Below are positions 1-64,000 of a stretch of 64,000 nucleotides of DNA, in pieces. The notes under the pieces were generated by a model. It ran no database searches. It had not been told where the DNA came from and worked only from the letters and a program-made list of their open reading frames with translations. Origin of the DNA: Thiosulfatihalobacter marinus (GTDB taxonomy: Bacteria > Pseudomonadota > Alphaproteobacteria > Rhodobacterales > Rhodobacteraceae). The translations under genes were made by a program, and so were the position numbers. Positions within the stretch are counted from its first letter, which is position 1. The number at the start of each line of letters is the position of its first letter. Location: assembly GCF_016019955.1 (NCBI RefSeq), contig NZ_JAECRZ010000009.1, forward strand, positions 62,001-126,000, written 5' to 3'.

Positions 1-469
1 GGATTTGCCGATGCCCAGCATATTGGGTTCCCGGCGCTTCCCGATGGGGTCGTGAAAAAATCTATTCTGCTGGTGGGTTTAGTCAAACGTGAACACCGCA
101 ATGCATCAATGTGGCAGCGGCGGAAGACGTGTTGCATGTGCAATCGGTTTCTGCATGAGCGAGAGCTGTACGGGCCAACGGCAGCAAGGTACGCGCCTCG
201 GTGCTTGTGATCAGACGCAGAGAAACAGCGGTTTGAAATCCAGTGAGATCAGTACGGGTGAATGCCCGGTTCGGTGAAATCTTCTGCATCGCCGAATTTT
301 TCGCGCTGCAAGGGCGAAGACTTTCTGCGCAAGCATTGGCGACACGGGCAAAAGGCGGCTGTGTCCCGCTCAGCTGACCTTGACATCGACAGCAGCGAAC
401 GACCGGTGATTGAGTAGCTCCGAGCACTTGGGCCGACACGAATGAATGCCAACGCTGTCTTTGTCGGCG
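1..469. other. Unassigned region, no convincing gene
   Basis: I find no gene I can support here. A plus-strand frame is open from the window edge to about 210 but shows no recognisable motif, and the short open frames on either strand lack a ribosome site or a familiar domain. It lies directly downstream of the secreted protein gene read on the minus strand. It could be decayed coding sequence, because frames are repeatedly interrupted, but that is inference only. Confidence 0.3.
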
Positions 470-1216
470 CTAGTAGTTCACCTGCTCAAAGCCGTAGTTC
501 CCTTCATAGTCACGCCAGTCGACGAAGACAGAACGGTGATAGATGCTGGGGCAATTCTGGCCCCAGCGTTCGAGGCCGATATGGGCGGAGGGTAGGGCGG
601 TTATGGAAGACCTCTGCCAGGCGAAGTCACCTTGCGTCCCATATGTGCCGAGGACCACGGTGGCGCTACGATTGCAGTCACCATCACGACCGGATTCGTG
701 TTGCCGCGCATACCGGACATCAAAGACGCGGATGGAACGTACGAAATTGAACTCAGGTCCGCTGATATCGATGTCCGCGCGATCTTGAATGAGCCGGAGG
801 GCCTGGTCGGCAGGAACGAAGTCACTAGGTGCTTCTGGAATGCGTCCAGCAGCCATAGTTGGATCAGCGGTATTGCGCGCTGGAAATGATTGTCGCGGTC
901 CAGTGCTGTTGTTCTGGAAGAACGCATCAAAGATGCGGTCTGCACTGTTTGCTGCCGGAACGGTCTCAAAGGACGCACCCATGGGACAGCGCCAGATTTG
1001 AAGCGGCGGTTCCACCGGCCAAGGGGTAATGCGTCGGATGAATTCGGCTCGAGCCCTGGCGCATGGTACGGAAGCAGGCCAGCCGCCAGACAAGCACAAG
1101 AGGATCGCGCAATCGATCGGGTATGTCTGCGCGCGGACGGGCATCGGCAGCGAAAGGCCTGTCACGGTTAAGGCAACTGCGACCGAGGGGAGGAGCTTCT
1201 TGAATAGATGGTGCAT
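470..1216 (-). CDS. Secreted hypothetical protein of roseobacter mobile-region type
   Basis: A 248-residue protein with a clear N-terminal signal peptide: Lys at residues 6-7, a hydrophobic run, then a small-residue cleavage site near VRAQ at about 28-30. It is therefore expected in the periplasm or outside the cell. The mature part begins with a Cys-containing segment (PIDCAILLCLSGGWP) and then RRITPWPVEPPLQIWRCPMG. I recall this arrangement from uncharacterised proteins near conjugation or plasmid genes in Rhodobacteraceae, but no biochemical role is known to me. It has at least five Cys residues, compatible with disulfides. It does not belong functionally to the catabolic genes that follow and may mark the edge of a mobile or accessory block. 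Confidence 0.6.
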   Translation of the reverse strand: MHHLFKKLLPSVAVALTVTGLSLPMPVRAQTYPIDCAILLCLSGGWPASVPCARARAEFIRRITPWPVEPPLQIWRCPMGASFETVPAANSADRIFDAFFQNNSTGPRQSFPARNTADPTMAAGRIPEAPSDFVPADQALRLIQDRADIDISGPEFNFVRSIRVFDVRYARQHESGRDGDCNRSATVVLGTYGTQGDFAWQRSSITALPSAHIGLERWGQNCPSIYHRSVFVDWRDYEGNYGFEQVNY

Positions 1217-1299
1217 ACTGAGGGCCCTCTGTGACAGGCTTCAGCATACATACGAAAATATACTATCGCAACACTAAGTATAACGGCGCATAATGAAGT

Positions 1300-2133
1300 T
1301 TATGTTAATTTCCAGGCCTCGCCATCTTGTACCACCCGCGACTCAGACAACAGCTTCTCCAGATGCGCCGCAACGTTTCGTTCTGCGGCCATTGCGATAT
1401 GTGGGTCGGTTTTCTGGTAGACGGAAGCGGCGATATTCTGGACCGAATCCGGGGTGTTTGAGAGGTGGGCGAGGATCTCCGCCTCGCGACGCATGCGGTT
1501 GGAAAGCAACCGTTTGACGTAAGGTTGCGGATCCCGGAGTATAGGTCCGTGCCCCGGAAAGTAGATCCTATCGTCGCGCTCAATCAGCCGCTGTAGCTGC
1601 GCGCAGTAGTCGTGCATGTTTCCGTCAGGGGGGCTGACGATCGAACTGTTCCAACTCATAACGTGGTCGCCCGTGAAGAGCACTCCGTCAGGTCTCGCGA
1701 AACAAAGGTGGTCGCTCGCGTGACCAGGTGTGTGCAGGACGGTAAGACCGGCAATGACCTGTCCGTCCTCCAGAAACCGGTCAGGTCGAAATGCATCGTC
1801 AGGGAATGCCCGTGAGGCATAAACAGGTGCGTCTGTCCGTGCTCGCAGGGCTGGGACGACTCCAAAATGATCAGAATGGTGGTGTGTGAGCAGAATCCCG
1901 GATGGTTTGGCCCCCAAATTTTTGATGATTGCCTCGAAATGTGTACTGTCTTCTGCTGGGCCGGGGTCGATTATGAACCGACCATCAGGCGTATCAATGA
2001 TGTAGCTATTTGTCCCGTGGTAGGTCATCTTTCCGGGATTGTTCGCGACGATCCTCAGAATTCCAGGGGCCAATTCGACTCCCTTCGCGCGGCAAGGCTC
2101 CGGCTCTGAGAAAAACATGCTGCTTCTTTTCAT
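1300..2133 (-). CDS. MBL-fold metallo-hydrolase
   Basis: A metallo-beta-lactamase-fold hydrolase of about 277 residues with the full metal-site series: THHHSDHFG, then GHASDH, GDHVM and PGHGP. These are the ligands of a dinuclear zinc (or iron) centre. The region after PGHGP (RRREAEILAHLSNTP...) resembles the winged-helix tail of the LACTB2-like subgroup, whose members hydrolyse phosphoesters or thioesters; the substrate here is unknown. I chose the ATG at 2133 because homologues begin near the FFSEPEP segment. An in-frame start at 2187 would add 18 residues with no obvious ribosome site. It follows bioY on the same strand after a gap of nearly 190 bases that contains an inverted repeat, so it may have its own promoter. 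Confidence 0.75.
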   Translation of the reverse strand: MKRSSMFFSEPEPCRAKGVELAPGILRIVANNPGKMTYHGTNSYIIDTPDGRFIIDPGPAEDSTHFEAIIKNLGAKPSGILLTHHHSDHFGVVPALRARTDAPVYASRAFPDDAFRPDRFLEDGQVIAGLTVLHTPGHASDHLCFARPDGVLFTGDHVMSWNSSIVSPPDGNMHDYCAQLQRLIERDDRIYFPGHGPILRDPQPYVKRLLSNRMRREAEILAHLSNTPDSVQNIAASVYQKTDPHIAMAAERNVAAHLEKLLSESRVVQDGEAWKLT

Positions 2134-2283
2134 TGTGTGCGACCAGGTATTGATTGCGAACAATTTGGTTCGCACAGTTTTGCGCATTGCTCTCGCATGG
2201 CGCCGGAAACCTCAGGCTGGCGTCCGGTGCCTGTCAAATCCGGCATCGGACCATTTCAACTTATATTGGACCAAGACCGTATG

Positions 2284-2308
2284 AGACTGAAACAGTCTGA
2301 TACAGTCT
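2284..2308. promoter_or_regulatory. Inverted repeat AGACTG-N3-CAGTCT plus a third arm
   Basis: AGACTG at 2284-2289 and CAGTCT at 2293-2298 form a perfect 6-bp-arm inverted repeat. CAGTCT recurs at 2303-2308 as a direct repeat spaced 10 bp (one helical turn). It lies between bioY and the metallo-hydrolase gene and could be an operator for the latter. It is unrelated to the CTAACANNTGTTAG motif found elsewhere in the window. Confidence 0.35.
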
Positions 2309-2319
2309 TGGGCTGGCAG

Positions 2320-2886
2320 TCACACAGCGCGGCGATTATGGTAAGCAGTATACAGAACTACAGCAATTGTCGCCTTCGTCAGATCCCCGAGAAGGAACGG
2401 GTAAAGACCGGCGTTCAGCAACTTTTCGCCATAGCCGACAAAGCCACCCAACCAGAACAGCCCTGCGCAATACATGAGTATCGAGCCCAAAAAGACCGCG
2501 ACAGATGCTCTGAATGAAGGCCAAAGTCCTTGCAGTGCTTGAACAACCCAACCGGCAGCCGCCGCTGCAAGTGCGAAGCCTATCAGGTATCCGCCTGTGG
2601 GACCCGCAATATACGCCAGTCCGGCCGGAGCCGGAGGCGTGCCTGCGAAGACCGGCAGGCCAAGCAGACCTTCAAAAAGGTATGTCACAACAACAAGACT
2701 ACTGCGCACCGGCCCCAGGAAAAGGCCCAGACCCAAGACAACCAGGGTCTGTGTAGACATAGGTACGGGGTAGAACGGCACCACGATTTTGGCGGATAGT
2801 GCCAAAAGAATTGTGCCGACGAGTATTATCGAGATTTCTCGGGTCAGTCTTGCGACTGATTGGCTTTGAGTGGTTTCCAGATTCAT
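2320..2886 (-). CDS. bioY: BioY biotin transporter S component
   Basis: A 188-residue integral membrane protein with about six hydrophobic segments, matching BioY, the substrate-binding subunit of the biotin ECF transporter. Visible family signatures include PFYPVPMSTQTLVVL near residues 36-50, FLGPVRS, and the GPTGGYLIGF motif near residue 95. BioY proteins can work with EcfA/EcfT partners or, in several proteobacteria, alone; no bioM or bioN is present here. The ATG at 2886 has AAGGACG upstream. It follows the acyl-CoA dehydrogenase stop by 47 bases, so it is probably the last or next-to-last gene of the biotin-carboxylase operon running from 9133. The placement suggests it supplies biotin for the three biotin-dependent carboxylases in this window. 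Confidence 0.9.
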   Translation of the reverse strand: MNLETTQSQSVARLTREISIILVGTILLALSAKIVVPFYPVPMSTQTLVVLGLGLFLGPVRSSLVVVTYLFEGLLGLPVFAGTPPAPAGLAYIAGPTGGYLIGFALAAAAAGWVVQALQGLWPSFRASVAVFLGSILMYCAGLFWLGGFVGYGEKLLNAGLYPFLLGDLTKATIAVVLYTAYHNRRAV

Positions 2887-2933
2887 CTTTTTCGTCCTTG
2901 TTTCTGAAGATTGTTATTTTTGGGATAGTAAGC

Positions 2934-4100
2934 TCACATGCGCTTGGCGACTTCTTCCAACATGACTTCGCTCGCCCCGCCGCCGATGGCCTGCACACGG
3001 GCATCGCGTGACATGCGTTCCACCGGTGTTTCGCGCATATAACCCATGCCGCCGTGAAACTGGACGCAGTCATAAAGCACGCTGTTCACCAGTTCGCCGC
3101 AATAGGCTTTGACCATTGAGACCTCTTTCACGCAGTCACCGCCCGCGGCATCCAGACCGGCGGCGTGATAGACCAGCTGACGTCCTGCCGCGATCCGCGT
3201 CTGACAGTCGGCCAGCCGTTGGCGCACGGCCTGCTTGTCCCACAGAACGCCGCCAAAGGCCCTGCGCTGCTTGACGTAATCCACGGTCATGTCCAGCGCG
3301 GTTTGCGCTTCGGCACAGGCCATCGCACCCAGGACGATGCGTTCGTTCTGGAAGTTCTTCATCACCGAATAGAAGCCGCGGTTGACCTCGCCCAGAACGT
3401 TTTCGGCCGGGATGCGGACATCTTCGAAGATCAGTTCGGCAGTGTCCGAGCACAGCCAGCCGGTCTTGTTCAACGCCCGTCCGACCGAAAAGCCCGGCGT
3501 GCCTTTTTCGACCGCAAACATGGTGATCCCGCGCGACCCCTTGGCATCGGGATCGGTCTTGGCGCCGACAAAGTAGAGATCGCCATGCACGCCGTTGGTG
3601 ATGAACATCTTGGTGCCGTTCAGCACCCAATCCGACCCGTCCCGCACCGCGCGGGTGCGCATGCCGGCCACGTCCGAGCCCGCGCCCGGCTCGGTCACGG
3701 CGACGGCGGTGATCATTTCGCCAGAGGTGATCGACGGCATCCACCGCGCCTTCTGTTCGGGCGTGCCGGCGTTTTCCAGATGCGGCGAGGCCATGTCGGT
3801 GTGGACCAGAACCGTGGCCGAGAATCCGCCGAAGGTGGATCGCCCGACCTCTTCGGCCAAAACCACGCTGGACATCACGTCCAGCCCCGCGCCGCCATAC
3901 TGTTCGTCATAGCGCATCCCCAGAACGCCGAGATCACCCATCCGGCGCAGCACGTCGCGGGGCACCATGCCCTCCTCCTCCCAGGGCTCGGCCTTGGCGG
4001 TCACCTCGGTTTCGATGAACCGGCGCAGCTGGTCGCGGATCAAGTTGAGGTCTTCGTTGAACGGGCCGGAGGCCGCGGTGATGTTGTCTTGTCTGGTCAT
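2934..4100 (-). CDS. Acyl-CoA dehydrogenase, isovaleryl/citronellyl-type
   Basis: A 388-residue FAD acyl-CoA dehydrogenase that should make the alpha,beta double bond in a branched acyl-CoA and pass electrons to ETF. FAD/substrate signatures are TEPGAGSD (about 136-143) and FITNG (166-170), with the C-terminal QFHGGMGYMRE. The usual C-terminal catalytic Glu (YEGT) is replaced by GGGAS. A Glu in NERIV at residue 253 sits where isovaleryl-CoA dehydrogenase has its base, so an IVD/LiuA/AtuD-like enzyme is likely. The start at 4100 overlaps the biotin carboxylase stop (ATGA). Its operon partners (carboxylase, LiuC/AtuE hydratase) suggest it makes the 3-methylcrotonyl- or geranyl-type substrate of that carboxylase. 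Confidence 0.85.
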   Translation of the reverse strand: MTRQDNITAASGPFNEDLNLIRDQLRRFIETEVTAKAEPWEEEGMVPRDVLRRMGDLGVLGMRYDEQYGGAGLDVMSSVVLAEEVGRSTFGGFSATVLVHTDMASPHLENAGTPEQKARWMPSITSGEMITAVAVTEPGAGSDVAGMRTRAVRDGSDWVLNGTKMFITNGVHGDLYFVGAKTDPDAKGSRGITMFAVEKGTPGFSVGRALNKTGWLCSDTAELIFEDVRIPAENVLGEVNRGFYSVMKNFQNERIVLGAMACAEAQTALDMTVDYVKQRRAFGGVLWDKQAVRQRLADCQTRIAAGRQLVYHAAGLDAAGGDCVKEVSMVKAYCGELVNSVLYDCVQFHGGMGYMRETPVERMSRDARVQAIGGGASEVMLEEVAKRM

Positions 4101-6100
4101 GTGTTTTCCTCTGGATCGAGTTTGATAAGTGGGGCGTGCCCGGCAACCGTGTCGCCCGGTGCACAATAGATTTCCGTCACTACGCCCGCGACCGGCGCGG
4201 GCAGGCTTTGCAACAGCTTCATGGCCTCAAGCACCACAAGCGTGTCACCGGCTTTAACGCGGTCGCCGCGTGCGACACGCACCTCGGCAACGGCGCCGGG
4301 CATGGGTGCGGACAACAGGTCAGCGACGCCAGACCCGCCGGTGGCACGTTGCAGATGCTGGTCTTCCAGCGTGCGCAGGTCTGTCGCGGTCATTCCGGCA
4401 GGGGTTTGCAGGTGCACCCGCCAGTGACCCGGCGCGCGCGAGACATAGGCGGTGCGCGAAAACGGAACCCCGTCGATGCGTCCGCTCAGACGGCATCCTG
4501 TTAAGGCGGCACTCTCGACCGCGATGGTCTGGCCGTCCAGTTGTACGGCTGTCAACACCGACCCGGAGCCGTTTACGCGGATCGGGTCGTCTTTGGTCGT
4601 CTCCCAATAGGATGTTGCACCGGGCCACCCCGCAGGGGCCGTGAGCCGCCATGACCCCAGGCTTTCCCAGGGCGACGCGCCCGCCGGGGCGAGATGCAGA
4701 TGCAGCGCCATCGCGGCAAGGGCCATGTCCCGGGGATCAGCGGACGGTTCAGTCCAGCCGCCTGGAAACATCTCGGGCAGGCCTGAGGTATGGTGCCGGA
4801 ACGCCTCAAAATCCGGGTGTGTCAGCAACGCGCGCTGATAGGCCAGGTTCAGACCGACGCCACCGACTGCAAAGGCATCCATTGCGACAACCGCCCGGCG
4901 GATCGCACCGGCCCGATCCGGCGCGTGGACGATCAGCTTGGCAATCATCGAATCGTAATGGTGGCTGACGACCGAGCCTGCCTCGACCCCGGTATCGAGC
5001 CGCACGCCGGCGGGCGGAGCCCAAAGGCTGATCTCGCCCGTTTCGGGGCGGAAATTCTCGGCCGGGTTTTCGGCGGCGATGCGGATTTCAATGGCGTGCC
5101 CGTCAAACTGCACATCGCCTTGCGTCAGCGCCAGCGGCTCGCCCCGCGCGATGCGCAACTGCCATTCGACCAGATCGATGCCGGTGATCGCCTCGGTCAC
5201 GGGGTGTTCCACCTGCAACCGGGTATTCATTTCCAGAAAGTAGTATTCACCGCGCCCGGGGTCATAGAGGTATTCCACCGTCCCGGCGGAGCGATAGCCG
5301 ATCGCCTGCGCCAACCGCACCGCTGCCGCACGCATGCGGTCGCGCACAGCCTCGGGAAGATCGGCGGCGGGGGCTTCTTCGATCAGCTTTTGGTGGTTGC
5401 GTTGCAGCGAACAATCGCGGTCGCCCAGATGCAGCACGGTGCCGTGAGTGTCGCCCAGAACCTGCACTTCGACGTGGCGGGCACGGGGTGCATAGCGTTC
5501 GAGGAACACCGCCGGATCGTCGAAGGCGCTCTGCGCTTCGGCCCGGGCAGATGCAATCGCTTCGGGTGCGTCGCCCGGATCGGAGACCAGCCGCATCCCG
5601 CGTCCGCCGCCGCCGGCGCTGGCCTTGACCAGAAAGGGGGTGCCTAGCGCCTCGGCCTCTTGCAGCAGGCGCGCGTCGGACTGATCCTCGCCTCGATAGC
5701 CGGGCAGGACGGGCACGCCTGCGGCTTCGGCGGCAGCCTTGGCCTCGATCTTGGAGCCCATCCGCGCGATAGCGTCGGGTTCCGGCCCGATGAACACAAG
5801 GCCCGCCGCCTCGACCGCCGCCGCGAAACCGGCATTCTCAGACAGAAAACCATAGCCCGGGTGCACCGCACACGCGCCCGTCGCCCGCGCGGCCTCAAGG
5901 ATGGCCTCGACGTTCAAATAACTGTCCGACGGGGCGGCCCCACCGATGCAGACGGCATGATCGGCCTCGGCCACGAAGGGCGCGTCGCGGTCCGCGTCCG
6001 AAAACACCGCTACGTTTTCCAGCCCCAGTTTGCGGCACCCGCGCTGGATGCGCCGGGCAATCTCGCCCCGGTTGGCGATCAGAACGCGGGTGAAGCTCAT
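4097..6100 (-). CDS. Acyl-CoA carboxylase biotin carboxylase/BCCP subunit
   Basis: A 667-residue alpha subunit of a methylcrotonyl/geranyl-CoA-type carboxylase. It opens with the biotin carboxylase signature LIANRGEIA and the HPGYGFLSENA motif, has the glycine-rich ATP loop SAGGGGRGM and FLEMNTRLQVEHPVTE, and ends with a biotinyl domain carrying AMKL with biotin-accepting Lys near residue 628. The wording around it (EAMKLLQSL) departs slightly from the common EAMKME. It carboxylates biotin with ATP and bicarbonate, and the beta subunit at 6901-8499 transfers the carboxyl to the acyl-CoA. ATGA overlaps link it to the upstream hydratase (6100) and downstream dehydrogenase. An in-frame ATG at 6112 is possible but less well spaced. 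Confidence 0.9.
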   Translation of the reverse strand: MSFTRVLIANRGEIARRIQRGCRKLGLENVAVFSDADRDAPFVAEADHAVCIGGAAPSDSYLNVEAILEAARATGACAVHPGYGFLSENAGFAAAVEAAGLVFIGPEPDAIARMGSKIEAKAAAEAAGVPVLPGYRGEDQSDARLLQEAEALGTPFLVKASAGGGGRGMRLVSDPGDAPEAIASARAEAQSAFDDPAVFLERYAPRARHVEVQVLGDTHGTVLHLGDRDCSLQRNHQKLIEEAPAADLPEAVRDRMRAAAVRLAQAIGYRSAGTVEYLYDPGRGEYYFLEMNTRLQVEHPVTEAITGIDLVEWQLRIARGEPLALTQGDVQFDGHAIEIRIAAENPAENFRPETGEISLWAPPAGVRLDTGVEAGSVVSHHYDSMIAKLIVHAPDRAGAIRRAVVAMDAFAVGGVGLNLAYQRALLTHPDFEAFRHHTSGLPEMFPGGWTEPSADPRDMALAAMALHLHLAPAGASPWESLGSWRLTAPAGWPGATSYWETTKDDPIRVNGSGSVLTAVQLDGQTIAVESAALTGCRLSGRIDGVPFSRTAYVSRAPGHWRVHLQTPAGMTATDLRTLEDQHLQRATGGSGVADLLSAPMPGAVAEVRVARGDRVKAGDTLVVLEAMKLLQSLPAPVAGVVTEIYCAPGDTVAGHAPLIKLDPEENT

Positions 6101-6891
6101 TTCACCCGCCATGACGGAACGCCCTTGTTGATGAAACTGTTGATGCCTTCGATACCTTCCTCAGTCTCCCACGCATCGGCCAGCCGGTCGGCGGTGTAGA
6201 TCATGTTGGTCTCCAGATCGTGGGACGCGACATAGGCGATCAGCGCCTTGGTATCGGCCACGGCACCCGGCGCGGCCTGAAGGTGATCATGCACCACCCG
6301 GTTCACCGTGGCGTCCAGGTCGCCCGGCGCGACAACCTCGGTCAACAGACCGATCCGCTCGGCGCGGGCCGTGTCGAACAACGCCCCCGACAGCATGGTT
6401 TCACGCGAATGCACCTTGCCGATGCGGGCCACCACATAAGGCGATATATTCGCGGGCAGAAGGCCCAGTTTTACCTCGGTCAGACCGAAGCGCGCGCCTT
6501 CGGCGCCGATGGTGTAGTCGCAGACGGAGATCATGCCGACACCGCCACCGTAAGCCGGGCCGTTGATCCTCCCGATCAAGGGTTTGGGCAGCGTGTCAAG
6601 ACGGCGCAACAGCCGCGCCAGCGTGGCGCTTTGTGCGACCCTTTCACTACGGGTTTTCTCGACATTAGAGGCGAACCAGTTGAAATCGCCGCCCGCGCAG
6701 AAGCTCTTGCCCGCGCCGGTCAGGACCACAATACGCACATCGTCATCTGCAGCCAGCTTTTCGGCGGCATCGTATAGCTCTGCGATCAATTCGCCATTCA
6801 GCGCATTGTGTTTGTCGGGGCGGTTGAGCGTCAGCGTGGCGACGCCACGCGCATCGGTTTCGATAAGGATCGTGTTGTAGGTATTGGTCAA
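6097..6891 (-). CDS. Methylglutaconyl-CoA-type hydratase (LiuC/AtuE-like)
   Basis: A 264-residue crotonase-fold protein. The oxyanion-hole segments FCAGGD (about 66-71) and GPAYGGGVG are present. The second catalytic Glu is kept in LTEVKLGLLPA. The wording ISPYVV directly after is typical of LiuC and AtuE, the hydratases for 3-methylglutaconyl-CoA and isohexenylglutaconyl-CoA. The first crotonase Glu position is Gly-rich, as in that subgroup. It is sandwiched between the two carboxylase subunits (9 bases after the beta subunit, ATGA overlap with alpha), as in liu and atu operons. It should hydrate the carboxylation product to a tertiary 3-hydroxyacyl-CoA ready for lyase cleavage. Confidence 0.85.
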   Translation of the reverse strand: MTNTYNTILIETDARGVATLTLNRPDKHNALNGELIAELYDAAEKLAADDDVRIVVLTGAGKSFCAGGDFNWFASNVEKTRSERVAQSATLARLLRRLDTLPKPLIGRINGPAYGGGVGMISVCDYTIGAEGARFGLTEVKLGLLPANISPYVVARIGKVHSRETMLSGALFDTARAERIGLLTEVVAPGDLDATVNRVVHDHLQAAPGAVADTKALIAYVASHDLETNMIYTADRLADAWETEEGIEGINSFINKGVPSWRVK

Positions 6892-6900
6892 CTTGAAGCC

Positions 6901-8499
6901 TCACATTCTGAATACAGGCGTATGGCGACCGGCTTCGGGCACCGATGTCACGATGGCCAGACACAGGCCAAGGATATCGCGGGTTTGCGCGGGTTCGATC
7001 AGCCCGTCATCCCAAAGCCGCGAGGTGGCATAATAGGGATCGGACTGTTCACCGTACTGGGCCCGAACCTGCTCCTCGATCAGCTTCATGTCGGCCTCCA
7101 TCTTGCCCGGGTCGCCCCCTTTCTGGCGGCGCAGTTCCAGCATCACATTTGTGGCGATGTCGGCAGACATGGTGGCCAGTTCCGCCGTGGGCCAGGCAAA
7201 GAGAAAATTCGGGGCGAAACCACGTCCGCACATGCCGTAGTTGCCTGCCCCGTATGAGCCGCCCAAGAGGACCGACAGGCGCGGCACCTTGGCAACCGAC
7301 ATGGCATAGACCAGCTTGGCGCTGTCTTTGGCAATGCCGCCGCGCTCGGCTTCGGTGCCGACCATGAAGCCCGAGATGTTGTGGAGGAACAAAAGCGGGA
7401 TGTTGCGTTGATCGCACATCGACACGAATTGCGCGCCCTTGAGCGAACTGTCGGACACAAGCGCCCCATTATTTGCGAGAATGCCCACTCGATAGCCGTG
7501 AATCCGCGCGGTGCCGCAGACCAGCGTCTCACCCCATCCGGGCTTGAATTCGCGGAATTCGCCGGCGTCGATCATGCGCAGCAGAACCTCGCGCATGTCA
7601 TAGGGCTGTTTGCGATCGGCGCTGATGACGCCAAGCAGTTCCTCTGGGTTGCGCGCCGGCGGCGCGCAGGTTGCATCGGGACCCATCGGGCGCGACAGGC
7701 CCAGTTCGGATACGATGTCGCGCATCAGAGCAAGCGCATGATACTCGTCCTCGGCCAGATGGTCAGACACACCGGAGACGCGCGAATGCATCTCGGCCCC
7801 CCCCAATGTTTCTCCATCAACCTCTTCGTTGATCGCCACCTTGACGATCGAGGGGCCGCCCAGATGGATGCGTGCGTTGCCGCGTACCATGATGACTTCG
7901 TCCGACAGGGCCGGGATATAGGCCCCACCGGCCGTGCAGCCTCCAAAGACCGCCGAGATCTGCGGCAGGCCGCTCGCGGACATGTTGGTTTGACGATAAA
8001 AGGAATTGCCGAAATGGCGGGCATCGGGGAAAACCCGGTCCTGCTCTGGCAGATAGGCACCGCCGCAATCCACCAGATAGAGGCAGGGCAGCCGGTTCTC
8101 GGCTGCGATTTCCTGGGCGCGGATGTGTTTCTGCACGGTTTCGTGATAGAAAGACCCACCCTTCACTGTCGCATCGTTGGCGATCACAACGCAGGGCAGC
8201 CCGTGGACGATCCCGATACCGGTCACGATCCCCGCACCGGGCACCTCGCCCCCGTATTGACCGTAGGCGGCAAGCGACGACAGCTCAAGAAACGCAGTGC
8301 CCGGATCCACCAGCAGGTCGATCCGTTCGCGGACCAACAGCTTGCCGCGCTTGCGATGCCGCGCGACCATATCGGGGCGGCCGCCAGCCGTTGCTTCGGC
8401 GATCCGCGCACGCAGCGTTTCGACGCGCTCGCTTTGTGCGGCGTGGTTGCGGGTGTAGGTCTCTGATGCGGTCAGCACCGCTGTTTCAAGACGTGCCAT
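6901..8499 (-). CDS. Acyl-CoA carboxylase beta (carboxyltransferase) subunit, MCC/GCC-type
   Basis: A 532-residue carboxyltransferase with both crotonase-like halves. The biotin/CoA-site motif CTAGGAYIPA is in the N-half and GSYGAGNYGMCGRGF in the C-half, and the sequence ends in the typical VFRM. The NDATVKGGS motif and overall order fit 3-methylcrotonyl-CoA or geranyl-CoA carboxylase rather than propionyl-CoA carboxylase. I set the start at 8499 (MARLET), five bases after the TetR stop, because the longer frame runs back into the tetR gene. With the alpha subunit it gamma-carboxylates a 3-methyl-2-enoyl-CoA. Whether the substrate is the short C5 or longer isoprenoid chain cannot be decided by eye. 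Confidence 0.88.
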   Translation of the reverse strand: MARLETAVLTASETYTRNHAAQSERVETLRARIAEATAGGRPDMVARHRKRGKLLVRERIDLLVDPGTAFLELSSLAAYGQYGGEVPGAGIVTGIGIVHGLPCVVIANDATVKGGSFYHETVQKHIRAQEIAAENRLPCLYLVDCGGAYLPEQDRVFPDARHFGNSFYRQTNMSASGLPQISAVFGGCTAGGAYIPALSDEVIMVRGNARIHLGGPSIVKVAINEEVDGETLGGAEMHSRVSGVSDHLAEDEYHALALMRDIVSELGLSRPMGPDATCAPPARNPEELLGVISADRKQPYDMREVLLRMIDAGEFREFKPGWGETLVCGTARIHGYRVGILANNGALVSDSSLKGAQFVSMCDQRNIPLLFLHNISGFMVGTEAERGGIAKDSAKLVYAMSVAKVPRLSVLLGGSYGAGNYGMCGRGFAPNFLFAWPTAELATMSADIATNVMLELRRQKGGDPGKMEADMKLIEEQVRAQYGEQSDPYYATSRLWDDGLIEPAQTRDILGLCLAIVTSVPEAGRHTPVFRM

Positions 8500-8503
8500 G
8501 AAG

Positions 8504-9133
8504 TCAGGTATCCTGTCTTTGGAGTATCCCGTTGAGGAACACATCGGCATAGGTGCGTGACAACGCATCGGCGCTACCGCGGTCCGGGTCGAACCAATCG
8601 AGCGTGGCGTTCAATGTACCGATCAGCATCAGGCGCAGGCGACGGATATCGACGTCTTGCTTCAGCGTGCCATCTTTCTTAAGCTGGGACAGAAGACTGT
8701 CCCACTCTGCCTCATAGGCCCTGCGCGTGGGCAAGTTGGCATCCCGGACGGATTGCGGCACCTGCCCGAAAATACGCACATTCGCCGATGTATAATCGCT
8801 CACATCAATAAGCGCGCGCAGATGCGCCCGGATCGCGGCGCGCAGTACCGTTTCGCCGTCGGCATCGGCCCGCAGGTCGGTGACGGCGTCTCTCATGCTC
8901 TCGTGAACGACTCGAATCCCTGCATCAAGAACGGCCGCGACGATCTCGTCCTTGGAACCGAAATGATAATATATGCTACCCGCCTTGATCCCGGCGGCCT
9001 CGGCAATTTTTCGGAGCGAAACGGACCCGTAGCCTTGTTCGCGGAAAAGCCGCGCGGCAATGTCCAGCACCCCATCCCGTCCAACCGCGCTGCGCGATGT
9101 CTCGTTGATTTTGATTGCCGTGTTTTGTGCCAT
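8504..9133 (-). CDS. TetR-family repressor of the carboxylase operon
   Basis: A 209-residue TetR regulator. The N-terminal helix-turn-helix ends in the recognition helix segment KAGSIYYHFGSKDEIV (about 51-66). The C-terminal ligand domain contains YTSANVR, which recurs as FTSANIR in both halves of the double TetR at 23636-25000. This points to a shared ligand class, presumably acyl-CoAs. It is the first gene of a minus-strand operon, and an operator-like palindrome (9161-9174) lies 28 bases upstream of its start, so autorepression is likely. Confidence 0.88.
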   Translation of the reverse strand: MAQNTAIKINETSRSAVGRDGVLDIAARLFREQGYGSVSLRKIAEAAGIKAGSIYYHFGSKDEIVAAVLDAGIRVVHESMRDAVTDLRADADGETVLRAAIRAHLRALIDVSDYTSANVRIFGQVPQSVRDANLPTRRAYEAEWDSLLSQLKKDGTLKQDVDIRRLRLMLIGTLNATLDWFDPDRGSADALSRTYADVFLNGILQRQDT

Positions 9134-9160
9134 ATACTTTCGTATCGCCCCAACGCCTAA

Positions 9161-9174
9161 CTAACGCCTGTTAG
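9161..9174. promoter_or_regulatory. TetR operator copy 1 (CTAACGCCTGTTAG)
   Basis: A palindrome with CTAAC and GTTAG arms around a 4-bp centre, matching the window-wide motif CTAACANNTGTTAG except for G at position 6. A further CTAAC at 9157-9161 overlaps it, giving a possible second register. It lies directly upstream of the tetR start at 9133, where a repressor would block the promoter of the 9.1-2.3 kb operon. Confidence 0.7.
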
Positions 9175-9277
9175 GTTAATAACGCAAATGAGTAAATCGT
9201 CGTGATCGTGCCAGACTAGAGTTTGCGGAAAATTCCGCATTGGCGACCGCCAAGAGGCCGCCCAGACATTAATGTGC

Positions 9278-9308
9278 TTGCCCGGACCCCGTCATCGGGT
9301 CCGGGCAA
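9278..9308 (-). terminator. Hairpin terminator after the SDR gene
   Basis: A perfect 12-bp stem (TTGCCCGGACCC with GGGTCCGGGCAA) around a 7-base loop, starting 6 bases after the stop of the minus-strand SDR gene. There is no strong U-run on the minus strand, so termination may be partial. It separates the thiolase-SDR unit from the tetR-carboxylase operon. Confidence 0.65.
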
Positions 9309-9313
9309 ATGCC

Positions 9314-10144
9314 TTAGATCACGAAACCGCCACCGCAGATGACGTGCTGGCCTGAAATGAAGTTCGATTCCGGCGCACAGAACAGATAGACGGCACCGGC
9401 AGCTTCTTCCGGAGTGCCGACCCGGCCCAGCGGGATCATGCGCTCCATCTGGGACAGGAGATCGGGATTCACGCCGACCTTGATCTCTTTTTCTTCGACC
9501 TTGATCGTGCTGTCGCCATCCGCGCTGCCTTCGGTCAAGCGGGTGCGAATCGGGCCGAAGGCGACGGCGTTGACGTTGACCTTATAGCGGCCCCATTCCT
9601 TGGCCATCGTCCGGGTGACCCCTAGGATACCGGCCTTTGCGGCGGAATAGTTGATCTGGCCAGCATTGCCGCCGGTCCCTGCGATGGACGAGATGTTGAC
9701 CACCTTGCGGAACACCTCTTGCCCGGCGGCGGCCTCTTCCTTGGCCTTGGCGCTGATCACCGGCTGGGCAGCGCGCAGGATCTTGAAAGGTGCCGTCAGG
9801 TGGACGTCGATGATCGCCTGCCACTGTTCGTCGGACATCTTCTGAACGACGCTATCCCAAGTGTAGCCTGCGTTGTTCACGATGATGTCTAACCCGCCAA
9901 AGCTGTCCACGCCGGTCTTGATGAACCGTTCGGCAAAACCGTCTTCGGTGACGCTGCCGGCACAGACCACGGCCTCAGCTCCCATTGCGCGCACCGCCTC
10001 GGCGGTTTCATTGGCCGGATCCGCATCCAGATCGTTGATCACCAGCCGGGCCCCTTCCGAGGCCAGTTTGAGAGCGATTTCGCGGCCAATGCCCCGGCCC
10101 GAGCCCGAGACCAGCGCCACGCGCCCGTCGAGTTTTCCAGTCAT
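9314..10144 (-). CDS. SDR-family 3-hydroxyacyl-CoA/ketoreductase-like dehydrogenase
   Basis: A 276-residue short-chain dehydrogenase of the FabG/hydroxyacyl-CoA type. It has the cofactor motif SGSGRGIG (about 13-20), NNAG at about 90-93, catalytic Ser in NISSIAG, and the YSAAK Tyr-Lys pair, followed by a C-terminal GGGF. An Asp after the second strand (NDLDAD) favours NAD(H). An extended loop with many Lys/Glu residues near 200-220 may close over a CoA substrate. The start has GGGAGGAAT upstream. It is 24 bases downstream of an SCP2-type thiolase, so the pair likely oxidises a 3-hydroxyacyl-CoA and then cleaves the 3-ketoacyl-CoA. Confidence 0.85.
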   Translation of the reverse strand: MTGKLDGRVALVSGSGRGIGREIALKLASEGARLVINDLDADPANETAEAVRAMGAEAVVCAGSVTEDGFAERFIKTGVDSFGGLDIIVNNAGYTWDSVVQKMSDEQWQAIIDVHLTAPFKILRAAQPVISAKAKEEAAAGQEVFRKVVNISSIAGTGGNAGQINYSAAKAGILGVTRTMAKEWGRYKVNVNAVAFGPIRTRLTEGSADGDSTIKVEEKEIKVGVNPDLLSQMERMIPLGRVGTPEEAAGAVYLFCAPESNFISGQHVICGGGFVI

Positions 10145-10168
10145 ATTGATTCCTCCCGAAAGGCGCTA

Positions 10169-11353
10169 TCAGGCTTTTTCATAAAGCGTGGTGACGCAGG
10201 CCCCGCCGAGGCCCAGATTGTGCTGAAGCGCCAGACGTGCGCCATCAACCTGGCGCGCATCTGCCTGGCCGCGAAGCTGCTGAACGAGCTCGGTACATTG
10301 CGCTAGGCCGGTCGCCCCAAGCGGATGGCCTTTGGACAAAAGACCGCCCGACGGGTTGGTCACGTATTTTCCGCCGTAGGTGTTGTCGCCATCATCAACG
10401 AATTTCGCCGCTTCGCCGCGACCGCAAAGGCCAAGCGCCTCATAGGTGATAAGCTCGTTGTGGGCGAAACAGTCGTGCAGTTCGACCACATCCACGTCCT
10501 CGGGCCCGATGCCCGCGTCCTCGTAAACCTGATCGGCGGCGCGCTTGGCCATCGAAAAGCCGACCACTTCGCGCATGTCATGGGCTTCGAAAGTTTCCGG
10601 TCCGTCTGTTGTCATGGCCTGCGCCGCGATCCGAACGGAACTGTCCAATCCGTGCTTGTCGGCGAATTCCTTGGAACAAATGATCGCCGCCGCCGCGCCA
10701 CAGGTTGGCGGACAGGCCATGAGCTTGGTCATGACGCCGGGCCAGACGACCTGGGCGGCCATGACATCTTCCGCCGTCACCTCCTGCCGGAACAGGGCAA
10801 CCGGATTCTTCGCAGCATGTCGGCTGGCCTTGGCGCGGATCTTGGCGAAGGTCTCGACGGGTGTGCCGAACTCGTCCATATGCGCCTTGCCCGCACCGCC
10901 AAAGTACCGCAGTGCCAGCGGGATTTCGGAACGGCCAACCAGATCGTCGGTTTCACTGTCGAATGCCGCAAACGGGCTGACCCGGTCATGGAACATCGCA
11001 CCGATTGCGCCGGGCTGCATCTGTTCGAACCCAAGTGCCAGAGCACATTCGACCGCGCCGCTTTCAACTGCCTGCCTGGCCAGGAACAGGGCGGACGATC
11101 CGGTCGAGCAGTTGTTGTTCACATTCAGAACCGGGATGCCTGTCATTCCGACATGGTACAGGGCGCGCTGACCGCAGGTGCTGTCGCCATAGACATAGCC
11201 AACATAGGCCTGTTGGACTTTATCATAATCCAACCCCGCGTCTGCCAGAGCGGACCGGGTCGCAGCGGTCGCCATCACATCGTAGCTTTCGGATTTTCCC
11301 GGCTTCTGGAACGGGACCATCCCAACGCCTGCAACATAGGCTTTGTCTGTCAT
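10169..11353 (-). CDS. SCP2-type thiolase (lipid-transfer protein family)
   Basis: A 394-residue thiolase of the SCP-x/lipid-transfer branch. The nucleophilic Cys is in NNNCSTGSS, the His is in the NPSGGLLSKGHPLGATG stretch, and the second active-site Cys is in GGACVTT near the C-terminus. This branch commonly cleaves 3-ketoacyl-CoAs with branched or bulky chains, as in sterol side chains and pristanoyl-type chains. The ATG at 11353 follows GGGAGAG; an upstream TTG at 11368 is in frame but less likely. An operator copy sits about 56 bases upstream, placing the gene in the proposed regulon. The SDR behind it probably supplies its substrate. Confidence 0.85.
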   Translation of the reverse strand: MTDKAYVAGVGMVPFQKPGKSESYDVMATAATRSALADAGLDYDKVQQAYVGYVYGDSTCGQRALYHVGMTGIPVLNVNNNCSTGSSALFLARQAVESGAVECALALGFEQMQPGAIGAMFHDRVSPFAAFDSETDDLVGRSEIPLALRYFGGAGKAHMDEFGTPVETFAKIRAKASRHAAKNPVALFRQEVTAEDVMAAQVVWPGVMTKLMACPPTCGAAAAIICSKEFADKHGLDSSVRIAAQAMTTDGPETFEAHDMREVVGFSMAKRAADQVYEDAGIGPEDVDVVELHDCFAHNELITYEALGLCGRGEAAKFVDDGDNTYGGKYVTNPSGGLLSKGHPLGATGLAQCTELVQQLRGQADARQVDGARLALQHNLGLGGACVTTLYEKA

Positions 11354-11408
11354 TTCTCTCTCTCCCAAGTTCGGTCAGGCCACCCTAATCGGTCCGCCAG
11401 CCTATTTT

Positions 11409-11422
11409 CTACCATTTGTTAG
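11409..11422. promoter_or_regulatory. TetR operator copy 2 (one mismatch)
   Basis: CTACCATTTGTTAG matches the CTAACANNTGTTAG motif at all but one constrained position. It lies in the divergent space between the thiolase gene (minus) and the PaaY-like gene (plus), on the thiolase side. Read on the minus strand a TAGAAA -10-like element overlaps it. Confidence 0.7.
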
Positions 11423-11478
11423 ATTTTAAATCCCAACCTTGGGAAGTGTCAATATCGCCAAGCTGTGACGTAGGGAGC

Positions 11479-11507
11479 TTGCGCTATTTTCTAACTTGTG
11501 TTTGTTT
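11479..11507 (+). promoter_or_regulatory. Promoter of the PaaY-like gene with weak operator copy 3
   Basis: TTGCGC (11479-11484), a 17-bp spacer and TTGTTT (11502-11507) form a promoter with the same layout as those at 18603 and 36602. The palindrome-like CTAACTTGTGTTTG occupies 11491-11504, with two mismatches to the motif. The leading TATTTTCTAAC stretch is identical to that before the dehydrogenase at 18671. Confidence 0.5.
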
Positions 11508-11606
11508 TCGGGCCACACGCCCTGATCGGCGGCACAATTGAGGGATTCTGGTCCCGGCGCAACCGCTGACAAGCGTTTAGCACTCAGCTTACGAAAGGTG
11601 GTCGGA

Positions 11607-12218
11607 ATGGCATACTGTTATGAGTTCAAGGGTTTTATACCCGTCGTGCCCGAGGATACATATGTCCACCCCCAGGCCGTTCTGATCGGAAATGTCATCT
11701 TGGGTCATGGATGCTACATCGGCCCCGGAGCAAGCTTGCGGGGCGATTTCGGCAGGATCGTGATCGGGGATGGAGCCAATGTTCAGGACAATTGCATCAT
11801 CCATTCCTTTCCCGGCCGCGACGCCGTGGTGGAAAGCGACGGCCACATCGGCCATGGCGCGATCCTGCACGGTTGCACAGTGGGCCGGAACGCTCTGGTC
11901 GGAATGAATTCCGTCATTATGGATGGTGTAGAGCTTGGGGCGGAATCGATTGTCGGCGCGCAGGCGTTTGTGCGTGGCGAAACCGTGATTCCGCCGCGTT
12001 CGATGGTGGTGGGATCGCCGGCAAAGGTGATCCGCGAGGTCAGCGAGAAAGAAATCGCGTGGAAAACGCGCGGCACCGCGGAATACCAGCAACTTGCGCG
12101 CGACTGTCTGGCCGGATTGACGCCGGTCGAGCCGCTGAAGGCGGTCGAGGCAAACCGGCCCGGCATGGCGGCCTCTGACGTCGTCTCCATTCAGGAGGCG
12201 CGGCGGACATCGTCCTGA
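11607..12218 (+). CDS. PaaY-type hexapeptide-repeat thioesterase / gamma-carbonic-anhydrase-like
   Basis: A 203-residue left-handed beta-helix protein with hexapeptide repeats through about residue 150 ([40 protein letters not shown]). The metal-binding His residues are in IIHSF and GHIGHG. The opening [17 protein letters not shown] and the tail [12 protein letters not shown] match PaaY more closely than other gamma-class carbonic anhydrases. PaaY is a thioesterase that removes dead-end CoA esters in phenylacetate catabolism. The start at 11607 follows AAGGTGG. It stands alone between two minus-strand operons rather than in a paa cluster, so here it may rescue CoA from stalled intermediates of the surrounding pathway. 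Confidence 0.85.
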
Positions 12219-12246
12219 CCGGTCCGGGAACCGGACCGGTCAGGAC
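12212..12246. terminator. Perfect 16-bp hairpin between convergent genes
   Basis: A flawless 16-bp stem with a 3-base GAA loop. The stop codon of the PaaY-like gene (12216-12218) lies inside its left arm. It separates this gene from the converging carboxyltransferase gene ending at 12330 and could act in both directions. No clear T-run follows on either side. Confidence 0.65.
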
Positions 12247-12329
12247 TACTTCAGATTCCGAAAGCACCAGATGGAAGCGCCTTGACGCGGAACGGCACTC
12301 CCCGACCCGGTGTGCCGTCCCTCAAGCCT

Positions 12330-13937
12330 TTACAGACGGAAGATCCCGTAGTGCGGATCGTCGATCGGTGCATTGAGCGAGGCAGAAATCGACATGCCAA
12401 GCGCGTTGCGTGTGTCCGCCGGATCGAGGATGCCGTCGTCCCACAATTCCGAGGTCGAGGTATAAGCCTCGACATCGCGCTTGTATTTTTCCAGCACCGG
12501 TTCGCGGATCGCGGCGATTTCTTCTTCGGTCAGCTCTTTGCCTTCGCGCTGAAGCTGCCGAATCTTGACGTCCGCCATGGTATTTGCGGCCTGATCCGCC
12601 CCCATCACGCCGATCTCGGCCTGGGGCCACATGAACAGCGTGCGCGCGTCCCAGGCCCGTCCGCACATCCCGTAGTTGCCGGCCCCGTAAGACGCATTGG
12701 CGATCACGGTAAACTTCGGCACGACCGAGCCGCCCTGCGCCATCAGCATCTTGGCGCCATCCTTGGCGATGCCTCGTTCTTCGTATTCGCGGCCCACCAT
12801 ATAGCCGGTGATGTTCTGGAAAAAGACCAGAGGCGTGCGGTTCTGGTTGCACAACTGCATGAAATGCGCTGCCTTGAGCGAACTGTCGTTGAACAGCACC
12901 CCGTTGTTGGCAAGGATGCCGACCTTGTAACCCCAGATATGGGCAAAGCCGCAAACCATCGTGGTGCCATAGTCGGGCTGGTATTCGTGAAAGCGCGAGC
13001 CATCGACGATCCGCGCCAGAACCTCGCGCATATCAAACTGGGTTTTCCGGTCCTTGGGGATGATCCCATAAAGCTCCTTGGGGTCGTAGTATGGCTCTTC
13101 AAAAGCGGCGGTTTCGATGATCGTTTTCGGGGTGCGCATCCATTGGCTGACAATCTCGCGCGCCAGTGAAAAGGCGTGTTGTTCGGTCGCGGCGCGATAG
13201 TCGCCGGTGCCCGATACCGAGGTGTGCATGACCGCGCCGCCAAGCTCCTGAACACCGACCTCTTCGCCGGTAGCCGCCTTGACCAGCGGGGGACCGCCAA
13301 GGAAAATCGCGCCTGTGCCTTCGATGATGATGTTGTAGTCGCTCAGCGTCGGCACATAGGCACCGCCAGCCGTGCAGTGTCCGCCGACCACGGCAATCTG
13401 CGGGATATTGGCCTGGCTCAGCTTGACCTGGTTGCGGAACACCCGCCCGCCCAGATACCGGTCGGGAAACACCCCGTGCTGCAGCGGCAGGAAACCGCCC
13501 GCGCTGTCGCAGATATGGATGACCGGCAGACGGTTTTCCAGCGCGACATCCAGAAGACGCACGACCTTTTTCACGGTATGCGGATACCAGGCACCGCCCT
13601 TGACGCTGGCATCATTGGCATGAATGGCGACCTCGCGGCCTTGCACGATGCCGATCCCCGTAACCACGCCTGCGCCGGGCACCACCCCGTCATATTCACG
13701 ACAGGCCGCCAGGGTTGAAAATTCCAAAAACGGAGTGCCGGGGTCCAGCAGCAGTTTCAACCGCTCGCGCACGCCCAGTTTGTTCTGGCGGGCGAGGCGG
13801 TCGATATCGCGTTGCGGACGTTCGAAACGCGCCGCGTGCTGGCGAGCGTGGAATTCCTTCAGCCGTTCAGACATGGCGGCGAAATTTGCCTTGTAGTCGG
13901 CGGCATTGGTGTCGATCTGACTTTCAATTCTGCGCAT
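12330..13937 (-). CDS. Acyl-CoA carboxylase beta subunit, geranyl/methylcrotonyl-CoA type
   Basis: A 535-residue carboxyltransferase: HCTAGGAYVPT in the N-half, NASYGAGNYGMCGRAWDART in the C-half, ending YGIFRL. Distinctive wording such as HANDASVKGG and SQANIPQIAVVGG recalls AtuC, the beta subunit of geranyl-CoA carboxylase. The neighbouring AtuA-family gene supports an acyclic-terpene-like role, but the substrate remains inference. The start at 13937 follows GGAGGAGG and lies 2 bases after the carrier-protein stop. It is the last gene of the 18.5-12.3 kb minus-strand operon, and its biotin partners are encoded separately by the two upstream genes. Confidence 0.87.
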   Translation of the reverse strand: MRRIESQIDTNAADYKANFAAMSERLKEFHARQHAARFERPQRDIDRLARQNKLGVRERLKLLLDPGTPFLEFSTLAACREYDGVVPGAGVVTGIGIVQGREVAIHANDASVKGGAWYPHTVKKVVRLLDVALENRLPVIHICDSAGGFLPLQHGVFPDRYLGGRVFRNQVKLSQANIPQIAVVGGHCTAGGAYVPTLSDYNIIIEGTGAIFLGGPPLVKAATGEEVGVQELGGAVMHTSVSGTGDYRAATEQHAFSLAREIVSQWMRTPKTIIETAAFEEPYYDPKELYGIIPKDRKTQFDMREVLARIVDGSRFHEYQPDYGTTMVCGFAHIWGYKVGILANNGVLFNDSSLKAAHFMQLCNQNRTPLVFFQNITGYMVGREYEERGIAKDGAKMLMAQGGSVVPKFTVIANASYGAGNYGMCGRAWDARTLFMWPQAEIGVMGADQAANTMADVKIRQLQREGKELTEEEIAAIREPVLEKYKRDVEAYTSTSELWDDGILDPADTRNALGMSISASLNAPIDDPHYGIFRL

Positions 13938-13939
13938 GG

Positions 13940-14443
13940 TCACTCCTCCTCCGGAGCCAATTGGGCCAGGATGTCTTTCAGACCAAAACTGTCGCCTTCG
14001 GCGAATGGCATTTCGGCAACGACCCCGTCGCGCGGCGCCGTCAGTGTGGTTTCCAACTTCATGCTTTCGATCACCAGAAGTGGCTGGCCTTCTTCAACCG
14101 CATCGCCGGGTTTAACCGCAACTGACACCACGACACCCGGCATGGGCGCCACCAATCGGTCGTCGCTCGCGCCACCGTCGCTTCCGGCCAGGCGTTCGGC
14201 GGGATCAACCCGCCCGACTTCGTAGGTTCGCCCGTCCATGTGCACAAAAGTTGCTTCCGGCCCCACGGCCAGTCGCAATTCGCGCACAACACCCTTGGCC
14301 CGCAGCTTGTAACCGCCCGGCAGACCCGTCGGATCCAATTGGCAGGCAACAGCGCCAGTGGGGGTGTTGAGCACGAACCGGCTGCCATCATGACCCAGCC
14401 AGCAATCAGTCTCTTCTCCGTCGATCTGAAAAATCCGTTGCAT
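13940..14443 (-). CDS. Separate biotin carboxyl carrier protein
   Basis: A 167-residue protein whose C-terminal half is a biotinyl domain with the acceptor ESMKLE, Lys at about residue 129, and the usual MPGVVVSV entry near residue 100. The N-terminal 90 residues resemble the BT-type linker (FVHMDGRTYEV) that in most methylcrotonyl-type carboxylases is fused behind the biotin carboxylase domain. Here it is a separate gene whose ATG overlaps the biotin carboxylase stop (ATGA), so the normally single alpha subunit is split in two. The other two carboxylases in this window keep the fused form. Confidence 0.88.
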   Translation of the reverse strand: MQRIFQIDGEETDCWLGHDGSRFVLNTPTGAVACQLDPTGLPGGYKLRAKGVVRELRLAVGPEATFVHMDGRTYEVGRVDPAERLAGSDGGASDDRLVAPMPGVVVSVAVKPGDAVEEGQPLLVIESMKLETTLTAPRDGVVAEMPFAEGDSFGLKDILAQLAPEEE

Positions 14444-15912
14444 CAGTTTCTCCACCCACCCATCTTGCGGTACATTTCCGGTATCTGCATTACGTCACTC
14501 ACCAGGCGCTCGTCCGATAGGGCCGCCGCCGCTATCAGCAAGTCAGAGACATCTTCGCCCGGCGCGGTTAGCGTTTCGGATTGTTCAGCCAGGAAGCCAG
14601 TTGAAACGTCACCAGAGGCGAAATCCGGATGTGCAAGGATTGCATCCAGGTAACCGGTGTTGGTCGTTACCCCGAGAATCACATAGCTTTGCACCGCGCT
14701 CCGGGCACGGGCGATGGCCTGCGCGCGATCCGGGCCATGCACGATCAGCTTGGACAACATCGGGTCGAAGTCGGTCGTTACCTTGCCGCCATCCAGAATG
14801 CCGCTGTCTACGCGGATCCCCTCGCCCTGGGGTTCGTCCAGCAGCAGGATATTGCCGATCGCGGGGCGAAAATCGGCGGTCGCATCCTCGGCACAGATGC
14901 GCAGTTCGATCGAGTGTCCGGTTTGGGGAATATCCGCCTGCACGGCGCTCAGCCCGTCGCCCGCCGCGACACGCAGCTGCTCGGCAACCAGATCAAAGCC
15001 GGTTACCATCTCGGTCACCGGATGTTCGACCTGAAGGCGGGTGTTCATTTCCAGGAAATAAAAGGCCCCATCCTGTGCATAGATGAATTCGACAGTCCCT
15101 GCCCCGCGGTATTTGACGGCGCGGGCAATTCCGGCAGCGGTCTCGCAGATCTCATCCCGTTGCTCGGGGGTCAGCGCCGGTGACGGCGTTTCCTCGATAA
15201 TCTTCTGGAACCGGCGCTGGATCGAACATTCACGTTCCCAGAAATGGACCACGTTGCCCTGTCCGTCGCCCATCACCTGCACCTCGATATGGCGCGGGCG
15301 TTCGATATAGCGTTCGACGAAAAGCCGCCCGTCGCCGAAATATCGTTCGCCTTCGCGGCGCGCGGTTTCGATTTCGGTCTCCAGCGTGCTGTCCTCGCGT
15401 ACGACGCGCATGCCCTTGCCGCCACCGCCGGCCGAGGGCTTGATGAGCAGCGGATAGCCAACGGCGCGGGCGCGTTCGACAAAGCTCGCCGGATCATCAT
15501 CCTCGATGGCCGAGGGGGCGACGGGAAACCCGCGTTCCTCGACGAAGGCGCGGGCGCGGACCTTGTCCCCCATCAGGTCGATGACCTCGGACGTCGGGCC
15601 GACAAAGGTCACTCCGGCTTTTTCCAGCGCCGCGACAAAACCGGCATTCTCTGACAGAAAGCCATAGCCGGGATGAACCGCGTCCGCGCCGATCCCTTTG
15701 GCGGCTTCGACGATCTGAGGAATATCGAGATAGGCGGCCACGGGCGTCGGGCCGTCGATCATCACGACCTCATCTGCGATCAGATGCGCCGGCCCCTCTT
15801 GCTCGGCGACATGACGCAACACGGCAGTCGCAAGCCCGCGGGCCTTAGCGGTGCGCAACACGCGCGCCGCGATCTCGCCCCGATTGGCGACCAGGAGTTT
15901 CGAAATGGTCAT
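14443..15912 (-). CDS. Biotin carboxylase subunit without biotinyl domain
   Basis: A 489-residue ATP-grasp biotin carboxylase. Motifs: LVANRGEIAARV at the N-terminus, HPGYGFLSENAGF, ATP loop SAGGGGKGMR, and FLEMNTRLQVEHPVTEMVTG. It stops after the biotin carboxylase C-domain plus about 35 residues and has no AMKM/SMKL site; that is supplied by the next gene through an ATGA overlap. It transfers bicarbonate-derived carboxylate to the carrier's biotin, for use by the carboxyltransferase at 12330-13937. It starts 12 bases downstream of the AtuA-family gene. Confidence 0.9.
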   Translation of the reverse strand: MTISKLLVANRGEIAARVLRTAKARGLATAVLRHVAEQEGPAHLIADEVVMIDGPTPVAAYLDIPQIVEAAKGIGADAVHPGYGFLSENAGFVAALEKAGVTFVGPTSEVIDLMGDKVRARAFVEERGFPVAPSAIEDDDPASFVERARAVGYPLLIKPSAGGGGKGMRVVREDSTLETEIETARREGERYFGDGRLFVERYIERPRHIEVQVMGDGQGNVVHFWERECSIQRRFQKIIEETPSPALTPEQRDEICETAAGIARAVKYRGAGTVEFIYAQDGAFYFLEMNTRLQVEHPVTEMVTGFDLVAEQLRVAAGDGLSAVQADIPQTGHSIELRICAEDATADFRPAIGNILLLDEPQGEGIRVDSGILDGGKVTTDFDPMLSKLIVHGPDRAQAIARARSAVQSYVILGVTTNTGYLDAILAHPDFASGDVSTGFLAEQSETLTAPGEDVSDLLIAAAALSDERLVSDVMQIPEMYRKMGGWRN

Positions 15913-15924
15913 GGTGTCGTCCTC

Positions 15925-17724
15925 TTAGTTCCGGGCCGCGGCATTCAGTCCGTCACGTGCGGCCAGATCGGCTGGCACGGGAATTTCGATATCAAGCAGC
16001 ATCTGCGCGAACCCTTTGCCCTGCGGGTCTATGCGGACCGAGGCGATGCCGCCACCGCCAAGCGATTCATGCAACAGGAAATTCAGCGAATGGCTTCCAG
16101 GCAAGTCGAACCGTTCTACCCTGCCGTCGCAGACATGGGCGAAATAGTCCTTCACCACCTCTTCGCTGAGAGCCGAGCGGATATATGGTAGGTAGTCCGG
16201 CTTGCGCGCGAGGATGCCGATATTGGCGATGTCCCCCTTGTCGCCCGAGCGGCCCCAGGCCAAATCGACGAGGCGGACCTTGACAACGTCCGGACCGGGC
16301 TCGCGGCTATCTGCGGGCGGTGCGGCAGGCGGATCAAGGTGGACTGGCGTAGTGGCCACGCTCACGGGCACATCCTTGCCGTCGACCTCGACCGCGACGG
16401 GGGTTTCGGCCTTGCTCTGAAGGAAGGAAAATAGACGGACCACCGGCTGCACCTTTGGCCGTCCGGCGAAGAACCCGGTCAGACCCTGCGCGGTCGAAAT
16501 CGCCATCGGTGCGATTTCGCCGGCAAAGATGTTCAGCGCGGCGCGATCGTCATGGACCGCGCCGATCTTGAGCACCACCTCGCGGGTCCGGGCGCGCGCA
16601 TTTGCGCCGTAGGCCGCCTCGGCCCCCAGCACCTCGACGCTGACCTGCCGGAAATCTCCCATGTTGCGGTCGCGGAAAATCCGGCGACAGCGGGTCAGGA
16701 TCGCCTCGGCCACACGTTCGGCCTTGGCGGGTGCGTCAATCGCGGCCAGTGTCAGGGTAGAGACCGCGCGCCAGCCATCGGCATGGGTCGCCGACACCTT
16801 GTAGCTGTCGGTGCGCCCAAGCCCCCTGCCGCCCTTGACCAGCACCCGGTCGGGTCCGACCTGTTCCAGGGTGACCCCGGACCAGTCGCAGATCACGTCG
16901 GGCAACAGGTAGGCGCGCGGGTCCCCGATTTCATAGAGCATCTGCTCTCCGACTGACCCGGGCACGACCAGCCCGCCGGTGTCAGGCGTCTTGGTCATGA
17001 TGAAACTGCCGTCTTCGGACACCTCGACGATGGGCATGCCCATATTGTCCCAACCCGGCACGTCCTGCCAGTCGGTGAAGTTGCCGCCGGTTCCCTGGGG
17101 GCCGCATTCGATCAGGTGGCCGGCCAGCGATCCCTGGCTGAGCTTGTCCCAGTCATCGTCGCCCCAACCGTATTCATGCATCAGGGGACCAAGCGCGACC
17201 GCGCTGTCGGCGCAGCGTCCGGTGATCACGATGTCGGCCCCGGCATCCAGCGCGGCAGCGATGGGGCGGGCACCCAGATAGGCATTCATGCTCCAGATAT
17301 CATCTGGAAATGCGACACCCGAGAACATTTCCGTCTGACCGTTTTTGCGAATTTCATCGGCCCTGGGCAACAGGTCATCGCCTAGCACGACTCCGACGGA
17401 CAGATCGATCCCGGCCTGGGCGGCGGCTTTGGCAAGCGCATCGCTGCAGCCACGCGGGTTCACGCCCCCTGCATTGGCAACGACCTTGATCCCTTTTGCC
17501 TTGATATCCGACAACCAGGGTGCCAGCGCCTTGACGAAGTCCGGCGCATAGCCCGACTCGGGCGCTTTGGCGCGGGCCCGCGCCATCAGCGACATTGTCA
17601 CCTCTGCCAGATAGTCAAACACCAGATAGTCGATCTCGCCCTTTGAGACCAGTTGACCGATCGCTTCCGGCGTATCGCCCCAGAAACCCGACGCGCATCC
17701 GATGCGCAGCTTTCGTTCCGACAT
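15925..17724 (-). CDS. AtuA-family acyclic terpene utilisation protein
   Basis: A 599-residue protein of the DUF1446/AtuA family. The N-terminal domain (to about 440) opens with RIGCASGFWGDTPEA and contains the conserved Asp/Glu-rich DYLAEVTMSLMARA. A C-terminal ferredoxin-like domain starts near residue 475 and holds WGRSGDKGDIANIGI. AtuA is encoded in the citronellol/geraniol operon of pseudomonads; its reaction is not established. Its position here between a crotonase and a geranyl/methylcrotonyl-type carboxylase repeats that context. A strong GGGAGGAGAGG ribosome site precedes the ATG at 17724. It is the best single pointer that this operon deals with isoprenoid-like acids. Confidence 0.85.
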   Translation of the reverse strand: MSERKLRIGCASGFWGDTPEAIGQLVSKGEIDYLVFDYLAEVTMSLMARARAKAPESGYAPDFVKALAPWLSDIKAKGIKVVANAGGVNPRGCSDALAKAAAQAGIDLSVGVVLGDDLLPRADEIRKNGQTEMFSGVAFPDDIWSMNAYLGARPIAAALDAGADIVITGRCADSAVALGPLMHEYGWGDDDWDKLSQGSLAGHLIECGPQGTGGNFTDWQDVPGWDNMGMPIVEVSEDGSFIMTKTPDTGGLVVPGSVGEQMLYEIGDPRAYLLPDVICDWSGVTLEQVGPDRVLVKGGRGLGRTDSYKVSATHADGWRAVSTLTLAAIDAPAKAERVAEAILTRCRRIFRDRNMGDFRQVSVEVLGAEAAYGANARARTREVVLKIGAVHDDRAALNIFAGEIAPMAISTAQGLTGFFAGRPKVQPVVRLFSFLQSKAETPVAVEVDGKDVPVSVATTPVHLDPPAAPPADSREPGPDVVKVRLVDLAWGRSGDKGDIANIGILARKPDYLPYIRSALSEEVVKDYFAHVCDGRVERFDLPGSHSLNFLLHESLGGGGIASVRIDPQGKGFAQMLLDIEIPVPADLAARDGLNAAARN

Positions 17725-17745
17725 ATTCCTCTCCTCCCCGTTTGA

Positions 17746-18531
17746 TCAGCGGCCCGTCCATTCGGGTTTGCGCTTCTCAATAAAGGCATCAAAGCCTTCG
17801 CGCGCGTCTTCGGTCTGCGCCACACGCGGTAACAGTGTTTCTGCAAACCGCATCTGCTGCGGATAGGTCATGTCCTCCATCGCGTGACAGGCGTATTTTC
17901 CCAGCCGGATCGCGCTCGGCGACTGCGCGGCGATCTGGGCAACCAGTTCTGCAACCTTGTCGTCCAGCCCCGCGGCATCGGTCACATAGTTGACCAGATT
18001 GAACTGCAGGGCTTCCTCGGCCGTCAGAGGAACGCCGGTGATGAACATCTCCATCAGCCTCCGCCGGGGCAGCACGCGCATCATGGGTGGCACGATCGTC
18101 ATGGGAAACAGACCCACCTTCACTTCCGGCGTTCCGATGCGAGCATGATCCGCCATCACAGCCAGATCGCAGGCACAGATGATGCCCGCTCCTGCCCCCA
18201 TAGCGACGCCATTGATGCGCGCGATCGTTGGCTTTCGGCACGCCTGTATCGTCTCGAACAACCTTCCGGCAAAATGATCCGGGTCCGCCGGATCCTGAAC
18301 AAACGGGCCGCCATCCGCCCCCGCCTTGATGTCGCCCCCGGCACAGAAGGCGCGCTCGCCCTCGCCGGTCAGAACGATCACGCGGCAATCGCTGTCCCTC
18401 TCGGCAGCACATATGGCGGCCATGATCCCGTCTGCGACCTCACGGTTGAGGGCATTTCGATTGTCAGGACGTCGAATCGTGATACGCACTTCTTTGCCGA
18501 GCGCCTGCGATTGAACAACGCTCTCAGTCAT
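17746..18531 (-). CDS. Enoyl-CoA hydratase/isomerase family protein
   Basis: A 261-residue crotonase. It has FCAGGDIKAG (oxyanion-hole Ala-Gly-Gly-Asp), GVAMGAGAGI in the second loop, and the catalytic-type Glu in GTPEVKVGLFP; the tail KRKPEWTGR is typical. The first crotonase Glu is not at its usual place, so the reaction (hydration, isomerisation or other) is uncertain. The ATG at 18531 follows a G-rich ribosome site and is preferred to an in-frame codon at 18567. It opens the minus-strand operon with the AtuA-family and split carboxylase genes and is divergent from the dehydrogenase at 18671 across an operator. Confidence 0.85.
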   Translation of the reverse strand: MTESVVQSQALGKEVRITIRRPDNRNALNREVADGIMAAICAAERDSDCRVIVLTGEGERAFCAGGDIKAGADGGPFVQDPADPDHFAGRLFETIQACRKPTIARINGVAMGAGAGIICACDLAVMADHARIGTPEVKVGLFPMTIVPPMMRVLPRRRLMEMFITGVPLTAEEALQFNLVNYVTDAAGLDDKVAELVAQIAAQSPSAIRLGKYACHAMEDMTYPQQMRFAETLLPRVAQTEDAREGFDAFIEKRKPEWTGR

Positions 18532-18602
18532 TTCCGAAGCTCCCCCCCCCTCTGTATTGCAGGACACCGCGCTTTCTTACGTCAGGTCGTCAAAAGCTTG
18601 GC

Positions 18603-18631
18603 TTGATCTATTTTCTAACATATGTTTGATT
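18603..18631 (+). promoter_or_regulatory. Promoter with TetR operator copy 4
   Basis: TTGATC (18603-18608), a 17-bp spacer and TTGATT (18626-18631) flank CTAACATATGTTTG (18615-18628), one mismatch from the motif. Binding would cover the spacer and -10. It reads toward the acyl-CoA dehydrogenase at 18671. The minus-strand crotonase operon starts 72 bases to the left and could share control. Confidence 0.7.
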
Positions 18632-18670
18632 TTGGTCAACACGGCGGACGACATTTTTCGGGAGGATGAT

Positions 18671-19885
18671 ATGACCACTCAAAGTGAGGCCATCTCGGCT
18701 GATCTGGAAGCCATCAGGGCGAACTATTCTTTGACTGATGAGCAACGGCAGATCGTCGATCACGTGGATCGGGTGTCGCGCGAGGTGCTACACCCACTGC
18801 AAGCGCGTATGGATGACGAGGAATGGTGGCCCGATGATCTGTTCAAGCAGATGGGCGAGCTGGGCCTGCTGGGGATTACCGCACCCGAAGAGCTTGGCGG
18901 ATCGGGACAGAACGAGTTCACCCAGGCGCTGGTGTCCGAGGTGATTTCGAAGTGGAATCCGGCTGTGGGCCTCTCACACGGGGCGCATGACAACCTGTGC
19001 CTGAATAACCTGCTGCGCAATGGATCCGAAGAGCATGTGAAGAAATACGTGCCGGGCCTTTGCTCGGGCGAGCTGGTTGGTGCTTTGGGCCTGACCGAAC
19101 CGGGTGCGGGATCCGATGCGCTCGGATCCATGGCCACAACTGCCCGCCGCGACGGTGATGATTATGTCATCAACGGCTCGAAGATTTACATCACCAACGG
19201 CCCCATTGCCGATGTGATCCTGCTTTATGCCAAAACCGACAAGTCGAAGGGCGCCAAGGGCATTTCTGCTTTCATCATCGAGACGGACAATCCCGGTTTC
19301 AAGGTGGCGCAAAAGCTTGACAAGATGGGCTTTCGCGGCTCGCCAACCGGAGAACTGGTGTTTGAGGATTGCCGCGTACCCGCATCCGCCATGGTTGGAC
19401 CGGAAAACACCGGCGTTTCGGTGGTAATGAGCGGGTTGGATCTGGAGCGTGCTATGGTTGCCTCAGTCTGCGTTGGCATGGCCGAACGCGCCCTGGAACT
19501 AGGGCTGGAATACGCCAAGATTCGCGAACAATTCGGCAAACCGATTGCAAGTTTCCAGATGATGCAGTCGAAACTGGCCGAGATCTACACCGAGGTCGAA
19601 ACCGCGCGCGCATTCGGTTATCGGGCACTGGCCGCCTGTACGGGCCTACCAAAAGGGGCCGGGGGCCGTGGCGAAATCCACAAACTGACCGCGGCGGCCT
19701 GTCTTTACGCAGGCGAGGCATTCAACAAGGCGGTGACCGAAGCCTGTCATATTCATGGTGGCTCTGGCTACATGCAGGACACCGAGATCAACCGGCTGTT
19801 CCGCGCCAACAAATTGTTGGAGATCGGCGCGGGAACAAGCGAAGTCCGCAAGATCATCATTGCCGAAGAACTTTTGCGCGCCTGA
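18671..19885 (+). CDS. Acyl-CoA dehydrogenase, isovaleryl-CoA dehydrogenase-like (tandem copy A)
   Basis: A 404-residue FAD dehydrogenase. The segments SHGAHDNLCLNNLLRNG and GLTEPGAGSDALGS match isovaleryl-CoA dehydrogenase wording. A Glu in SGLDLERAM lies where that family keeps its catalytic base, while the C-terminal YEGT position reads GAGTSEV. It should desaturate a branched acyl-CoA, giving electrons to ETF. The start at 18671 follows GGAGG, and the preceding 38 open codons run through the promoter. It is followed after 13 bases by a close paralogue. Confidence 0.87.
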   Translation: MTTQSEAISADLEAIRANYSLTDEQRQIVDHVDRVSREVLHPLQARMDDEEWWPDDLFKQMGELGLLGITAPEELGGSGQNEFTQALVSEVISKWNPAVGLSHGAHDNLCLNNLLRNGSEEHVKKYVPGLCSGELVGALGLTEPGAGSDALGSMATTARRDGDDYVINGSKIYITNGPIADVILLYAKTDKSKGAKGISAFIIETDNPGFKVAQKLDKMGFRGSPTGELVFEDCRVPASAMVGPENTGVSVVMSGLDLERAMVASVCVGMAERALELGLEYAKIREQFGKPIASFQMMQSKLAEIYTEVETARAFGYRALAACTGLPKGAGGRGEIHKLTAAACLYAGEAFNKAVTEACHIHGGSGYMQDTEINRLFRANKLLEIGAGTSEVRKIIIAEELLRA

Positions 19886-19898
19886 GGGGGACGAGACA

Positions 19899-21098
19899 AT
19901 GAACAAGCAACTGCGCAACGACACCGCTCTGCCAACACATTTCATGACGGACGAACAGCAGGCCCTGGCCGATCAGGCCGGCAAGTTCTTCATGTCCGAA
20001 TTCCACCATCTGAATGCGGAAATGGACGATACTGATGACCTGCCGTCTTCGGTTTTCCCCAAGCTGGGCGAAATGGGCTACCTGGGACTGAACGTGCCGA
20101 CGGAATTCGGCGGTGCCGGGCTCGATTTTACCTCGGCCTGTATCATCACCGAGGAAATGTCGCGCGCCTCGGCGGCCATCGGACTGACCCATGTGGCGCA
20201 CGACAACCTCTGCGTCAATAATATCTATCGCAACGCCAATGACGAGTTGCGCCGAAAATACCTGCCAGGTCTGTGCGACGGCACGCTGGTGGGTGCCCTG
20301 GGTCTGACCGAACCCGGCGCGGGGTCTGATGCGCTTGGCTCGATGCGGACCACGGCCAAAAAGGATGGCGACGACTACATCCTGAACGGCGCCAAGATCT
20401 ACATCACCAATGGGCCGATTGCCGATCTGGTGCTGGTCTATGCCAAGACATCGCCCGAAAAAGGGGCCAAGGGCATTTCCGCCTTTATCGTGGAAACCGA
20501 CACGCCCGGTTTCAAGGTGGCGCAGAAGCTGAACAAGATGGGATTCCGGGGCTCGCCGACGGGCGAACTGGTATTCGAAGATTGCCGTGTTCCGGCCAGA
20601 AACATGGTCGGCAAGCTGGATGGCGGGGTTGCCGTTACCATGTCCGGACTTGATCTGGAACGTGCCATCGTCTGTTTCAACGCTCTGGGCATTGCGCAGC
20701 GGGCGCTGGATATTTCCATCGATTACGCCAAGACACGCCAGCAATTCGGCAAACCGATCGCCAGTTTTCAGATGGTTCAGGCGATGCTGGCCGACATGTA
20801 TACGCAGATCGAGGCCGCGCGGAGCCTGTCCTTGCGCACCGCTGCCATGTGTGAAGGCCTCGAAGAGGGCGAAGGCGGGCGCGGCGAAATACACAAGCTC
20901 ACCGCTGCGGCGATCTACAAGGCCGCTGAGGCGACATCCTTCGTGCTGGACAAAGCTGTCCAGATTCACGGCGGCTCGGGTTACATGCGTGATACAGAAG
21001 TGAACCGGCTATACCGGACCGGTCGCGTGCTTGAGGTCGGCGCAGGCACCCAGGAGGTTCGCAAACTCATCATCTCTGGCGAATTGCTGAAGAACTAG
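19899..21098 (+). CDS. Acyl-CoA dehydrogenase, isovaleryl-CoA dehydrogenase-like (tandem copy B)
   Basis: A 399-residue paralogue of the preceding gene, collinear throughout. It shares HDNLCVNNIYRNAN, GLTEPGAGSDALGSM, SGLDLERAI with the putative catalytic Glu, GGRGEIHKLTAAA and GAGTQEVRKLII. Divergence across the protein suggests an old duplication, with either different chain-length preference or a heteromeric enzyme; both are inference. The ATG at 19899 follows GGGGGACGAG. It is followed 9 bases later by an enoyl-reductase-like SDR. Confidence 0.87.
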   Translation: MNKQLRNDTALPTHFMTDEQQALADQAGKFFMSEFHHLNAEMDDTDDLPSSVFPKLGEMGYLGLNVPTEFGGAGLDFTSACIITEEMSRASAAIGLTHVAHDNLCVNNIYRNANDELRRKYLPGLCDGTLVGALGLTEPGAGSDALGSMRTTAKKDGDDYILNGAKIYITNGPIADLVLVYAKTSPEKGAKGISAFIVETDTPGFKVAQKLNKMGFRGSPTGELVFEDCRVPARNMVGKLDGGVAVTMSGLDLERAIVCFNALGIAQRALDISIDYAKTRQQFGKPIASFQMVQAMLADMYTQIEAARSLSLRTAAMCEGLEEGEGGRGEIHKLTAAAIYKAAEATSFVLDKAVQIHGGSGYMRDTEVNRLYRTGRVLEVGAGTQEVRKLIISGELLKN

Positions 21099-21107
21099 GG
21101 GCGGAAC

Positions 21108-21962
21108 ATGAGCGAAGCGAAATCAAGGCGTTACGCGTCGGATCTCATGGCGGGTCAAGTTGCCCTGGTCACGGGGTCCGGATCTGGAATGGGCCGGGCG
21201 ACGGCGATCGAAATGGCCGCTTGCGGGGCAAGGCTTGCGCTGTTCGCGCGCCGCGAAGAGCCGCTGGAAGAGACCGCCGAAATGATCCGGGCGGCGGGGG
21301 GCGAGGCCTTTGTCGTGCCCGGAGACACCCGCGACGAAGACAGTATCGAAGCTGCGATGGGGCGGATCAAGGACCACTATGGGCAGTTGGATGTTTTGGT
21401 GAACAATGCCGGCGGCCAGTATATCGCGGCCGCCCGCGATATCACCAACAAGGGCTTCGAAGCCGTGATCCGCAACAACCTGATCGGATCTTGGCAGATG
21501 ACCCGGGCAGCGGCGGATCACTTCATGTACGACAATGGTGGATCGGTTGTGTTTGTCACCGCCATCTCTGCGCGCACCGCGCTTACCGGCTTTACACACA
21601 CCGTCGCCGCCCGCGCCGGTGTGACGGGCATGATGAAAACGCTGGCCGCCGAATGGGGCGAGTACGGCATCCGGCTGAACTGTGTCGCGCCGGGCACGAT
21701 CAAGACCGATGCGCTTGGCCGCTATCCGATTCCGCCGGAACAGTGGAAAAAGCTGAACCGCTCGGTGCTAAACCGGATGGGGGCGGCCGAGGACATCGCA
21801 GGCACGATCATTTTCCTGGCCTCGAAACTTGGCGGTTTCATCACCGGAGAAGACATTTATGTAGACGGCGGTGAAACCTTGCATATGGGTCATGACGCGC
21901 GGGACATGATCAACCCCGCGATGTTCGAGAAACGCGAACGGGGAGATGGCAAGAATGAATAA
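21108..21962 (+). CDS. PECR-like SDR with non-canonical active site
   Basis: A 284-residue short-chain dehydrogenase. The cofactor loop is TGSGSGMGRA (about 22-31) with ARREE after strand 2, suggesting NADP(H). NNAGGQY is present. The usual Tyr-x-x-x-Lys is missing: the aligned stretch reads TVAARAGV, Thr for Tyr and Arg for Lys. The same ARAGV pattern occurs in peroxisomal trans-2-enoyl-CoA reductase. It may act on an enoyl-CoA or a 2,4-dienoyl-CoA rather than an alcohol. It overlaps the next crotonase gene by 8 bases. Confidence 0.8.
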   Translation: MSEAKSRRYASDLMAGQVALVTGSGSGMGRATAIEMAACGARLALFARREEPLEETAEMIRAAGGEAFVVPGDTRDEDSIEAAMGRIKDHYGQLDVLVNNAGGQYIAAARDITNKGFEAVIRNNLIGSWQMTRAAADHFMYDNGGSVVFVTAISARTALTGFTHTVAARAGVTGMMKTLAAEWGEYGIRLNCVAPGTIKTDALGRYPIPPEQWKKLNRSVLNRMGAAEDIAGTIIFLASKLGGFITGEDIYVDGGETLHMGHDARDMINPAMFEKRERGDGKNE

Positions 21963-22758
21963 ACAGCCCGTCCTTCTGGAGATTTCCGACAGGATCGCTA
22001 CGGTTACGCTGAACGACCCCGAGCGGCGCAACCCGGTCACCGGCAACGACATGATCGCTGCCCTTCTGGAGACCTTCGCCAAGGTGCAGGCCGATCCTCA
22101 GGTCAGCGTGATGATCCTGACCGGGGCCGACCCGGCCTTTTGTGCAGGCGGGGACATCAAGGAGATGAACGATCCCGACAGCGTGTTCCGCAAGGAGCCG
22201 CTGGCGGCGGCGCAGAGTTATGTTGATGGGGTGCAGCGGCTGCCGCTTGCGCTCTACAACATGGATATTCCGACGATCGCCGCAGTCAACGGCCCGGCGG
22301 TGGGCGCGGGGTGCGACCTGACCATGATGTGCGACATGCGCATCGCGTCAGAAAAAGCAAGGTTCGGCGAGGTGTTTCTGAATCTCGGAATCATTCCGGG
22401 CGATGCGGGCAGCTGGTTCCTGTTGCGTCGTCTGGGCCACCAGAAGGCCGCCGATCTGACCTTCTCGGGGCGCATGGTCGAGGCCAAGGAAGCGCTGGAG
22501 CTTGGTATGGTGCTTGAACTTGTGCCTCATGAAAAATTGATGGAACGGGCCCGTGAACGGGCCGCTGTCATCGCCGCGAAACCGCCGCGCGCGGTGCGGG
22601 TCGCCAAGCGTCTGATGCGCAATGCCGAACGGATGGACCTGCCGGATTTCCTGAATTCCGCGGCGGCCTATCAGGCGCTCATGCATCAGACCGAAGACCA
22701 CCACGAGGCGGTTGCTGCGTTCGTCGAAAAACGAAAACCCAATTTCACGGGGCGTTAA
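21955..22758 (+). CDS. Enoyl-CoA hydratase/isomerase family protein
   Basis: A 267-residue crotonase with FCAGGDIKEM and GPAVGAGCDLTMMCDM. An Asp replaces the first catalytic Glu (GCDLTM), and the second active-site region reads GEVFLNLGIIPGDAG, a pattern seen in a crotonase subgroup of uncertain reaction. The ATG at 21955 overlaps the SDR stop and has GGGGAG about 10 bases upstream, so it is preferred to 21946. Genes before and after are in one operon from 18671 to 23654. Confidence 0.82.
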   Translation: MNKQPVLLEISDRIATVTLNDPERRNPVTGNDMIAALLETFAKVQADPQVSVMILTGADPAFCAGGDIKEMNDPDSVFRKEPLAAAQSYVDGVQRLPLALYNMDIPTIAAVNGPAVGAGCDLTMMCDMRIASEKARFGEVFLNLGIIPGDAGSWFLLRRLGHQKAADLTFSGRMVEAKEALELGMVLELVPHEKLMERARERAAVIAAKPPRAVRVAKRLMRNAERMDLPDFLNSAAAYQALMHQTEDHHEAVAAFVEKRKPNFTGR

Positions 22759-22770
22759 AGGAAAGATCGC

Positions 22771-23253
22771 ATGTCAGACATCACCCAAAAGAAGATGGAG
22801 CAAATCGCGCAGATGTGGAATGCGCGCGGCAAGGGTCTGATAACGCATATGGCGCTTGAGATCGAAGAGGTCTCGACGGAAGGTGTTCGGGTTCGGATGC
22901 CGTTCAATCCGGACTTTTGCGTCGATGCGGAACAATCGCTGCTCCACGGTGGTATCCTGACGGCACTTCTGGACAGTGTCTTTGGACTGGCGAACTTTGT
23001 TGCCATCGAAGGCGTCAGTACCATGGCCACTCTTGACCTCAGAGTTGATTACCTGCGCCCGGCCCGTTCGCGCGCGGATGTCATCGTTCAAGCGCATTGT
23101 TTTCGCAAGACCCGCCACATCGCCTTCAATTCCGGCAGCGTCTGGTTCGCGGGCCATGAGGATGCTGAAATAGCTAGGGGAACCGCCTCGTTTGCATTGA
23201 CGCGCGGCGAAACCAGCCTGTTTGACGCAATGACAAAAGGAAAAACCTCGTGA
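22771..23253 (+). CDS. PaaI-type hotdog thioesterase
   Basis: A 160-residue hotdog-fold protein with SLLHGGILTALLDSVFGLA, the HGG turn and downstream Asp of the PaaI/acyl-CoA thioesterase family, near residue 54. It is expected to hydrolyse acyl-CoAs and release CoA when intermediates accumulate. Start 12 bases after the crotonase stop with AGGAAAG upstream. It is followed, with a 1-base stop/start overlap, by a second thioesterase, so the two may form a hetero-oligomer. Confidence 0.83.
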   Translation: MSDITQKKMEQIAQMWNARGKGLITHMALEIEEVSTEGVRVRMPFNPDFCVDAEQSLLHGGILTALLDSVFGLANFVAIEGVSTMATLDLRVDYLRPARSRADVIVQAHCFRKTRHIAFNSGSVWFAGHEDAEIARGTASFALTRGETSLFDAMTKGKTS

Positions 23254-23654
23254 TGGACGTGCAAACTGTCAATGCCAATGTATCCCGGGTGCCGTTCTTC
23301 CGATTTCTCAACTTTGAGGTCAGAAGTCTAGACAGTCTCCATGCTGAGGCGGAAATGACCTTTGATGACCGCCATATCGGTAACCCGATCATGGAGTACT
23401 ACCATGGCGGCATAATCGCGAGTTTTATGGAGGCCACTGCCGCCATCGCGGTACAGCCCGATTTCGCCGACGTTCCGGCCAAGCCGATCAACCTGACCGT
23501 CGATTACCTCAGACCCGGTGTGAAGGGACCGCTTTTTGCGCGCGCTAACGTCACGCGCAAAGGCAAGCGGATGGCAAGCGTCAGCGTGCTCAGCTGGCAG
23601 ACGGATCGGGAAAAGGCGGTTGCCGAAGGGCTGTATCACTTCCTTCTGGTCTGA
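23253..23654 (+). CDS. PaaI-type hotdog thioesterase (second copy)
   Basis: A 133-residue hotdog protein with YYHGGIIASFMEATAA. The HGG turn is kept, but the following acidic residue is Glu instead of the Asp in the partner. DYLRPG near residue 88 parallels DYLRPA in the first copy, so they are paralogues. The ATG at 23253 overlaps the preceding TGA by one base. Its 3' end overlaps the end of the converging tetR gene by 19 bases. Confidence 0.8.
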   Translation: MDVQTVNANVSRVPFFRFLNFEVRSLDSLHAEAEMTFDDRHIGNPIMEYYHGGIIASFMEATAAIAVQPDFADVPAKPINLTVDYLRPGVKGPLFARANVTRKGKRMASVSVLSWQTDREKAVAEGLYHFLLV

Positions 23655-25000
23655 CCGGGGCAACCGCTTTCAGGGCTACCTTGTCCTGTGGACGGGGTCG
23701 CTTCCCGGTTACAAATGCCTTCCAATAGCAGATTGATGAGCATGCTGGAGAATTCAGGCAGTGATAGATATCCTTCCACTCCTGCCTTGTTCGGGTCGAA
23801 CCATTCCACCGTCCAGTTTAAGGCACCCAACATCACTTGGCGCAAGGGGACGATCTTGATATCCGACCGTATGGCACCGTCGTCCTGAGCTTCACGGAGT
23901 ATCCGATCCCAGAGTTTTCCATACTCATGGCGAATACCCCTGTGCCTCTCCCTGAAATGATTGGGGAGCATTCCATAGCTTCTGATATTCGCCGAGGTGA
24001 ATTCACTTGCCTTGAAGAGGAAATCCAGGTGCGCCCAGATTGCAGTCGCTATCTTGGCGTGATGATCGTACGGGGCATCGAATTTCCGAACGGCGGCTTC
24101 GACACCTGATAGCAAGTCCCTCAGTCCGGCGTTTAGAACTTCGTCAACGATCGCTTCTTTGGAGTTGAAATGGTAATAGACGCTGCCCGCTTTCATGTCC
24201 GCTTCTTCCGCGATCTTTCTCAGCGTGGTCGCCTTGTAGCCATTGTCCCTCAGAACGCGCGCTGCGGCCTTTAGAATTTCTGCACGGGTCTTAGCCGCCT
24301 TGCTGTCGGGATCCGGGGTTTTGGCGGTAGTGGCGGGGCACAGCTTCAAGCCTTCGGTATCCGCCTTGCGATGTGGACACATTCCGTCAAGTATCAGCTT
24401 ACTCATTCGTTCCGCGAGTATGCGCACCGGATACGAGTCGACATCGTACCATTCTACGGTCCAGTTCATGGCACTCAGGATGAACTGGCGGATCACAGCA
24501 GTGGATATGTCGCTTCGAAGGTGGTCGGCGCGTTTGGCGTCATTCAGGAATTTGCCCCAGGCACCCGCATATGATGCACGCAATTCGCGATGCGGGGCGC
24601 GTGTTTCGTCCGACAACATCGGATAGTTCCGAATATTGGCTGACGTAAAGTCGCTGTCGGTCAATAGGTAGGCAAGGTGTGTTTCAATCAGCAGTCCGAA
24701 AGTCTTGCGAAAATCCTCCGAACTTGTCGGTGCCGACCGAACGATTTCACTGACCGCCTGATATAGTTGACGGACGCCAAGATCGAGAACTTCGCTCAGA
24801 ATCTGGTCCTTGGATTGAAAATGATAATAAATGCTGCCGGCCTCAATGCCAGCTTCCTGCGCGATGTCGCGCATAGTCGTTGCGTGATAGCCTTCATACC
24901 GAAAAAGTCGCGCAGCCGCCGAAAGGATACCCTCACGTGTCCTCTCAGACTTGCTCAAGTCTTCGCTCAGTGTCCTGGGGGGGTCAGTCTTGTGTACCAT
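23636..25000 (-). CDS. Double TetR regulator (two complete TetR units in one chain)
   Basis: A 454-residue protein made of two full TetR units. First helix-turn-helix at about 20-66 (AGIEAGSIYYHFQSK) with ligand domain to about 208; second at about 237-283 (ADMKAGSVYYHFNSK) with ligand domain to about 432. Both ligand domains share FTSANIR (about 118-124 and 334-340) and NWTVEW (about 179 and 395). One chain could therefore act as a TetR dimer. I chose ATG 25000; ATG 25036 (12 residues longer) is possible but sits 11 bases from the operator. It is divergent from a BadH-like SDR across a perfect operator. A tail of about 22 residues, Gly/Pro/Ser-rich, follows the second unit. Confidence 0.9.
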   Translation of the reverse strand: MVHKTDPPRTLSEDLSKSERTREGILSAAARLFRYEGYHATTMRDIAQEAGIEAGSIYYHFQSKDQILSEVLDLGVRQLYQAVSEIVRSAPTSSEDFRKTFGLLIETHLAYLLTDSDFTSANIRNYPMLSDETRAPHRELRASYAGAWGKFLNDAKRADHLRSDISTAVIRQFILSAMNWTVEWYDVDSYPVRILAERMSKLILDGMCPHRKADTEGLKLCPATTAKTPDPDSKAAKTRAEILKAAARVLRDNGYKATTLRKIAEEADMKAGSVYYHFNSKEAIVDEVLNAGLRDLLSGVEAAVRKFDAPYDHHAKIATAIWAHLDFLFKASEFTSANIRSYGMLPNHFRERHRGIRHEYGKLWDRILREAQDDGAIRSDIKIVPLRQVMLGALNWTVEWFDPNKAGVEGYLSLPEFSSMLINLLLEGICNREATPSTGQGSPESGCPGQTRRK

Positions 25001-25035
25001 TTCATTTCGATACTTGCGGGACACGAGACTGTCCA

Positions 25036-25063
25036 TTGCATTAAATCTAACAAATGTTAGAAT
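25036..25063 (+). promoter_or_regulatory. Promoter with perfect TetR operator copy 5
   Basis: CTAACAAATGTTAG at 25047-25060 is a perfect match to the motif. TTGCAT (25036-25041) and TAGAAT (25058-25063), 16 bp apart, form a plus-strand promoter for the SDR at 25125. Read on the minus strand a TAGATT -10-like element also abuts it, so one site can control both the SDR and the double TetR gene. Confidence 0.78.
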
Positions 25064-25124
25064 AATCCAAGGAACGTTCCGAATCAAGTTCTTGACAAAG
25101 GTTTATCGGAAGAGGAGGACCTCC

Positions 25125-25886
25125 ATGCGAGGGTTGAGTGGAAAACGGGTCATTGTGACCGGCGGTGGAAGCGGCATTGGCCGCGCAGTTTGCGAACGGT
25201 TCGGCGAAGAGGGCGCCGAAGTTGCCGTTTTCGATCTGAACAAGGATGGGGCGGAGGAAACTGTCCGACTGATCACCGAGGCTGGCGGGAAGGCGCAGGC
25301 CTTCAAGGTAGATATCACCGACCGTAGTCAAGTCGACACGGCGGTGGCCGAGTTCGAATCCGGCGGCCCGATTGATGTGCTGGTGAACAACGCCGGCTGG
25401 GACGTCAGCAGAATGTTTCTCGACACCGATGCCGATCTTTGGAAAAAGGTTATCGACATCAATCTTTACGGCCCGCTCAACATGCATCACGCGGTGCTTC
25501 CGGGCATGGTCAAGAGCGGCGGCGGTCGCGTGGTTAACATCGCCTCTGACGCTGGTCGTGTCGGGTCATCCGGCGAGGCGGTTTATTCAGCCTGCAAGGG
25601 CGGCATCATTTCGTTCACGAAGACCGTGGCGCGCGAGCTGGCGCGCAAAGGTATACAATTGAATGCGGTCGCCCCGGGACCGACCGACACACCTCTGTTC
25701 GCTCAATTTGCCGAGGGCGAGGCAGGTCAAAAGATCGCCGAAGGTCTCAAGCGGGCGATTCCGATGAAGCGCCTGGCGCAGCCGACGGATTACCCTGGCA
25801 TCATCTGCTTCCTGTCGTCGGACGACGCAGGGTTCATTACCGGCCAGGTGATTTCGGTTTCGGGCGGCTTGTCCATGCACGGTTGA
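25125..25886 (+). CDS. BadH-like hydroxyacyl-CoA SDR dehydrogenase
   Basis: A 253-residue short-chain dehydrogenase. TGGGSGIGRA at about 12-21 and VFDLN (NAD-type Asp) lead; catalytic Ser is in NIASDAG and the Tyr-Lys pair in YSACK. Wording such as NNAGWD, NMHHAVLPGM, RVGSSGEAVY and DDAGFITGQ closely recalls BadH, the 2-hydroxycyclohexanecarboxyl-CoA dehydrogenase of Rhodopseudomonas, so an alicyclic or branched 2/3-hydroxyacyl-CoA substrate is plausible. GAGGAGG sits just before the ATG. It appears monocistronic, with an operator before it and a strong terminator after it. Confidence 0.85.
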   Translation: MRGLSGKRVIVTGGGSGIGRAVCERFGEEGAEVAVFDLNKDGAEETVRLITEAGGKAQAFKVDITDRSQVDTAVAEFESGGPIDVLVNNAGWDVSRMFLDTDADLWKKVIDINLYGPLNMHHAVLPGMVKSGGGRVVNIASDAGRVGSSGEAVYSACKGGIISFTKTVARELARKGIQLNAVAPGPTDTPLFAQFAEGEAGQKIAEGLKRAIPMKRLAQPTDYPGIICFLSSDDAGFITGQVISVSGGLSMHG

Positions 25887-25955
25887 AGCCATGACAGCAG
25901 CGCCGGACACCAGGCGTTGCTGCCAAACCGTGCCAAAAGAGTTACCTCCCCGACT

Positions 25956-25982
25956 GGCCGCGCCTTTTGTGCGGCCCTTTTT
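25956..25982 (+). terminator. Rho-independent terminator
   Basis: A GGCCGC/GCGGCC stem (25956-25961 with 25971-25976) around a 9-base loop, followed by a five-T run at 25978-25982. It ends the BadH-like SDR transcript about 70 bases after its stop. The acyl-CoA synthetase at 26002 therefore probably needs its own promoter or readthrough. Confidence 0.8.
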
Positions 25983-26001
25983 CATTCTAGAAAGGTTGCG
26001 A

Positions 26002-27939
26002 ATGTTTCAGCCAGGCTCTGACATCCAGCGGACAAGCACTCTGACCGCATTTCTGACGGGCTGCGGCATTGACAGTTACGAGGAACTCGTCCGCCGTTCG
26101 AATGAAGACCCAGACTGGTTCTGGGGCCGGATCATTGACCATGCCGGGATACGGTTCGCGCGGCCCTACAGCCGGTTGCGAGATATCTCCGAAGGGCCCG
26201 AATCGATCCGGTGGGCCGTCGGGAGTACTTTGAATCTGACGGAAACCTGTCTTGACGCCCGAATTGTCGATGGCTTGGGCGACAAGGTCGCAATCGACTG
26301 GGTCGGCGAAGACGGAAGCCGCCGCCGCTGGACCTATTCCGACCTTACCGCCGAAGCCTCCCGCGTTGCCTCGGCCCTTGCCACGCGCGGTGTAAGGCCC
26401 GGTCAGGCGGTGGGCATCTATATGCCGATGATCCCCGAAATCGAGGCCGCGCTTCTGGGGATTGCCCGGCTGGGCGCGGTTGCGGTGCCGCTGTTTTCCG
26501 GTTTTGCGCCTCATGCCATCGTATCGCGCCTGAACGACGCGGATGCCGTGGCGGTGCTGACAGCGGATGCCACACCCCGGCGAGGCAAGCCGGTCTGGAT
26601 GGAGGCGAGCCTCGCCCAGGCTTTGACCGACGTGCCATCGGTTCATACCGTGATCAGCCTGCGACGGTTCGGCGGTGCGGTAGCCGATCCCGCCCGCGAT
26701 CTGGACTGGAGCGAAACCGTGGGCCGCGCCAGTCCGGAGCTTGCCGCCGTTCCGGTCAAGGCCGAAGCCACCTTTCTGATCGCCTATACGTCAGGCACCA
26801 CCGGACGGCCCAAGGGCGTCGTGCATACCCATCTGGGCGTGCAGGCCAAGGCCACGGCCGATTTCCTGCTTTGCCTCGACATGAAACGGGATGACCGGCA
26901 CCTCTGGATGACCGACATGGGGTGGGTCATGGGACCGCTTACCCTTTTGTCGGTGCTCTTGTCCGGTTCGACTCTGGTGCTGGCCGAGGGCGCACCATCA
27001 ATGCCCGGCGATCCCTTCAGGCTGTTGCGTCTTGCGTCCGAGATGGAGGTCACGCATCTCGGCGTGGCCCCGACCCTGGTACGGCAGTTCATGACGCAGG
27101 ATACTGAATCTTTGTCGGGCTACGACTTGTCGTCCCTGCGCATCGTCGCCTCGACCGGCGAGCCCTGGACCGAGGATGCCTGGCTCTGGCAGCTCGATCA
27201 TATCTGTCGCCGCCGCGCCGTGCCGCTGAACATCTCGGGCGGGACCGAGCTTTTTGGCGCGATCCTGACCTCGACCGTGCTGCACGAGCTCAAGCCCGGC
27301 GGATTTTCGGCCCAGGCCCTGGGTGTCGGGGCCAAGGTTCTGCGCCAGGACGGCAGCGAAGCCGCACCGGGCGAGGTCGGCGAACTGGTCGTGACCCAGC
27401 CGCCTCTGGGTCTGACCCCGGCCATCTGGGGGGACCGCGATCGCTACCTTGAAACCTACTGGTCCACCTTCCCCGGCCTCTGGCGGCACGGCGACTGGGT
27501 GCGCTGCGATCCGGACGGGACATGGTATATCCTGGGCCGGTCGGACGACACGCTGAACATCGCCGGCAAACGCATCGGCCCGCCCGAGATCGAGGCGGCC
27601 CTGACCGAAACCGGAGAGGTGGTGGACGCCGCTGCCATCGCGGCACCTGATGACATCAAGGGCGTGGCCGTCGTCTGCGTCTGCGTGGCGGCCCCAAATG
27701 TGTCGCCGGACGCGGAGCTCGTGAACCGGCTCAAGGATCGTGTCGGAGAGATCGTCTCGAAGCCCTTCCGCCCGCGCGAGATCCACTTTGTCGAAGCGCT
27801 GCCCAAGACCCGCAGCATGAAAACCATGCGCCGTGTCGTGCGTGCCGCCTTTCTCGGTGAAGATCCGGGCGATCTGTCGTCGATCAGCAACCCGGAAACC
27901 ATTCAGCCCATCGCAGACCTGCAAAAGGAAAAGTCATGA
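26002..27939 (+). CDS. Acetyl-CoA-synthetase-like AMP-forming acyl-CoA synthetase
   Basis: A 645-residue ANL-superfamily ligase with the ACS-type N-terminal cap. P-loop-like AYTSGTTGRPKG lies near 258-269, GTELFG is the A5-type motif, and YILGRSDDTLNIAGKRI is the hinge. The C-terminal Lys is in PKTRSMKTMRR. It converts a carboxylic acid, ATP and CoA to acyl-CoA, AMP and PPi. The acid may be larger than acetate because cluster partners are for branched chains. AGAAAGG precedes the ATG at 26002. It is translationally coupled (ATGA) to the NmrA-like gene. Confidence 0.87.
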   Translation: MFQPGSDIQRTSTLTAFLTGCGIDSYEELVRRSNEDPDWFWGRIIDHAGIRFARPYSRLRDISEGPESIRWAVGSTLNLTETCLDARIVDGLGDKVAIDWVGEDGSRRRWTYSDLTAEASRVASALATRGVRPGQAVGIYMPMIPEIEAALLGIARLGAVAVPLFSGFAPHAIVSRLNDADAVAVLTADATPRRGKPVWMEASLAQALTDVPSVHTVISLRRFGGAVADPARDLDWSETVGRASPELAAVPVKAEATFLIAYTSGTTGRPKGVVHTHLGVQAKATADFLLCLDMKRDDRHLWMTDMGWVMGPLTLLSVLLSGSTLVLAEGAPSMPGDPFRLLRLASEMEVTHLGVAPTLVRQFMTQDTESLSGYDLSSLRIVASTGEPWTEDAWLWQLDHICRRRAVPLNISGGTELFGAILTSTVLHELKPGGFSAQALGVGAKVLRQDGSEAAPGEVGELVVTQPPLGLTPAIWGDRDRYLETYWSTFPGLWRHGDWVRCDPDGTWYILGRSDDTLNIAGKRIGPPEIEAALTETGEVVDAAAIAAPDDIKGVAVVCVCVAAPNVSPDAELVNRLKDRVGEIVSKPFRPREIHFVEALPKTRSMKTMRRVVRAAFLGEDPGDLSSISNPETIQPIADLQKEKS

Positions 27940-28790
27940 TCACTGTTTTCGGAGCCACGGGCACGACTGGCGCGCCCCTCGTCGATACGCTTCTGGCAAA
28001 AGGCGCGTCCGTGCGCGCTGTCACCAGCGCCCCCTCCAAGTTAGATGCGCTAAGGGCCAAAGGATGCGAGGCGGTCGCAGCGGATTTCACGGACCCTGCC
28101 GCGCTGGCGCGGGCCTGTGACGGGGCAGAAAAGATATACCTGGTCACGCCTGCCCATCTGAACATGCGCCAGTGGAAGGCGAACGTGATCGAGGCGGCCA
28201 AGGCCGCGGGCGTGCGCCATATCGTTGTGGCCACGGGGCTTGGCGCGTCGCCCAAGGCGGGGCTGACCTTTGGAAAGTGGCATTCCGAAACCCAGGAGCT
28301 GCTGAAGCAAAGCGGCCTTGACTGGACCTTTGTCCAGCCGACCTATTTCATGCAGAACCTGCTGTGGCAGGCCGGCAACATTGCAAAGGACGCCGTGTAC
28401 TATGACGATCTGGGCGGCCCCGTGGCCTGGATCGACGCCCGCGACATCGCGGATGTCGCCGCCGAGGCGCTGACCGCTCCGGGTTACGAAGGCAAGGCTC
28501 TTGGCCTGACCGGGCCCGAAGCTCTTGCAGGGGATGACATCGCGGCCCTTCTGTCCGGGGTGACGGGACGAACAGTGTCGTGCGTGTCCCTGTCGGCCGA
28601 AAATGCCAAGGCGGGCATGGTGGCTGGCGGAATGCAGGACGAGGTCGCCAGAGCCATGGTCGAATTGGCTTCCATCGCGCCCAAGGGCTACCTTGCCGGC
28701 ATCGAGACCACGGTCAGTGATGTGATGGGACGCCCGGCGCGCCGATTTGCCGATTTCGTCGCCGAGAACCGGGATGCTTTCGTCAAGTAA
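27936..28790 (+). CDS. NmrA-like NAD(P)-binding protein
   Basis: A 284-residue atypical SDR of the NmrA/QOR2 type. The N-terminal VFGATGTTGAPLV is the glycine-rich dinucleotide loop, and VVATGLGAS and DWTFVQPTYFMQN follow the usual order. It lacks the classical YxxxK pair. Such proteins act as NAD(P)H-dependent reductases or redox sensors; the sequence does not decide. The ATGA overlap with the upstream synthetase implies joint translation. It is followed by an AraC regulator that overlaps its 3' end. Confidence 0.78.
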   Translation: MITVFGATGTTGAPLVDTLLAKGASVRAVTSAPSKLDALRAKGCEAVAADFTDPAALARACDGAEKIYLVTPAHLNMRQWKANVIEAAKAAGVRHIVVATGLGASPKAGLTFGKWHSETQELLKQSGLDWTFVQPTYFMQNLLWQAGNIAKDAVYYDDLGGPVAWIDARDIADVAAEALTAPGYEGKALGLTGPEALAGDDIAALLSGVTGRTVSCVSLSAENAKAGMVAGGMQDEVARAMVELASIAPKGYLAGIETTVSDVMGRPARRFADFVAENRDAFVK

Positions 28791-29499
28791 CCTGATGGAG
28801 CCGCCGCGTTATCTCGAACTGGCTCCGCCTGAGGAAGCGGCCAAACAGATCGACCATTTGTTCGTGTTCCGCGATACCGGTGTGCTGAGCGGTGGTGGAC
28901 ACGGGCGGTTCGCAACCGACCTCTTTACCCTTTCGGTAACGCGCGACGACAGCGGCGGCGGGCGCGTATCGCTGGCAGAACCGCGCCCCTATTTTTCGCC
29001 CCGCCCAAGGCCATTCCTGGGTGTCGTGGCCGGGCTGCGACTGTCGTCACGACCGCAGCGATTTCCCGACTCCAAAGGGCTGGACATGCTGGCCTCAGAA
29101 CTGGCCCGGGTTCAGAACGGGGACGATGACCTGCCTGCGCTCATCGCGGTGCTTGACGGCCTTGCGAGAGACCTGCGCTTTGCCGCACCAACCGGAGCTT
29201 ACAGCGACCGGACCAAACGTCGAAAGGTGCGGGCGGAAACCGGCGTGTCGCGGCGGCGGCTTGCGACCTTGCGACGCTTTCGCCGGGCTCTCGGGCAGCT
29301 TGCGTCAAAGACCCTGCTGCTGAGCGATCTGGCGCTGGACGCCGGATACTACGATCAATCTCACTTGTCCGCCGCTTGCCGGATCTTCGCCGGCAAACCG
29401 CCCGGCGCGTTGCGCGCTCTGTCTATTCCGCGTCGTTTTGACCTTTCGCTACAAGATACGCGCCTCAAAGACCGCCTAAGATTGGTCATTGACGAATGA
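28774..29499 (+). CDS. AraC-family transcriptional regulator
   Basis: About 241 residues. The C-terminal 100 residues hold two helix-turn-helix segments of the AraC type: VSRRRLATLRRFRRALG, then LSDLALDAGYYDQSHLSAACRIFAG with the signature Tyr-Asp-Gln-Ser-His. The N-terminal part is a compact sensing domain with no clear family match. The start is uncertain: ATG 28774 overlaps the NmrA-like gene by 17 bases, and ATG 28795 is the alternative. It may control the 26.0-30.0 kb genes, which lack a CTAACANNTGTTAG site. Confidence 0.75.
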   Translation: MLSSSNLMEPPRYLELAPPEEAAKQIDHLFVFRDTGVLSGGGHGRFATDLFTLSVTRDDSGGGRVSLAEPRPYFSPRPRPFLGVVAGLRLSSRPQRFPDSKGLDMLASELARVQNGDDDLPALIAVLDGLARDLRFAAPTGAYSDRTKRRKVRAETGVSRRRLATLRRFRRALGQLASKTLLLSDLALDAGYYDQSHLSAACRIFAGKPPGALRALSIPRRFDLSLQDTRLKDRLRLVIDE

Positions 29500-29520
29500 A
29501 ATCGAAGAGGAAGACCCGCC

Positions 29521-29976
29521 ATGACACAATTCAAACCGAAAAACCCCGACTATGACGCACGCGTGCGCAACAGTTTCGATCGCCAGAAGGTGATGAACAC
29601 GTTGGGGATCAGCATTGCCGAGTTGTTACCCGGCCGCATCGTTCTGGAAATGGCACATCAGGTTGCACTGACCCAGCAGCATGGGTTTTTGCATGCCGGA
29701 ATCCTGTCGACAGCGCTGGACAGCGCCTGCGGATACGCGGCCTTTTCGCTGATGCCAGCGGACGCGGCAGTGTTGACGGCCGAATTCAAGATCAACCTAC
29801 TCAACCCGGCGGACGGCGAACGGTTTCGCTTCGTCGCTGACGTGGTGAAACCAGGCAGGACGCTGACCATATGCGAGGCGCGTGCCTATGCCGTGAAGAG
29901 CCAGGATGAAAAGCTCGTCGCAACGATGACCGGAACGCTCATGGCGCTGATCGGGCGGGCGGGGGTCGCGGACTGA
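29521..29976 (+). CDS. PaaI-type hotdog thioesterase (third copy)
   Basis: A 151-residue hotdog protein. The motif QQHGFLHAGILSTALDSACGYA keeps His and the Asp of the thioesterase site, with HAG in place of HGG. It has GAAGAGGAAG upstream and lies 21 bases after the araC stop. It is probably a CoA-salvaging thioesterase of the 26-30 kb unit. Its C-terminal KLVATMTGTLMALIGRAGVA reappears in decayed form at 32893-32974. Confidence 0.83.
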   Translation: MTQFKPKNPDYDARVRNSFDRQKVMNTLGISIAELLPGRIVLEMAHQVALTQQHGFLHAGILSTALDSACGYAAFSLMPADAAVLTAEFKINLLNPADGERFRFVADVVKPGRTLTICEARAYAVKSQDEKLVATMTGTLMALIGRAGVAD

Positions 29977-30037
29977 GCGCAACCCGGCCGCAGCACATCC
30001 GATCCGGGCGGCCGGGCCGATTATTCAGACAGCTGGA

Positions 30038-30133
30038 TCAGCTGTTCCAGCGGCTCGCGACCTCGGCCAACCGTTTCCCGTAGGCGCGCGCGGTATCCAG
30101 ATCGCCGCCAGCAGGTTCAGACCTGCCAAGCGG
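30038..30133 (-). pseudogene. Possible C-terminal remnant, flavodoxin/FMN-reductase-like
   Basis: A minus-strand frame of about 30 codons ending in TGA at 30038 reads GGDLDTARAYGKRLAEVA, which resembles the last helix of WrbA-like or NADPH-dependent FMN reductases. A stop lies immediately upstream, so only a fragment could remain. The assignment rests on a short match and is weak; the surrounding 29977-30241 holds nothing else I can support. Confidence 0.25.
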
Positions 30134-30241
30134 TAATGTTAGCCTTTAGCAGTGCGGTCGCCGATTGTCCCTCGTCAGGGTTTTTCGGAGAGCTGAGACT
30201 GTATCGTAACGGAGGATCTGGTTCAGTTTCTGTTCAAGTTT

Positions 30242-30782
30242 ATGCGGCAGCGGCCTGATGCTGCAACCGTAATTGGAACGGATGGACGCCCACGGTGCCG
30301 ATGGGCTGCCGTCACGCCGGAGTTTCCAGTCAGGGCGGAGCTGGCGCACCATTCCGGCCAAGCGCGAGAACTTTCGTGCTGCCTTCGCCGGGTTCGACTT
30401 TCGGGGAGTTGCGAACTTTGACGACAACGATATTAAGCGCCTACTTGCCGATGAAGGAATTGTTCGCTATCGAGGCAAGATCGAAGCCGTGATCAACAAC
30501 GCTCGCCGTACTTTCGAGGTCGTCCAAGAGGAAGGCTCCTTCGCCGCATTCATCTGGCTATATGAACCTGCCAAGGACGACGCACTGCCACAAATGCGGT
30601 CCAAATCACCAGCGTCCGAGACCCTGTCCAAAGACCTACGAAAGCTTGGCTTCAAATTCGTGGGGCCGGCCACCGTATATGCATTCATGCAGGCCATGGG
30701 ATTTATCAACGATCACGCAGAGGTCTGTTGGATGCGAAAGGACGTCGAAACAGCCCGAAACACCCTTCGCACACCGACATAG
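30242..30782 (+). pseudogene. tag: Broken DNA-3-methyladenine glycosylase I (tag)
   Basis: Two frames together give Tag with a missing piece. From ATG 30242 one frame reads TDGRPRCRWAAVTPEF, the zinc-binding Cys start. About 80 bases on, a different frame takes up with SFQSGRSWRTIPAKRENFRAAF and runs to NDHAEVC, which carries the C-terminal His and Cys zinc ligands, stopping at 30782. Intact Tag has about 30 residues between these parts, including HDTEWG, so an internal deletion of a length not divisible by three joined them near 30320-30330. The enzyme normally excises 3-methyladenine from DNA. This copy should be inactive. Confidence 0.8.
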
Positions 30783-30870
30783 GCAACTGTCGGCCAATTA
30801 ACGTGAAAAAAATTCAGGGCCACTTAGCGTGGAAAGTCACAGACAGGTTTCGCGTCAGTCGACCTAGACT

Positions 30871-31299
30871 TCAGAGCTTTGAGAGTAGCGAGGCCAATTG
30901 AGCGGCGTCTTTGGGTTTCAGCTTTGCGCCGATCCTTTCCGACAGAACCCGTTCATAGATCGGCCACATCGCCCTCCTGACAGATTTACCCTTTTCAGAG
31001 ATAGAAATGTTTTGACCTCGCCCATCTTCCAAGCAGTCCTGTCGGTTCACCAGCCCTGCTTTCACCATACGGTTCAGCAGCCGCGAGGTACCGTATTGGG
31101 GTAACAAAATCCGGTCTTTGAGTTCGAATGGCCGGAGTCCGTCCGGGCCAGCCTTCTCGAGTTCGAGAAGCGCGTCATACCATGCAATTGGCGGGTATCC
31201 TGCCGATTTCAGAGACGTTTCGACAGCCTCAAGCAAAACGCGGCTTTTAGTCATGAGGGCTGTCCAGGCGGCCTCAGTAGCATGGTCAATCTCGTTCAT
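30871..31299 (-). CDS. MarR-family regulator
   Basis: A 142-residue winged-helix regulator. The recognition region RPFELKDRILLPQYGTSRLLNRMVKAGLV and the wing segment CLEDGRGQNISISEKG fit MarR proteins. I use ATG 31299, which has AGGTG 8 bases upstream, over GTG 31308. It is divergent from the doxX-gst pair, with palindromes between, so it probably represses both directions and releases on a small ligand. It seems unrelated to the TetR regulon. Confidence 0.85.
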   Translation of the reverse strand: MNEIDHATEAAWTALMTKSRVLLEAVETSLKSAGYPPIAWYDALLELEKAGPDGLRPFELKDRILLPQYGTSRLLNRMVKAGLVNRQDCLEDGRGQNISISEKGKSVRRAMWPIYERVLSERIGAKLKPKDAAQLASLLSKL

Positions 31300-31318
31300 A
31301 TCCAGCACCTATCATGTA

Positions 31319-31379
31319 CATGTAAGTGCATCAACCTTGACATCGCATGTGACGCGCTATATATAGATGCAACTGCATC
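31319..31379. promoter_or_regulatory. MarR operator pair
   Basis: GATGCAACTGCATC at 31366-31379 is a palindrome with perfect 6-bp arms. A related sequence, CATGTAAGTGCATC, lies at 31319-31332, and ATGTACAT at 31314-31321 adds another small palindrome. They flank the divergent promoters of the MarR gene and doxX, the expected place for MarR binding. Confidence 0.55.
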
Positions 31380-31397
31380 GACATATGGGATCATATC

Positions 31398-31832
31398 ATG
31401 TCACAATCGCACCTCACAGAATTTGGGATATTCCTGCTCCGTATAGCACTCGGGATCATGTTCCTGGCGCACAGCCTGTTTCTCAAGCTCTTCATTTTCA
31501 CACTTCCCGGAACGGCGCAGTTCTTCATTTCGATCGGGCTGCCCGGCTGGTTTGCTTATATGGTCTTTGCAGTCGAGGCGATTGCCGGTGCCCTTTTGGT
31601 CCTCGGCGTACAGGCTCGGTGGGTCGCGTCGGCGACCGTGCCCATCCTGGCCGGTGCGACCTGGGCTCACTCCGGAAACGGCTGGATGTTCGGATACGAG
31701 AACGGCGGGTGGGAATACCCGGCCTATCTGACGCTGCTTGCCATCGTGCAAGGGCTTCTGGGCGACGGCCGTTTCGCCCTCAGCCCTTCCTTCGCGCCCG
31801 GTAACGTGCAGATGGCGGGAGAGACAACATGA
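31398..31832 (+). CDS. DoxX-family membrane protein
   Basis: A 144-residue protein with four predicted membrane segments (about 7-27, 45-70, 72-90 and 107-125) and the DoxX signature LLRIALGIMFLAHS near the N-terminus. DoxX proteins are linked to redox or thiol stress and to quinone-related functions, though the activity is not settled. The gene is divergent from marR and overlaps the next (gst) start by 4 bases, so the two are co-translated. Confidence 0.82.
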   Translation: MSQSHLTEFGIFLLRIALGIMFLAHSLFLKLFIFTLPGTAQFFISIGLPGWFAYMVFAVEAIAGALLVLGVQARWVASATVPILAGATWAHSGNGWMFGYENGGWEYPAYLTLLAIVQGLLGDGRFALSPSFAPGNVQMAGETT

Positions 31833-32533
31833 GCCTCCACCTCATTAGCCATGCGCTCTGCCCATATGTGCAGCGCGCGGCGATCTCGCTCACTGAGAAA
31901 GGTGTCACGTTCGAGAGAACTGACATCGATCTTTCGAACAAGCCCGACTGGTTTCTTGCCATATCTCCGCTGGGCAAGACGCCTGTCCTGGTTGTGGACG
32001 GGACGCCGATTTTCGAATCTGCGGTTATCCTCGAATATCTTGAGGATACACAACCCCACGCGCTTCATCCGCACGACGCTCTCGATCGCGCCCGCCACCG
32101 TGCCTGGATTGAATTTGGATCTGCTGTCTTGAACGACATTGCGGGGTTCTACTCGGCGCCGAACGAGAAAGCGTTGGAAGAAAAAGTGGCGGCGCTCCGC
32201 GCAAAGTTCCTTCGGCTGGACGCGGAGCTTGGGGAGGGACCATGGTTCGATGGCCACCGGTTCAGCCTCGTCGATGTCGTATTCGGCCCGGTCTTCCGCT
32301 ATTTCGACGTTTTTGACACCATCGGAGAGTTTGGCGTCTTCACAGGGCTTGCCCGTGTAAGGGCCTGGCGACATGAACTGGAGCGTCGGGTTTCTGTGAA
32401 GAATGCCGTCAGTGAAGATTACCCGACCCTTCTGCGTGACTTCATCAGACGGCGCAATTCTTACCTGTCCCAGATCATGCAGACAGGAGGGCCGAAGAAG
32501 ACAGTTACACAGGTGCGATCGGCTGACCGCTGA
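31829..32533 (+). CDS. Glutathione S-transferase
   Basis: A 234-residue GST. The thioredoxin-like N-domain has ALCPYVQRAA (Cys-Pro-Tyr at 11-13, as in omega- and beta-type GSTs) and the glutathione-binding ESAVILEYL near residue 64; an all-helical C-domain follows. The Cys at the active site suggests thiol transfer or dehydrochlorinase-like or reductive chemistry. ATGA overlap with doxX and the divergent MarR gene make a compact electrophile- or oxidant-response module. Confidence 0.87.
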   Translation: MSLHLISHALCPYVQRAAISLTEKGVTFERTDIDLSNKPDWFLAISPLGKTPVLVVDGTPIFESAVILEYLEDTQPHALHPHDALDRARHRAWIEFGSAVLNDIAGFYSAPNEKALEEKVAALRAKFLRLDAELGEGPWFDGHRFSLVDVVFGPVFRYFDVFDTIGEFGVFTGLARVRAWRHELERRVSVKNAVSEDYPTLLRDFIRRRNSYLSQIMQTGGPKKTVTQVRSADR

Positions 32534-32892
32534 TCACTTGATATCGTTTTGTCGGGCCGCAGTACAGAACCGGACGTTTGAGGTCGCTTGGCGAATGTCC
32601 GCTTTGTCCCGCACATCGGATAGTCGCCGACTTTCCCTTGAAGGCCCGCAGCAGCCCCAACCGGCAATTGCCGGCAGTCCATGCCCGTCGGTGCGATGCG
32701 CCGGGTTACTGCTGCCCCCACAGCGCAACCGGGAACAAACCACCGATCGCACTGATGAATGGCTCAGGGATCTACGAATCCTCCTGAGCTCAAACACCCG
32801 GAAAACCCTAGCCGTGTAGTCCGACAGAGGGCTGCGCTTCAATCGCGGGTCAATCTATCCCAGATGGTGGATCACTTTCAGGGGGTTACTCC
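32534..32892. other. Non-coding stretch with repeat-like character
   Basis: No supported gene. The bases around 32590-32630 (ATGTCCGCTTTGTCCCGCAC) recall a common intergenic repeat of alphaproteobacteria that gives rise to spurious short reading frames. A perfect 14-bp palindrome, CCGGCAATTGCCGG, lies at 32661-32674. I could not confirm a second copy inside this window. Confidence 0.35.
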
Positions 32893-32974
32893 AAAGGGCG
32901 GGGATAAGAAGCTCGTGGCAACGAGGATAAGAACGCTTTTATCGCTATTGGGGCGAACTGGCGTGGCTGGCTGA
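32893..32974 (+). pseudogene. Remnant of a PaaI thioesterase 3' end
   Basis: The frame ending at 32974 reads GDKKLVATRIRTLLSLLGRTGVAG, which aligns with the last 27 residues of the thioesterase at 29521-29976 (KLVATMTGTLMALIGRAGVAD) and stops at the same place. No thioesterase sequence is recognisable upstream, so only the 3' end survives. It marks an old duplication or a rearrangement across the 30-33 kb interval. Confidence 0.5.
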
Positions 32975-32994
32975 CGATCGGGTCAGAGCGAAAA

Positions 32995-34515
32995 TTAATC
33001 TGCGAGCCGGGCTTCGAGGATATGCCGCTGGATCTTGCCGCTGGTCGATCTGGGAAAATCCTCGAACGCGATGAAGCGAATTTCGCGTGGTCGCTTATAG
33101 CCAGCGAGGCTTTCGCGGCACAAGTTCAGCAGCGCCTCGGCATCCGGCCCGTCATCGTCACAGGCGACAAAGGCCACCGGGCTTTCCCCCCATTTCGCGT
33201 CGAAGGCCCTTACCACGGCGGCATCGATCACATCGGGATGAGAAAGAAGCACACGTTCGATTTCCGCCGGATAGACGTTTTCACCTCCGGTCTTGATCAG
33301 GTATTTCGCCCGATCCACAAAGTCGACGGTGCCGTCCGCATTGCGCCGGAACAGATCGCCCATGTGGAAAAAGCCGTTGCGAAAGTCACGGGCATTGGTG
33401 TCGTCGGCGTTCCAGTACCCGGAAAACAGCGTCGGACCCCGAAGCGCCATTTCGCCCGGCGTTCCATCGGGGACTTCGCGGTCGTCGGGATCGACCAGCC
33501 GCACCTCGCAAAAGGCGCTGATGCGCTTGGACAGCCGGTCCGGGGTCACACCCGGCGCGATCAGATCGGCGGTTCCCGGCGGCAGGCCGGTTTCGGTCGC
33601 CCCGAAGGAATTCAGATAGGGCGTGTCCAGAAGACCGGTCAGTTCCGCGATCTGATGCGGCGGCACCAGATCAGCCATTGCGCCGCAAACCTTGATCCCC
33701 TTCAGCGGCAAAGGGTTGGCGTGCCGTTCGTTAATAAAAGCCTCCAGTGCCCCGGGCATCATCACGAACCAGCCGATCCTGTGGCGTGACAGCGCCTCGT
33801 TGATGACGGCGGGCTGCAGCCCGTCCACCATCACCACGGTCCCGCCCCGCAGGATCGTTGCCAGCGCATGATCGGTGGAGGCCATGTGGAACATCGGCGC
33901 CCAGGCGATGAACCCGTCGCCGGGATCCAGCGCCAGCTGGGCCGCAAAAACCATGGATCGGGCGATATGCGCGCGGTGGCTGATATGCGCCCCCTTGGGC
34001 AGGCCCGTGGTCCCCGAGGTATAGAGGATCGTCAGACCGGCCTCGGGGTCGTCAACCATGGTTCCGGTGCGCGGGTCCGGCTCGACCCCGGCAATGGCCG
34101 TTTCCAGGTCTGGCCCGACGGTTAGACAGGGTGTCGACGCGACGGCGCGGTAAGCTTCTGAAAGTTCCGGTTCGACAACCGCGAGAACCGGCTCGACCAG
34201 ATCGATGCAGTGCCGCAGTTCATCGGGGGCAAGCCGCCAGTTCAGACAGGCGACGATCGCGCCGATTCCCGCTGCTGCAAGTTCGACCTCCAGGTATTCT
34301 GAGCGGTTATGCGACAGGATCGCGATCCTGTCTCCGGGCGCCACGCCTCGTGCCAGAAATACAGCCGCCAGACGATCGACCCGCTCCAGCAGTTCTGCAT
34401 AGGTCAGTTTTCTGCTGCCGTCCTCGATGGCGAGGGCGCGGGCGCAGTCATGTGCGCGGGTTCGAAAGATCGAATACAGATCAGCGCGCCCCGCGCGGAT
34501 GACGTCGGTCAGCAT
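32995..34515 (-). CDS. Acyl-CoA ligase (class I AMP-forming)
   Basis: A 506-residue ANL ligase. ATP loop LYTSGTTGLPKGA lies near 163-175, SFGATETG is the A5 motif, the hinge is VDRAKYLIKTGGENVYP, and the catalytic Lys is in STSGKIQR close to the C-terminus. It activates a fatty, aromatic or alicyclic acid as acyl-CoA. AAGGGGGAAACT precedes the ATG. It lies 26 bases downstream of the FadH-like gene on the same strand, so the two form an operon read from the operator at 36614. Confidence 0.87.
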   Translation of the reverse strand: MLTDVIRAGRADLYSIFRTRAHDCARALAIEDGSRKLTYAELLERVDRLAAVFLARGVAPGDRIAILSHNRSEYLEVELAAAGIGAIVACLNWRLAPDELRHCIDLVEPVLAVVEPELSEAYRAVASTPCLTVGPDLETAIAGVEPDPRTGTMVDDPEAGLTILYTSGTTGLPKGAHISHRAHIARSMVFAAQLALDPGDGFIAWAPMFHMASTDHALATILRGGTVVMVDGLQPAVINEALSRHRIGWFVMMPGALEAFINERHANPLPLKGIKVCGAMADLVPPHQIAELTGLLDTPYLNSFGATETGLPPGTADLIAPGVTPDRLSKRISAFCEVRLVDPDDREVPDGTPGEMALRGPTLFSGYWNADDTNARDFRNGFFHMGDLFRRNADGTVDFVDRAKYLIKTGGENVYPAEIERVLLSHPDVIDAAVVRAFDAKWGESPVAFVACDDDGPDAEALLNLCRESLAGYKRPREIRFIAFEDFPRSTSGKIQRHILEARLAD

Positions 34516-34541
34516 AGTTTCCCCCTTGCCCGAGCCTCGGT

Positions 34542-36575
34542 TCAGAGATCCTGCGCCAGGCGCACGCCCTCATCAATGGCGCGCAGCGCATCCAGTTCGG
34601 CGGCCTCCTTTGCCCCGCCGATCATCGTAACCGGGACGCCGCGCGCTACAACCTCTTTGGCCAGGGCCCGTTCCGGTTCCTGACCGGTGCACAGCACAAT
34701 TGTATCGGCTGCGATGACCGTCGGGTTTCCGTCCGCGACGATGTGCAGCCCCGCATCGTCGATATGTTCATAGGTCACCCCGCCCATTGCCTCGACCCCA
34801 TGTTTGCGCAGCGCGTTGCGCAGGATCCACCCTGTCGAAACACCAAGCCCCGCGCCCGGTTTAGCGGTCTTGCGCTGCAGCATGACGACCTTGCGGCGCG
34901 ACGGCTTCGGTGCCAGAGGGTCGCCCGCCAGGGCACCCGAGGAGACAAACTCGGGGTCCACTCCCCAGGTTTCGCAAAAGACGTCGGAATTCGCGGTCTC
35001 GGCGGGTTTGGTCACTAGGAACTCGGCCACATCATGACCGATGCCCCCCGCCCCCATCACCACGACACGGTCGCCCGCCTCGCGGTCACCGGACAGAATT
35101 TCGGCGTAGGTCGCGACGCTGGGATGGTCGATACCCGGCAGGTCGGGAATGCGCGGCGTGACCCCGGTGGCGATGACCACATGGTCAAATCCCTCAAGAT
35201 CGCTCGCCTCTGCCCGCTGTCCCAGACGCTGCGTGACCCCGTGTTTCTGCATCTGACCGGCATAATACCGCAGGGTTTCGTCGAATTCGTCCTTGCCTGG
35301 TGCGGCGCGGGCCAGATTCAGCTGACCGCCCAATTTGTCCTGCGCTTCGAACAGGGTGACATCGTGGCCCAGCCGTGCCGCCTCGGCGGCTGTGGCCATG
35401 CCCGCGGCACCACCGCCAACGACGGCCACTTTCTTTGGCGTGTCGGTTGGCGTATCCCGGAATTCCGTTTCACGCCCGGCCCTTGGATTGACCAGACATC
35501 CGACCGGCCGGTCCGAAAAAATGAAATCCAGGCAGGCCTGGTTGCAGGCAATGCAGGTGTTGATCTCGTCTGCGCGGCCCTCGCGCGTCTTTTTCACGAA
35601 ATGCGGATCGGCCAGAAACGGGCGCGCCATCGAGATCATGTCCGCATCGCCAGAGGCAAGTATGTCTTCTGCAAGCTGGGGTGTGTTGATCCGGTTCGAG
35701 GCGACTACCGGGATCGACACCGCCGCTTTGACGTTGGCTGCCGCCTTGCGCCAGGCACCGCGCGGCACCGGGTAGGCGATCGTCGGCACGCGGGCCTCAT
35801 GCCAGCCGATGCCGGTGTTCAGGATATCCGCACCCGCAGCCTCGATCTTGCGGGCCAGTGCGGCAATTTCTTCGGCGGGCGCGCCGCCCTCGACCAGATC
35901 GGCCGCCGAAATCCGGTAGATGACCAGAAAGTCGGGGCCGCAACGTTCGCGCACCGCGCGCACGATCTCGACCGGGAATCGGTGGCGGTTCGCGGCGCTG
36001 CCGCCCCAGTCGTCTTGGCGCTTGTTGGTGTGGGTGACGGTGAATTCGTTGATCAGGTATCCCTCGGACCCCATGATCTCGACGCCATCAAAGCCTGCGG
36101 CCAGCGCATTGGCGGCCGCTACGGCAAAATCCTCGATGGTACGGAGAATGTCGGCTTCGGTCATTTCACGCGGGATGAAACGGTTGATCGGGGCGCGGAT
36201 CGGCGACGGGGCCACACACCCTTCGATCTTGGCATAGCGCCCGGCGTGGAGGAGTTGCGCGCAGACCAGGCTGCCTTCGGCCTGCACCGCCTCGCAGATC
36301 GGGCGCAGGTCAAGCGCTTCTTCCGGGTCATCGATTCTCGGACCTTCTGGATCGAATATGCCCTCGGCATTGGGCGAAAACCCGCCGGTGACCAGAATCG
36401 CCGCCTCCCCCCGCGCACGCTCGGCGTAAAACGCGATCTGTTTGGCTATGCCGTCAGGCTCGGTTTCCAACCGCGTGTGCATCGACCCCATGATGACACG
36501 ATTTCGCAATGTATGCTGGCCTGCGCGGATGGGCGAGAGCATGGTTTCAAAGCTTCCATCTGGTCTATTTTTCAC
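34542..36575 (-). CDS. FadH-like 2,4-dienoyl-CoA reductase / OYE-family flavoprotein
   Basis: About 677 residues in three parts. An OYE-type TIM barrel (to about 330) carries LLHAGRYAK and DDWGGSAANRHRFP. A 4Fe-4S cluster binds to C-x2-C-x3-C-x11-C (CIACNQACLD ... GCLVNP). FAD and NADP(H) domains follow, starting VAVVGGGAAGMATA and VVVMGAGGIGHDVAEF. This matches bacterial 2,4-dienoyl-CoA reductase and related enoate reductases. The GTG at 36575 is preferred because GAGGAGGAG stands just upstream; the first downstream ATG is 36542. It is divergent from the AliB-like dehydrogenase with a perfect operator between them. Confidence 0.87.
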   Translation of the reverse strand: MKNRPDGSFETMLSPIRAGQHTLRNRVIMGSMHTRLETEPDGIAKQIAFYAERARGEAAILVTGGFSPNAEGIFDPEGPRIDDPEEALDLRPICEAVQAEGSLVCAQLLHAGRYAKIEGCVAPSPIRAPINRFIPREMTEADILRTIEDFAVAAANALAAGFDGVEIMGSEGYLINEFTVTHTNKRQDDWGGSAANRHRFPVEIVRAVRERCGPDFLVIYRISAADLVEGGAPAEEIAALARKIEAAGADILNTGIGWHEARVPTIAYPVPRGAWRKAAANVKAAVSIPVVASNRINTPQLAEDILASGDADMISMARPFLADPHFVKKTREGRADEINTCIACNQACLDFIFSDRPVGCLVNPRAGRETEFRDTPTDTPKKVAVVGGGAAGMATAAEAARLGHDVTLFEAQDKLGGQLNLARAAPGKDEFDETLRYYAGQMQKHGVTQRLGQRAEASDLEGFDHVVIATGVTPRIPDLPGIDHPSVATYAEILSGDREAGDRVVVMGAGGIGHDVAEFLVTKPAETANSDVFCETWGVDPEFVSSGALAGDPLAPKPSRRKVVMLQRKTAKPGAGLGVSTGWILRNALRKHGVEAMGGVTYEHIDDAGLHIVADGNPTVIAADTIVLCTGQEPERALAKEVVARGVPVTMIGGAKEAAELDALRAIDEGVRLAQDL

Positions 36576-36601
36576 TTTGGTTCTCCTCCTCAAAACTGCA
36601 C

Positions 36602-36630
36602 TTGATCTACATTCTAACATTTGTTAGATT
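36602..36630 (+). promoter_or_regulatory. Promoter with perfect TetR operator copy 6
   Basis: TTGATC (36602-36607), a 17-bp spacer and TAGATT (36625-36630) make a plus-strand promoter. CTAACATTTGTTAG at 36614-36627 is a perfect motif copy overlapping spacer and -10. It should control the 36.7-49.5 kb operon, and probably the divergent FadH-like/ligase operon too. Confidence 0.8.
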
Positions 36631-36668
36631 TTTGGAAAGAAGATTTTCGCTCATGGGGAGGAGCACCG

Positions 36669-37850
36669 ATGCAATTCCAGCCAACAGATGACCAAAATGC
36701 GTTTCGCGAAACCGCAAAGCGCTTCGCAACTGAAAAGCTAGCGCCCACATATCAAGAACGCGCCAGCGGCCATACATTCGACCGTGCTCTGATCAAGGAG
36801 ATGGGCGCACTGGGACTGATCGGGGCCGATCTGCCCGAGGAATTTGGGGGGCTTGGCGAAAGCTCTGTCACGTCAGGGCTGATCGTCGAAGAGATCGCCT
36901 ATGCTGATTTCAACGCAAGTTACGTGCAGCTTCTGGGGTCTCTCATGGGCGGAATGGTTGCCAAACATGCCTCCAAGGACATCGCGTCGGAATGGGTGCC
37001 GAAGGTTGTTTCGGGTGATGCCGTCATTGGTCTGGGCCTGACAGAGCCGCGCGGCGGTTCGGATGCGGCGAACCTGATTCTGAGGGCCGAAAAATCCGGC
37101 AACGGCTGGCGGCTGAACGGTGAAAAGACATCCATGAGTTTTGCCAGTCAGGCGGATGCAGCGGTCGTCTTTGCCCGTACTGGCGATCCTAACGGCGGCT
37201 CACGCGGGGTCAGCGCCTTTTTCGTCGATCTGAACCAGGAAGGGATCAAGCGCACCCATTTTGACGACATCGGCACCAAGCCTGTCGGGCGCGGGTCGGT
37301 GTTCTTTGACGATGTTTTCGTGCCGGCCGAAAATATGATGGCGGAACAGGACCGTGCCTTTGGCACGATCATGGCAGGCTTCGACTATTCCCGCGCACTG
37401 ATCGGGCTGGAGTGCCTGGGGGCCGCGCAAGCGTCGGTGGATGAAACCTGGGCCTACGTTCAGGAGCGCGAGGCATTCGGAGCCCCGATCGTGCAGTATC
37501 AGGGTGTCAGCTTTCCCCTGGCCGAGGCCGAGACCCAACTAACCATGATGCGTCAGCTTTGCTATTACACTCTGGACCTGCGCGACCGTGGCCTGCCGCA
37601 CACCTCTCAGGCCGCCATGTGCAAATGGTACCTGCCCAAAACCGCCTGCGAAATCCTTCACCAGTGCCTGATCCTGCACGGACATTACGGCTACACCACC
37701 GACCTACCCCACCACCAGCGCTACAACGATGTGCTCGGCCTGCAGATCGGTGACGGCACCGCGCAGATCCAGAAGCTGGTGATCGCCCGCGAAAAGGTCG
37801 GTCGCATGGCGCTGCAGTATGACAAGAAGGCGAAGGGAGCCGCGAAATGA
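36669..37850 (+). CDS. Acyl-CoA dehydrogenase, cyclohexanecarboxyl-CoA dehydrogenase-like
   Basis: A 393-residue acyl-CoA dehydrogenase. Wording such as TEPRGGSDAAN, LNGEKTSMSFASQADAAVVFARTG, FDYSRALIGLECLGAAQAS and GLQIGDGTAQIQKLVIAREK recalls the AliB-type enzymes acting on cyclohexanecarboxyl-CoA in Rhodopseudomonas. An Asp (GDGTAQI) stands at the usual C-terminal catalytic Glu position. It is the first gene of a long operon; the ATG at 36669 follows GGGGAGGAG. It is ATGA-coupled to the crotonase that follows. The substrate could be alicyclic or branched. Confidence 0.83.
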   Translation: MQFQPTDDQNAFRETAKRFATEKLAPTYQERASGHTFDRALIKEMGALGLIGADLPEEFGGLGESSVTSGLIVEEIAYADFNASYVQLLGSLMGGMVAKHASKDIASEWVPKVVSGDAVIGLGLTEPRGGSDAANLILRAEKSGNGWRLNGEKTSMSFASQADAAVVFARTGDPNGGSRGVSAFFVDLNQEGIKRTHFDDIGTKPVGRGSVFFDDVFVPAENMMAEQDRAFGTIMAGFDYSRALIGLECLGAAQASVDETWAYVQEREAFGAPIVQYQGVSFPLAEAETQLTMMRQLCYYTLDLRDRGLPHTSQAAMCKWYLPKTACEILHQCLILHGHYGYTTDLPHHQRYNDVLGLQIGDGTAQIQKLVIAREKVGRMALQYDKKAKGAAK

Positions 37851-38626
37851 GCGACCCCATCCTCGTCACTTCCGAGGGCAACACCGGCATCATCGAACTG
37901 GCCCGCCCCGAGAAATTCAATTGCCTATCACTTGAGGTGCATGAGCGTATTTCTGTCGCGCGTGCGGAATTCGAGGCGAACCCCGCTATTCGGGCGATCC
38001 TCATCCGGGCGCAGGGCAAGCACTTTTGCACCGGTGCCGATCTGGTGGAAGTGAAAGGTAAATTGAACGATCCCGCCGCGCTGGACCATTTCATCGCCTT
38101 TGGCATGAACAACCTGCGTGCGCTCGAAACCTCCTCCCTCCCTGTCGTGGTGGCGGTGCAGGGGTTGTGTCTGGCCGGCGGGATCGAACTGATGCTGGCA
38201 TGCGATGTATGTTTCGCGGCCGAAAGCGCCCAGTTTGGCGATCAGCACGCGCAATTCGGGCTGATTCCCGGTTGGGGTGGCTCGCAGCGGCTGACACGGC
38301 TGATGGGGCAGCGCCGGGCGCTCGACCTGATGTTCTCGGCCCGCTGGCTCAGGTCGGACGAGGCCAAAGAGGCCGGATTGGTCAACTACATCGTGCCGGA
38401 TGCGGACCTGCACAAGTCTGCGCTGGAATACTGCGAGAAAATCGCCACCCGTTCACGTCCCGGCATCGCCGAGATGAAGCGGTTGGCGCGCGAAGGCGCG
38501 GACCTTGGTATCGACCAGCAGATGCGGCTTGAGCGCGATGCCGCCGTGCGCGCACTGCCCAGCGATGACGTCGCCGAAGGACTCGACGCGTTCGAGAACC
38601 GGCGCCCCCCCGAATTCAAGGCCTGA
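37847..38626 (+). CDS. Enoyl-CoA hydratase/isomerase family protein
   Basis: A 259-residue crotonase. FCTGADLVEV and GLCLAGGIELMLACDV are the oxyanion-hole loops, with a Glu (GIEL) at the first catalytic position. The second active-site stretch reads GDQHAQFGLIPGWGGSQRL. Conventional tail with ENRRPPEFKA. The ATG overlaps the dehydrogenase stop. It likely hydrates the product of that dehydrogenase. Confidence 0.85.
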   Translation: MSDPILVTSEGNTGIIELARPEKFNCLSLEVHERISVARAEFEANPAIRAILIRAQGKHFCTGADLVEVKGKLNDPAALDHFIAFGMNNLRALETSSLPVVVAVQGLCLAGGIELMLACDVCFAAESAQFGDQHAQFGLIPGWGGSQRLTRLMGQRRALDLMFSARWLRSDEAKEAGLVNYIVPDADLHKSALEYCEKIATRSRPGIAEMKRLAREGADLGIDQQMRLERDAAVRALPSDDVAEGLDAFENRRPPEFKA

Positions 38627-38635
38627 GGACGAAGC

Positions 38636-39796
38636 ATGGATTTCATTTTGAACGACGAACAACGCCAGATTTACGACTATGGCGGCCAGCTGGCGCAGAA
38701 GTTCGACAACGATTACTGGCTGAGACACGCACGCAAGCACGAGTTTCCGCACGAAATGTTCCGCCAGATCGCCGATGACGGCTTCCTCGGCATCATGGTG
38801 CCCGAGGAATATGGCGGCGCGGGCCTTGGTATGACCGAAATGGCCCTGTTCATGGAGGGCACCGCCAATCACGGCATTCCTCTTTTGATGATGGTGGTCG
38901 GGCCGACCATGTCGCTGGCCCATATCGCCAGCCACGGGAGCGAGTTCCACAAGAAAGAACTGCTGCCGGCTGCCTGCCGCGGTGATATCCAGTTCTGTTT
39001 CGCGATCACCGAACCGGGGGCCGGGTCGAACACGATGAAGGCCACTACGCTGGCCAAGCGTCGAGGCAACCGGTTCAGCCTGTCGGGCGAAAAGACCTTC
39101 ATCACCGGGGCCGAAGTGGCCGACTACTGCCTCGTGGTGGCGCGGACCAAACCGCATACCGAGGTCAGCCGCAAGACCGACGGCTTTACCCTGTTCGCCG
39201 TGGATCTGAAGAAAAAAGGCGTCGACAAGCAGCGGGTGAAGATCTCGATCCCCCTGCCCGAGGAGCAGTGGACACTGTTCTTCGACGATGTGGATCTCGG
39301 CCCCGAGGATGTGGTCGGCGAGGTGGACGAAGGGTTCTCGATCCTGTTCGACAGCCTCAACCCCGAGCGTATCATCCTGGCCGCCTTGTGCTGCGGCATC
39401 GGCCGGTTCGCCCTGAACAAGGGCGTGGCCTATGCCTCCGAGCGCAATGTGTTCGGCCAACCCATCGGTGCGCACCAGGGCGTGCAGCATCCGATGGCCA
39501 AGGCGCACACAGCGGTCGAGATGGCCAGTCTGATGACCCGGCGCGCGGCATGGGAGTTCGACAACAAGCTGCCTGCCGGTGCGTCGTCGAACATGGCGAA
39601 ATATGCCGCCGCCGAAGCCGGGATCGAAGCGGTCGACGCGGCGCTTCAGGCGCATGGTGGATCGGGCTTTACCGAAGATACGGGACTTTACGAAATGTAC
39701 CCGCTGGTCCGCCTGCTGCGCACAGCGCCGGTGAACCGCGAACTGTGCCTGAGCTTTATCGGCGAAAAGGTCATGGGCCTGCCACGATCCTATTGA
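38636..39796 (+). CDS. Acyl-CoA dehydrogenase (FadE-like subgroup)
   Basis: A 386-residue acyl-CoA dehydrogenase. ITEPGAGSNTMKA is the FAD-binding motif and TGAEVADYCLV follows. A Glu in NPERIIL lies near the isovaleryl-type base position, and the C-terminus ends ELCLSFIGEKVMGLPRSY with no YEGT. The dehydrogenase at 47525 has the same type of ending (ILGMPRSF), so the two are related. Starts 9 bases after the crotonase. Confidence 0.84.
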   Translation: MDFILNDEQRQIYDYGGQLAQKFDNDYWLRHARKHEFPHEMFRQIADDGFLGIMVPEEYGGAGLGMTEMALFMEGTANHGIPLLMMVVGPTMSLAHIASHGSEFHKKELLPAACRGDIQFCFAITEPGAGSNTMKATTLAKRRGNRFSLSGEKTFITGAEVADYCLVVARTKPHTEVSRKTDGFTLFAVDLKKKGVDKQRVKISIPLPEEQWTLFFDDVDLGPEDVVGEVDEGFSILFDSLNPERIILAALCCGIGRFALNKGVAYASERNVFGQPIGAHQGVQHPMAKAHTAVEMASLMTRRAAWEFDNKLPAGASSNMAKYAAAEAGIEAVDAALQAHGGSGFTEDTGLYEMYPLVRLLRTAPVNRELCLSFIGEKVMGLPRSY

Positions 39797-39823
39797 TCGC
39801 CACGGCTTGGAACGGAGAACGAC

Positions 39824-41215
39824 ATGCAATTTGGAATGCGCTTCCGGCGGGAGGATGCCGCCGACAAGGTAAATGATCGCTTCTGGCACGCGATCGAGGG
39901 CACGCCGCTCGACGAGGTGCGCCGTATTCAGGAAGAGCGGCTGCGTGACCAGATGGCCTATCTCAAGTCGAATTCGACCTTCTATCAGGAAAAGTTCGCC
40001 GACGCCGGTGTCGATTTCGACGAGATTCGCAGCATCGAAGACCTGCAGAAGCTGCCTTACACCTACAAGACCGAGATCCGCGAAAGCCTTGCTGCGGAAC
40101 CGCCCTTCGGCAAGCACCGCGCGGCACCAATGTCGGACATCATCCAGATGCAGGCCTCGTCGGGCACCACCGGCAGCCCCTCGTATGTGGCCCTGACCGA
40201 ATCCGACGCCGAAATGTGGCACGAGATGACGGCGCGCTGCTTCTTCGCCAACGGGGTGCGACCGGGCGATATGGTGTTGCACGCGTTTTCGCTGGCCAAG
40301 GGCTTTGTCGGCGGCATCCCGGTGATGCAGGGATTGCAGTACATGGGCACGATCGATGTGCCGGTGGGGGCGGATGGCGGTGCAGAACGTCTGCTGCGCG
40401 CCTGCGCAGACACGCGGCCGCGTTGCGTGGTCGGCGCTCCGAACTTTGTTCTGCACCTGGCCGAAAAGGCTCCCGAGGTGCTGGGATGCAAGGCCAGCGA
40501 ACTGGGTATCGAGCGCGTGATCGTCGGCGGCGAACCCGGCGGCGGCATTCCCGCAATTCGGGCAAAGATCGAAAAGGCCTGGGGTGCGAAATGCACCGAG
40601 ATGCTGGGCGGCACCGATCTGGGCGTGACATACTGGGCCGAGTGCGACGCCCAGTCGGGTATGCACATGGTCAACATGGACTATATCATCACCGAATTGC
40701 TCGACCCCGAAAGCGGCGAAATCATCCCCTGGGAAAAAGGTGCCGAGGGCGAGATGGTCTATACCGCGCTCGGCCGCCAGGCGAGCCCGCTCGTGCGGTT
40801 CCGGTCAGGCGATTATATCGAAGTGATCGATACCGAATGCTCCTGCGGCCGCACCGGGCCGAAGATCCGCTGTACCGGCCGGACCGACGACATGCTGATC
40901 GTCCGGGGGGCCAATGTCTTCCCGTCGGCGATCAACAGCGTCATTACCGAAATGGTGCCGGACACCAATGGCGTCATGCGCATCGTGGCCGATTTCGAGG
41001 GCCACACCACGCAGGGCGCGCTGACGGTGATTGTCGAACGCGGCCCCAATCGCGATCCGGCCGATGACGTCACCCTCAAAAAGAAAATCGAGCAGCGCCT
41101 GCGCGAATCCTTGGTCTTCAAGGCCGACGTTCACCTGGTTGCGGCCGACACTTTCGAAAAACCTGGCGCCGCCAAGGTCGCCTTCGTTCTCAGGAAATAT
41201 CCAGACCTGCCATGA
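39824..41215 (+). CDS. PaaK-type acyl-CoA ligase
   Basis: A 463-residue phenylacetate-CoA-ligase-family enzyme. The ATP motif ASSGTTGSPSYV is at about 108-119. GGEPGGG and GGTDLG follow, then FRSGDYIEV and CSCGRTGPKI (two Cys in the PaaK loop), and the C-terminal VRGANVFPSAIN hinge. PaaK enzymes activate aryl-acetic and related acids. Here the location between a dehydrogenase and a carboxylase suggests a non-aromatic acid or a recycled intermediate. The stop overlaps the carboxyltransferase start (ATGA). Confidence 0.85.
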   Translation: MQFGMRFRREDAADKVNDRFWHAIEGTPLDEVRRIQEERLRDQMAYLKSNSTFYQEKFADAGVDFDEIRSIEDLQKLPYTYKTEIRESLAAEPPFGKHRAAPMSDIIQMQASSGTTGSPSYVALTESDAEMWHEMTARCFFANGVRPGDMVLHAFSLAKGFVGGIPVMQGLQYMGTIDVPVGADGGAERLLRACADTRPRCVVGAPNFVLHLAEKAPEVLGCKASELGIERVIVGGEPGGGIPAIRAKIEKAWGAKCTEMLGGTDLGVTYWAECDAQSGMHMVNMDYIITELLDPESGEIIPWEKGAEGEMVYTALGRQASPLVRFRSGDYIEVIDTECSCGRTGPKIRCTGRTDDMLIVRGANVFPSAINSVITEMVPDTNGVMRIVADFEGHTTQGALTVIVERGPNRDPADDVTLKKKIEQRLRESLVFKADVHLVAADTFEKPGAAKVAFVLRKYPDLP

Positions 41216-42819
41216 CTAGAATGAAATCCCTTCTCGACACCGCGTCGGACGACTTCCGCGCCAACGACGTGTCTTACCGCGAAAAGGTCGATGAACTACA
41301 TGCCCTCCGGCTCTTACAGCGCGTCGGCGGCCCCGAAATGGCGCGCAAACGTCATGTGGACAAAGGCAAAATCCTGCCGCGCGAACGGATCGAACGACTG
41401 ATCGACCCGGGCACACCATTTCTGGAACTCGGCGAGTTGGCCGGACTGAATATGCACAAGGGAGTTCCACCCGGCGCCGGCATCATCACCGGTATTGGCG
41501 TGATCGAAGGCCGTCAGTGCATGATCATCGCCAATGATGCCACCGTAAAGGGCGGCACCTATTTCGGGATCACCTGCCGCAAACACGTCCGGGCACAGAA
41601 AATTGCCTGGAAAAACCGCCTGCCCGTCATCACCCTCGTGGACTCCGGCGGTGCCTTCCTGCCCGACCAGGCCAACCTTTTCCCCGACGAAGGCCAGTTC
41701 GGCTCCATCTTTCACCAACAGATCGGCATGTCTGGCGATGGTGTGCCGCAAATCGCCGTGGTCATGGGGCCCTGCACCGCGGGTGGTGCCTATATCCCCG
41801 CGCTCTGTGACGAAGTGGTGATCGTGCGCGGTCAGGGCTTTATGTATCTAGGCGGACCGGAATTGACCTTTGCCGCAACCGGCGAAAAGGTCGAAGCCGA
41901 AGAACTGGGTGGCGGCAAGATGCATTCGTCCGTCTCCGGTGTGACAGACCATTTGGCCGAAGATGACGCCCACGCTCTGGCCATCACGCGCGAAATTGTC
42001 AGCCATCTTGGCGAAAAACCCCAACCCCGCAAGACGCCCGAAACGCCCCGTGCGCCCGCCTACCCGGTCGAAGAGATTTATGGACTCATCAGCCGCGACC
42101 CCAAGGTGCCGACCGACAACCGCGAAATCGTGGCTCGGTTGGTCGATGAGAGCGATTTTCACGAATTCAAACCGCTTTATGGCGACACGATCATGACCGG
42201 CTGGGGCCGCATCCACGGCCACGAGGTCGGTATTCTCGCAAATACAGGCGTGCTTTTCGTCGAAGCCGCACTGAAGGCCACGCATTTCATCAATCTCTGC
42301 GTCCAGCGTGATATTCCGCTGCTGTTCCTGGCCGATGTGAACGGCTTCATGGTGGGCCGCGAGGTCGAGCAGATGGGCATTGCCAAGGCTGGCGCCAAGA
42401 TGATCACGGCCATGTCTTCGGCCCGGGTGCCGAAATTCACCATTATCACCGGCGGCTCCTATGGGGCGGGATACCTGGCCATGCTGGGCCGCCCGTTCCA
42501 GCCGGACGCAATGTTTGCCTGGCCGACGGGACGGTCGGCGATCATGGGGCCGGAACAGGCCGCCAGCGTGCTGGCTCAGGTCCGCGCGCAGATCAACGAA
42601 CGCGAAGGCAAAAGCTGGACCCCCGAGGAGGAGGAAGCCTTCAAGGCACCGATCCGCAAGGAATACGAAGATTTTCAGGGAGCCTATAATTTTGCTTCCA
42701 ACCTTTGGATCGACAGCGTGATCGAGCCCTGTGAGACCCGTGATGTCATGGCGCTGATGCTGGATGTGACATCGCGCAGACCCAAGGTCGATACCAAATT
42801 CGGCGTGTTCAGGATGTGA
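41212..42819 (+). CDS. Acyl-CoA carboxylase beta (carboxyltransferase) subunit, third set
   Basis: A 535-residue carboxyltransferase with GPCTAGGAYIPAL in the N-half, GGSYGAGYLAMLGRPFQPDA in the C-half, NDATVKGGTY, and the ending FGVFRM. It differs from the other two beta subunits in this window in the second loop (YLAMLGR for NYGMCGR), suggesting another substrate. It forms a complex with the biotin carboxylase that starts 11 bases downstream. The ATG at 41212 (or in-frame 41221) overlaps the ligase stop. Confidence 0.88.
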   Translation: MTRMKSLLDTASDDFRANDVSYREKVDELHALRLLQRVGGPEMARKRHVDKGKILPRERIERLIDPGTPFLELGELAGLNMHKGVPPGAGIITGIGVIEGRQCMIIANDATVKGGTYFGITCRKHVRAQKIAWKNRLPVITLVDSGGAFLPDQANLFPDEGQFGSIFHQQIGMSGDGVPQIAVVMGPCTAGGAYIPALCDEVVIVRGQGFMYLGGPELTFAATGEKVEAEELGGGKMHSSVSGVTDHLAEDDAHALAITREIVSHLGEKPQPRKTPETPRAPAYPVEEIYGLISRDPKVPTDNREIVARLVDESDFHEFKPLYGDTIMTGWGRIHGHEVGILANTGVLFVEAALKATHFINLCVQRDIPLLFLADVNGFMVGREVEQMGIAKAGAKMITAMSSARVPKFTIITGGSYGAGYLAMLGRPFQPDAMFAWPTGRSAIMGPEQAASVLAQVRAQINEREGKSWTPEEEEAFKAPIRKEYEDFQGAYNFASNLWIDSVIEPCETRDVMALMLDVTSRRPKVDTKFGVFRM

Positions 42820-42829
42820 GGAGCGAACC

Positions 42830-44836
42830 GTGAAAATCAAGACGCTTCTGATCGCCAACCGCGGCGAAATTGCCTGCCGGATCGCGCGCACTGCGCGGGC
42901 CAGCGGTATCATTCCCGTCGGCGTGCATTCGCAGGCCGACGCCAATGCCCTGCATGTCCGCGAGATTGGCAAATCTGTCTGTATCGGCGCCGGACCTGCA
43001 TCCGAGAGCTATCTGAAAATCGACGCGGTGATTGCCGCTGCGCAATCAGTGGGCGCGGATGCGATCCATCCCGGTTATGGCTTTCTGGCCGAAAACCCCG
43101 ATTTTGCTCGTTCGGTCGAAGCCGCCGGCATGATCTTCATGGGGCCGACGCCTGAAACGCTTGAACGTTTCGGCGACAAGGCCAGCGCCAAAGAGGCCGC
43201 CGTGGCGGCCAGCGTCCCGGTGATTTCGGGCGCCGAAGGTGCGCGGTCCGATCCCGAGCAGATTGCCGAGGAGGTGCGCCAAATGGGCCTGCCGGTGCTG
43301 CTCAAGGCGGTCGGCGGCGGTGGTGGGCGCGGACAACGGCTCGTCACTGACGAAACCACGCTGGTCGAGGACATCGAAGGCGCGCTGCGCGAAGCAAAAT
43401 CCACCTTCGGCTCCGAAGGGCTGCTGTTGGAGCGTTTCCTGCCCGAGGCGCGCCATGTTGAAGTGCAGATCGCAGGTGACGGCAAAGGCCATGTGGTGCA
43501 TCTGTTCGAACGCGATTGCACGCTTCAGCGCCGCCACCAGAAGGTCATCGAGGAAGCCCCGGCCTGGGGTCTGCCCCGAACGCTTCTGGACGACATCGCA
43601 CGCGACGCGGTGCGCTTGGGCGAAACGCTGGACTATCGCGGGCTGGGCACGGTCGAATTTCTGGTCGCGGGTGGCGAGTATTTCTTCCTTGAGGTGAACC
43701 CGCGCATTCAGGTGGAACATCCCGTCACCGAAGCGATCACCGGGCTGGACCTTGTCGCGCTTCACCTGCGGATTGCCGAAGGCGCGGGCCTTGGACTGGT
43801 GCAGGACGATCTGACGATCAACGGCCACGCGGTCGAGGCGCGGCTTTACGCCGAAGATCCGGCGATGCAATTCGCCCCGTCGACGGGCACGCTCTCCACG
43901 CTCAGCCTGCCATCGGGCCTGCGCATCGACAGCGGCGTCGAAGAAGGCGATGCCGTCACGCCCTACTACGACCCGATGATCGCCAAGCTGATCGTGCACG
44001 CGCCCGACCGGGAAACCGCATTGGCACGTCTGGCCACGGCGCTTGATCATGTCGCGGTCGAAGGTGTCGAGACCAATCGCGCCTTTCTAACGGCGCTGGC
44101 GCGAAACCATGAATTCGAACGGATGCAGGTGCATACCCGCTGGATCGACGGCAGGCTGGATGAGCTGACACAGGCACCCGGCCTGACCCGCCCCGATCTG
44201 TGGAAGGCGACCGCTGCCATTCTCTTCGTGACCCAGTCGCGCAGCGACACAAACGCCAATCCCTGGACCAACCGTGATGCCTTTACCGGCTGGCGGCTTG
44301 GACTGGGCGGCGATGCGATTGAAGCGGGGCAGCGCGTGACGCTTACCGATTCTGACGAGGTATCCGAAGAACTGCGCGTCAGTCCTGTCAAACCGGGTGC
44401 CAAGTACACCATCCATTCGGAGAAAGGCGAGGCGCTGATACTGTCGGCACGTGAACTGACCCCGGGCCGTTGGCGTGTCGGCGAAGGCGACACCGTCCAT
44501 CTGATCGACGCGCGCCTGCACGCGGGCGTGATCGAACTGGATACGCCCGAAGGCCGCCTGGTATTTCGGCCCGCCGCGCCCCTTGCCTTTGCCGGCGACA
44601 ATGCCGCGGCGGATCGCGCCGTGACCTCTCCGCTGACCGGCATGATTGTCGAAATCAAGGTCTCCGATGGTCAGAGCGTGGCCGAAGGCGACGTGGTCGC
44701 GGTCATGGAATCCATGAAACTCGAAATCTCGATCCGGGCGGCCGCGGCCGGGATCGCCAGCAATATATCCGTCTCGAATGGGGACATGGTCGATCGCGGC
44801 CAGGTCATCGCCGAGATCCTGCCATCCGAGGAGTGA
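42830..44836 (+). CDS. Acyl-CoA carboxylase biotin carboxylase/BCCP subunit, third set
   Basis: A 668-residue fused alpha subunit. LLIANRGEIACRI at the N-terminus, HPGYGFLAENPDF, ATP loop VGGGGGRGQ, FLEVNPRIQVEHPVTE, and a C-terminal biotinyl domain with MESMKLE, Lys near residue 630. FLEVNPRIQ and FLAENPDF vary from the FLEMNTRLQ and FLSENAGF of the first two sets, again pointing to a separate lineage. GTG start at 42830 after GGAGCG. Works with the beta subunit upstream. Confidence 0.9.
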   Translation: MKIKTLLIANRGEIACRIARTARASGIIPVGVHSQADANALHVREIGKSVCIGAGPASESYLKIDAVIAAAQSVGADAIHPGYGFLAENPDFARSVEAAGMIFMGPTPETLERFGDKASAKEAAVAASVPVISGAEGARSDPEQIAEEVRQMGLPVLLKAVGGGGGRGQRLVTDETTLVEDIEGALREAKSTFGSEGLLLERFLPEARHVEVQIAGDGKGHVVHLFERDCTLQRRHQKVIEEAPAWGLPRTLLDDIARDAVRLGETLDYRGLGTVEFLVAGGEYFFLEVNPRIQVEHPVTEAITGLDLVALHLRIAEGAGLGLVQDDLTINGHAVEARLYAEDPAMQFAPSTGTLSTLSLPSGLRIDSGVEEGDAVTPYYDPMIAKLIVHAPDRETALARLATALDHVAVEGVETNRAFLTALARNHEFERMQVHTRWIDGRLDELTQAPGLTRPDLWKATAAILFVTQSRSDTNANPWTNRDAFTGWRLGLGGDAIEAGQRVTLTDSDEVSEELRVSPVKPGAKYTIHSEKGEALILSARELTPGRWRVGEGDTVHLIDARLHAGVIELDTPEGRLVFRPAAPLAFAGDNAAADRAVTSPLTGMIVEIKVSDGQSVAEGDVVAVMESMKLEISIRAAAAGIASNISVSNGDMVDRGQVIAEILPSEE

Positions 44837-44840
44837 TGAA

Positions 44841-45800
44841 ATGAGCGACTTTCCCAAATTCGTAGAATTTCGTGAAGAAGGCCCGCGTGAGGGTTTTCAG
44901 ATCGAAAAGAAGATTTACCCGATCGAAGAGCGGATCGAACTGATCGACATGCTCAGCGAAACCGGCTTGAAACGCATTCAGGTCGGCAGCTTTGTCAGCC
45001 CGAAATACGTTCCTCAGATGGCGGACACCGGCGAGTTGTTCCAGCGTATCAAGCGCAAACCGGGCGTGAACTACACATCGCTGTGGCTGAACGACAAAGG
45101 GTTTCGCAAGGCCCTGACCGCGCATGAGGTCGATATCGACCCGCGTCTGCTGTTCTATCCTTCCGAAGCATTCGCCCAATCGAACAACAATTGTTCCTCG
45201 GCCGAGATGCGGGAAAAACAACGTGACTGGGTCCGTCTTTACAAGGAAGAGGGATATACCGTCGACGCGGCCTATGTGATGACCGCCTTCGGCTGCAACC
45301 TCGAGGGCCCCATCCCCCAAGAACGCATCTTGGACGATTTCCGCTTTATCCTTCAGCTATGCGAAGAAGAGAACATCCCCGTGCCGATCCTCGTGGTCGC
45401 CGACACCATGGGTTGGGGAAACCCCGAGGCGGTCAAACGGATGATCGGCGCCCTGCGCGAATTGGCGCCCGAGGCGCGCATCGGTATGCACATCCATGAC
45501 ACACGTGGGCTGGGGATCGCCAACGTTTATGCGGCCCTGTCGATGGGCGTGGACATGTTCGAAAGCTCCGTCGCCGGTCTTGGCGGCTGTCCTTTCGCGG
45601 GCCACGGCCACGCGCGCGCCGCAGGAAATGTCTGCACCGAGGATTCAGTGTTCCTGTGTCACGAGCTCGGCATCGAAACCGGCATTGATCTGGACAAGCT
45701 GATCGCAGCGGCGGTCAAAGCAGAAGAGATCATCGGTGTGCCGCTCATGGGCCGGGTCATGCACACCGGCGGGTTGGACAAATACCGCAAGTCACGCTGA
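44841..45800 (+). CDS. HMG-CoA-lyase-like TIM-barrel lyase
   Basis: A 319-residue HMGL-family aldolase/lyase. The catalytic Arg is kept in GPREGFQIEK (Arg16), but the family Asp beside it is Glu17. The metal-binding pair is in GMHIHDT and the active-site Cys loop reads GGCPFAGHGHA. The family cleaves tertiary 3-hydroxyacyl-CoAs such as HMG-CoA to acetyl-CoA plus a ketone. The Asp-to-Glu change may fit a different substrate. It starts 4 bases after the biotin carboxylase stop, as expected for carboxylation-hydration-cleavage. Confidence 0.84.
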   Translation: MSDFPKFVEFREEGPREGFQIEKKIYPIEERIELIDMLSETGLKRIQVGSFVSPKYVPQMADTGELFQRIKRKPGVNYTSLWLNDKGFRKALTAHEVDIDPRLLFYPSEAFAQSNNNCSSAEMREKQRDWVRLYKEEGYTVDAAYVMTAFGCNLEGPIPQERILDDFRFILQLCEEENIPVPILVVADTMGWGNPEAVKRMIGALRELAPEARIGMHIHDTRGLGIANVYAALSMGVDMFESSVAGLGGCPFAGHGHARAAGNVCTEDSVFLCHELGIETGIDLDKLIAAAVKAEEIIGVPLMGRVMHTGGLDKYRKSR

Positions 45801-45812
45801 GGGAGCAAGAAG

Positions 45813-46727
45813 ATGACAAAAGCACTTGACGGAAAGGTCGTTCTGGTCACCGGGGCCGGCGGTGGGATCGGGCGTGATATCGCCTTGATGGCAGCCGCAG
45901 AAGGCGCCGCCGTGGTGGTCAATGATCTGGGCGCATCCCTGAAAGGCACCGGTCAGACAGAAACTGCGGCGCAGAAAGTCGTCGAAGAGATCAAGGCGGC
46001 GGGCGGCGATGCGATCGCCGATGGCGGCAACGTCACCGATCCGGACGCCGCGCGCGCGATGATCGAGGCGGGTGTCAAGGAATTCGGCCGCATCGACGCG
46101 GTGGTGAACAACGCCGGCATCCTGCGCGACGGGTTCTTCCACAAAATGACCTACGAGGATTTCGACGCGGTGGTGAAGGTCCATCTCTATGGCGCCTTCA
46201 ACACCAGCCGCGCGGCGGCCGATTATTTCCGCGAGCAAGAGGGCGGTGCTCTGGTGCACATGACCTCGACCTCGGGGCTGATCGGCAATCTGGCGCAGGC
46301 GAATTATTCGGCGGCAAAGCTGGGCATCGCGGCCTTCTCGAAATCGGTAGCGCTCGACCTGAAACGCTGGAACGTGCGGTCAAACTGCATCGCGCCCTTC
46401 GCCTGGAGCCGGATGATCTCGTCTATCAAGACAGACACCCCGGAACAGGTGGCACGGGTCGAAAAGATCAAGGAGATGACACCGGCCAAGGTTGCACCGA
46501 TGGCCTGTTTCCTGATGAGCGACCGCGCGGCTGACGTGTCAGGACAAATCTTTGCGGTTCGCAAGAACGAGATCTTCCTGTTCAACCAGCCCCGCCCGGT
46601 GCGGTCGGTTCATTCCGATGATGGCTGGACCGCCGATGAAATCGCCGAGCGCGCCATTCCCGCGCTCAAATCACAGTTCACGCCGCTCGAAGTTTCGGCG
46701 GATGTCTTTTCGTGGGATCCGGTTTGA
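45813..46727 (+). CDS. SDR of the peroxisomal multifunctional-enzyme type
   Basis: A 304-residue short-chain dehydrogenase. GAGGGIGRD, NDLGASLKGTG, NNAGILRDGFFHKM and the YSAAKLG catalytic stretch match the 3-hydroxyacyl-CoA dehydrogenase domain of Fox2/17beta-HSD4, which handles branched and bile-acid-type CoAs. A C-terminal extension (after about 235) contains FLFNQPRPVRS, as in that family. A stop-start overlap (TGATG) couples it to the citryl-CoA-lyase-like gene. Confidence 0.83.
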   Translation: MTKALDGKVVLVTGAGGGIGRDIALMAAAEGAAVVVNDLGASLKGTGQTETAAQKVVEEIKAAGGDAIADGGNVTDPDAARAMIEAGVKEFGRIDAVVNNAGILRDGFFHKMTYEDFDAVVKVHLYGAFNTSRAAADYFREQEGGALVHMTSTSGLIGNLAQANYSAAKLGIAAFSKSVALDLKRWNVRSNCIAPFAWSRMISSIKTDTPEQVARVEKIKEMTPAKVAPMACFLMSDRAADVSGQIFAVRKNEIFLFNQPRPVRSVHSDDGWTADEIAERAIPALKSQFTPLEVSADVFSWDPV

Positions 46728-47521
46728 TGGGAAAACGCAAAGAAAAAATCAGCTCCGACATTGCCTGGAGCACCTCTGACAAGATCAGCGTGCGTGGGCT
46801 CGATCTGCCCAACGAGATCCTGGGCCACATGAACCTCGGCGATCTGGCGTTTCTGCAGTTGACGGGTCGCAAGGCCACGCCCGAGGAAAGCCGCGTCTTT
46901 AACGCTATCGTCATTACCTTGGTCGAACATGGTATCACGCCCTCGGCCCTGGCGGCGCGGATGACCTATATGGGGGCGCCGGAATCGCTTCAGGCGGCTG
47001 TGGCGGCTGGCTTGTGCGGGCTGGGCACCGTCTTTGTCGGTTCTATGGAGGGTGCCTCGAAGATGCTTTACGAGGCACTGCCACAGGACAAGTTGGGCAC
47101 CGGTGTCGATCTGGATGCGCTGGCCGTCGAGACGGTGGAAAAATTCCGCGCCCGCAAGATGATCGTGCCGGGGCTGGGCCATCCGGTGCACAAGCCGGTC
47201 GATCCGCGCACACCTCGCCTGTTCCAGATCGCTGCCGAGAACGGCAAGTCCGGTGAATACATCGAGTTGATCCAGAAAATTCAGGCCGTTGCCGAAGAAA
47301 AATCGGGTAAGATGCTGCCGATCAACGCCACCGGGGCGATCGGAGCGATCTGCTGTGAATTTGGCTTCCCCTGGAAGATCGTGCGGGGCTTTGGCGTCAT
47401 GGCACGCGCCATCGGTCTGGTCGGTCATATCCTCGAAGAGAGCGAAAACCCGATTTCCTATGAGCTTTGGCAGCGTGCCGAGCAGGAAATTCTTGAAACG
47501 TCGGGTCCGGGAGCGAAGTAA
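46727..47521 (+). CDS. Citrate-synthase-fold citryl-CoA lyase-like protein
   Basis: A 264-residue protein of the citrate synthase superfamily, much shorter than citrate synthase (over 400). It keeps the catalytic-loop His in PGLGHPVHKPVDPR (about residue 152) and the C-terminal FGFPWKIVRGFGVMARAIGL seen in citryl-CoA lyases, which split citryl-CoA into acetyl-CoA and oxaloacetate. No citrate lyase or citryl-CoA synthetase genes are near. In this operon it more likely cleaves or forms another tertiary 3-hydroxyacyl-CoA; that is inference. Confidence 0.8.
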   Translation: MGKRKEKISSDIAWSTSDKISVRGLDLPNEILGHMNLGDLAFLQLTGRKATPEESRVFNAIVITLVEHGITPSALAARMTYMGAPESLQAAVAAGLCGLGTVFVGSMEGASKMLYEALPQDKLGTGVDLDALAVETVEKFRARKMIVPGLGHPVHKPVDPRTPRLFQIAAENGKSGEYIELIQKIQAVAEEKSGKMLPINATGAIGAICCEFGFPWKIVRGFGVMARAIGLVGHILEESENPISYELWQRAEQEILETSGPGAK

Positions 47522-47524
47522 CCG

Positions 47525-48688
47525 ATGCAGACGTCAGCCCCAGACACTCACACCGATCTGCGCGACGCCTTGCGCGCACTTTGCGCGCAGTTTCCGCCAG
47601 AGTATCATCGCAAGTTCGGCGAAGACGAAACCTACCCCGAGGAATTCGTCGATGCGCTGACCCGCGAGGGCTGGCTTGCCGCGATGATCCCAGAGGAATA
47701 CGGTGGCTCGGGTCTGGGGTTGACCGAAGCCTCGATCATCATGGAGGAGGTGAACCGCTGCGGCGGAAACGCGGGCCATTGCCACGGGCAGATGTATAAC
47801 ATGGGCACGCTGCTGCGGCATGGTTCGGATGAGCAAAAGCAGAAATACCTGCCCGGCATCGCCAGCGGCGCGTTGCGCCTGCAATCCATGGCCGTGACCG
47901 AACCGACAACCGGGACCGACACCACCAAACTGAAGACCACCGCGGTCAAGAAAGGTGACCGGTATGAGATCAATGGCCAGAAGGTCTGGATCAGCCGTAT
48001 CCAGCATTCCGACCTGATGATCCTGCTGGCACGCACCACGCCGCTGAGCGAGGTCAAGAAAAAGTCGCAGGGCCTGTCGATCTTTATGGTCGATCTGAAA
48101 GAGGCTATCGGCAACGGGATGGAGGTCCGCCCCATCGCCAATATGCCCGGCCACGAAACCAATGAAGTGTTTTTCGACAACCTGGAAATCCCCGCCGAGA
48201 ACCTGATCGGCACCGAGGGGCGCGGGTTTTACCATATTCTTGACGGGTTGAACGCCGAACGGACCCTGATTGCGGCGGAATGTATCGGTGATGGATACTG
48301 GTTCGTCGACAAAGCCCGCGCCTATGCCGGTGACCGCGTGGTCTTTGACCGTCCCATCGGCCAGAACCAAGGCGTGCAATTCCCTATCGCCAGGTCTTAT
48401 GTGAACATCGAGGCCGCCAATCTGATGCGCTTTGAAGCCTGCAGGCGGTTCGATGCTGGGCTGGATTGCGGAGCACAGGCGAATATGGCTAAGCTGCTGG
48501 CTTCGGAGGCCAGCTGGGAAGCGGCCAATGCCTGCATTCAGACCCATGGCGGCTTCGGTTTCGCACGGGAATACGATGTCGAGCGCAAGTTCCGCGAGGC
48601 GCGCCTCTATCAGGTCGCCCCGATCTCGACCAACCTGATCCTGTCATATGTCGGAGAACATATCCTCGGCATGCCAAGATCGTTCTGA
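47525..48688 (+). CDS. Acyl-CoA dehydrogenase (FadE-like subgroup)
   Basis: A 387-residue dehydrogenase. TEPTTGTDTTK replaces the usual EPGAGSD motif, WISRIQHSD follows, a Glu is in LNAERTLIA at the isovaleryl-type base position, and it ends EHILGMPRSF. It is related to the gene at 38636. Starts 3 bases after the lyase gene. The altered FAD-side motif is unusual for the class. Confidence 0.83.
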   Translation: MQTSAPDTHTDLRDALRALCAQFPPEYHRKFGEDETYPEEFVDALTREGWLAAMIPEEYGGSGLGLTEASIIMEEVNRCGGNAGHCHGQMYNMGTLLRHGSDEQKQKYLPGIASGALRLQSMAVTEPTTGTDTTKLKTTAVKKGDRYEINGQKVWISRIQHSDLMILLARTTPLSEVKKKSQGLSIFMVDLKEAIGNGMEVRPIANMPGHETNEVFFDNLEIPAENLIGTEGRGFYHILDGLNAERTLIAAECIGDGYWFVDKARAYAGDRVVFDRPIGQNQGVQFPIARSYVNIEAANLMRFEACRRFDAGLDCGAQANMAKLLASEASWEAANACIQTHGGFGFAREYDVERKFREARLYQVAPISTNLILSYVGEHILGMPRSF

Positions 48689-48699
48689 AGGCTAGGATT

Positions 48700-49539
48700 A
48701 TGGGTGAGATCGACCTTGACGCGCTGGCGCCCTGGCTGGGACGCACCGAGACTAAGGAAGATGTTCTGACGCACGGGCTGATCGACAAATTCCGCGCCAC
48801 GCTCGGTCCGCATCTTTGGGATGGAGCGGGCGATGTCCCGCTGGGAATTCATTGGTGCCTTGCCCTTGATACCGTGCCAGCGACCGCCCTGTCAGAAGAC
48901 GGCCATGCCGCGAGGGGTGGATTTCTGCCCCCTGTTCCGCTGCCCGCCCGCATGTGGGCTGGCGGCGATGTTACGCATATCGCGCCGCTGAAAATCGGCG
49001 AAACCATCACCCGACGCTCTTCGATCAGGGATATTGTGGCCAAGCAGGGCCGTAGTGGACCATTGGTCTTTGTGACCGTCGAACATGAGTATCTGAGTGG
49101 CAACCGGCTTTGTATCCGGGAGCAGCAAACGATCGTTTATCGTGAGATTTCCGCCCCCCGCACGGGCGAGAGCGCACCTGACGCGGGTGACCCCACCACG
49201 CTCAGATCGACCCTGACACCGGATCCTGTTCTGCTGTTTAGCTATTCGGCGCTGACGTTCAATGCCCATCGCATTCACTATGACCACATCTACGCCACCG
49301 AAACCGAAGCCTATTCCGGGCTTGTTGTCCATGGCCCCTTGCAAGCCACGCTACTTCTGAATCTGGCGGCGGATGCGTTGAAAACATCGCCTCACCGGTT
49401 TTCTTTTCGCGGACTCGCGCCACTCACCCTGCCCTGCGAATTGCAACTGCACAATGAAGAGACCGGCACCTCCGGGACAGTCTGGTGTCAGGATCAAAAC
49501 GGTCTTCGAAGCTTTTCCGCAGAGTACGCGGCTGTCTGA
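48700..49539 (+). CDS. MaoC/HTD2-type hydratase (itaconyl/mesaconyl-CoA hydratase-like)
   Basis: A 279-residue double-hotdog protein. A FAS1-like N-terminal hotdog (to about 150) is followed by the catalytic hotdog with LTFNAHRIHYDHIYA and GLVVHGPLQATLL, the hydratase-2 type Asp/His site. Family members include mesaconyl-C4-CoA and itaconyl-CoA hydratases, which make hydroxylated dicarboxylic CoAs such as citramalyl-CoA. As the last gene of the carboxylase-lyase operon it may hydrate a branched dicarboxyl-CoA. Confidence 0.83.
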   Translation: MGEIDLDALAPWLGRTETKEDVLTHGLIDKFRATLGPHLWDGAGDVPLGIHWCLALDTVPATALSEDGHAARGGFLPPVPLPARMWAGGDVTHIAPLKIGETITRRSSIRDIVAKQGRSGPLVFVTVEHEYLSGNRLCIREQQTIVYREISAPRTGESAPDAGDPTTLRSTLTPDPVLLFSYSALTFNAHRIHYDHIYATETEAYSGLVVHGPLQATLLLNLAADALKTSPHRFSFRGLAPLTLPCELQLHNEETGTSGTVWCQDQNGLRSFSAEYAAV

Positions 49540-49568
49540 TCGTTTTTCTTCGGTAGCGAATTCAATTG

Positions 49569-49598
49569 TTGACCAAATTTTCTAACATCTGTTAGGAA
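49569..49598 (+). promoter_or_regulatory. Promoter with perfect TetR operator copy 7
   Basis: TTGACC (49569-49574), an 18-bp spacer and TAGGAA (49593-49598) flank CTAACATCTGTTAG (49582-49595), a perfect motif copy. It should control the LIV-type ABC transporter/ligase operon, making uptake part of the regulon. Confidence 0.78.
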
Positions 49599-49661
49599 TG
49601 GCGGAGAAACTTGGTAAATAAACCAGGCAAACCTCTGAATTTAGAGGTGGGAGGAGGAACA

Positions 49662-49754
49662 ATGCGAGGAAAACTCGTAACCAACGAAAAACCGTGCGGT
49701 CAGGCTATGCGCGCCTCCATGAGGTGTGGGGCAAAAGCACGGGCCGCAACATGA
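49662..49754 (+). CDS. Short 30-codon ORF coupled to livG
   Basis: ATG at 49662 has one of the strongest ribosome sites in the window, GGGAGGAGG at 49649-49657. The 30-residue product is basic with three Cys and has no recognisable domain. Its TGA (49752-49754) overlaps the livG ATG (49751) as ATGA. livG itself has no good ribosome site, so translation of the short frame may set livG translation. It could instead be a remnant 5' end of a longer gene. Confidence 0.5.
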   Translation: MRGKLVTNEKPCGQAMRASMRCGAKARAAT

Positions 49755-50530
49755 CCACGAATAACGGGCACGTATCCTCACCGCTTGCGGTGCGTGGTGC
49801 AACTTTGAAATTTGGCGGTGTGACCGCGCTCGACGATGTGAGCATTTCTGTGGCCGACGATGAATTGCTTGCAATTATCGGACCGAACGGAGCCGGAAAA
49901 ACATCACTTCTGAACGTGACTGCGGGCTTCTACCGTCCGCAGAAGGGCCGTGTCGAATTGTCCGGGCAGGACGTGACCGGCCTGCGTGTTGACCAGATCG
50001 CCCGGCGCGGTCTGGCGCGGACGTTTCAGGGCACCCATCTTTTTGCCGGGCAGACGGTGGTGGAAAACATTATGATCGGCCGCCACATGCTGATGAAATC
50101 GAATGTAGTCCAGGCCTTTTTCCAGTTCGGTCCCGTGATGCGCGAGGAATCGGAACATCGTGAAGCCGCAGAGGAGATCATCGATTTTCTCGAGATCGAG
50201 GCAATCCGCAACCGGCCCGTGGGCACGTTGGGGTATGGGTTGCGCAAGCGTGTCGATCTGGGCCGTGCATTGGCGCAGGAACCGTCGATCCTGCTGATGG
50301 ATGAACCGATGGCCGGCATGAACTCGGAGGAAAAAGAAGACCTGGCGCGCTTCATTCTCGATGTGCGCGAGGCGCGCAAGATTCCGGTAGTTCTGGTGGA
50401 GCACGACATGGGCGTCGTGATGGACCTTGCCGACCGGATCGTGGTGCTGGATTTCGGGCGGGTCATCGCCGAAGGCACCCCGGAAGAAATCCAGAAGGAC
50501 CCGGCTGTCATAAAGGCATATCTGGGGTAG
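49751..50530 (+). CDS. livG: LIV-type ABC transporter ATPase LivG
   Basis: A 259-residue ABC ATPase. Walker A GPNGAGKTS, LivG-type Q-loop region ARTFQGTHLFAGQTVVEN, signature LGYGLRKRVDLGRAL, Walker B ILLMDEP, and the H-loop in VEHDM. The LivG/LivF pair drives uptake of branched-chain amino acids or, in catabolic clusters, aromatic or carboxylic acids. The start at 49751 overlaps a short coupled ORF. Confidence 0.88.
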   Translation: MTTNNGHVSSPLAVRGATLKFGGVTALDDVSISVADDELLAIIGPNGAGKTSLLNVTAGFYRPQKGRVELSGQDVTGLRVDQIARRGLARTFQGTHLFAGQTVVENIMIGRHMLMKSNVVQAFFQFGPVMREESEHREAAEEIIDFLEIEAIRNRPVGTLGYGLRKRVDLGRALAQEPSILLMDEPMAGMNSEEKEDLARFILDVREARKIPVVLVEHDMGVVMDLADRIVVLDFGRVIAEGTPEEIQKDPAVIKAYLG

Positions 50531-50534
50531 CGGC

Positions 50535-52532
50535 ATGGTCAAACAACGGACAGCAATGGTCTTTTCGGACCCAGCAGTGACACATAGCGAAACCCTGCCG
50601 CAGGTTTTGCTCGCGCGAGCGACATCCACACCGACCAACCTCGCCGAACGGCACAAGCGCCTGGGCATCTGGCGTGAATTCACCTGGGCCGATGTTCTTG
50701 ACAGGGTTCGCGCCCTGGCTCTCGGGTTGGAGAACCTGGGCTTGTCGGCTGGCGAATCCGTCATGATGATTGGCGAAAACGAACCCGAACATTTCTGGGC
50801 TGAATACGCCGTCCAGTCGTTAGGCGGCAAAGTCCTGTCTGTCTATCCGGATCAAAACGCTGAAGAGATTCTGTATCTGGCCGAAGACTCGCAAACGCGG
50901 ATTTTTCTGGCGCAGGATCAGGAGCAGGTCGATAAATGCATCGAGATTGCGGGCAAGTACTCGGGCGCCCTGGCGGTCGTTTACTGGGACGATTCCGGTC
51001 TGTGGGGCTATGATCATCCCCTGTTGCATTCGTTTGAAAGTGTGAGCGCGGCAGGGCGTCAGATCCACGCCAAGGAACCCGCCAGATTTGAAGAACACGT
51101 AAAACGTGGACGGGCGGACGATACCGCCTTGCTGTCCTATACCTCGGGTACCACGGGAAAACCCAAGGGCGTTGTCATCAGCCATCGCTACCTGTTCGAC
51201 AATTGCTCGCGGGTGATGGGGGCAATCGAAATCGCGCCGGGCACCGAATACCTGACCTACATTTCGCCGGCCTGGGTCACGGAACAGATTTTCGGCCTGT
51301 CGATCGGTTTGATCGCGCCCATGGTCGTCAATTTCCCCGAAGGCCCTGAAGACGTACTGACCAACATTCGCGAACTGGCGGTCGACGCACTGGTGTTCAG
51401 CCCGCGCCAGTGGGAAAATCTCGCCTCCATCGTTCAGGCCCGGATGCTGGGGGCGGGCAAAATCCGCAATGCGATGTACAACTGGGGCATGAAGGTCGGC
51501 CACGACGTTTATGTGGAACGGCTGGAGGGGCGTAGCCCCAGCCTTGCCGCACGCCTGCAGCTTCCCTTTGCCGAAGCTCTGGTGCTGCATCACCTGCGCG
51601 ACAATCTTGGCCTTGGTAAGGCCAAAAACGCAATGAGCGGCGGCGCCCTGATGGCACCTGACGTCTTTCGTATGTTCCACGCGATGGGGGTTAAGCTGCG
51701 CAACGTGTATGGCGCGACCGAAATCGGCCTTCTGACCGCGCATGTCGGCGAAAGCTATCAGCTGGAAACCAGCGGCAGCTGGATGCAAAGCAACACGAAC
51801 TACGGCGAACCGCTGGAATACAGGGTCTCGGACGAAGGGGAGCTTCAGGTGCGTGGCGGATCGGGCTTCGGTGGCTATCACGGCAAGCCCGAAAAGACCG
51901 CAGAGGAATTGACCGAAGACGGTTGGTACAAGACCGGTGACGCGGTGTCGATGACCGACGACGGCGAGCTTTTGTTCTTTGACCGTGTCAAGGATATGCG
52001 CCGCCTGGCAAATGGGCACAGCTATCCGCCGCAATTCATCGAAACGCGGTTGCGGTATAGCCCCTTCATCAAGGATCTCATGACCTTGGGCGACGAAACC
52101 CGGAGCTTCGTCAGCGCGCTTATCAATATCGATATGGAAGTTCTCGGGCGTTGGGCGGAAGAGAACAAGATCAGCTTTTCGACCTACACCGATCTCTCGC
52201 AGAAACCCGAAGTTCTGGACCTTATCAAAGGCGAAGTGGCGCGCATCAATGCGCTCCTGCCCGAAGGCTCGCGCGTGGCACGTTTTGCGAATTTTCCCAA
52301 GGAACTCGACCCGGATGAAGGCGAGTTGACCCGCAGCCGAAAGCTTCGCCGGGCCTTTCTGGAGGAACGGTATGCCAAGCTCGTCGAGGCGATCTATGCT
52401 GGCGATGACGAGACAGATCTCGAAATCGCTGTGACCTATCAGGACGGCCGTCAAGGCGTTCTCAAGACCACGGTTCGCGTGTCGGATGTTGAAAACGCAT
52501 CGAAGGCTGCCAAGCGGCAGTCCAAATCTTAA
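50535..52532 (+). CDS. Long-chain-type acyl-CoA ligase within the ABC operon
   Basis: A 665-residue ANL ligase of the FadD15/long-chain type. ATP motif SYTSGTTGKPKGV lies near 197-209, YGATEIG is the A5 motif, and FFDRVKDMRRLANGH is the hinge. The canonical STSGK-type C-terminal Lys motif is not apparent. It lies between livG and livH, so transport and CoA activation are co-expressed, a form of vectorial trapping of an imported acid. Starts 4 bases after livG. Confidence 0.86.
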   Translation: MVKQRTAMVFSDPAVTHSETLPQVLLARATSTPTNLAERHKRLGIWREFTWADVLDRVRALALGLENLGLSAGESVMMIGENEPEHFWAEYAVQSLGGKVLSVYPDQNAEEILYLAEDSQTRIFLAQDQEQVDKCIEIAGKYSGALAVVYWDDSGLWGYDHPLLHSFESVSAAGRQIHAKEPARFEEHVKRGRADDTALLSYTSGTTGKPKGVVISHRYLFDNCSRVMGAIEIAPGTEYLTYISPAWVTEQIFGLSIGLIAPMVVNFPEGPEDVLTNIRELAVDALVFSPRQWENLASIVQARMLGAGKIRNAMYNWGMKVGHDVYVERLEGRSPSLAARLQLPFAEALVLHHLRDNLGLGKAKNAMSGGALMAPDVFRMFHAMGVKLRNVYGATEIGLLTAHVGESYQLETSGSWMQSNTNYGEPLEYRVSDEGELQVRGGSGFGGYHGKPEKTAEELTEDGWYKTGDAVSMTDDGELLFFDRVKDMRRLANGHSYPPQFIETRLRYSPFIKDLMTLGDETRSFVSALINIDMEVLGRWAEENKISFSTYTDLSQKPEVLDLIKGEVARINALLPEGSRVARFANFPKELDPDEGELTRSRKLRRAFLEERYAKLVEAIYAGDDETDLEIAVTYQDGRQGVLKTTVRVSDVENASKAAKRQSKS

Positions 52533-52547
52533 AGGAGGTCGGCGACA

Positions 52548-53432
52548 ATGGTCTATTTCATCAATGACATCATTACCGGGGCTTTGATCGGCCTTCTGTA
52601 TTCGCTGGTGGCCATGGGCTTTGTTGTGATTTACCGCGCCAGCAAGGTGTTCAACTTCGCGCAGGGCGAGCTTGTGATCATCGGCGGGTTCATCGTCTGG
52701 TTCACAACGATGCAAGCGGGGCTTAGCCTTTGGTTGTCGATACCCCTTTCGCTGGTTCTGGCCGGGCTGGTCGGGTACGCAATCGAACGGATTTTCCTGA
52801 CAAAGCTGATCGGTGAATCGGTTTTCTCGATGGTCATGGTCACCGTCGGCCTTTTGATCCTGCTGCGCGGTTTGGTGCTGCTTGTGTTCGGTCCCGCGGT
52901 AAGACCCTTCCCGATCATTTTTCCGCTGAAACCCTTGTTCCTCGGCGATATGTTGATCCCGATGAACCTCCTGATAGGTGGGATCATCACCATTGTCGCG
53001 GCCGTCGGCCTGTCGTGGTTCTTCAACCGGACCCGGTCCGGCCTCCGTATGACCGCTGTGGCGGAGGACCACGTCGTAGCTTCCTCGATGGGCATTTCGG
53101 TGAAAGGCTCGATTGCCGTTGCCTGGGTTCTCGGGGCAATCCTGTCCACAATTGGTGCGATGATCTTTCTCAGCGGCAAATCGCTGACCTTCCTGGCCTC
53201 GGATATCGGGTTCGCGGCCCTGCCGGTGGCGCTCTTTGCCGGGCTGGAATCCATCGGCGGGCTTATCTTGGCAGGAATAATCATCGGCATCGCGCAGAGC
53301 TTGACCACCAACTACCTTGATCCGTTGATCGGTGGCTCGCTCGGCAGTGTCGTTCCATATATCATAATGCTTGCCATTCTGCTGATCCGGCCGACCGGCC
53401 TGTTCGGCTGGCGCACAATCGAACGGGTGTAA
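52548..53432 (+). CDS. livH: LIV-type ABC permease LivH
   Basis: A 294-residue membrane protein with about eight hydrophobic segments. LYSLVAMGFVVIYRASKVFNFAQGE is a typical LivH start, and GLESIGGLILAGIIIG is its conserved loop. AGGAGG precedes the ATG. It forms the channel with LivM. Confidence 0.88.
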   Translation: MVYFINDIITGALIGLLYSLVAMGFVVIYRASKVFNFAQGELVIIGGFIVWFTTMQAGLSLWLSIPLSLVLAGLVGYAIERIFLTKLIGESVFSMVMVTVGLLILLRGLVLLVFGPAVRPFPIIFPLKPLFLGDMLIPMNLLIGGIITIVAAVGLSWFFNRTRSGLRMTAVAEDHVVASSMGISVKGSIAVAWVLGAILSTIGAMIFLSGKSLTFLASDIGFAALPVALFAGLESIGGLILAGIIIGIAQSLTTNYLDPLIGGSLGSVVPYIIMLAILLIRPTGLFGWRTIERV

Positions 53433-53435
53433 TCC

Positions 53436-54488
53436 ATGGATCCTTCTGGCGTATTCCCGACAAGCTATCGCAGTGACAGACGTTTGATCCGAACGCGCTG
53501 GCAGTTTCTGGCCCTCGTCGTATTCATGGCTCTACTGCTGTTGGCGCCTTACCTGGTGAGCAGCCGTATCATCGCTATCCTGAATATGATGATGATCAGC
53601 GCCGTCATCGCCGTCGGGCTTCAGATCTGCACCGGCTATGCGGGCCAGATCAACCTGGGTCAGGCGGCGTTCATGGGGGTCGGCGCCTATACGGCCTCGA
53701 TACTGGCCTCGAAGACCGGCCTTACGTTTCTGCTGACCATTCCTCTGGCCGGGCTCTCGGCTGCGCTGTTCGGCTTTCTCTTTGGCTTGACCGCGGCGCG
53801 GATCAAGGGGTTCTATCTGGCACTGACCACGATTGCAGCTCAGTTCCTGTTCCACTTTGCCGTATTGAACCTGCCGTCAACCTGGCTGGGTGGGTCGAAC
53901 GGTATCACCGTGCCCCCGGCCGAGCTTTTCGGGCTGCGATTTGTCAGCGAATCTTCGCAGTTCTATCTGAATTTCGCCGTGACCGCGATCATGGTGGCGG
54001 GCGCGTTCGGGATCGTTCGGTCACGCTTCGGCCGTGCCTTCGTGGCGGTCAGGGATGATGACGTGGCCGCGGGTATAATGGGGATCAATGTCGCGGCCAC
54101 AAAGGCAAATGCCTTCCTGATCGGCGCTTTCTATGCGGGCGTCGGCGGGGCGCTTTGGGCCTATCTGATCCGCTTCGTGGGGGTAGACCAGTTCACCCTG
54201 TTTCACTCGATCTTCTTCGTCGCGATGATCATCGTCGGCGGGATGGGTTCAATCGTGGGGGCCCTGATCGGCGTCTTCATTATCCGCATCATCCAGGAAA
54301 TTATCGCGACGGTCGGCCCCAATATCGCCGACTCGGTATCATTCCTTGGCGGTGACATCGTGTTCGCTGGCATGAATGTCGTTCTTGGCGGCGTGATCGC
54401 ATTGTTTATGATCCTCGAACCCAAGGGGCTGATGCACCGCTGGAACATCCTGAAGTCGTCATACCGTATCTGGCCGTTTCCTTACTGA
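53436..54488 (+). CDS. livM: LIV-type ABC permease LivM
   Basis: A 350-residue LivM permease with about nine membrane spans. CTGYAGQINLGQAAFMGVGAY and VAVRDDDVAAGIMGIN are conserved LivM signatures, and GGMGSIVGALIG near residue 268 completes it. Starts 3 bases after livH; the N-terminal 30 residues are basic and cytoplasmic. Confidence 0.88.
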   Translation: MDPSGVFPTSYRSDRRLIRTRWQFLALVVFMALLLLAPYLVSSRIIAILNMMMISAVIAVGLQICTGYAGQINLGQAAFMGVGAYTASILASKTGLTFLLTIPLAGLSAALFGFLFGLTAARIKGFYLALTTIAAQFLFHFAVLNLPSTWLGGSNGITVPPAELFGLRFVSESSQFYLNFAVTAIMVAGAFGIVRSRFGRAFVAVRDDDVAAGIMGINVAATKANAFLIGAFYAGVGGALWAYLIRFVGVDQFTLFHSIFFVAMIIVGGMGSIVGALIGVFIIRIIQEIIATVGPNIADSVSFLGGDIVFAGMNVVLGGVIALFMILEPKGLMHRWNILKSSYRIWPFPY

Positions 54489-54522
54489 GAAATAGAGCGG
54501 CTCTAAACCTGGGAGGAAGAAT

Positions 54523-55761
54523 ATGACTTACCAATCGAATCGAGGTCTTCGCGGCTTACTGGCAGCGGCTGCCTTGGCGGCCGCGGCGACCATGCCTTTG
54601 AAGGCGCAGGCCGAAGAGACCTATAATCTCGCCCTGCTGTCGGACTTTTCCGGCCCTTATGCTGACATCATGCCCATCCTGGCAGGCGGACGCGAAGCTG
54701 TGTTCACCTGGTGGAATGAAACCCGCGGCAAGGAACTTGGCGTCACGCTGAACTACAAAAACTACGAAACCCGCTATGACGCGGCACAGGTGGCAAGTCT
54801 CTGGCCCGGGATCAAATCGGAACTGGACCCGATTGCGGTTGTCGGCCTCGGCGGGCCTGACGTCGCGGCCCTTTCCGAACGCCTGCCGGAAGACAAAATC
54901 CCGATGTTCATGGCCACAGCGGCCTACGGTTTTGCCTGGCAACCGGATGCCTGGATTTTCAACCCACGCCCGACCTATTCGCACGAAAGTGTCGGCTTTC
55001 TGAACTGGATGCGTGAACAGCGCGGAGGAGACGAACCGCTCAAGGTTGCGATCCTCGCCTCCGAAGCATCGCCTGCCTATGTCGACATGGCAAAGGGCCT
55101 TGAACTCTATGCCGAAGAGCACCCCGAGGAGATCGACCTCGTCGAGGTCATCTATACCGAAGTTCAACCCACCGATCTGACGGGGCAAATGCGCCGCGTT
55201 GTACGAGCCGGGGCCGAGGCGCTGGTAATCCAAACTAACACCTCTATCGTGGTTGCCGCGAAACGTGGGCTGCAGGCCAACGGGGCGAACATCCCGATCA
55301 TGATGAGTTCGCATAACGGGCTTCCAGCCTCGGGTGGCGCGCTTGGCGGGCTTGAGCAAATGGAGGGGGACTTTGAAGCCTACGGCATGGCGATTGCGGC
55401 CGATGAGGACACTCCCGCGCGACAATTCTACGAGACATTGGTTGCCGATTACGGACTCGAAGCACCTTGGAACGTCGTGACCGCAATGGGCGTATCTCAG
55501 GGTCTCTATACCGTGACCGTGATCGATCACGCGATCGAGGCGAACGGCGCCGAGGGCCTGACCGGAGAGATGGTACGTGAGGCGCTTTTTGCCAAACCGA
55601 TCACCACCGAAGAAACCCATGGGTTCCTGCCGACCTTGTCCTTTACGCCAGAAGCACCGTTCCCATTGGAAGGCCTCAAAGTGAATGTGGGCACCGTCAA
55701 AGATGGGAAAATCACCATCGCGGCAACGGGTGTCGACGTTCCGCAAGTTGAGAAATGGTGA
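54523..55761 (+). CDS. livK: Periplasmic substrate-binding protein of the LIV-type transporter
   Basis: A 412-residue binding protein. A signal peptide ends at about residue 31 (LKAQAEE). LLSDFSGPYADIMP and the type I periplasmic-binding fold follow. The binding pocket is not predictable by eye. GGGAGGAAG precedes the ATG. A strong hairpin directly after the stop fits the usual excess of binding protein over the other subunits. Confidence 0.87.
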   Translation: MTYQSNRGLRGLLAAAALAAAATMPLKAQAEETYNLALLSDFSGPYADIMPILAGGREAVFTWWNETRGKELGVTLNYKNYETRYDAAQVASLWPGIKSELDPIAVVGLGGPDVAALSERLPEDKIPMFMATAAYGFAWQPDAWIFNPRPTYSHESVGFLNWMREQRGGDEPLKVAILASEASPAYVDMAKGLELYAEEHPEEIDLVEVIYTEVQPTDLTGQMRRVVRAGAEALVIQTNTSIVVAAKRGLQANGANIPIMMSSHNGLPASGGALGGLEQMEGDFEAYGMAIAADEDTPARQFYETLVADYGLEAPWNVVTAMGVSQGLYTVTVIDHAIEANGAEGLTGEMVREALFAKPITTEETHGFLPTLSFTPEAPFPLEGLKVNVGTVKDGKITIAATGVDVPQVEKW

Positions 55762-55768
55762 ATTAATC

Positions 55769-55792
55769 CGGGCGCCGCAGTCGCGGCGCCCG
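55769..55792 (+). terminator. Hairpin after the binding-protein gene
   Basis: A perfect 10-bp GC stem (CGGGCGCCGC with GCGGCGCCCG) and 4-base loop, followed by TTCTGATCCTT. Likely a partial terminator or mRNA stabiliser between the binding-protein gene and livF. Confidence 0.65.
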
Positions 55793-55816
55793 TTCTGATC
55801 CTTAGCCCCGGGCAAT

Positions 55817-56614
55817 ATGACCATGCTGGAACTCAACAACGTAGAGGTGACATATTCCGACGTCATCCTGGCGCTCAAAGGCGTGTCCATGACAGTCCGT
55901 GCGGGACAATGTGTTGCTCTGCTCGGTGGCAATGGCGCAGGAAAAAGCACGACGCTTAAAGCCATCTCGGGAACGCTCAAATCCGAGGATGGAACCGTTT
56001 CGGCGGGGTCCATCGTTCTGGACGGAACTCCCATTCAGAACATGGAAGCCTCGGAAGTCGTGAAGAACGGTCTCATCCATGTGATGGAAGGGCGGCGCGT
56101 TTTGCGGCATCTGACGTCAGAGCAAAACCTGATCGTCGGCGGGCACATGGTGCCCAACTCCGCCGAGCTGAAAAAGCGCCTGGACCATGTTTACACCTTG
56201 ATGCCCCGGCTTGCGGACCTGCGCAACCGCACCTCTGGCTTCATGTCTGGTGGCGAACAACAACTGCTGCTGATCGGCCGGGCCATGATGGCCAGCCCCA
56301 AGATCATCGCGATCGACGAACCGTCGTTGGGATTGGCCCCGATGATGATCCGGGATGTTTATGAAGTGCTCAAGCAGCTCAAGTCAGAAGGCACGACCTT
56401 CTTCCTGGTCGAACAAAACAGCGCCGCGGCGCTATCGATCGCCGACTATGCCTATGTGATGGAGAACGGCCGGATCGTGATGGACGGCCCTGCCGACAAG
56501 CTTGCTGACAACGAGGACATCAAGGAATTCTATCTCGGCGTCACCGCATCGGGCGAGCGCAAAAGCTATCGAGATATCAAACACTATCGCCGCCGGAAGA
56601 GATGGCTGGGATAG
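55817..56614 (+). CDS. livF: LIV-type ABC transporter ATPase LivF
   Basis: A 265-residue ABC ATPase. Walker A LGGNGAGKST, LivF-type MEGRRVLRHLTSEQNL, signature MSGGEQQLLLIGRAM, Walker B IIAIDEP, and a C-terminal extension rich in Arg/Lys (RRRKRW) beyond the usual LivF end. Start at 55817 or in-frame 55823. Completes the transporter started at 49751. Confidence 0.87.
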   Translation: MTMLELNNVEVTYSDVILALKGVSMTVRAGQCVALLGGNGAGKSTTLKAISGTLKSEDGTVSAGSIVLDGTPIQNMEASEVVKNGLIHVMEGRRVLRHLTSEQNLIVGGHMVPNSAELKKRLDHVYTLMPRLADLRNRTSGFMSGGEQQLLLIGRAMMASPKIIAIDEPSLGLAPMMIRDVYEVLKQLKSEGTTFFLVEQNSAAALSIADYAYVMENGRIVMDGPADKLADNEDIKEFYLGVTASGERKSYRDIKHYRRRKRWLG

Positions 56615-56626
56615 AAAGGAACGAAG

Positions 56627-57415
56627 ATGAGTAACCTGCTTTCCATCAAAGGTCGTACCGCATTTGTAACCGGAGCGGGGCAAGGCGTTGGTCGGCAAGC
56701 CGCGCTTTATCTGGCGGAACACGGAGCCGGTGCCATCGTTGTCAACGATTTTCACGCCGAACGGGCCGAAAGCGTTGCCGCGGAAGTGGAGGCAGCGGGT
56801 GCAAAGGCTCTGCCACTCGCCTTCGACGTCTCGGATTTCGACGCGGTTGGCGCGGCGTTTGCCGAAACGCAGACCACATTTGGCGGCGTGGATATTCTGG
56901 TCAACAATGCGGGCAACGCCGGGCCGACATCGCGGCTCGACGATCTGGTCCCTTTTTGGGAATCCGATCCCGACGAATGGCGCCGCTGGATGGCCACCAA
57001 TTTCGATGGGGTGCTGAACTGCACCCGTCACGCCATGCCGTTGATGGTTAACAGTGGCTATGGGCGCATTGTGACCGTCATTTCCGACGCCGGCCGTGTC
57101 GGTGAACCGCATCTGGCGGTTTATTCCGGGGCCAAGGCCGGTGCGGCCGGCTTCATGCGGGCAATTGCAAAGGCCGGCGGCCGGTTCGGGATCACCGCGA
57201 ATTGCGTCGCCTTGGGGGGCACAAGAACTCCGGCTGTCGCCGACCTGATCCCGGATGCAGAGACCGAGAAGCGGGCATTGTCGCAGTACGTGATCCGCCG
57301 TCTGGGCGAGCCGGAAGACCCCGCCGGAATGATCCTGTTCCTCTGCTCGGATGCTGCCAGCTGGATCACCGGTCAAACCTATCCGGTGAATGGCGGGTAT
57401 TCTTTTGCCTGCTAG
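56627..57415 (+). CDS. SDR-family dehydrogenase
   Basis: A 262-residue short-chain dehydrogenase. TGAGQGVGRQ and VNDFHAE (NAD-type Asp), NNAGNAG, catalytic Ser in VISDAG, and Tyr-Lys in YSGAK. Related in wording (SDAGRVG) to the BadH-like SDR at 25125. It starts 12 bases after livF and probably shares the transporter transcript. Its stop codon lies inside a hairpin shared with the converging CoA transferase gene. Confidence 0.83.
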   Translation: MSNLLSIKGRTAFVTGAGQGVGRQAALYLAEHGAGAIVVNDFHAERAESVAAEVEAAGAKALPLAFDVSDFDAVGAAFAETQTTFGGVDILVNNAGNAGPTSRLDDLVPFWESDPDEWRRWMATNFDGVLNCTRHAMPLMVNSGYGRIVTVISDAGRVGEPHLAVYSGAKAGAAGFMRAIAKAGGRFGITANCVALGGTRTPAVADLIPDAETEKRALSQYVIRRLGEPEDPAGMILFLCSDAASWITGQTYPVNGGYSFAC

Positions 57416-57444
57416 AGCCGCCATCGGACGGCTGCCGCCTCTAG
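57412..57444. terminator. Bidirectional hairpin covering two stop codons
   Basis: The outer stem CTAGAG/CTCTAG (57412-57417 with 57439-57444) and inner AGCCG/CGGCT (57416-57420 with 57429-57433) can pair. The TAG stops of the SDR (57413-57415) and of the converging CoA transferase (57441-57443) both lie in the outer arms. Confidence 0.55.
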
Positions 57445-58544
57445 TTGGAGCTGTCCGAAAAAACGCTGTCATTATCTGCCCCGAGCTCGGGGGGCAGATC
57501 CGGTATCGCGGTTTCGAAACCATCGAATTTCAACGGCTGGACAATAAAAGTCTCGGCCTTGCCGCCGTCATGCGTAATCTTGCGCAGCAGCTGGCGCGCA
57601 CGCACATGGGGGTCGTCCAACGTTTCGACCAGGGAATTGACCGGACCCCATGGCACCCCCGCCTTATCCAGAAGGTCGCCCCATTCGGCGCGCGTCTTGT
57701 TGACCAAAATCGCCGCGATTTCTTCGCGCAGCGCGGCCTTGCGGGCGACACGGTCGCGGCCTGTCAACGGCGCAAGATCCGCCCTGTTGATCACATCGCA
57801 GAACGGTTTCCAGAACCAGTCCTCATGCGCGATGGACAAGGTCAAGAGCTTGCCGTCTTTGCAGGTGAACACGCCATAGCCCGGCTCGGCGATAAATTCG
57901 CCCAGCGGTGTTCCATTGGCGGCGGGAACGAGGAATGCGGTCAACATCGAAACCACCGCATCCGACATGGACACGTCCACGTAACGCCCCTGCCCTGTGC
58001 GCTGGCTCGACACCACCGCCGACAGGATTGCGATCGCCGCGAACAACGCCGCGCCAACATCCGCAAGGGGGATCGGCGGCACAGGGCCGGGCTGCTTTGC
58101 ATCGGCCTGATCGGCCAGCAAACCGCCAACCCCTTCATAGCTCAGGTCATGGCCAGCCCTGTCACGATAGGGGCCGTCCTGCCCGTAACCCGAAATCGAT
58201 ACATAAACCAGCCGCGAGTTGACACGACGCATGTCCTCGAAACCGGCACCCAAGGCCGCAAGCTTGCCAGGGCGGAACCCTTCGACGATGACATCCGATT
58301 CCTTGGCCAGTTCGCGAAACCGTGCCAGCCCCTCGGCCGATTTCAGATCCAACGCAACGCTGCGCTTGCCTCGGTTCAGTGCCCGGAACAAGGGCGGAAA
58401 TTGCCGGGCCGGATCGCCGACACCCGGTCGTTCGATCATGATCACCTCGGCTCCCATGTCGGACAACAGCATTGTGGCATAGGGACCGGGAAACTGTTCG
58501 GCAAGGCTGAGAATTTTCAGGCCGGCCAGGGGTGTAGTGCTCAT
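57441..58544 (-). CDS. Family III CoA transferase / alpha-methylacyl-CoA racemase-like
   Basis: A 367-residue CaiB/BaiF-family protein. LSLAEQFPGPYATMLLSDMGAEV and NRGKRSVALDL open it; GHDLSYEGVGGLL resembles the GHDINY segment of alpha-methylacyl-CoA racemase, and LADVGAAL carries the Asp expected at the active site. It could transfer CoA or racemise a 2-methylacyl-CoA; the racemase option fits the branched-chain context. Start at 58544 after GGAG. It is divergent from the crotonase at 58658. Confidence 0.83.
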   Translation of the reverse strand: MSTTPLAGLKILSLAEQFPGPYATMLLSDMGAEVIMIERPGVGDPARQFPPLFRALNRGKRSVALDLKSAEGLARFRELAKESDVIVEGFRPGKLAALGAGFEDMRRVNSRLVYVSISGYGQDGPYRDRAGHDLSYEGVGGLLADQADAKQPGPVPPIPLADVGAALFAAIAILSAVVSSQRTGQGRYVDVSMSDAVVSMLTAFLVPAANGTPLGEFIAEPGYGVFTCKDGKLLTLSIAHEDWFWKPFCDVINRADLAPLTGRDRVARKAALREEIAAILVNKTRAEWGDLLDKAGVPWGPVNSLVETLDDPHVRARQLLRKITHDGGKAETFIVQPLKFDGFETAIPDLPPELGADNDSVFSDSSN

Positions 58545-58657
58545 ATCAATCTCCAGCTCTTTTGTTTTCCACGTGCGGGTCCGCCCGAGTGCAGCGCAAA
58601 TCGCCGCAAAAGACAAGGCGAAAAACCAATAATATGTATAATTATCAGGAGCTTAGC

Positions 58658-59446
58658 ATGAGTGAAGCAAAGCAGACGCTATTCGTTGAGCGGGTCGAAA
58701 AAACTGAATGGATTACCTTCCAGCGCACCGAACAGCTCAACGCAATGTCAACGCAGATGCTGCGCGAGATGGCGGCAGCACTGGAATCGGCGCTGGCCGA
58801 CGATGGGGTGCGTACAATTGTCCTGACCGGCTCTGGCCGGGCATTCTGCGCCGGTGCCGATCTGAAAGAAGTTGCTGGCGCCAAACATGCACCAGGCGAG
58901 CCGGATCTTCTGGATCTTGTCGATCACACGTTTGGGCTGATGCGACATGGCCCGAAACCGGTGATCGCCGCAGTGAACGGGCTGGCGATGGCGGGCGGTT
59001 TGGAAATGGTGATGGCCTGCGATCTGGTCTTTGCCGCCGAAAGCGCGCAACTGGGCGACGCACATTCCAACTTTGGCGTCTTTCCCGGGGCCGGCGGTGC
59101 GGCGATCCTGCCGCGTAGGATTGGCCTGAACCGCGCGAAATACCTGCTGTTCTCGGGCGAGAACGTTTCGGCACGGGACATGATGGACTGGGGACTGGTG
59201 AACAAGGTCGTCGCGGACGAAGACCTGCGACAAGCGGTGCAGGCCTTTACCGACAGGCTGGCAGAAAAAAGCCCGGCGGTCTTACGCCGCATGAAGACGG
59301 TTGCCAATCGGTCGCTGGACGTGGACGAAACCGCCGCGCTTTCCGAAGAGATGCTGAACCTGCGCGCGCACATGCGATCCTGGGACATGCACGAGGGTCT
59401 GTCGGCGTTCAATGAAAAACGAAAACCGCAGTTTCGCGGATACTAG
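58658..59446 (+). CDS. Enoyl-CoA hydratase/isomerase family protein
   Basis: A 262-residue crotonase. FCAGADLKEVAG and GLAMAGGLEMVMACDL with Glu at the first catalytic position; the second region reads GDAHSNFGVFPGAGGAA. CAGGAG precedes the ATG at 58658. The first gene of a plus-strand unit with a thiolase and a dehydrogenase; the 113-base gap to the divergent CoA transferase has no copy of the TetR motif. Confidence 0.85.
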   Translation: MSEAKQTLFVERVEKTEWITFQRTEQLNAMSTQMLREMAAALESALADDGVRTIVLTGSGRAFCAGADLKEVAGAKHAPGEPDLLDLVDHTFGLMRHGPKPVIAAVNGLAMAGGLEMVMACDLVFAAESAQLGDAHSNFGVFPGAGGAAILPRRIGLNRAKYLLFSGENVSARDMMDWGLVNKVVADEDLRQAVQAFTDRLAEKSPAVLRRMKTVANRSLDVDETAALSEEMLNLRAHMRSWDMHEGLSAFNEKRKPQFRGY

Positions 59447-59462
59447 GTCAGGAGGACAAACG

Positions 59463-60701
59463 ATGCAGGACATTTACATCGTTGGCGTCGGGATGACGCC
59501 GTTCGGAAAGTTCCGGGACAAAACCATCAAGGACATGACCGGCGAGGCCGTCGCCGCCGCGCTTTCCGATGCCCGAGTGACGGCAGATCGTATCGACGGC
59601 GCATTCTTCTCGAACGCGGTGCAGGGCCACATGGAGGGCCAGCACATGATCCGCGGCGAAATCGCGCTGCGTGAAATGGGCATTCAGGGCATTCCGGTGG
59701 TGAATGTCGAAAACGCCTGCGCCAGCGCCTCGACCGGGTTCAAACTGGCAGTCGATTTCCTCAAGGCCGGCAATGGCGACTGCTGTCTCGCCGTGGGCGC
59801 CGAAAAGATGTATTCTGACGACCGTGCGTTGATGTTTTCGGCCTTCGACAGCGGCTGGGACGTCAGCAACAGCGAAGAGGTCGCGCAACGGCTGGCCGAT
59901 CTGGGTGCAGGGGTCGAGGAACCCGAAGGATCGAAATCGCCCAAGCCCTACAGCGTGTTCATGGATGTCTACGCAGGCTTCGCCCGGCTGCACATGAAGA
60001 CCTTTGGCACAACTCAGGAACAGTTCGCCGCCGTCGCCGCCAAGAACCATGCGCATTCCGTGCATAATCCACTGGCGCAATACCGAGAAGCCATGAGCGT
60101 CGATCAGGTATTGGCCGCGCCGCCGATCACCTATCCGCTGACCCTGCCGATGTGCGCCCCGATCTCGGACGGGGCCGCTGCGGCCGTTTTATGCACCGGC
60201 GAGGGGATAAAACGTCTGGGCCTAGATCCCGCGCGCGCGATCAAGGTCAAGGCCGCGATCCTGCGCTCGGGCACCGATCGTCCGCCGGAAGATTACAAGA
60301 ACCACCTGACCCGGCTTGCCGCGCTTGAGGCCTATGAACAGGCCGGGATCGGCCCCGAGGATATATCGGTGGCCGAAGTGCATGACGCCACGGCCGTGGG
60401 CGAAGTGATCCAGATCGAGAACCTCGGATTTGTCGAATTCGGCGAGGGCGGTCCCGCCAGTCTGCGCGGCGAGACAAAGATCGGCGGACGCATTCCGGTG
60501 AACCCCTCGGGCGGGTTGGAATCCAAGGGCCACCCGGTCGGTGCCACAGGGATAGGGCAGGTTTTCGAACTGGTCACGCAACTGCGCGGCGAAGCTGGCG
60601 CGCGCCAGGTCGAAGGGGCAAAGAATGCCATCGCCGAAAACGGCGGGGGGTTGCACGGGGTAGAAGAAGCGGCCGCCTGCGTCATCATTCTGGGCCGTTG
60701 A
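59463..60701 (+). CDS. SCP2-type thiolase (lipid-transfer protein family)
   Basis: A 412-residue thiolase of the SCP-x branch, related to the gene at 10169. Nucleophile Cys in VENACASASTG; NPSGGLESKGHPVGATG has the His; the third conserved region is AAACVIIL. EVHDATAVGE replaces the EVHDCFA-type motif (ELHDCFA in the first copy). Cleaves 3-ketoacyl-CoAs, often branched. AGGAGG precedes the ATG. Confidence 0.85.
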   Translation: MQDIYIVGVGMTPFGKFRDKTIKDMTGEAVAAALSDARVTADRIDGAFFSNAVQGHMEGQHMIRGEIALREMGIQGIPVVNVENACASASTGFKLAVDFLKAGNGDCCLAVGAEKMYSDDRALMFSAFDSGWDVSNSEEVAQRLADLGAGVEEPEGSKSPKPYSVFMDVYAGFARLHMKTFGTTQEQFAAVAAKNHAHSVHNPLAQYREAMSVDQVLAAPPITYPLTLPMCAPISDGAAAAVLCTGEGIKRLGLDPARAIKVKAAILRSGTDRPPEDYKNHLTRLAALEAYEQAGIGPEDISVAEVHDATAVGEVIQIENLGFVEFGEGGPASLRGETKIGGRIPVNPSGGLESKGHPVGATGIGQVFELVTQLRGEAGARQVEGAKNAIAENGGGLHGVEEAAACVIILGR

Positions 60702-60717
60702 AACAAGGAGACGAACC

Positions 60718-61884
60718 ATGGAAAACGTGATCGCCGCCGCTCAGGCAATCTATACAGATGAGCAACGCATGTTGCTGGAAAACTTCCGCAAGATGGCCGA
60801 GGCAGAGTTCGCGCCGCTGGCCGAGAAATACGAGAACCTCGGCCACCCCCCCGATGCGAAAACCCTGAAGTCCCTGTTCGCCAAGGTCGAGGAATTCGGG
60901 CTGATCAGCGGCCTGATCCCCGAAGAGGAAGGCGGTGCCGGAATCGACCGCATGACCTATGGCATCCTATACGAGGAACTGGCCCGGATATGGGCCGATC
61001 TGGCAATCGCGGTGCTGATTCAGGGTCATGCCGTGTTCGCGGTCAACCTCTTGGGAAATGTGGCGCAGAAAGAGGCCTATCTGAAGCCGCTCCTGCGCAG
61101 CGAACGGATCTGTGCCACCTGTATTTCCGAACCAGAGGTCGGTTCGAACGTACGCGAGGTCAAGACACGTGCGGACCGAGAGGGCGATAAGATTTTCGTC
61201 ACTGGCCAGAAGCTCTGGATTTCCAATGGGGCCCAGTCGGATTTCGCCATCGTTGTCTGCAATCTGGACGACGGTATTTCCATGGTCATCGTCGACCGCG
61301 ACACCGGCAACTATGAGAGCCGCGAATTGCGCAAGATGGGACTTGTCGGTGCATCGACCTGTGAATTGTTTTTCGACCGGGCGGAAACCACCGCCGAGCA
61401 TGTTCTGGGTAATGCAGGCGGCGGCCTGTTCCAGACGTTGAAACTGTTTGAGAGCGCGCGTGTGTTTGTTGGCCTGACCAGCATCGGCATTGGTCAGGCG
61501 GCATTGGAATGTGCGGTCAAATATGCCCAGGAACGCGAGCAGCATGGCAAGCCGATTGGCGGGCACCAGTTGATTCAAGGCTACCTGGCCGACATGGCCA
61601 CGCACCTGGATGCCGCGCGCCTGTTGTGCCAGCGCGGGCTGCAACTTCTGGACCTGGGCGTGCGCTGTGACACCCAGACCTCGATGGCGAAATGGTATGC
61701 AACCGAAATGGCCGTCGAAATCGCCGGCAAAGCGGTGCAGATCCACGGCGGCAACGGCATCACCAAAGAGTTCGACGTTGAACGGCACTTCCGCAATGCA
61801 AAGGTCATGCCGATTCCCGATGGCACCACCGAAATCCAAAAACTGGTCATCGGGCGCAACCTGACCGGGCTTAACGCGTTCTGA
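60718..61884 (+). CDS. Acyl-CoA dehydrogenase
   Basis: A 388-residue acyl-CoA dehydrogenase. SEPEVGSNVRE is the FAD-side motif; IHGGNGITKEFDVERHFRN follows, and the catalytic-site region reads IPDGTTEIQKLVIGR with Asp in place of Glu. A Glu in FESARVFVG could act as base. Starts 16 bases after the thiolase. Last gene of the 58.7-61.9 kb unit before a terminator. Confidence 0.84.
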   Translation: MENVIAAAQAIYTDEQRMLLENFRKMAEAEFAPLAEKYENLGHPPDAKTLKSLFAKVEEFGLISGLIPEEEGGAGIDRMTYGILYEELARIWADLAIAVLIQGHAVFAVNLLGNVAQKEAYLKPLLRSERICATCISEPEVGSNVREVKTRADREGDKIFVTGQKLWISNGAQSDFAIVVCNLDDGISMVIVDRDTGNYESRELRKMGLVGASTCELFFDRAETTAEHVLGNAGGGLFQTLKLFESARVFVGLTSIGIGQAALECAVKYAQEREQHGKPIGGHQLIQGYLADMATHLDAARLLCQRGLQLLDLGVRCDTQTSMAKWYATEMAVEIAGKAVQIHGGNGITKEFDVERHFRNAKVMPIPDGTTEIQKLVIGRNLTGLNAF

Positions 61885-61903
61885 AATCGTGACTCTAAGA
61901 ATT

Positions 61904-61925
61904 GCGGCCGGGGATTCCCGGTCGC
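61904..61925 (+). terminator. Hairpin after the dehydrogenase gene
   Basis: A 9-bp stem including one G-U pair (GCGGCCGGG with CCCGGTCGC) around a GATT loop, 20 bases after the stop. A weak T-rich tail follows. Confidence 0.5.
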
Positions 61926-61971
61926 CTTATCGTAGGCCCCCGGTCCGGGGGGGGGCGGCCAACGGATCATG

Positions 61972-62553
61972 CCCCAACCGGCGCTGCGGGACGCGTTTGA
62001 TCAATGCCTGTCCCGCGTCAGTGGCAAAAAACTCACGGTTCAGGTCGGTTTCGATATAACCGGGGCAGATGGCATTCACCCGGATGCCATGCCGCGCCCA
62101 TTCAAGCGCCAGAGACCGGGTCAGTTGAATCAGCCCTTCCTTGGACGCGGCATAGGCGGACACATGGCTGGCCACCCGTGTGCCCAGAAACGAGGCGACA
62201 TTGACGATACAGCCCCCGCGTCCGGCATCAATCATCGCTTTGGCGGCGATACGTGCGACATGAAATGCGCCCTTGAGATTTGTGTCTATGATCGCGTCGA
62301 TTTCGGCCGGCCCGTGTTCCAATGCGGGAAGAGATGCCGTCGTTCCGGCATTGTTGATGACAGTGTCAAAGACCCGTCCCTTCAGCGCGGCTTCCACCGA
62401 CTTCGGGTCCGCCACGTCCATCTCTATCACATCGGCCTGCCCCCCTTCCGCCGCTATCTTTGCGGAAAGCTCAGACAAGCGGGCGACGCGGCGGGCGGCC
62501 AATGTGACGTCGACATCCTGCCCCGCCAGCAGTTCGGCGAAATGCTCGCCCAA
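61972..62553 (-). pseudogene. SDR gene truncated at both ends
   Basis: An SDR frame that starts in the middle of the cofactor loop (GLGEHFAELLAG) and carries NNAG, the Ser and YAASK site, and CPGYIETD. It loses homology after VPQRRLG near 61972, where intact SDRs continue for about 40 residues to a GG-rich end. The frame runs on to a stop at 61927. The N-terminal part (start codon to first Gly of the loop) and promoter are gone. The left-over cannot fold a complete Rossmann site. Confidence 0.75.
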
Positions 62554-62557
62554 TCCC

Positions 62558-63559
62558 GAAGATCTGGCGGACGACTATCAATTCATCCCGGGCCAGTACG
62601 TCACGCTGCGCCGTGCCGATGATATCGATGGTGTGCGGCGATGCTATTCGGTCAGCTCCGGCCGAGACGATGGCGAGTTGCGCGTTCTGGTCAAGCTGCT
62701 GGAAGGCGGAGCGTTTTCCTCTTTCGTTCATAGCGAACTGCCACCGGGCACCGAACTTGATGTCATGACGCCCGAAGGCACATTCGGATCAAAGATACGA
62801 CAAGGCGGACCACGCACCTATCTCGCCCTGGCCCCGGGCAGTGGAACTACTCCAATCATTTCGATCATCCGCTCGGTGCTTGCCACCGAGGCCGGGGCCA
62901 ACTTCATCCTTTTTTACGGCAGTCGAACGCTAAGTTCCATCATCTTCCGCGACGAATTGAACGATCTCAAGGATACCTATCCCGGACGGTTCTCTCTTTT
63001 TCATACACTGACGCGCGAAGGCACCGATTCCCCACTATTCTCGGGCCGGCTTGATGCGGAAAAGCTGCGCAAGTTCTCCGGTGCCCTGTTCGCTCCGGCA
63101 GAAATAGAAGATGCTTTTCTTTGCGGCCCCGCCGAGATGATTCAGGAACTCAAGACCGCGCTCCGCGACCTAGGCGTTGAAGAGAACCGTTTTCATGACG
63201 AGCTGTTCGCTCCCGCCGATGCTGACAATACCGCCACCGTCACGCTTGCGCCGCTTACGGCGGAAGCCGCCACTGGAGAAGGAGTTCAGGTCACGGCGAT
63301 CCATGATGGCACCGCCCGCAGCTTTGTGATGACACCTGATCAGGAAAGCGTGGTCTCCGCCGCCGCAGCAGGTATCGAACTACCCTATTGCTGCAAGGGC
63401 GCAATGTGTTCCACCTGCCGCGCCAAAGTTATCGAAGGCGAGGCAGAGATGACGCTGAACTATGCTTTGGAGCCTTGGTAGTTGAAGGAGAACTTTGTCC
63501 TGACCTGCCAGGCCCGTCCGAAAACCAAAAAACTGACAGTCGATTTCGACCACGTTTGA
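62558..63559 (+). pseudogene. paaE: paaE-like ferredoxin reductase, 5' truncated with internal stop
   Basis: The frame begins EDLADDYQFIPGQYVTLRR without the first 20-30 residues of PaaE. It has the FAD site RCYSVSS, the NAD domain with LALAPGSGTTPI, and a plant-type 2Fe-2S domain with Cys at CCKGAMCSTC. A TAG at 63479-63481 cuts the frame after ALEPW. In-frame sequence continues to TGA at 63557-63559 and includes LTCQARP, whose Cys codon (63506-63508) should be the fourth cluster ligand. PaaE is the reductase of phenylacetyl-CoA epoxidase. With the start missing and the last ligand lost, it should be non-functional. Confidence 0.8.
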
Positions 63560-63706
63560 CCTGTGCCGCTTTCCGCGACACCCCACGGGCGCGCGGGGCC
63601 GGGATCCCCAAGACCTTCGCCAAGTTGAAAGTCTTGGGTCCACGAAAACCCGCGTGCCAGTGTCGGCTAAAAGGTCGGATTCAGGCAAAGCGCACAGAAC
63701 CCGATC
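63560..63706. other. Intergenic stretch
   Basis: About 150 bases between the paaE remnant and the converging ligase gene. No open frame, palindrome or promoter that I can support. Confidence 0.4.
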
Positions 63707-64000
63707 TCAGCGGTCTTTTTGGTTGACGATCAGTTCTGCATTTTCGGGTAGTTCCGAAACAATGTTCACCTCGTCAGCACGAATTCGTGCATGCAGTTTG
63801 AAGGTATCAGCGGCGGCTGCTTCTGCGGCGGAAGCGTCGGCACCGTCTTCCAGCACAAGCGAGAGGCGGATCATGTCGCGATCGTTCTCGCGCGTTACCA
63901 CGGCCTGCGCGGCCTTTGCGCCCGGCGTGCCGATGACAACTTCTTCAACCACGCGCGGATAAACGAAAATCTCGCGCACTTTGACCGCTGCCCCGACCCG
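63707..64000 (-). CDS. 3' end of a PaaK-type CoA ligase (partial)
   Basis: The last 97 residues of a phenylacetate-CoA-ligase-family protein; the rest lies beyond the window. The frame reads VGAAVKVREIFVYPRVVEEVV from the edge, the C-terminal hinge and start of the lid domain, and ends in VNQKDR at 63707. The Lys/Arg-rich lid normally closes over the adenylate. It is convergent with the paaE remnant. Overlap of function with the PaaK-type gene at 39824 cannot be judged. Confidence 0.75.
   Translation of the reverse strand, partial: RVGAAVKVREIFVYPRVVEEVVIGTPGAKAAQAVVTRENDRDMIRLSLVLEDGADASAAEAAAADTFKLHARIRADEVNIVSELPENAELIVNQKDR

Follow-up and report, generated by a model that had tools for sequence, protein, structure and literature searches.

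A 14-bp palindrome as putative operator of a catabolic regulon with a double TetR protein on a plasmid-like contig of Thiosulfatihalobacter marinus

Results

The window, the whole stretch of 64,000 nucleotides that we analyzed, lies on a 164-kb contig (C66) that looks like a conjugative plasmid. It carries a series of acyl-CoA catabolic operons, the gene for a double (tandem) TetR protein and that for a single TetR paralogue, TetR1 (Table 1). Copies of a 14-bp palindrome, CTAACANNTGTTAG, adjoin these operons and both TetR genes.

Table 1. Putative operators, regulator genes and operons in the window
Feature	Positions	Strand	Sequence, context or content
Operator 1	9161..9174	.	CTAACGCCTGTTAG; 27 bp ahead of the TetR1 start and its carboxylase operon; counterpart in genome G138
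Operator 2	11409..11422	.	CTACCATTTGTTAG; 54 bp ahead of lipid-transfer-type thiolase/SDR operon
Operator 3	11491..11504	.	CTAACTTGTGTTTG; 2 mismatches; ahead of PaaY/CaiE-like gene
Operator 4	18615..18628	.	CTAACATATGTTTG; divergent promoters, AtuA/carboxylase operon and acyl-CoA dehydrogenase operon
Operator 5	25047..25060	.	CTAACAAATGTTAG; divergent promoters, double TetR and SDR/acyl-CoA ligase operon
Operator 6	36614..36627	.	CTAACATTTGTTAG; between dienoyl-CoA-reductase-like operon and long acyl-CoA dehydrogenase/carboxylase/lyase operon
Operator 7	49582..49595	.	CTAACATCTGTTAG; ahead of branched-chain-type ABC transporter/AMP-ligase operon
TetR1	8504..9133	-	single TetR paralogue (TetR_C_24), under the same site
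TetR1 operon	2934..8568	-	behind TetR1: carboxyltransferase, enoyl-CoA hydratase, biotin carboxylase-BCCP, acyl-CoA dehydrogenase
Lipid-transfer-type thiolase and SDR	9314..11354	-	
PaaY/CaiE-like hexapeptide protein	11607..12218	+	290 bits, under the PaaY cut-off of 319.6
Enoyl-CoA hydratase, AtuA, split carboxylase	12330..18532	-	carboxylase: biotin carboxylase, BCCP, carboxyltransferase
Two acyl-CoA dehydrogenases, SDR, enoyl-CoA hydratase, two 4HBT thioesterases	18671..23654	+	
Double (tandem) TetR	23636..25000	-	454 aa; two TetR_N and two TetR_C_24 domains
SDR, acyl-CoA ligase, NmrA-like, HTH_18 regulator, thioesterase	25126..29976	+	
OYE/2,4-dienoyl-CoA-reductase-like enzyme and AMP-ligase	32995..36542	-	
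Acyl-CoA dehydrogenases, hydratase, PaaK-like ligase, carboxylase, HMG-CoA-lyase-like, SDR, citryl-CoA-lyase-like, dehydratase	36669..49539	+	both carboxylase chains
Branched-chain-type ABC uptake system, AMP-ligase, SDR	49751..57415	+	

With up to two mismatches allowed, CTAACANNTGTTAG occurs at seven places in the window, exactly at 25047, 36614 and 49582, with one mismatch at 9161, 11409 and 18615, and with two at 11491; our search thereby reproduced every position and mismatch level given in the first-pass annotation. Dinucleotide shuffles of the window contained 0.34 matches on average and 3 at most, none of 100 reaching 7. At one mismatch or fewer, the 4.16-Mb assembly holds eight places, all eight of them on C66. 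At up to two mismatches it holds 24, 11 of them on C66, and the 13 elsewhere are fewer than the approximately 21 expected when the window shuffles are extrapolated to the remaining sequence. A reversed-pattern control gave genome-wide counts of 6 (against the motif's 8) at up to one mismatch and 117 (against 24) at up to two, but these were set aside, since reversal yields another palindrome, GATTGTNNACAATC, that is frequent in its own right (117 places); the chance estimate for the genome-wide counts instead comes from the shuffles and from site placement.

Outside the window there are four further sites (69210, 72871, 76472 and 89070, numbering continued from the window), which bring the full set to 11 over 80 kb (9161 to 89083). 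The sites flank acyl-CoA catabolic operons and the two TetR genes. All 11 are entirely non-coding, in a stretch whose non-coding share is only about 4% by our own gene list, and all 11 were found again in another genus, where the centers vary and the half-sites are fixed. The earlier proposal of one operator defining an acyl-CoA regulon over 40 kb stands as to the regulon but not as to its extent, which is 11 sites and approximately 80 kb; a test of whether sites near acyl-CoA genes are no commoner than chance did not refute it.

The same annotation had placed sites in promoters, which agrees with an enrichment of TTG -35 boxes on gene-facing sides. A TTG starts 10 to 14 bp upstream of the site on 14 of 15 such sides versus 1 of 7 sides facing no gene (Fisher p = 6e-4), in a test that was scored once these sites had already been scanned and that takes gene directions from our own gene calls. 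There are two exceptions: 36614, whose minus side faces a gene but has no TTG, and 76472, whose plus side has a TTG but faces no gene; the site at 69210 ends merely 16 bp ahead of a start codon, which is tight for the promoter model. Since the operator occupies the spacer between the -35 and -10 boxes, simple repression at these promoters is likely.

That the TetR protein encoded at 23636-25000 is a double TetR had previously been overlooked. The N-terminal TetR helix-turn-helix domain PF00440 matches it with 128.3 bits over two stretches (gathering cut-off, 24). Its halves, with 86 identities in 209 aligned positions, share the same Pfam C-domain and have nearly equal recognition helices. Its predicted fold is closest to that of Mce3R, with two TetR units folded together in one polypeptide. 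Among 80 relatives, 78 have a site at most 160 bp upstream of the double-TetR gene. In these, a TTG -35 box is found toward the SDR gene in 69 of 78 cases but toward the double-TetR gene in only 26 of 78, so that autorepression is a less secure proposal than repression at the SDR operon.

Site and gene also co-occur across 149 genomes of the family. The four genomes with a double-TetR gene hold 5, 5, 6 and 1 exact sites, and 138 of the 145 without it hold none. One genome (G061), whose double TetR is 54% identical, has one exact site only, and an Acidocella carrier (G164) has five sites scattered over four contigs, none of them directly ahead of the double-TetR gene. Exact sites occur at eight places in family genomes without a double TetR; several of these have CTAACATATGTTAG amid further TTAG/CTAA repeats, and the open reading frames around them gave one weak match (an SDR, 29%) to 46 window proteins. 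They were therefore treated as sites of another regulator or as chance. Relatives from Polaromonas JS666 and Rhodococcus pRB98 were rejected: the former is a single TetR and has none of these sites at up to two mismatches within 16.7 kb, and the latter is a double TetR whose palindrome differs. The double TetR at 23636-25000 is most likely the reader of the operator.

TetR1 matches PF00440 with 65 bits (gathering cut-off, 24); over 209 aligned positions it has 70 residues in common with one half of the double TetR and 80 with the other. An ortholog of at least 62% identity is present in 15 of 19 carriers, while in the other four TetR1 is absent or only 41 to 42% alike. As two TetR paralogues lie beside the sites and most carriers have both, co-occurrence separates them poorly. 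TetR1, itself under the operator, may bind it too. The operons may all answer to one signal, as proposed earlier, but both paralogues are under the operator and either could bring in another.

Discussion

We estimate a probability of roughly 0.77 that CTAACANNTGTTAG serves as operator in a self-contained catabolic regulon carried by the conjugative-plasmid-like contig, with the double TetR as its likely regulator and with repression released by an acyl-CoA. In such a regulon, the double TetR would fold into a pseudo-dimer within one polypeptide, and the nearly alike helices of its halves would read the two CTAACA half-sites. The bound protein would lie over the -35/-10 spacer and the first bases of the -10 box, in one direction or, at divergent promoters, in both, and would shut off transcription, including that of its own gene (autoregulation). 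An acyl-CoA of the pathway would then release the protein, and all operons would open together.

The closest known system is Mce3R, a double TetR repressor of Mycobacterium tuberculosis. One study describes its structure as the first of its kind, its sites as 25 bp long, asymmetric and non-palindromic, and its halves as stemming from distinct TetR subgroups (PMC11667970); in a second, its motif is said to depart from the classical palindrome (PMC4482099). The protein studied here resembles Mce3R in having two TetR units in one chain that are folded together, here in a predicted fold. In contrast, its putative sites are palindromes and its halves (86/209 identical) have the same C-domain; neither distinct-subgroup halves nor an asymmetric operator, the marks of an Mce3R ortholog, was found. 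Beyond Mce3R, the literature on double TetRs gave nothing relevant among the matches listed.

AtuR/RdmA of Pseudomonas is likewise a TetR-type repressor; it is encoded next to atu-type genes, and its operator is an inverted repeat close to the -10 box. It is, however, a single TetR, and its published operator, AGCAAGCGCTTGG and its complement, is unlike CTAACANNTGTTAG and sets it apart (PMC9973270). In predicted structure, each half of the double TetR is similar in fold to FadR of Bacillus, KstR2 and AibR, which share with PsrA, FadP and LiuQ a role in acyl-CoA catabolism. As far as is known, these acyl-CoA-responsive regulators are single TetRs acting as homodimers; the likeness is one of fold and role. 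Of the regulators considered in one study, LiuQ and FadP are described as confined to betaproteobacteria (PMC5343134). Among the matches listed from the open-access literature, no TetR paper reports the present motif as a TetR site, in keeping with the earlier remark that it is not a recognized site of a named regulator.

The strongest alternative, to which we give somewhat less than even odds, is a two-input switch: the double TetR and TetR1, the latter as a homodimer, would vie for one set of 14-mers, each responding to a different intermediate. The TetR1 helix IKAGSIYYHF nearly equals both double-TetR helices, and a site lies just upstream of TetR1 here, in G138, in G044 and in most carriers among the matches listed. 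However, similar recognition helices are common among TetRs, and a Sulfitobacter carrier (G152) counts seven places (three listed, on L061) with no TetR1 ortholog at an E value of 1e-30. It is improbable that TetR1 is the main regulator, with the double TetR acting elsewhere or in a minor role, even though a site lies 27 bp upstream of TetR1, the gene is inside the cluster, and a single TetR acting on a palindrome is the common arrangement. The site stands directly before the double-TetR gene in 78 of 80 relatives, TetR1 is missing or poorly conserved in the 4 of 19 site-bearing carriers mentioned above, and genome G031, a single case, has a 54% TetR1 relative, no double-TetR match and no exact site.

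Far less probable still is a CRP/FNR-type activator reading the palindrome. The TAACANNTGTTA core, which is that of the PrfA box of Listeria, PrfA being CRP-like, does turn up in PrfA papers among the matches listed, but no such Pfam domain was found in the cluster proteins scanned (part of the open reading frames), the sites lie between -35 and -10, where such an activator would block, and it is TetR genes that co-occur with them. Palindromes arisen by chance, or a repeat that was carried along with the DNA and has no regulatory role, could draw on the reversed-pattern counts and on the shared descent of the cluster copies, but are already contradicted by the shuffles, the single-contig and non-coding placement, the fixed half-sites around changing centers and the -35 boxes on gene-facing sides.

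Double TetRs are little studied, and this family would be a second, differently behaving type, whose many natural operators and close phylogenetic link make DNA reading by a single-chain TetR directly testable. More tentatively, and with the balance tilting against it, we propose a portable plasmid regulon in which, in contrast to Mce3R, a symmetric single-chain TetR pseudo-dimer acts on a true palindrome; its operator would be in common with TetR1. Two acyl-CoA sensors would then gate approximately 60 to 70 genes of a hitherto undescribed pathway for a beta-methyl-branched acid, one that moves among Rhodobacterales, Hyphomicrobiales and beyond. Our analysis points to the likely regulator and to the operons that belong to a large catabolic island, widely shared among mostly marine bacteria, and the promoters at the 11 sites are usable as readouts toward its substrate.

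Three methylcrotonyl-class carboxylases are encoded in the cluster, whose carboxyltransferases score higher against methylcrotonyl- than against geranyl-CoA carboxylase. Together with the AtuA match (E value, 1e-144) and the lyases, they suggest, from gene content, a beta-methyl-branched, isoprenoid-like acid as the substrate. The literature on atu-type genes in Roseobacter relatives had nothing on this cluster among the matches listed. A carboxyltransferase of the same class, 50% identical to that of the cluster, is also encoded on contig C11, and leucine degradation as the sole role is therefore less likely.

Results

All seven copies of the 14-bp palindrome CTAACANNTGTTAG that the first-pass annotation had placed in promoters of acyl-CoA catabolic operons are present in the window, against a shuffle mean of 0.34, and a search beyond it located four more operators on the same contig, C66 (the last four table rows), extending the regulon from 9161 to 89083. 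The window corresponds to bases 62001 to 126000 of C66. In the 4.16-Mb assembly, the operator occurs at 8 places with at most one mismatch, all on C66, and at 24 places with at most two, 11 of them on C66; bases 1 to 42000 of C66 hold none with up to two mismatches. The reversed control, in which the pattern is written backwards, matched 6 and 117 places at these respective thresholds and is a poor estimate of chance because the reversed motif is itself an abundant palindrome.

That reversed motif, GATTGTNNACAATC, is far commoner genome-wide than the operator (117 places with at most two mismatches) and may be a distinct motif of its own. Five TTAACA(G/A)CTGTTAA palindromes on other contigs (G000:C3:5261 and 5319; G000:C27:1740, 3285, and 4059) look like a different repeated site.

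Operators and the operons behind them, taken as co-directional gene runs with contents from the scanned subset of ORFs (positions beyond 64000 are window equivalents)
Operator	Reads	Side 1	Side 2
9161		TetR1, carboxyltransferase, hydratase, biotin carboxylase, acyl-CoA dehydrogenase	
11409		thiolase, SDR	
11491		PaaY-like gene	
18615 (divergent)		hydratase-AtuA-three-part carboxylase	two acyl-CoA dehydrogenases, SDR, hydratase, thioesterases
25047 (divergent)		double TetR	SDR, ligase, others
36614 (divergent)		dienoyl-CoA-reductase-like, ligase	long operon: dehydrogenases, carboxylase, HMG-CoA-lyase-like, citryl-CoA-lyase-like
49582		ABC uptake system with ligase	
69210		transglutaminase-like, MaoC, dehydrogenases	
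72871 (divergent)		OB-fold protein, thiolase, MaoC, CoA-transferase	two CoA-transferases
76472	CTAACAAGTGTTTT	one acyl-CoA dehydrogenase	
89070	CTAACGGGCGTTAG	SDR; further downstream ABC ATPase, binding protein, hydratase, electron-transfer flavoproteins	

By our gene list, all 11 operators are entirely noncoding, compared with about 4% of the stretch, and they end 16 to 155 bp from the start codon faced, where start codons were chosen on the sequence and, in a few cases, taken over from the annotation of the pTHAF37_a copy. A TTG −35 starts 10 to 14 bp ahead of the 14-mer on 14 of 15 gene-facing sides versus 1 of 7 sides without a gene (Fisher P = 6e-4; background, 7%), with directions taken from our own gene calls and scoring done after a first scan of the sites. 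Two sides depart from this pattern: 36614 lacks a TTG on its minus side, which faces a gene, and 76472 has one on its plus side, which faces none. Some 15 to 19 bp beyond the −35, the candidate −10 opens with the palindrome's last three bases, namely, TAG on 13 of 15 facing sides (e.g., TAGATT and TAGAAA) and TTG on two, which is no independent test because the palindrome itself ends in TAG.

With genes for a relaxase and a type IV coupling protein and others of VirB/Trb type (L139:7790-12117 and L140:10568-19950), C66 looks like a conjugative plasmid. Sulfitobacter sp. THAF37 has the cluster genes in identical order on its plasmid pTHAF37_a, which carries 8 operators with at most two mismatches in the 120 kb read and a 99.8% identical double TetR (two TetR units in one chain). 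This gene is found in 42 plasmid records (E value of 1e-40), and, among the matches listed, its product is identical in a Ruegeria pomeroyi strain and Thalassobius vesicularis. Together, these sequence comparisons suggest that the cluster may have been transferred recently.

On a Roseibium sp. Sym1 plasmid (L148:32876-35736), the conserved cluster is interrupted by insertions of an IS3 transposase gene and the reverse transcriptase gene of a group II intron. Bases 12 to 28 kb of C66 carry the DNA phosphorothioation set DndB, DndC, DndD, and DndA, after which come genes of PbeA and PbeC type (L139:12232-18453 and L140:3680-8045).

Four of 149 family genomes encode the double TetR and hold 5, 5, 6, and 1 exact sites; 7 of the 145 others hold exact sites, 8 in total. 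All 11 operators have counterparts in a genome of another genus (G138), and 9 have counterparts in the stretches read of G044. In the loci of the best 80 of 226 relatives (1.26 Mb), sites within one mismatch number 162, versus none for the reversed control, and an operator with at most two mismatches lies within 160 bp upstream of the double TetR gene in 78 of 80, the others being L086 (contig edge) and L097 (Acidocella). Where the double TetR is only 53 to 64% identical, the site ahead of it is retained everywhere except at L097; neighboring dehydrogenases, AtuA, and ligases are mostly 74 to 94% identical and thioesterases 64 to 91%, with lower values in the TetR1 operon of L099 (63 to 70%) and among unrelated-looking neighbors in L098 (44 to 46%). 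In all 19 carrier genomes that we selected from the 80 loci and searched whole, CTAACRNNYGTTAG occurs at 4 to 8 places (119 in total; reversed control, 38; positions known among the matches listed).

Lone CTAACATATGTTAG sites in G001, G105, G015, and G077 (L108 to L112), with more TTAG/CTAA repeats alongside and no double TetR match, are perhaps the operator of another regulator.

Discussion

We consider the operator-defined regulon real with a probability of roughly 0.97, about as sure as sequence alone allows. The double TetR is probably its reader. A shared role for the single paralogue TetR1 as putative co-reader is more tentative, falling slightly short of an even chance. A TetR1 orthologue of at least 62% identity occurs in 15 of the 19 carriers, two Bradyrhizobium carriers have relatives of 41 to 42% only, and in Sulfitobacter G152 and Acidocella G164 the search matched double TetR halves only. 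Operator binding, repression, and an inducer are predictions.

The TAACANNTGTTA core of the operator is shared, among the literature matches listed, with the box of Listeria PrfA, a CRP-like regulator. In Rhodococcus oxybenzonivorans, plasmid pRB98 encodes a double TetR, 29.5% identical to that of C66, adjoining HMG-CoA-lyase, thiolase, and OB-fold genes; its divergent promoter contains the palindrome CCTAATC-ca-GATTAGG (L147:7688-7703), among others. This may be an equivalent of the C66 system in actinobacteria, with CTAA as the half-site. Mce3R, the double TetR repressor of Mycobacterium tuberculosis, has asymmetric sites according to PMC11667970, and PMC4482099 also describes its motif as not a classical palindrome. 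The operator of AtuR/RdmA, the Pseudomonas TetR beside atu-type genes, is AGCAAGCGCTTGG (PMC9973270). PMC5343134 tabulates the fatty-acid and branched-chain regulons of Proteobacteria and, in its examined text, names no double TetR; among the papers listed from a largely open-access literature, none reports the operator motif with a TetR.

The three carboxyltransferases score 575 to 603 bits against methylcrotonyl-CoA carboxylase (its two top-scoring chains, 3u9r and 8j4z), 419 to 433 against geranyl-CoA carboxylase, and at most 291 against most chains named propionyl-CoA carboxylase. Their class is clear from these scores, which do not fix the exact substrate because the top band also includes M. 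tuberculosis AccD1 (4q0g, 537 to 626) and 9tps, a chain named propionyl-CoA carboxylase (574 to 596). The AtuA, HMG-CoA-lyase-like, and citryl-CoA-lyase-like enzymes are consistent with repeated removal of beta-methyl branches, and our best guess, at about even odds, is an acyclic isoprenoid acid. A further carboxylase subunit of the same class, on contig C11, could have a role in leucine. On pTHAF37_a (L136:49720-50000), a BioY biotin transporter gene adjoins the biotin-dependent carboxylase operon.
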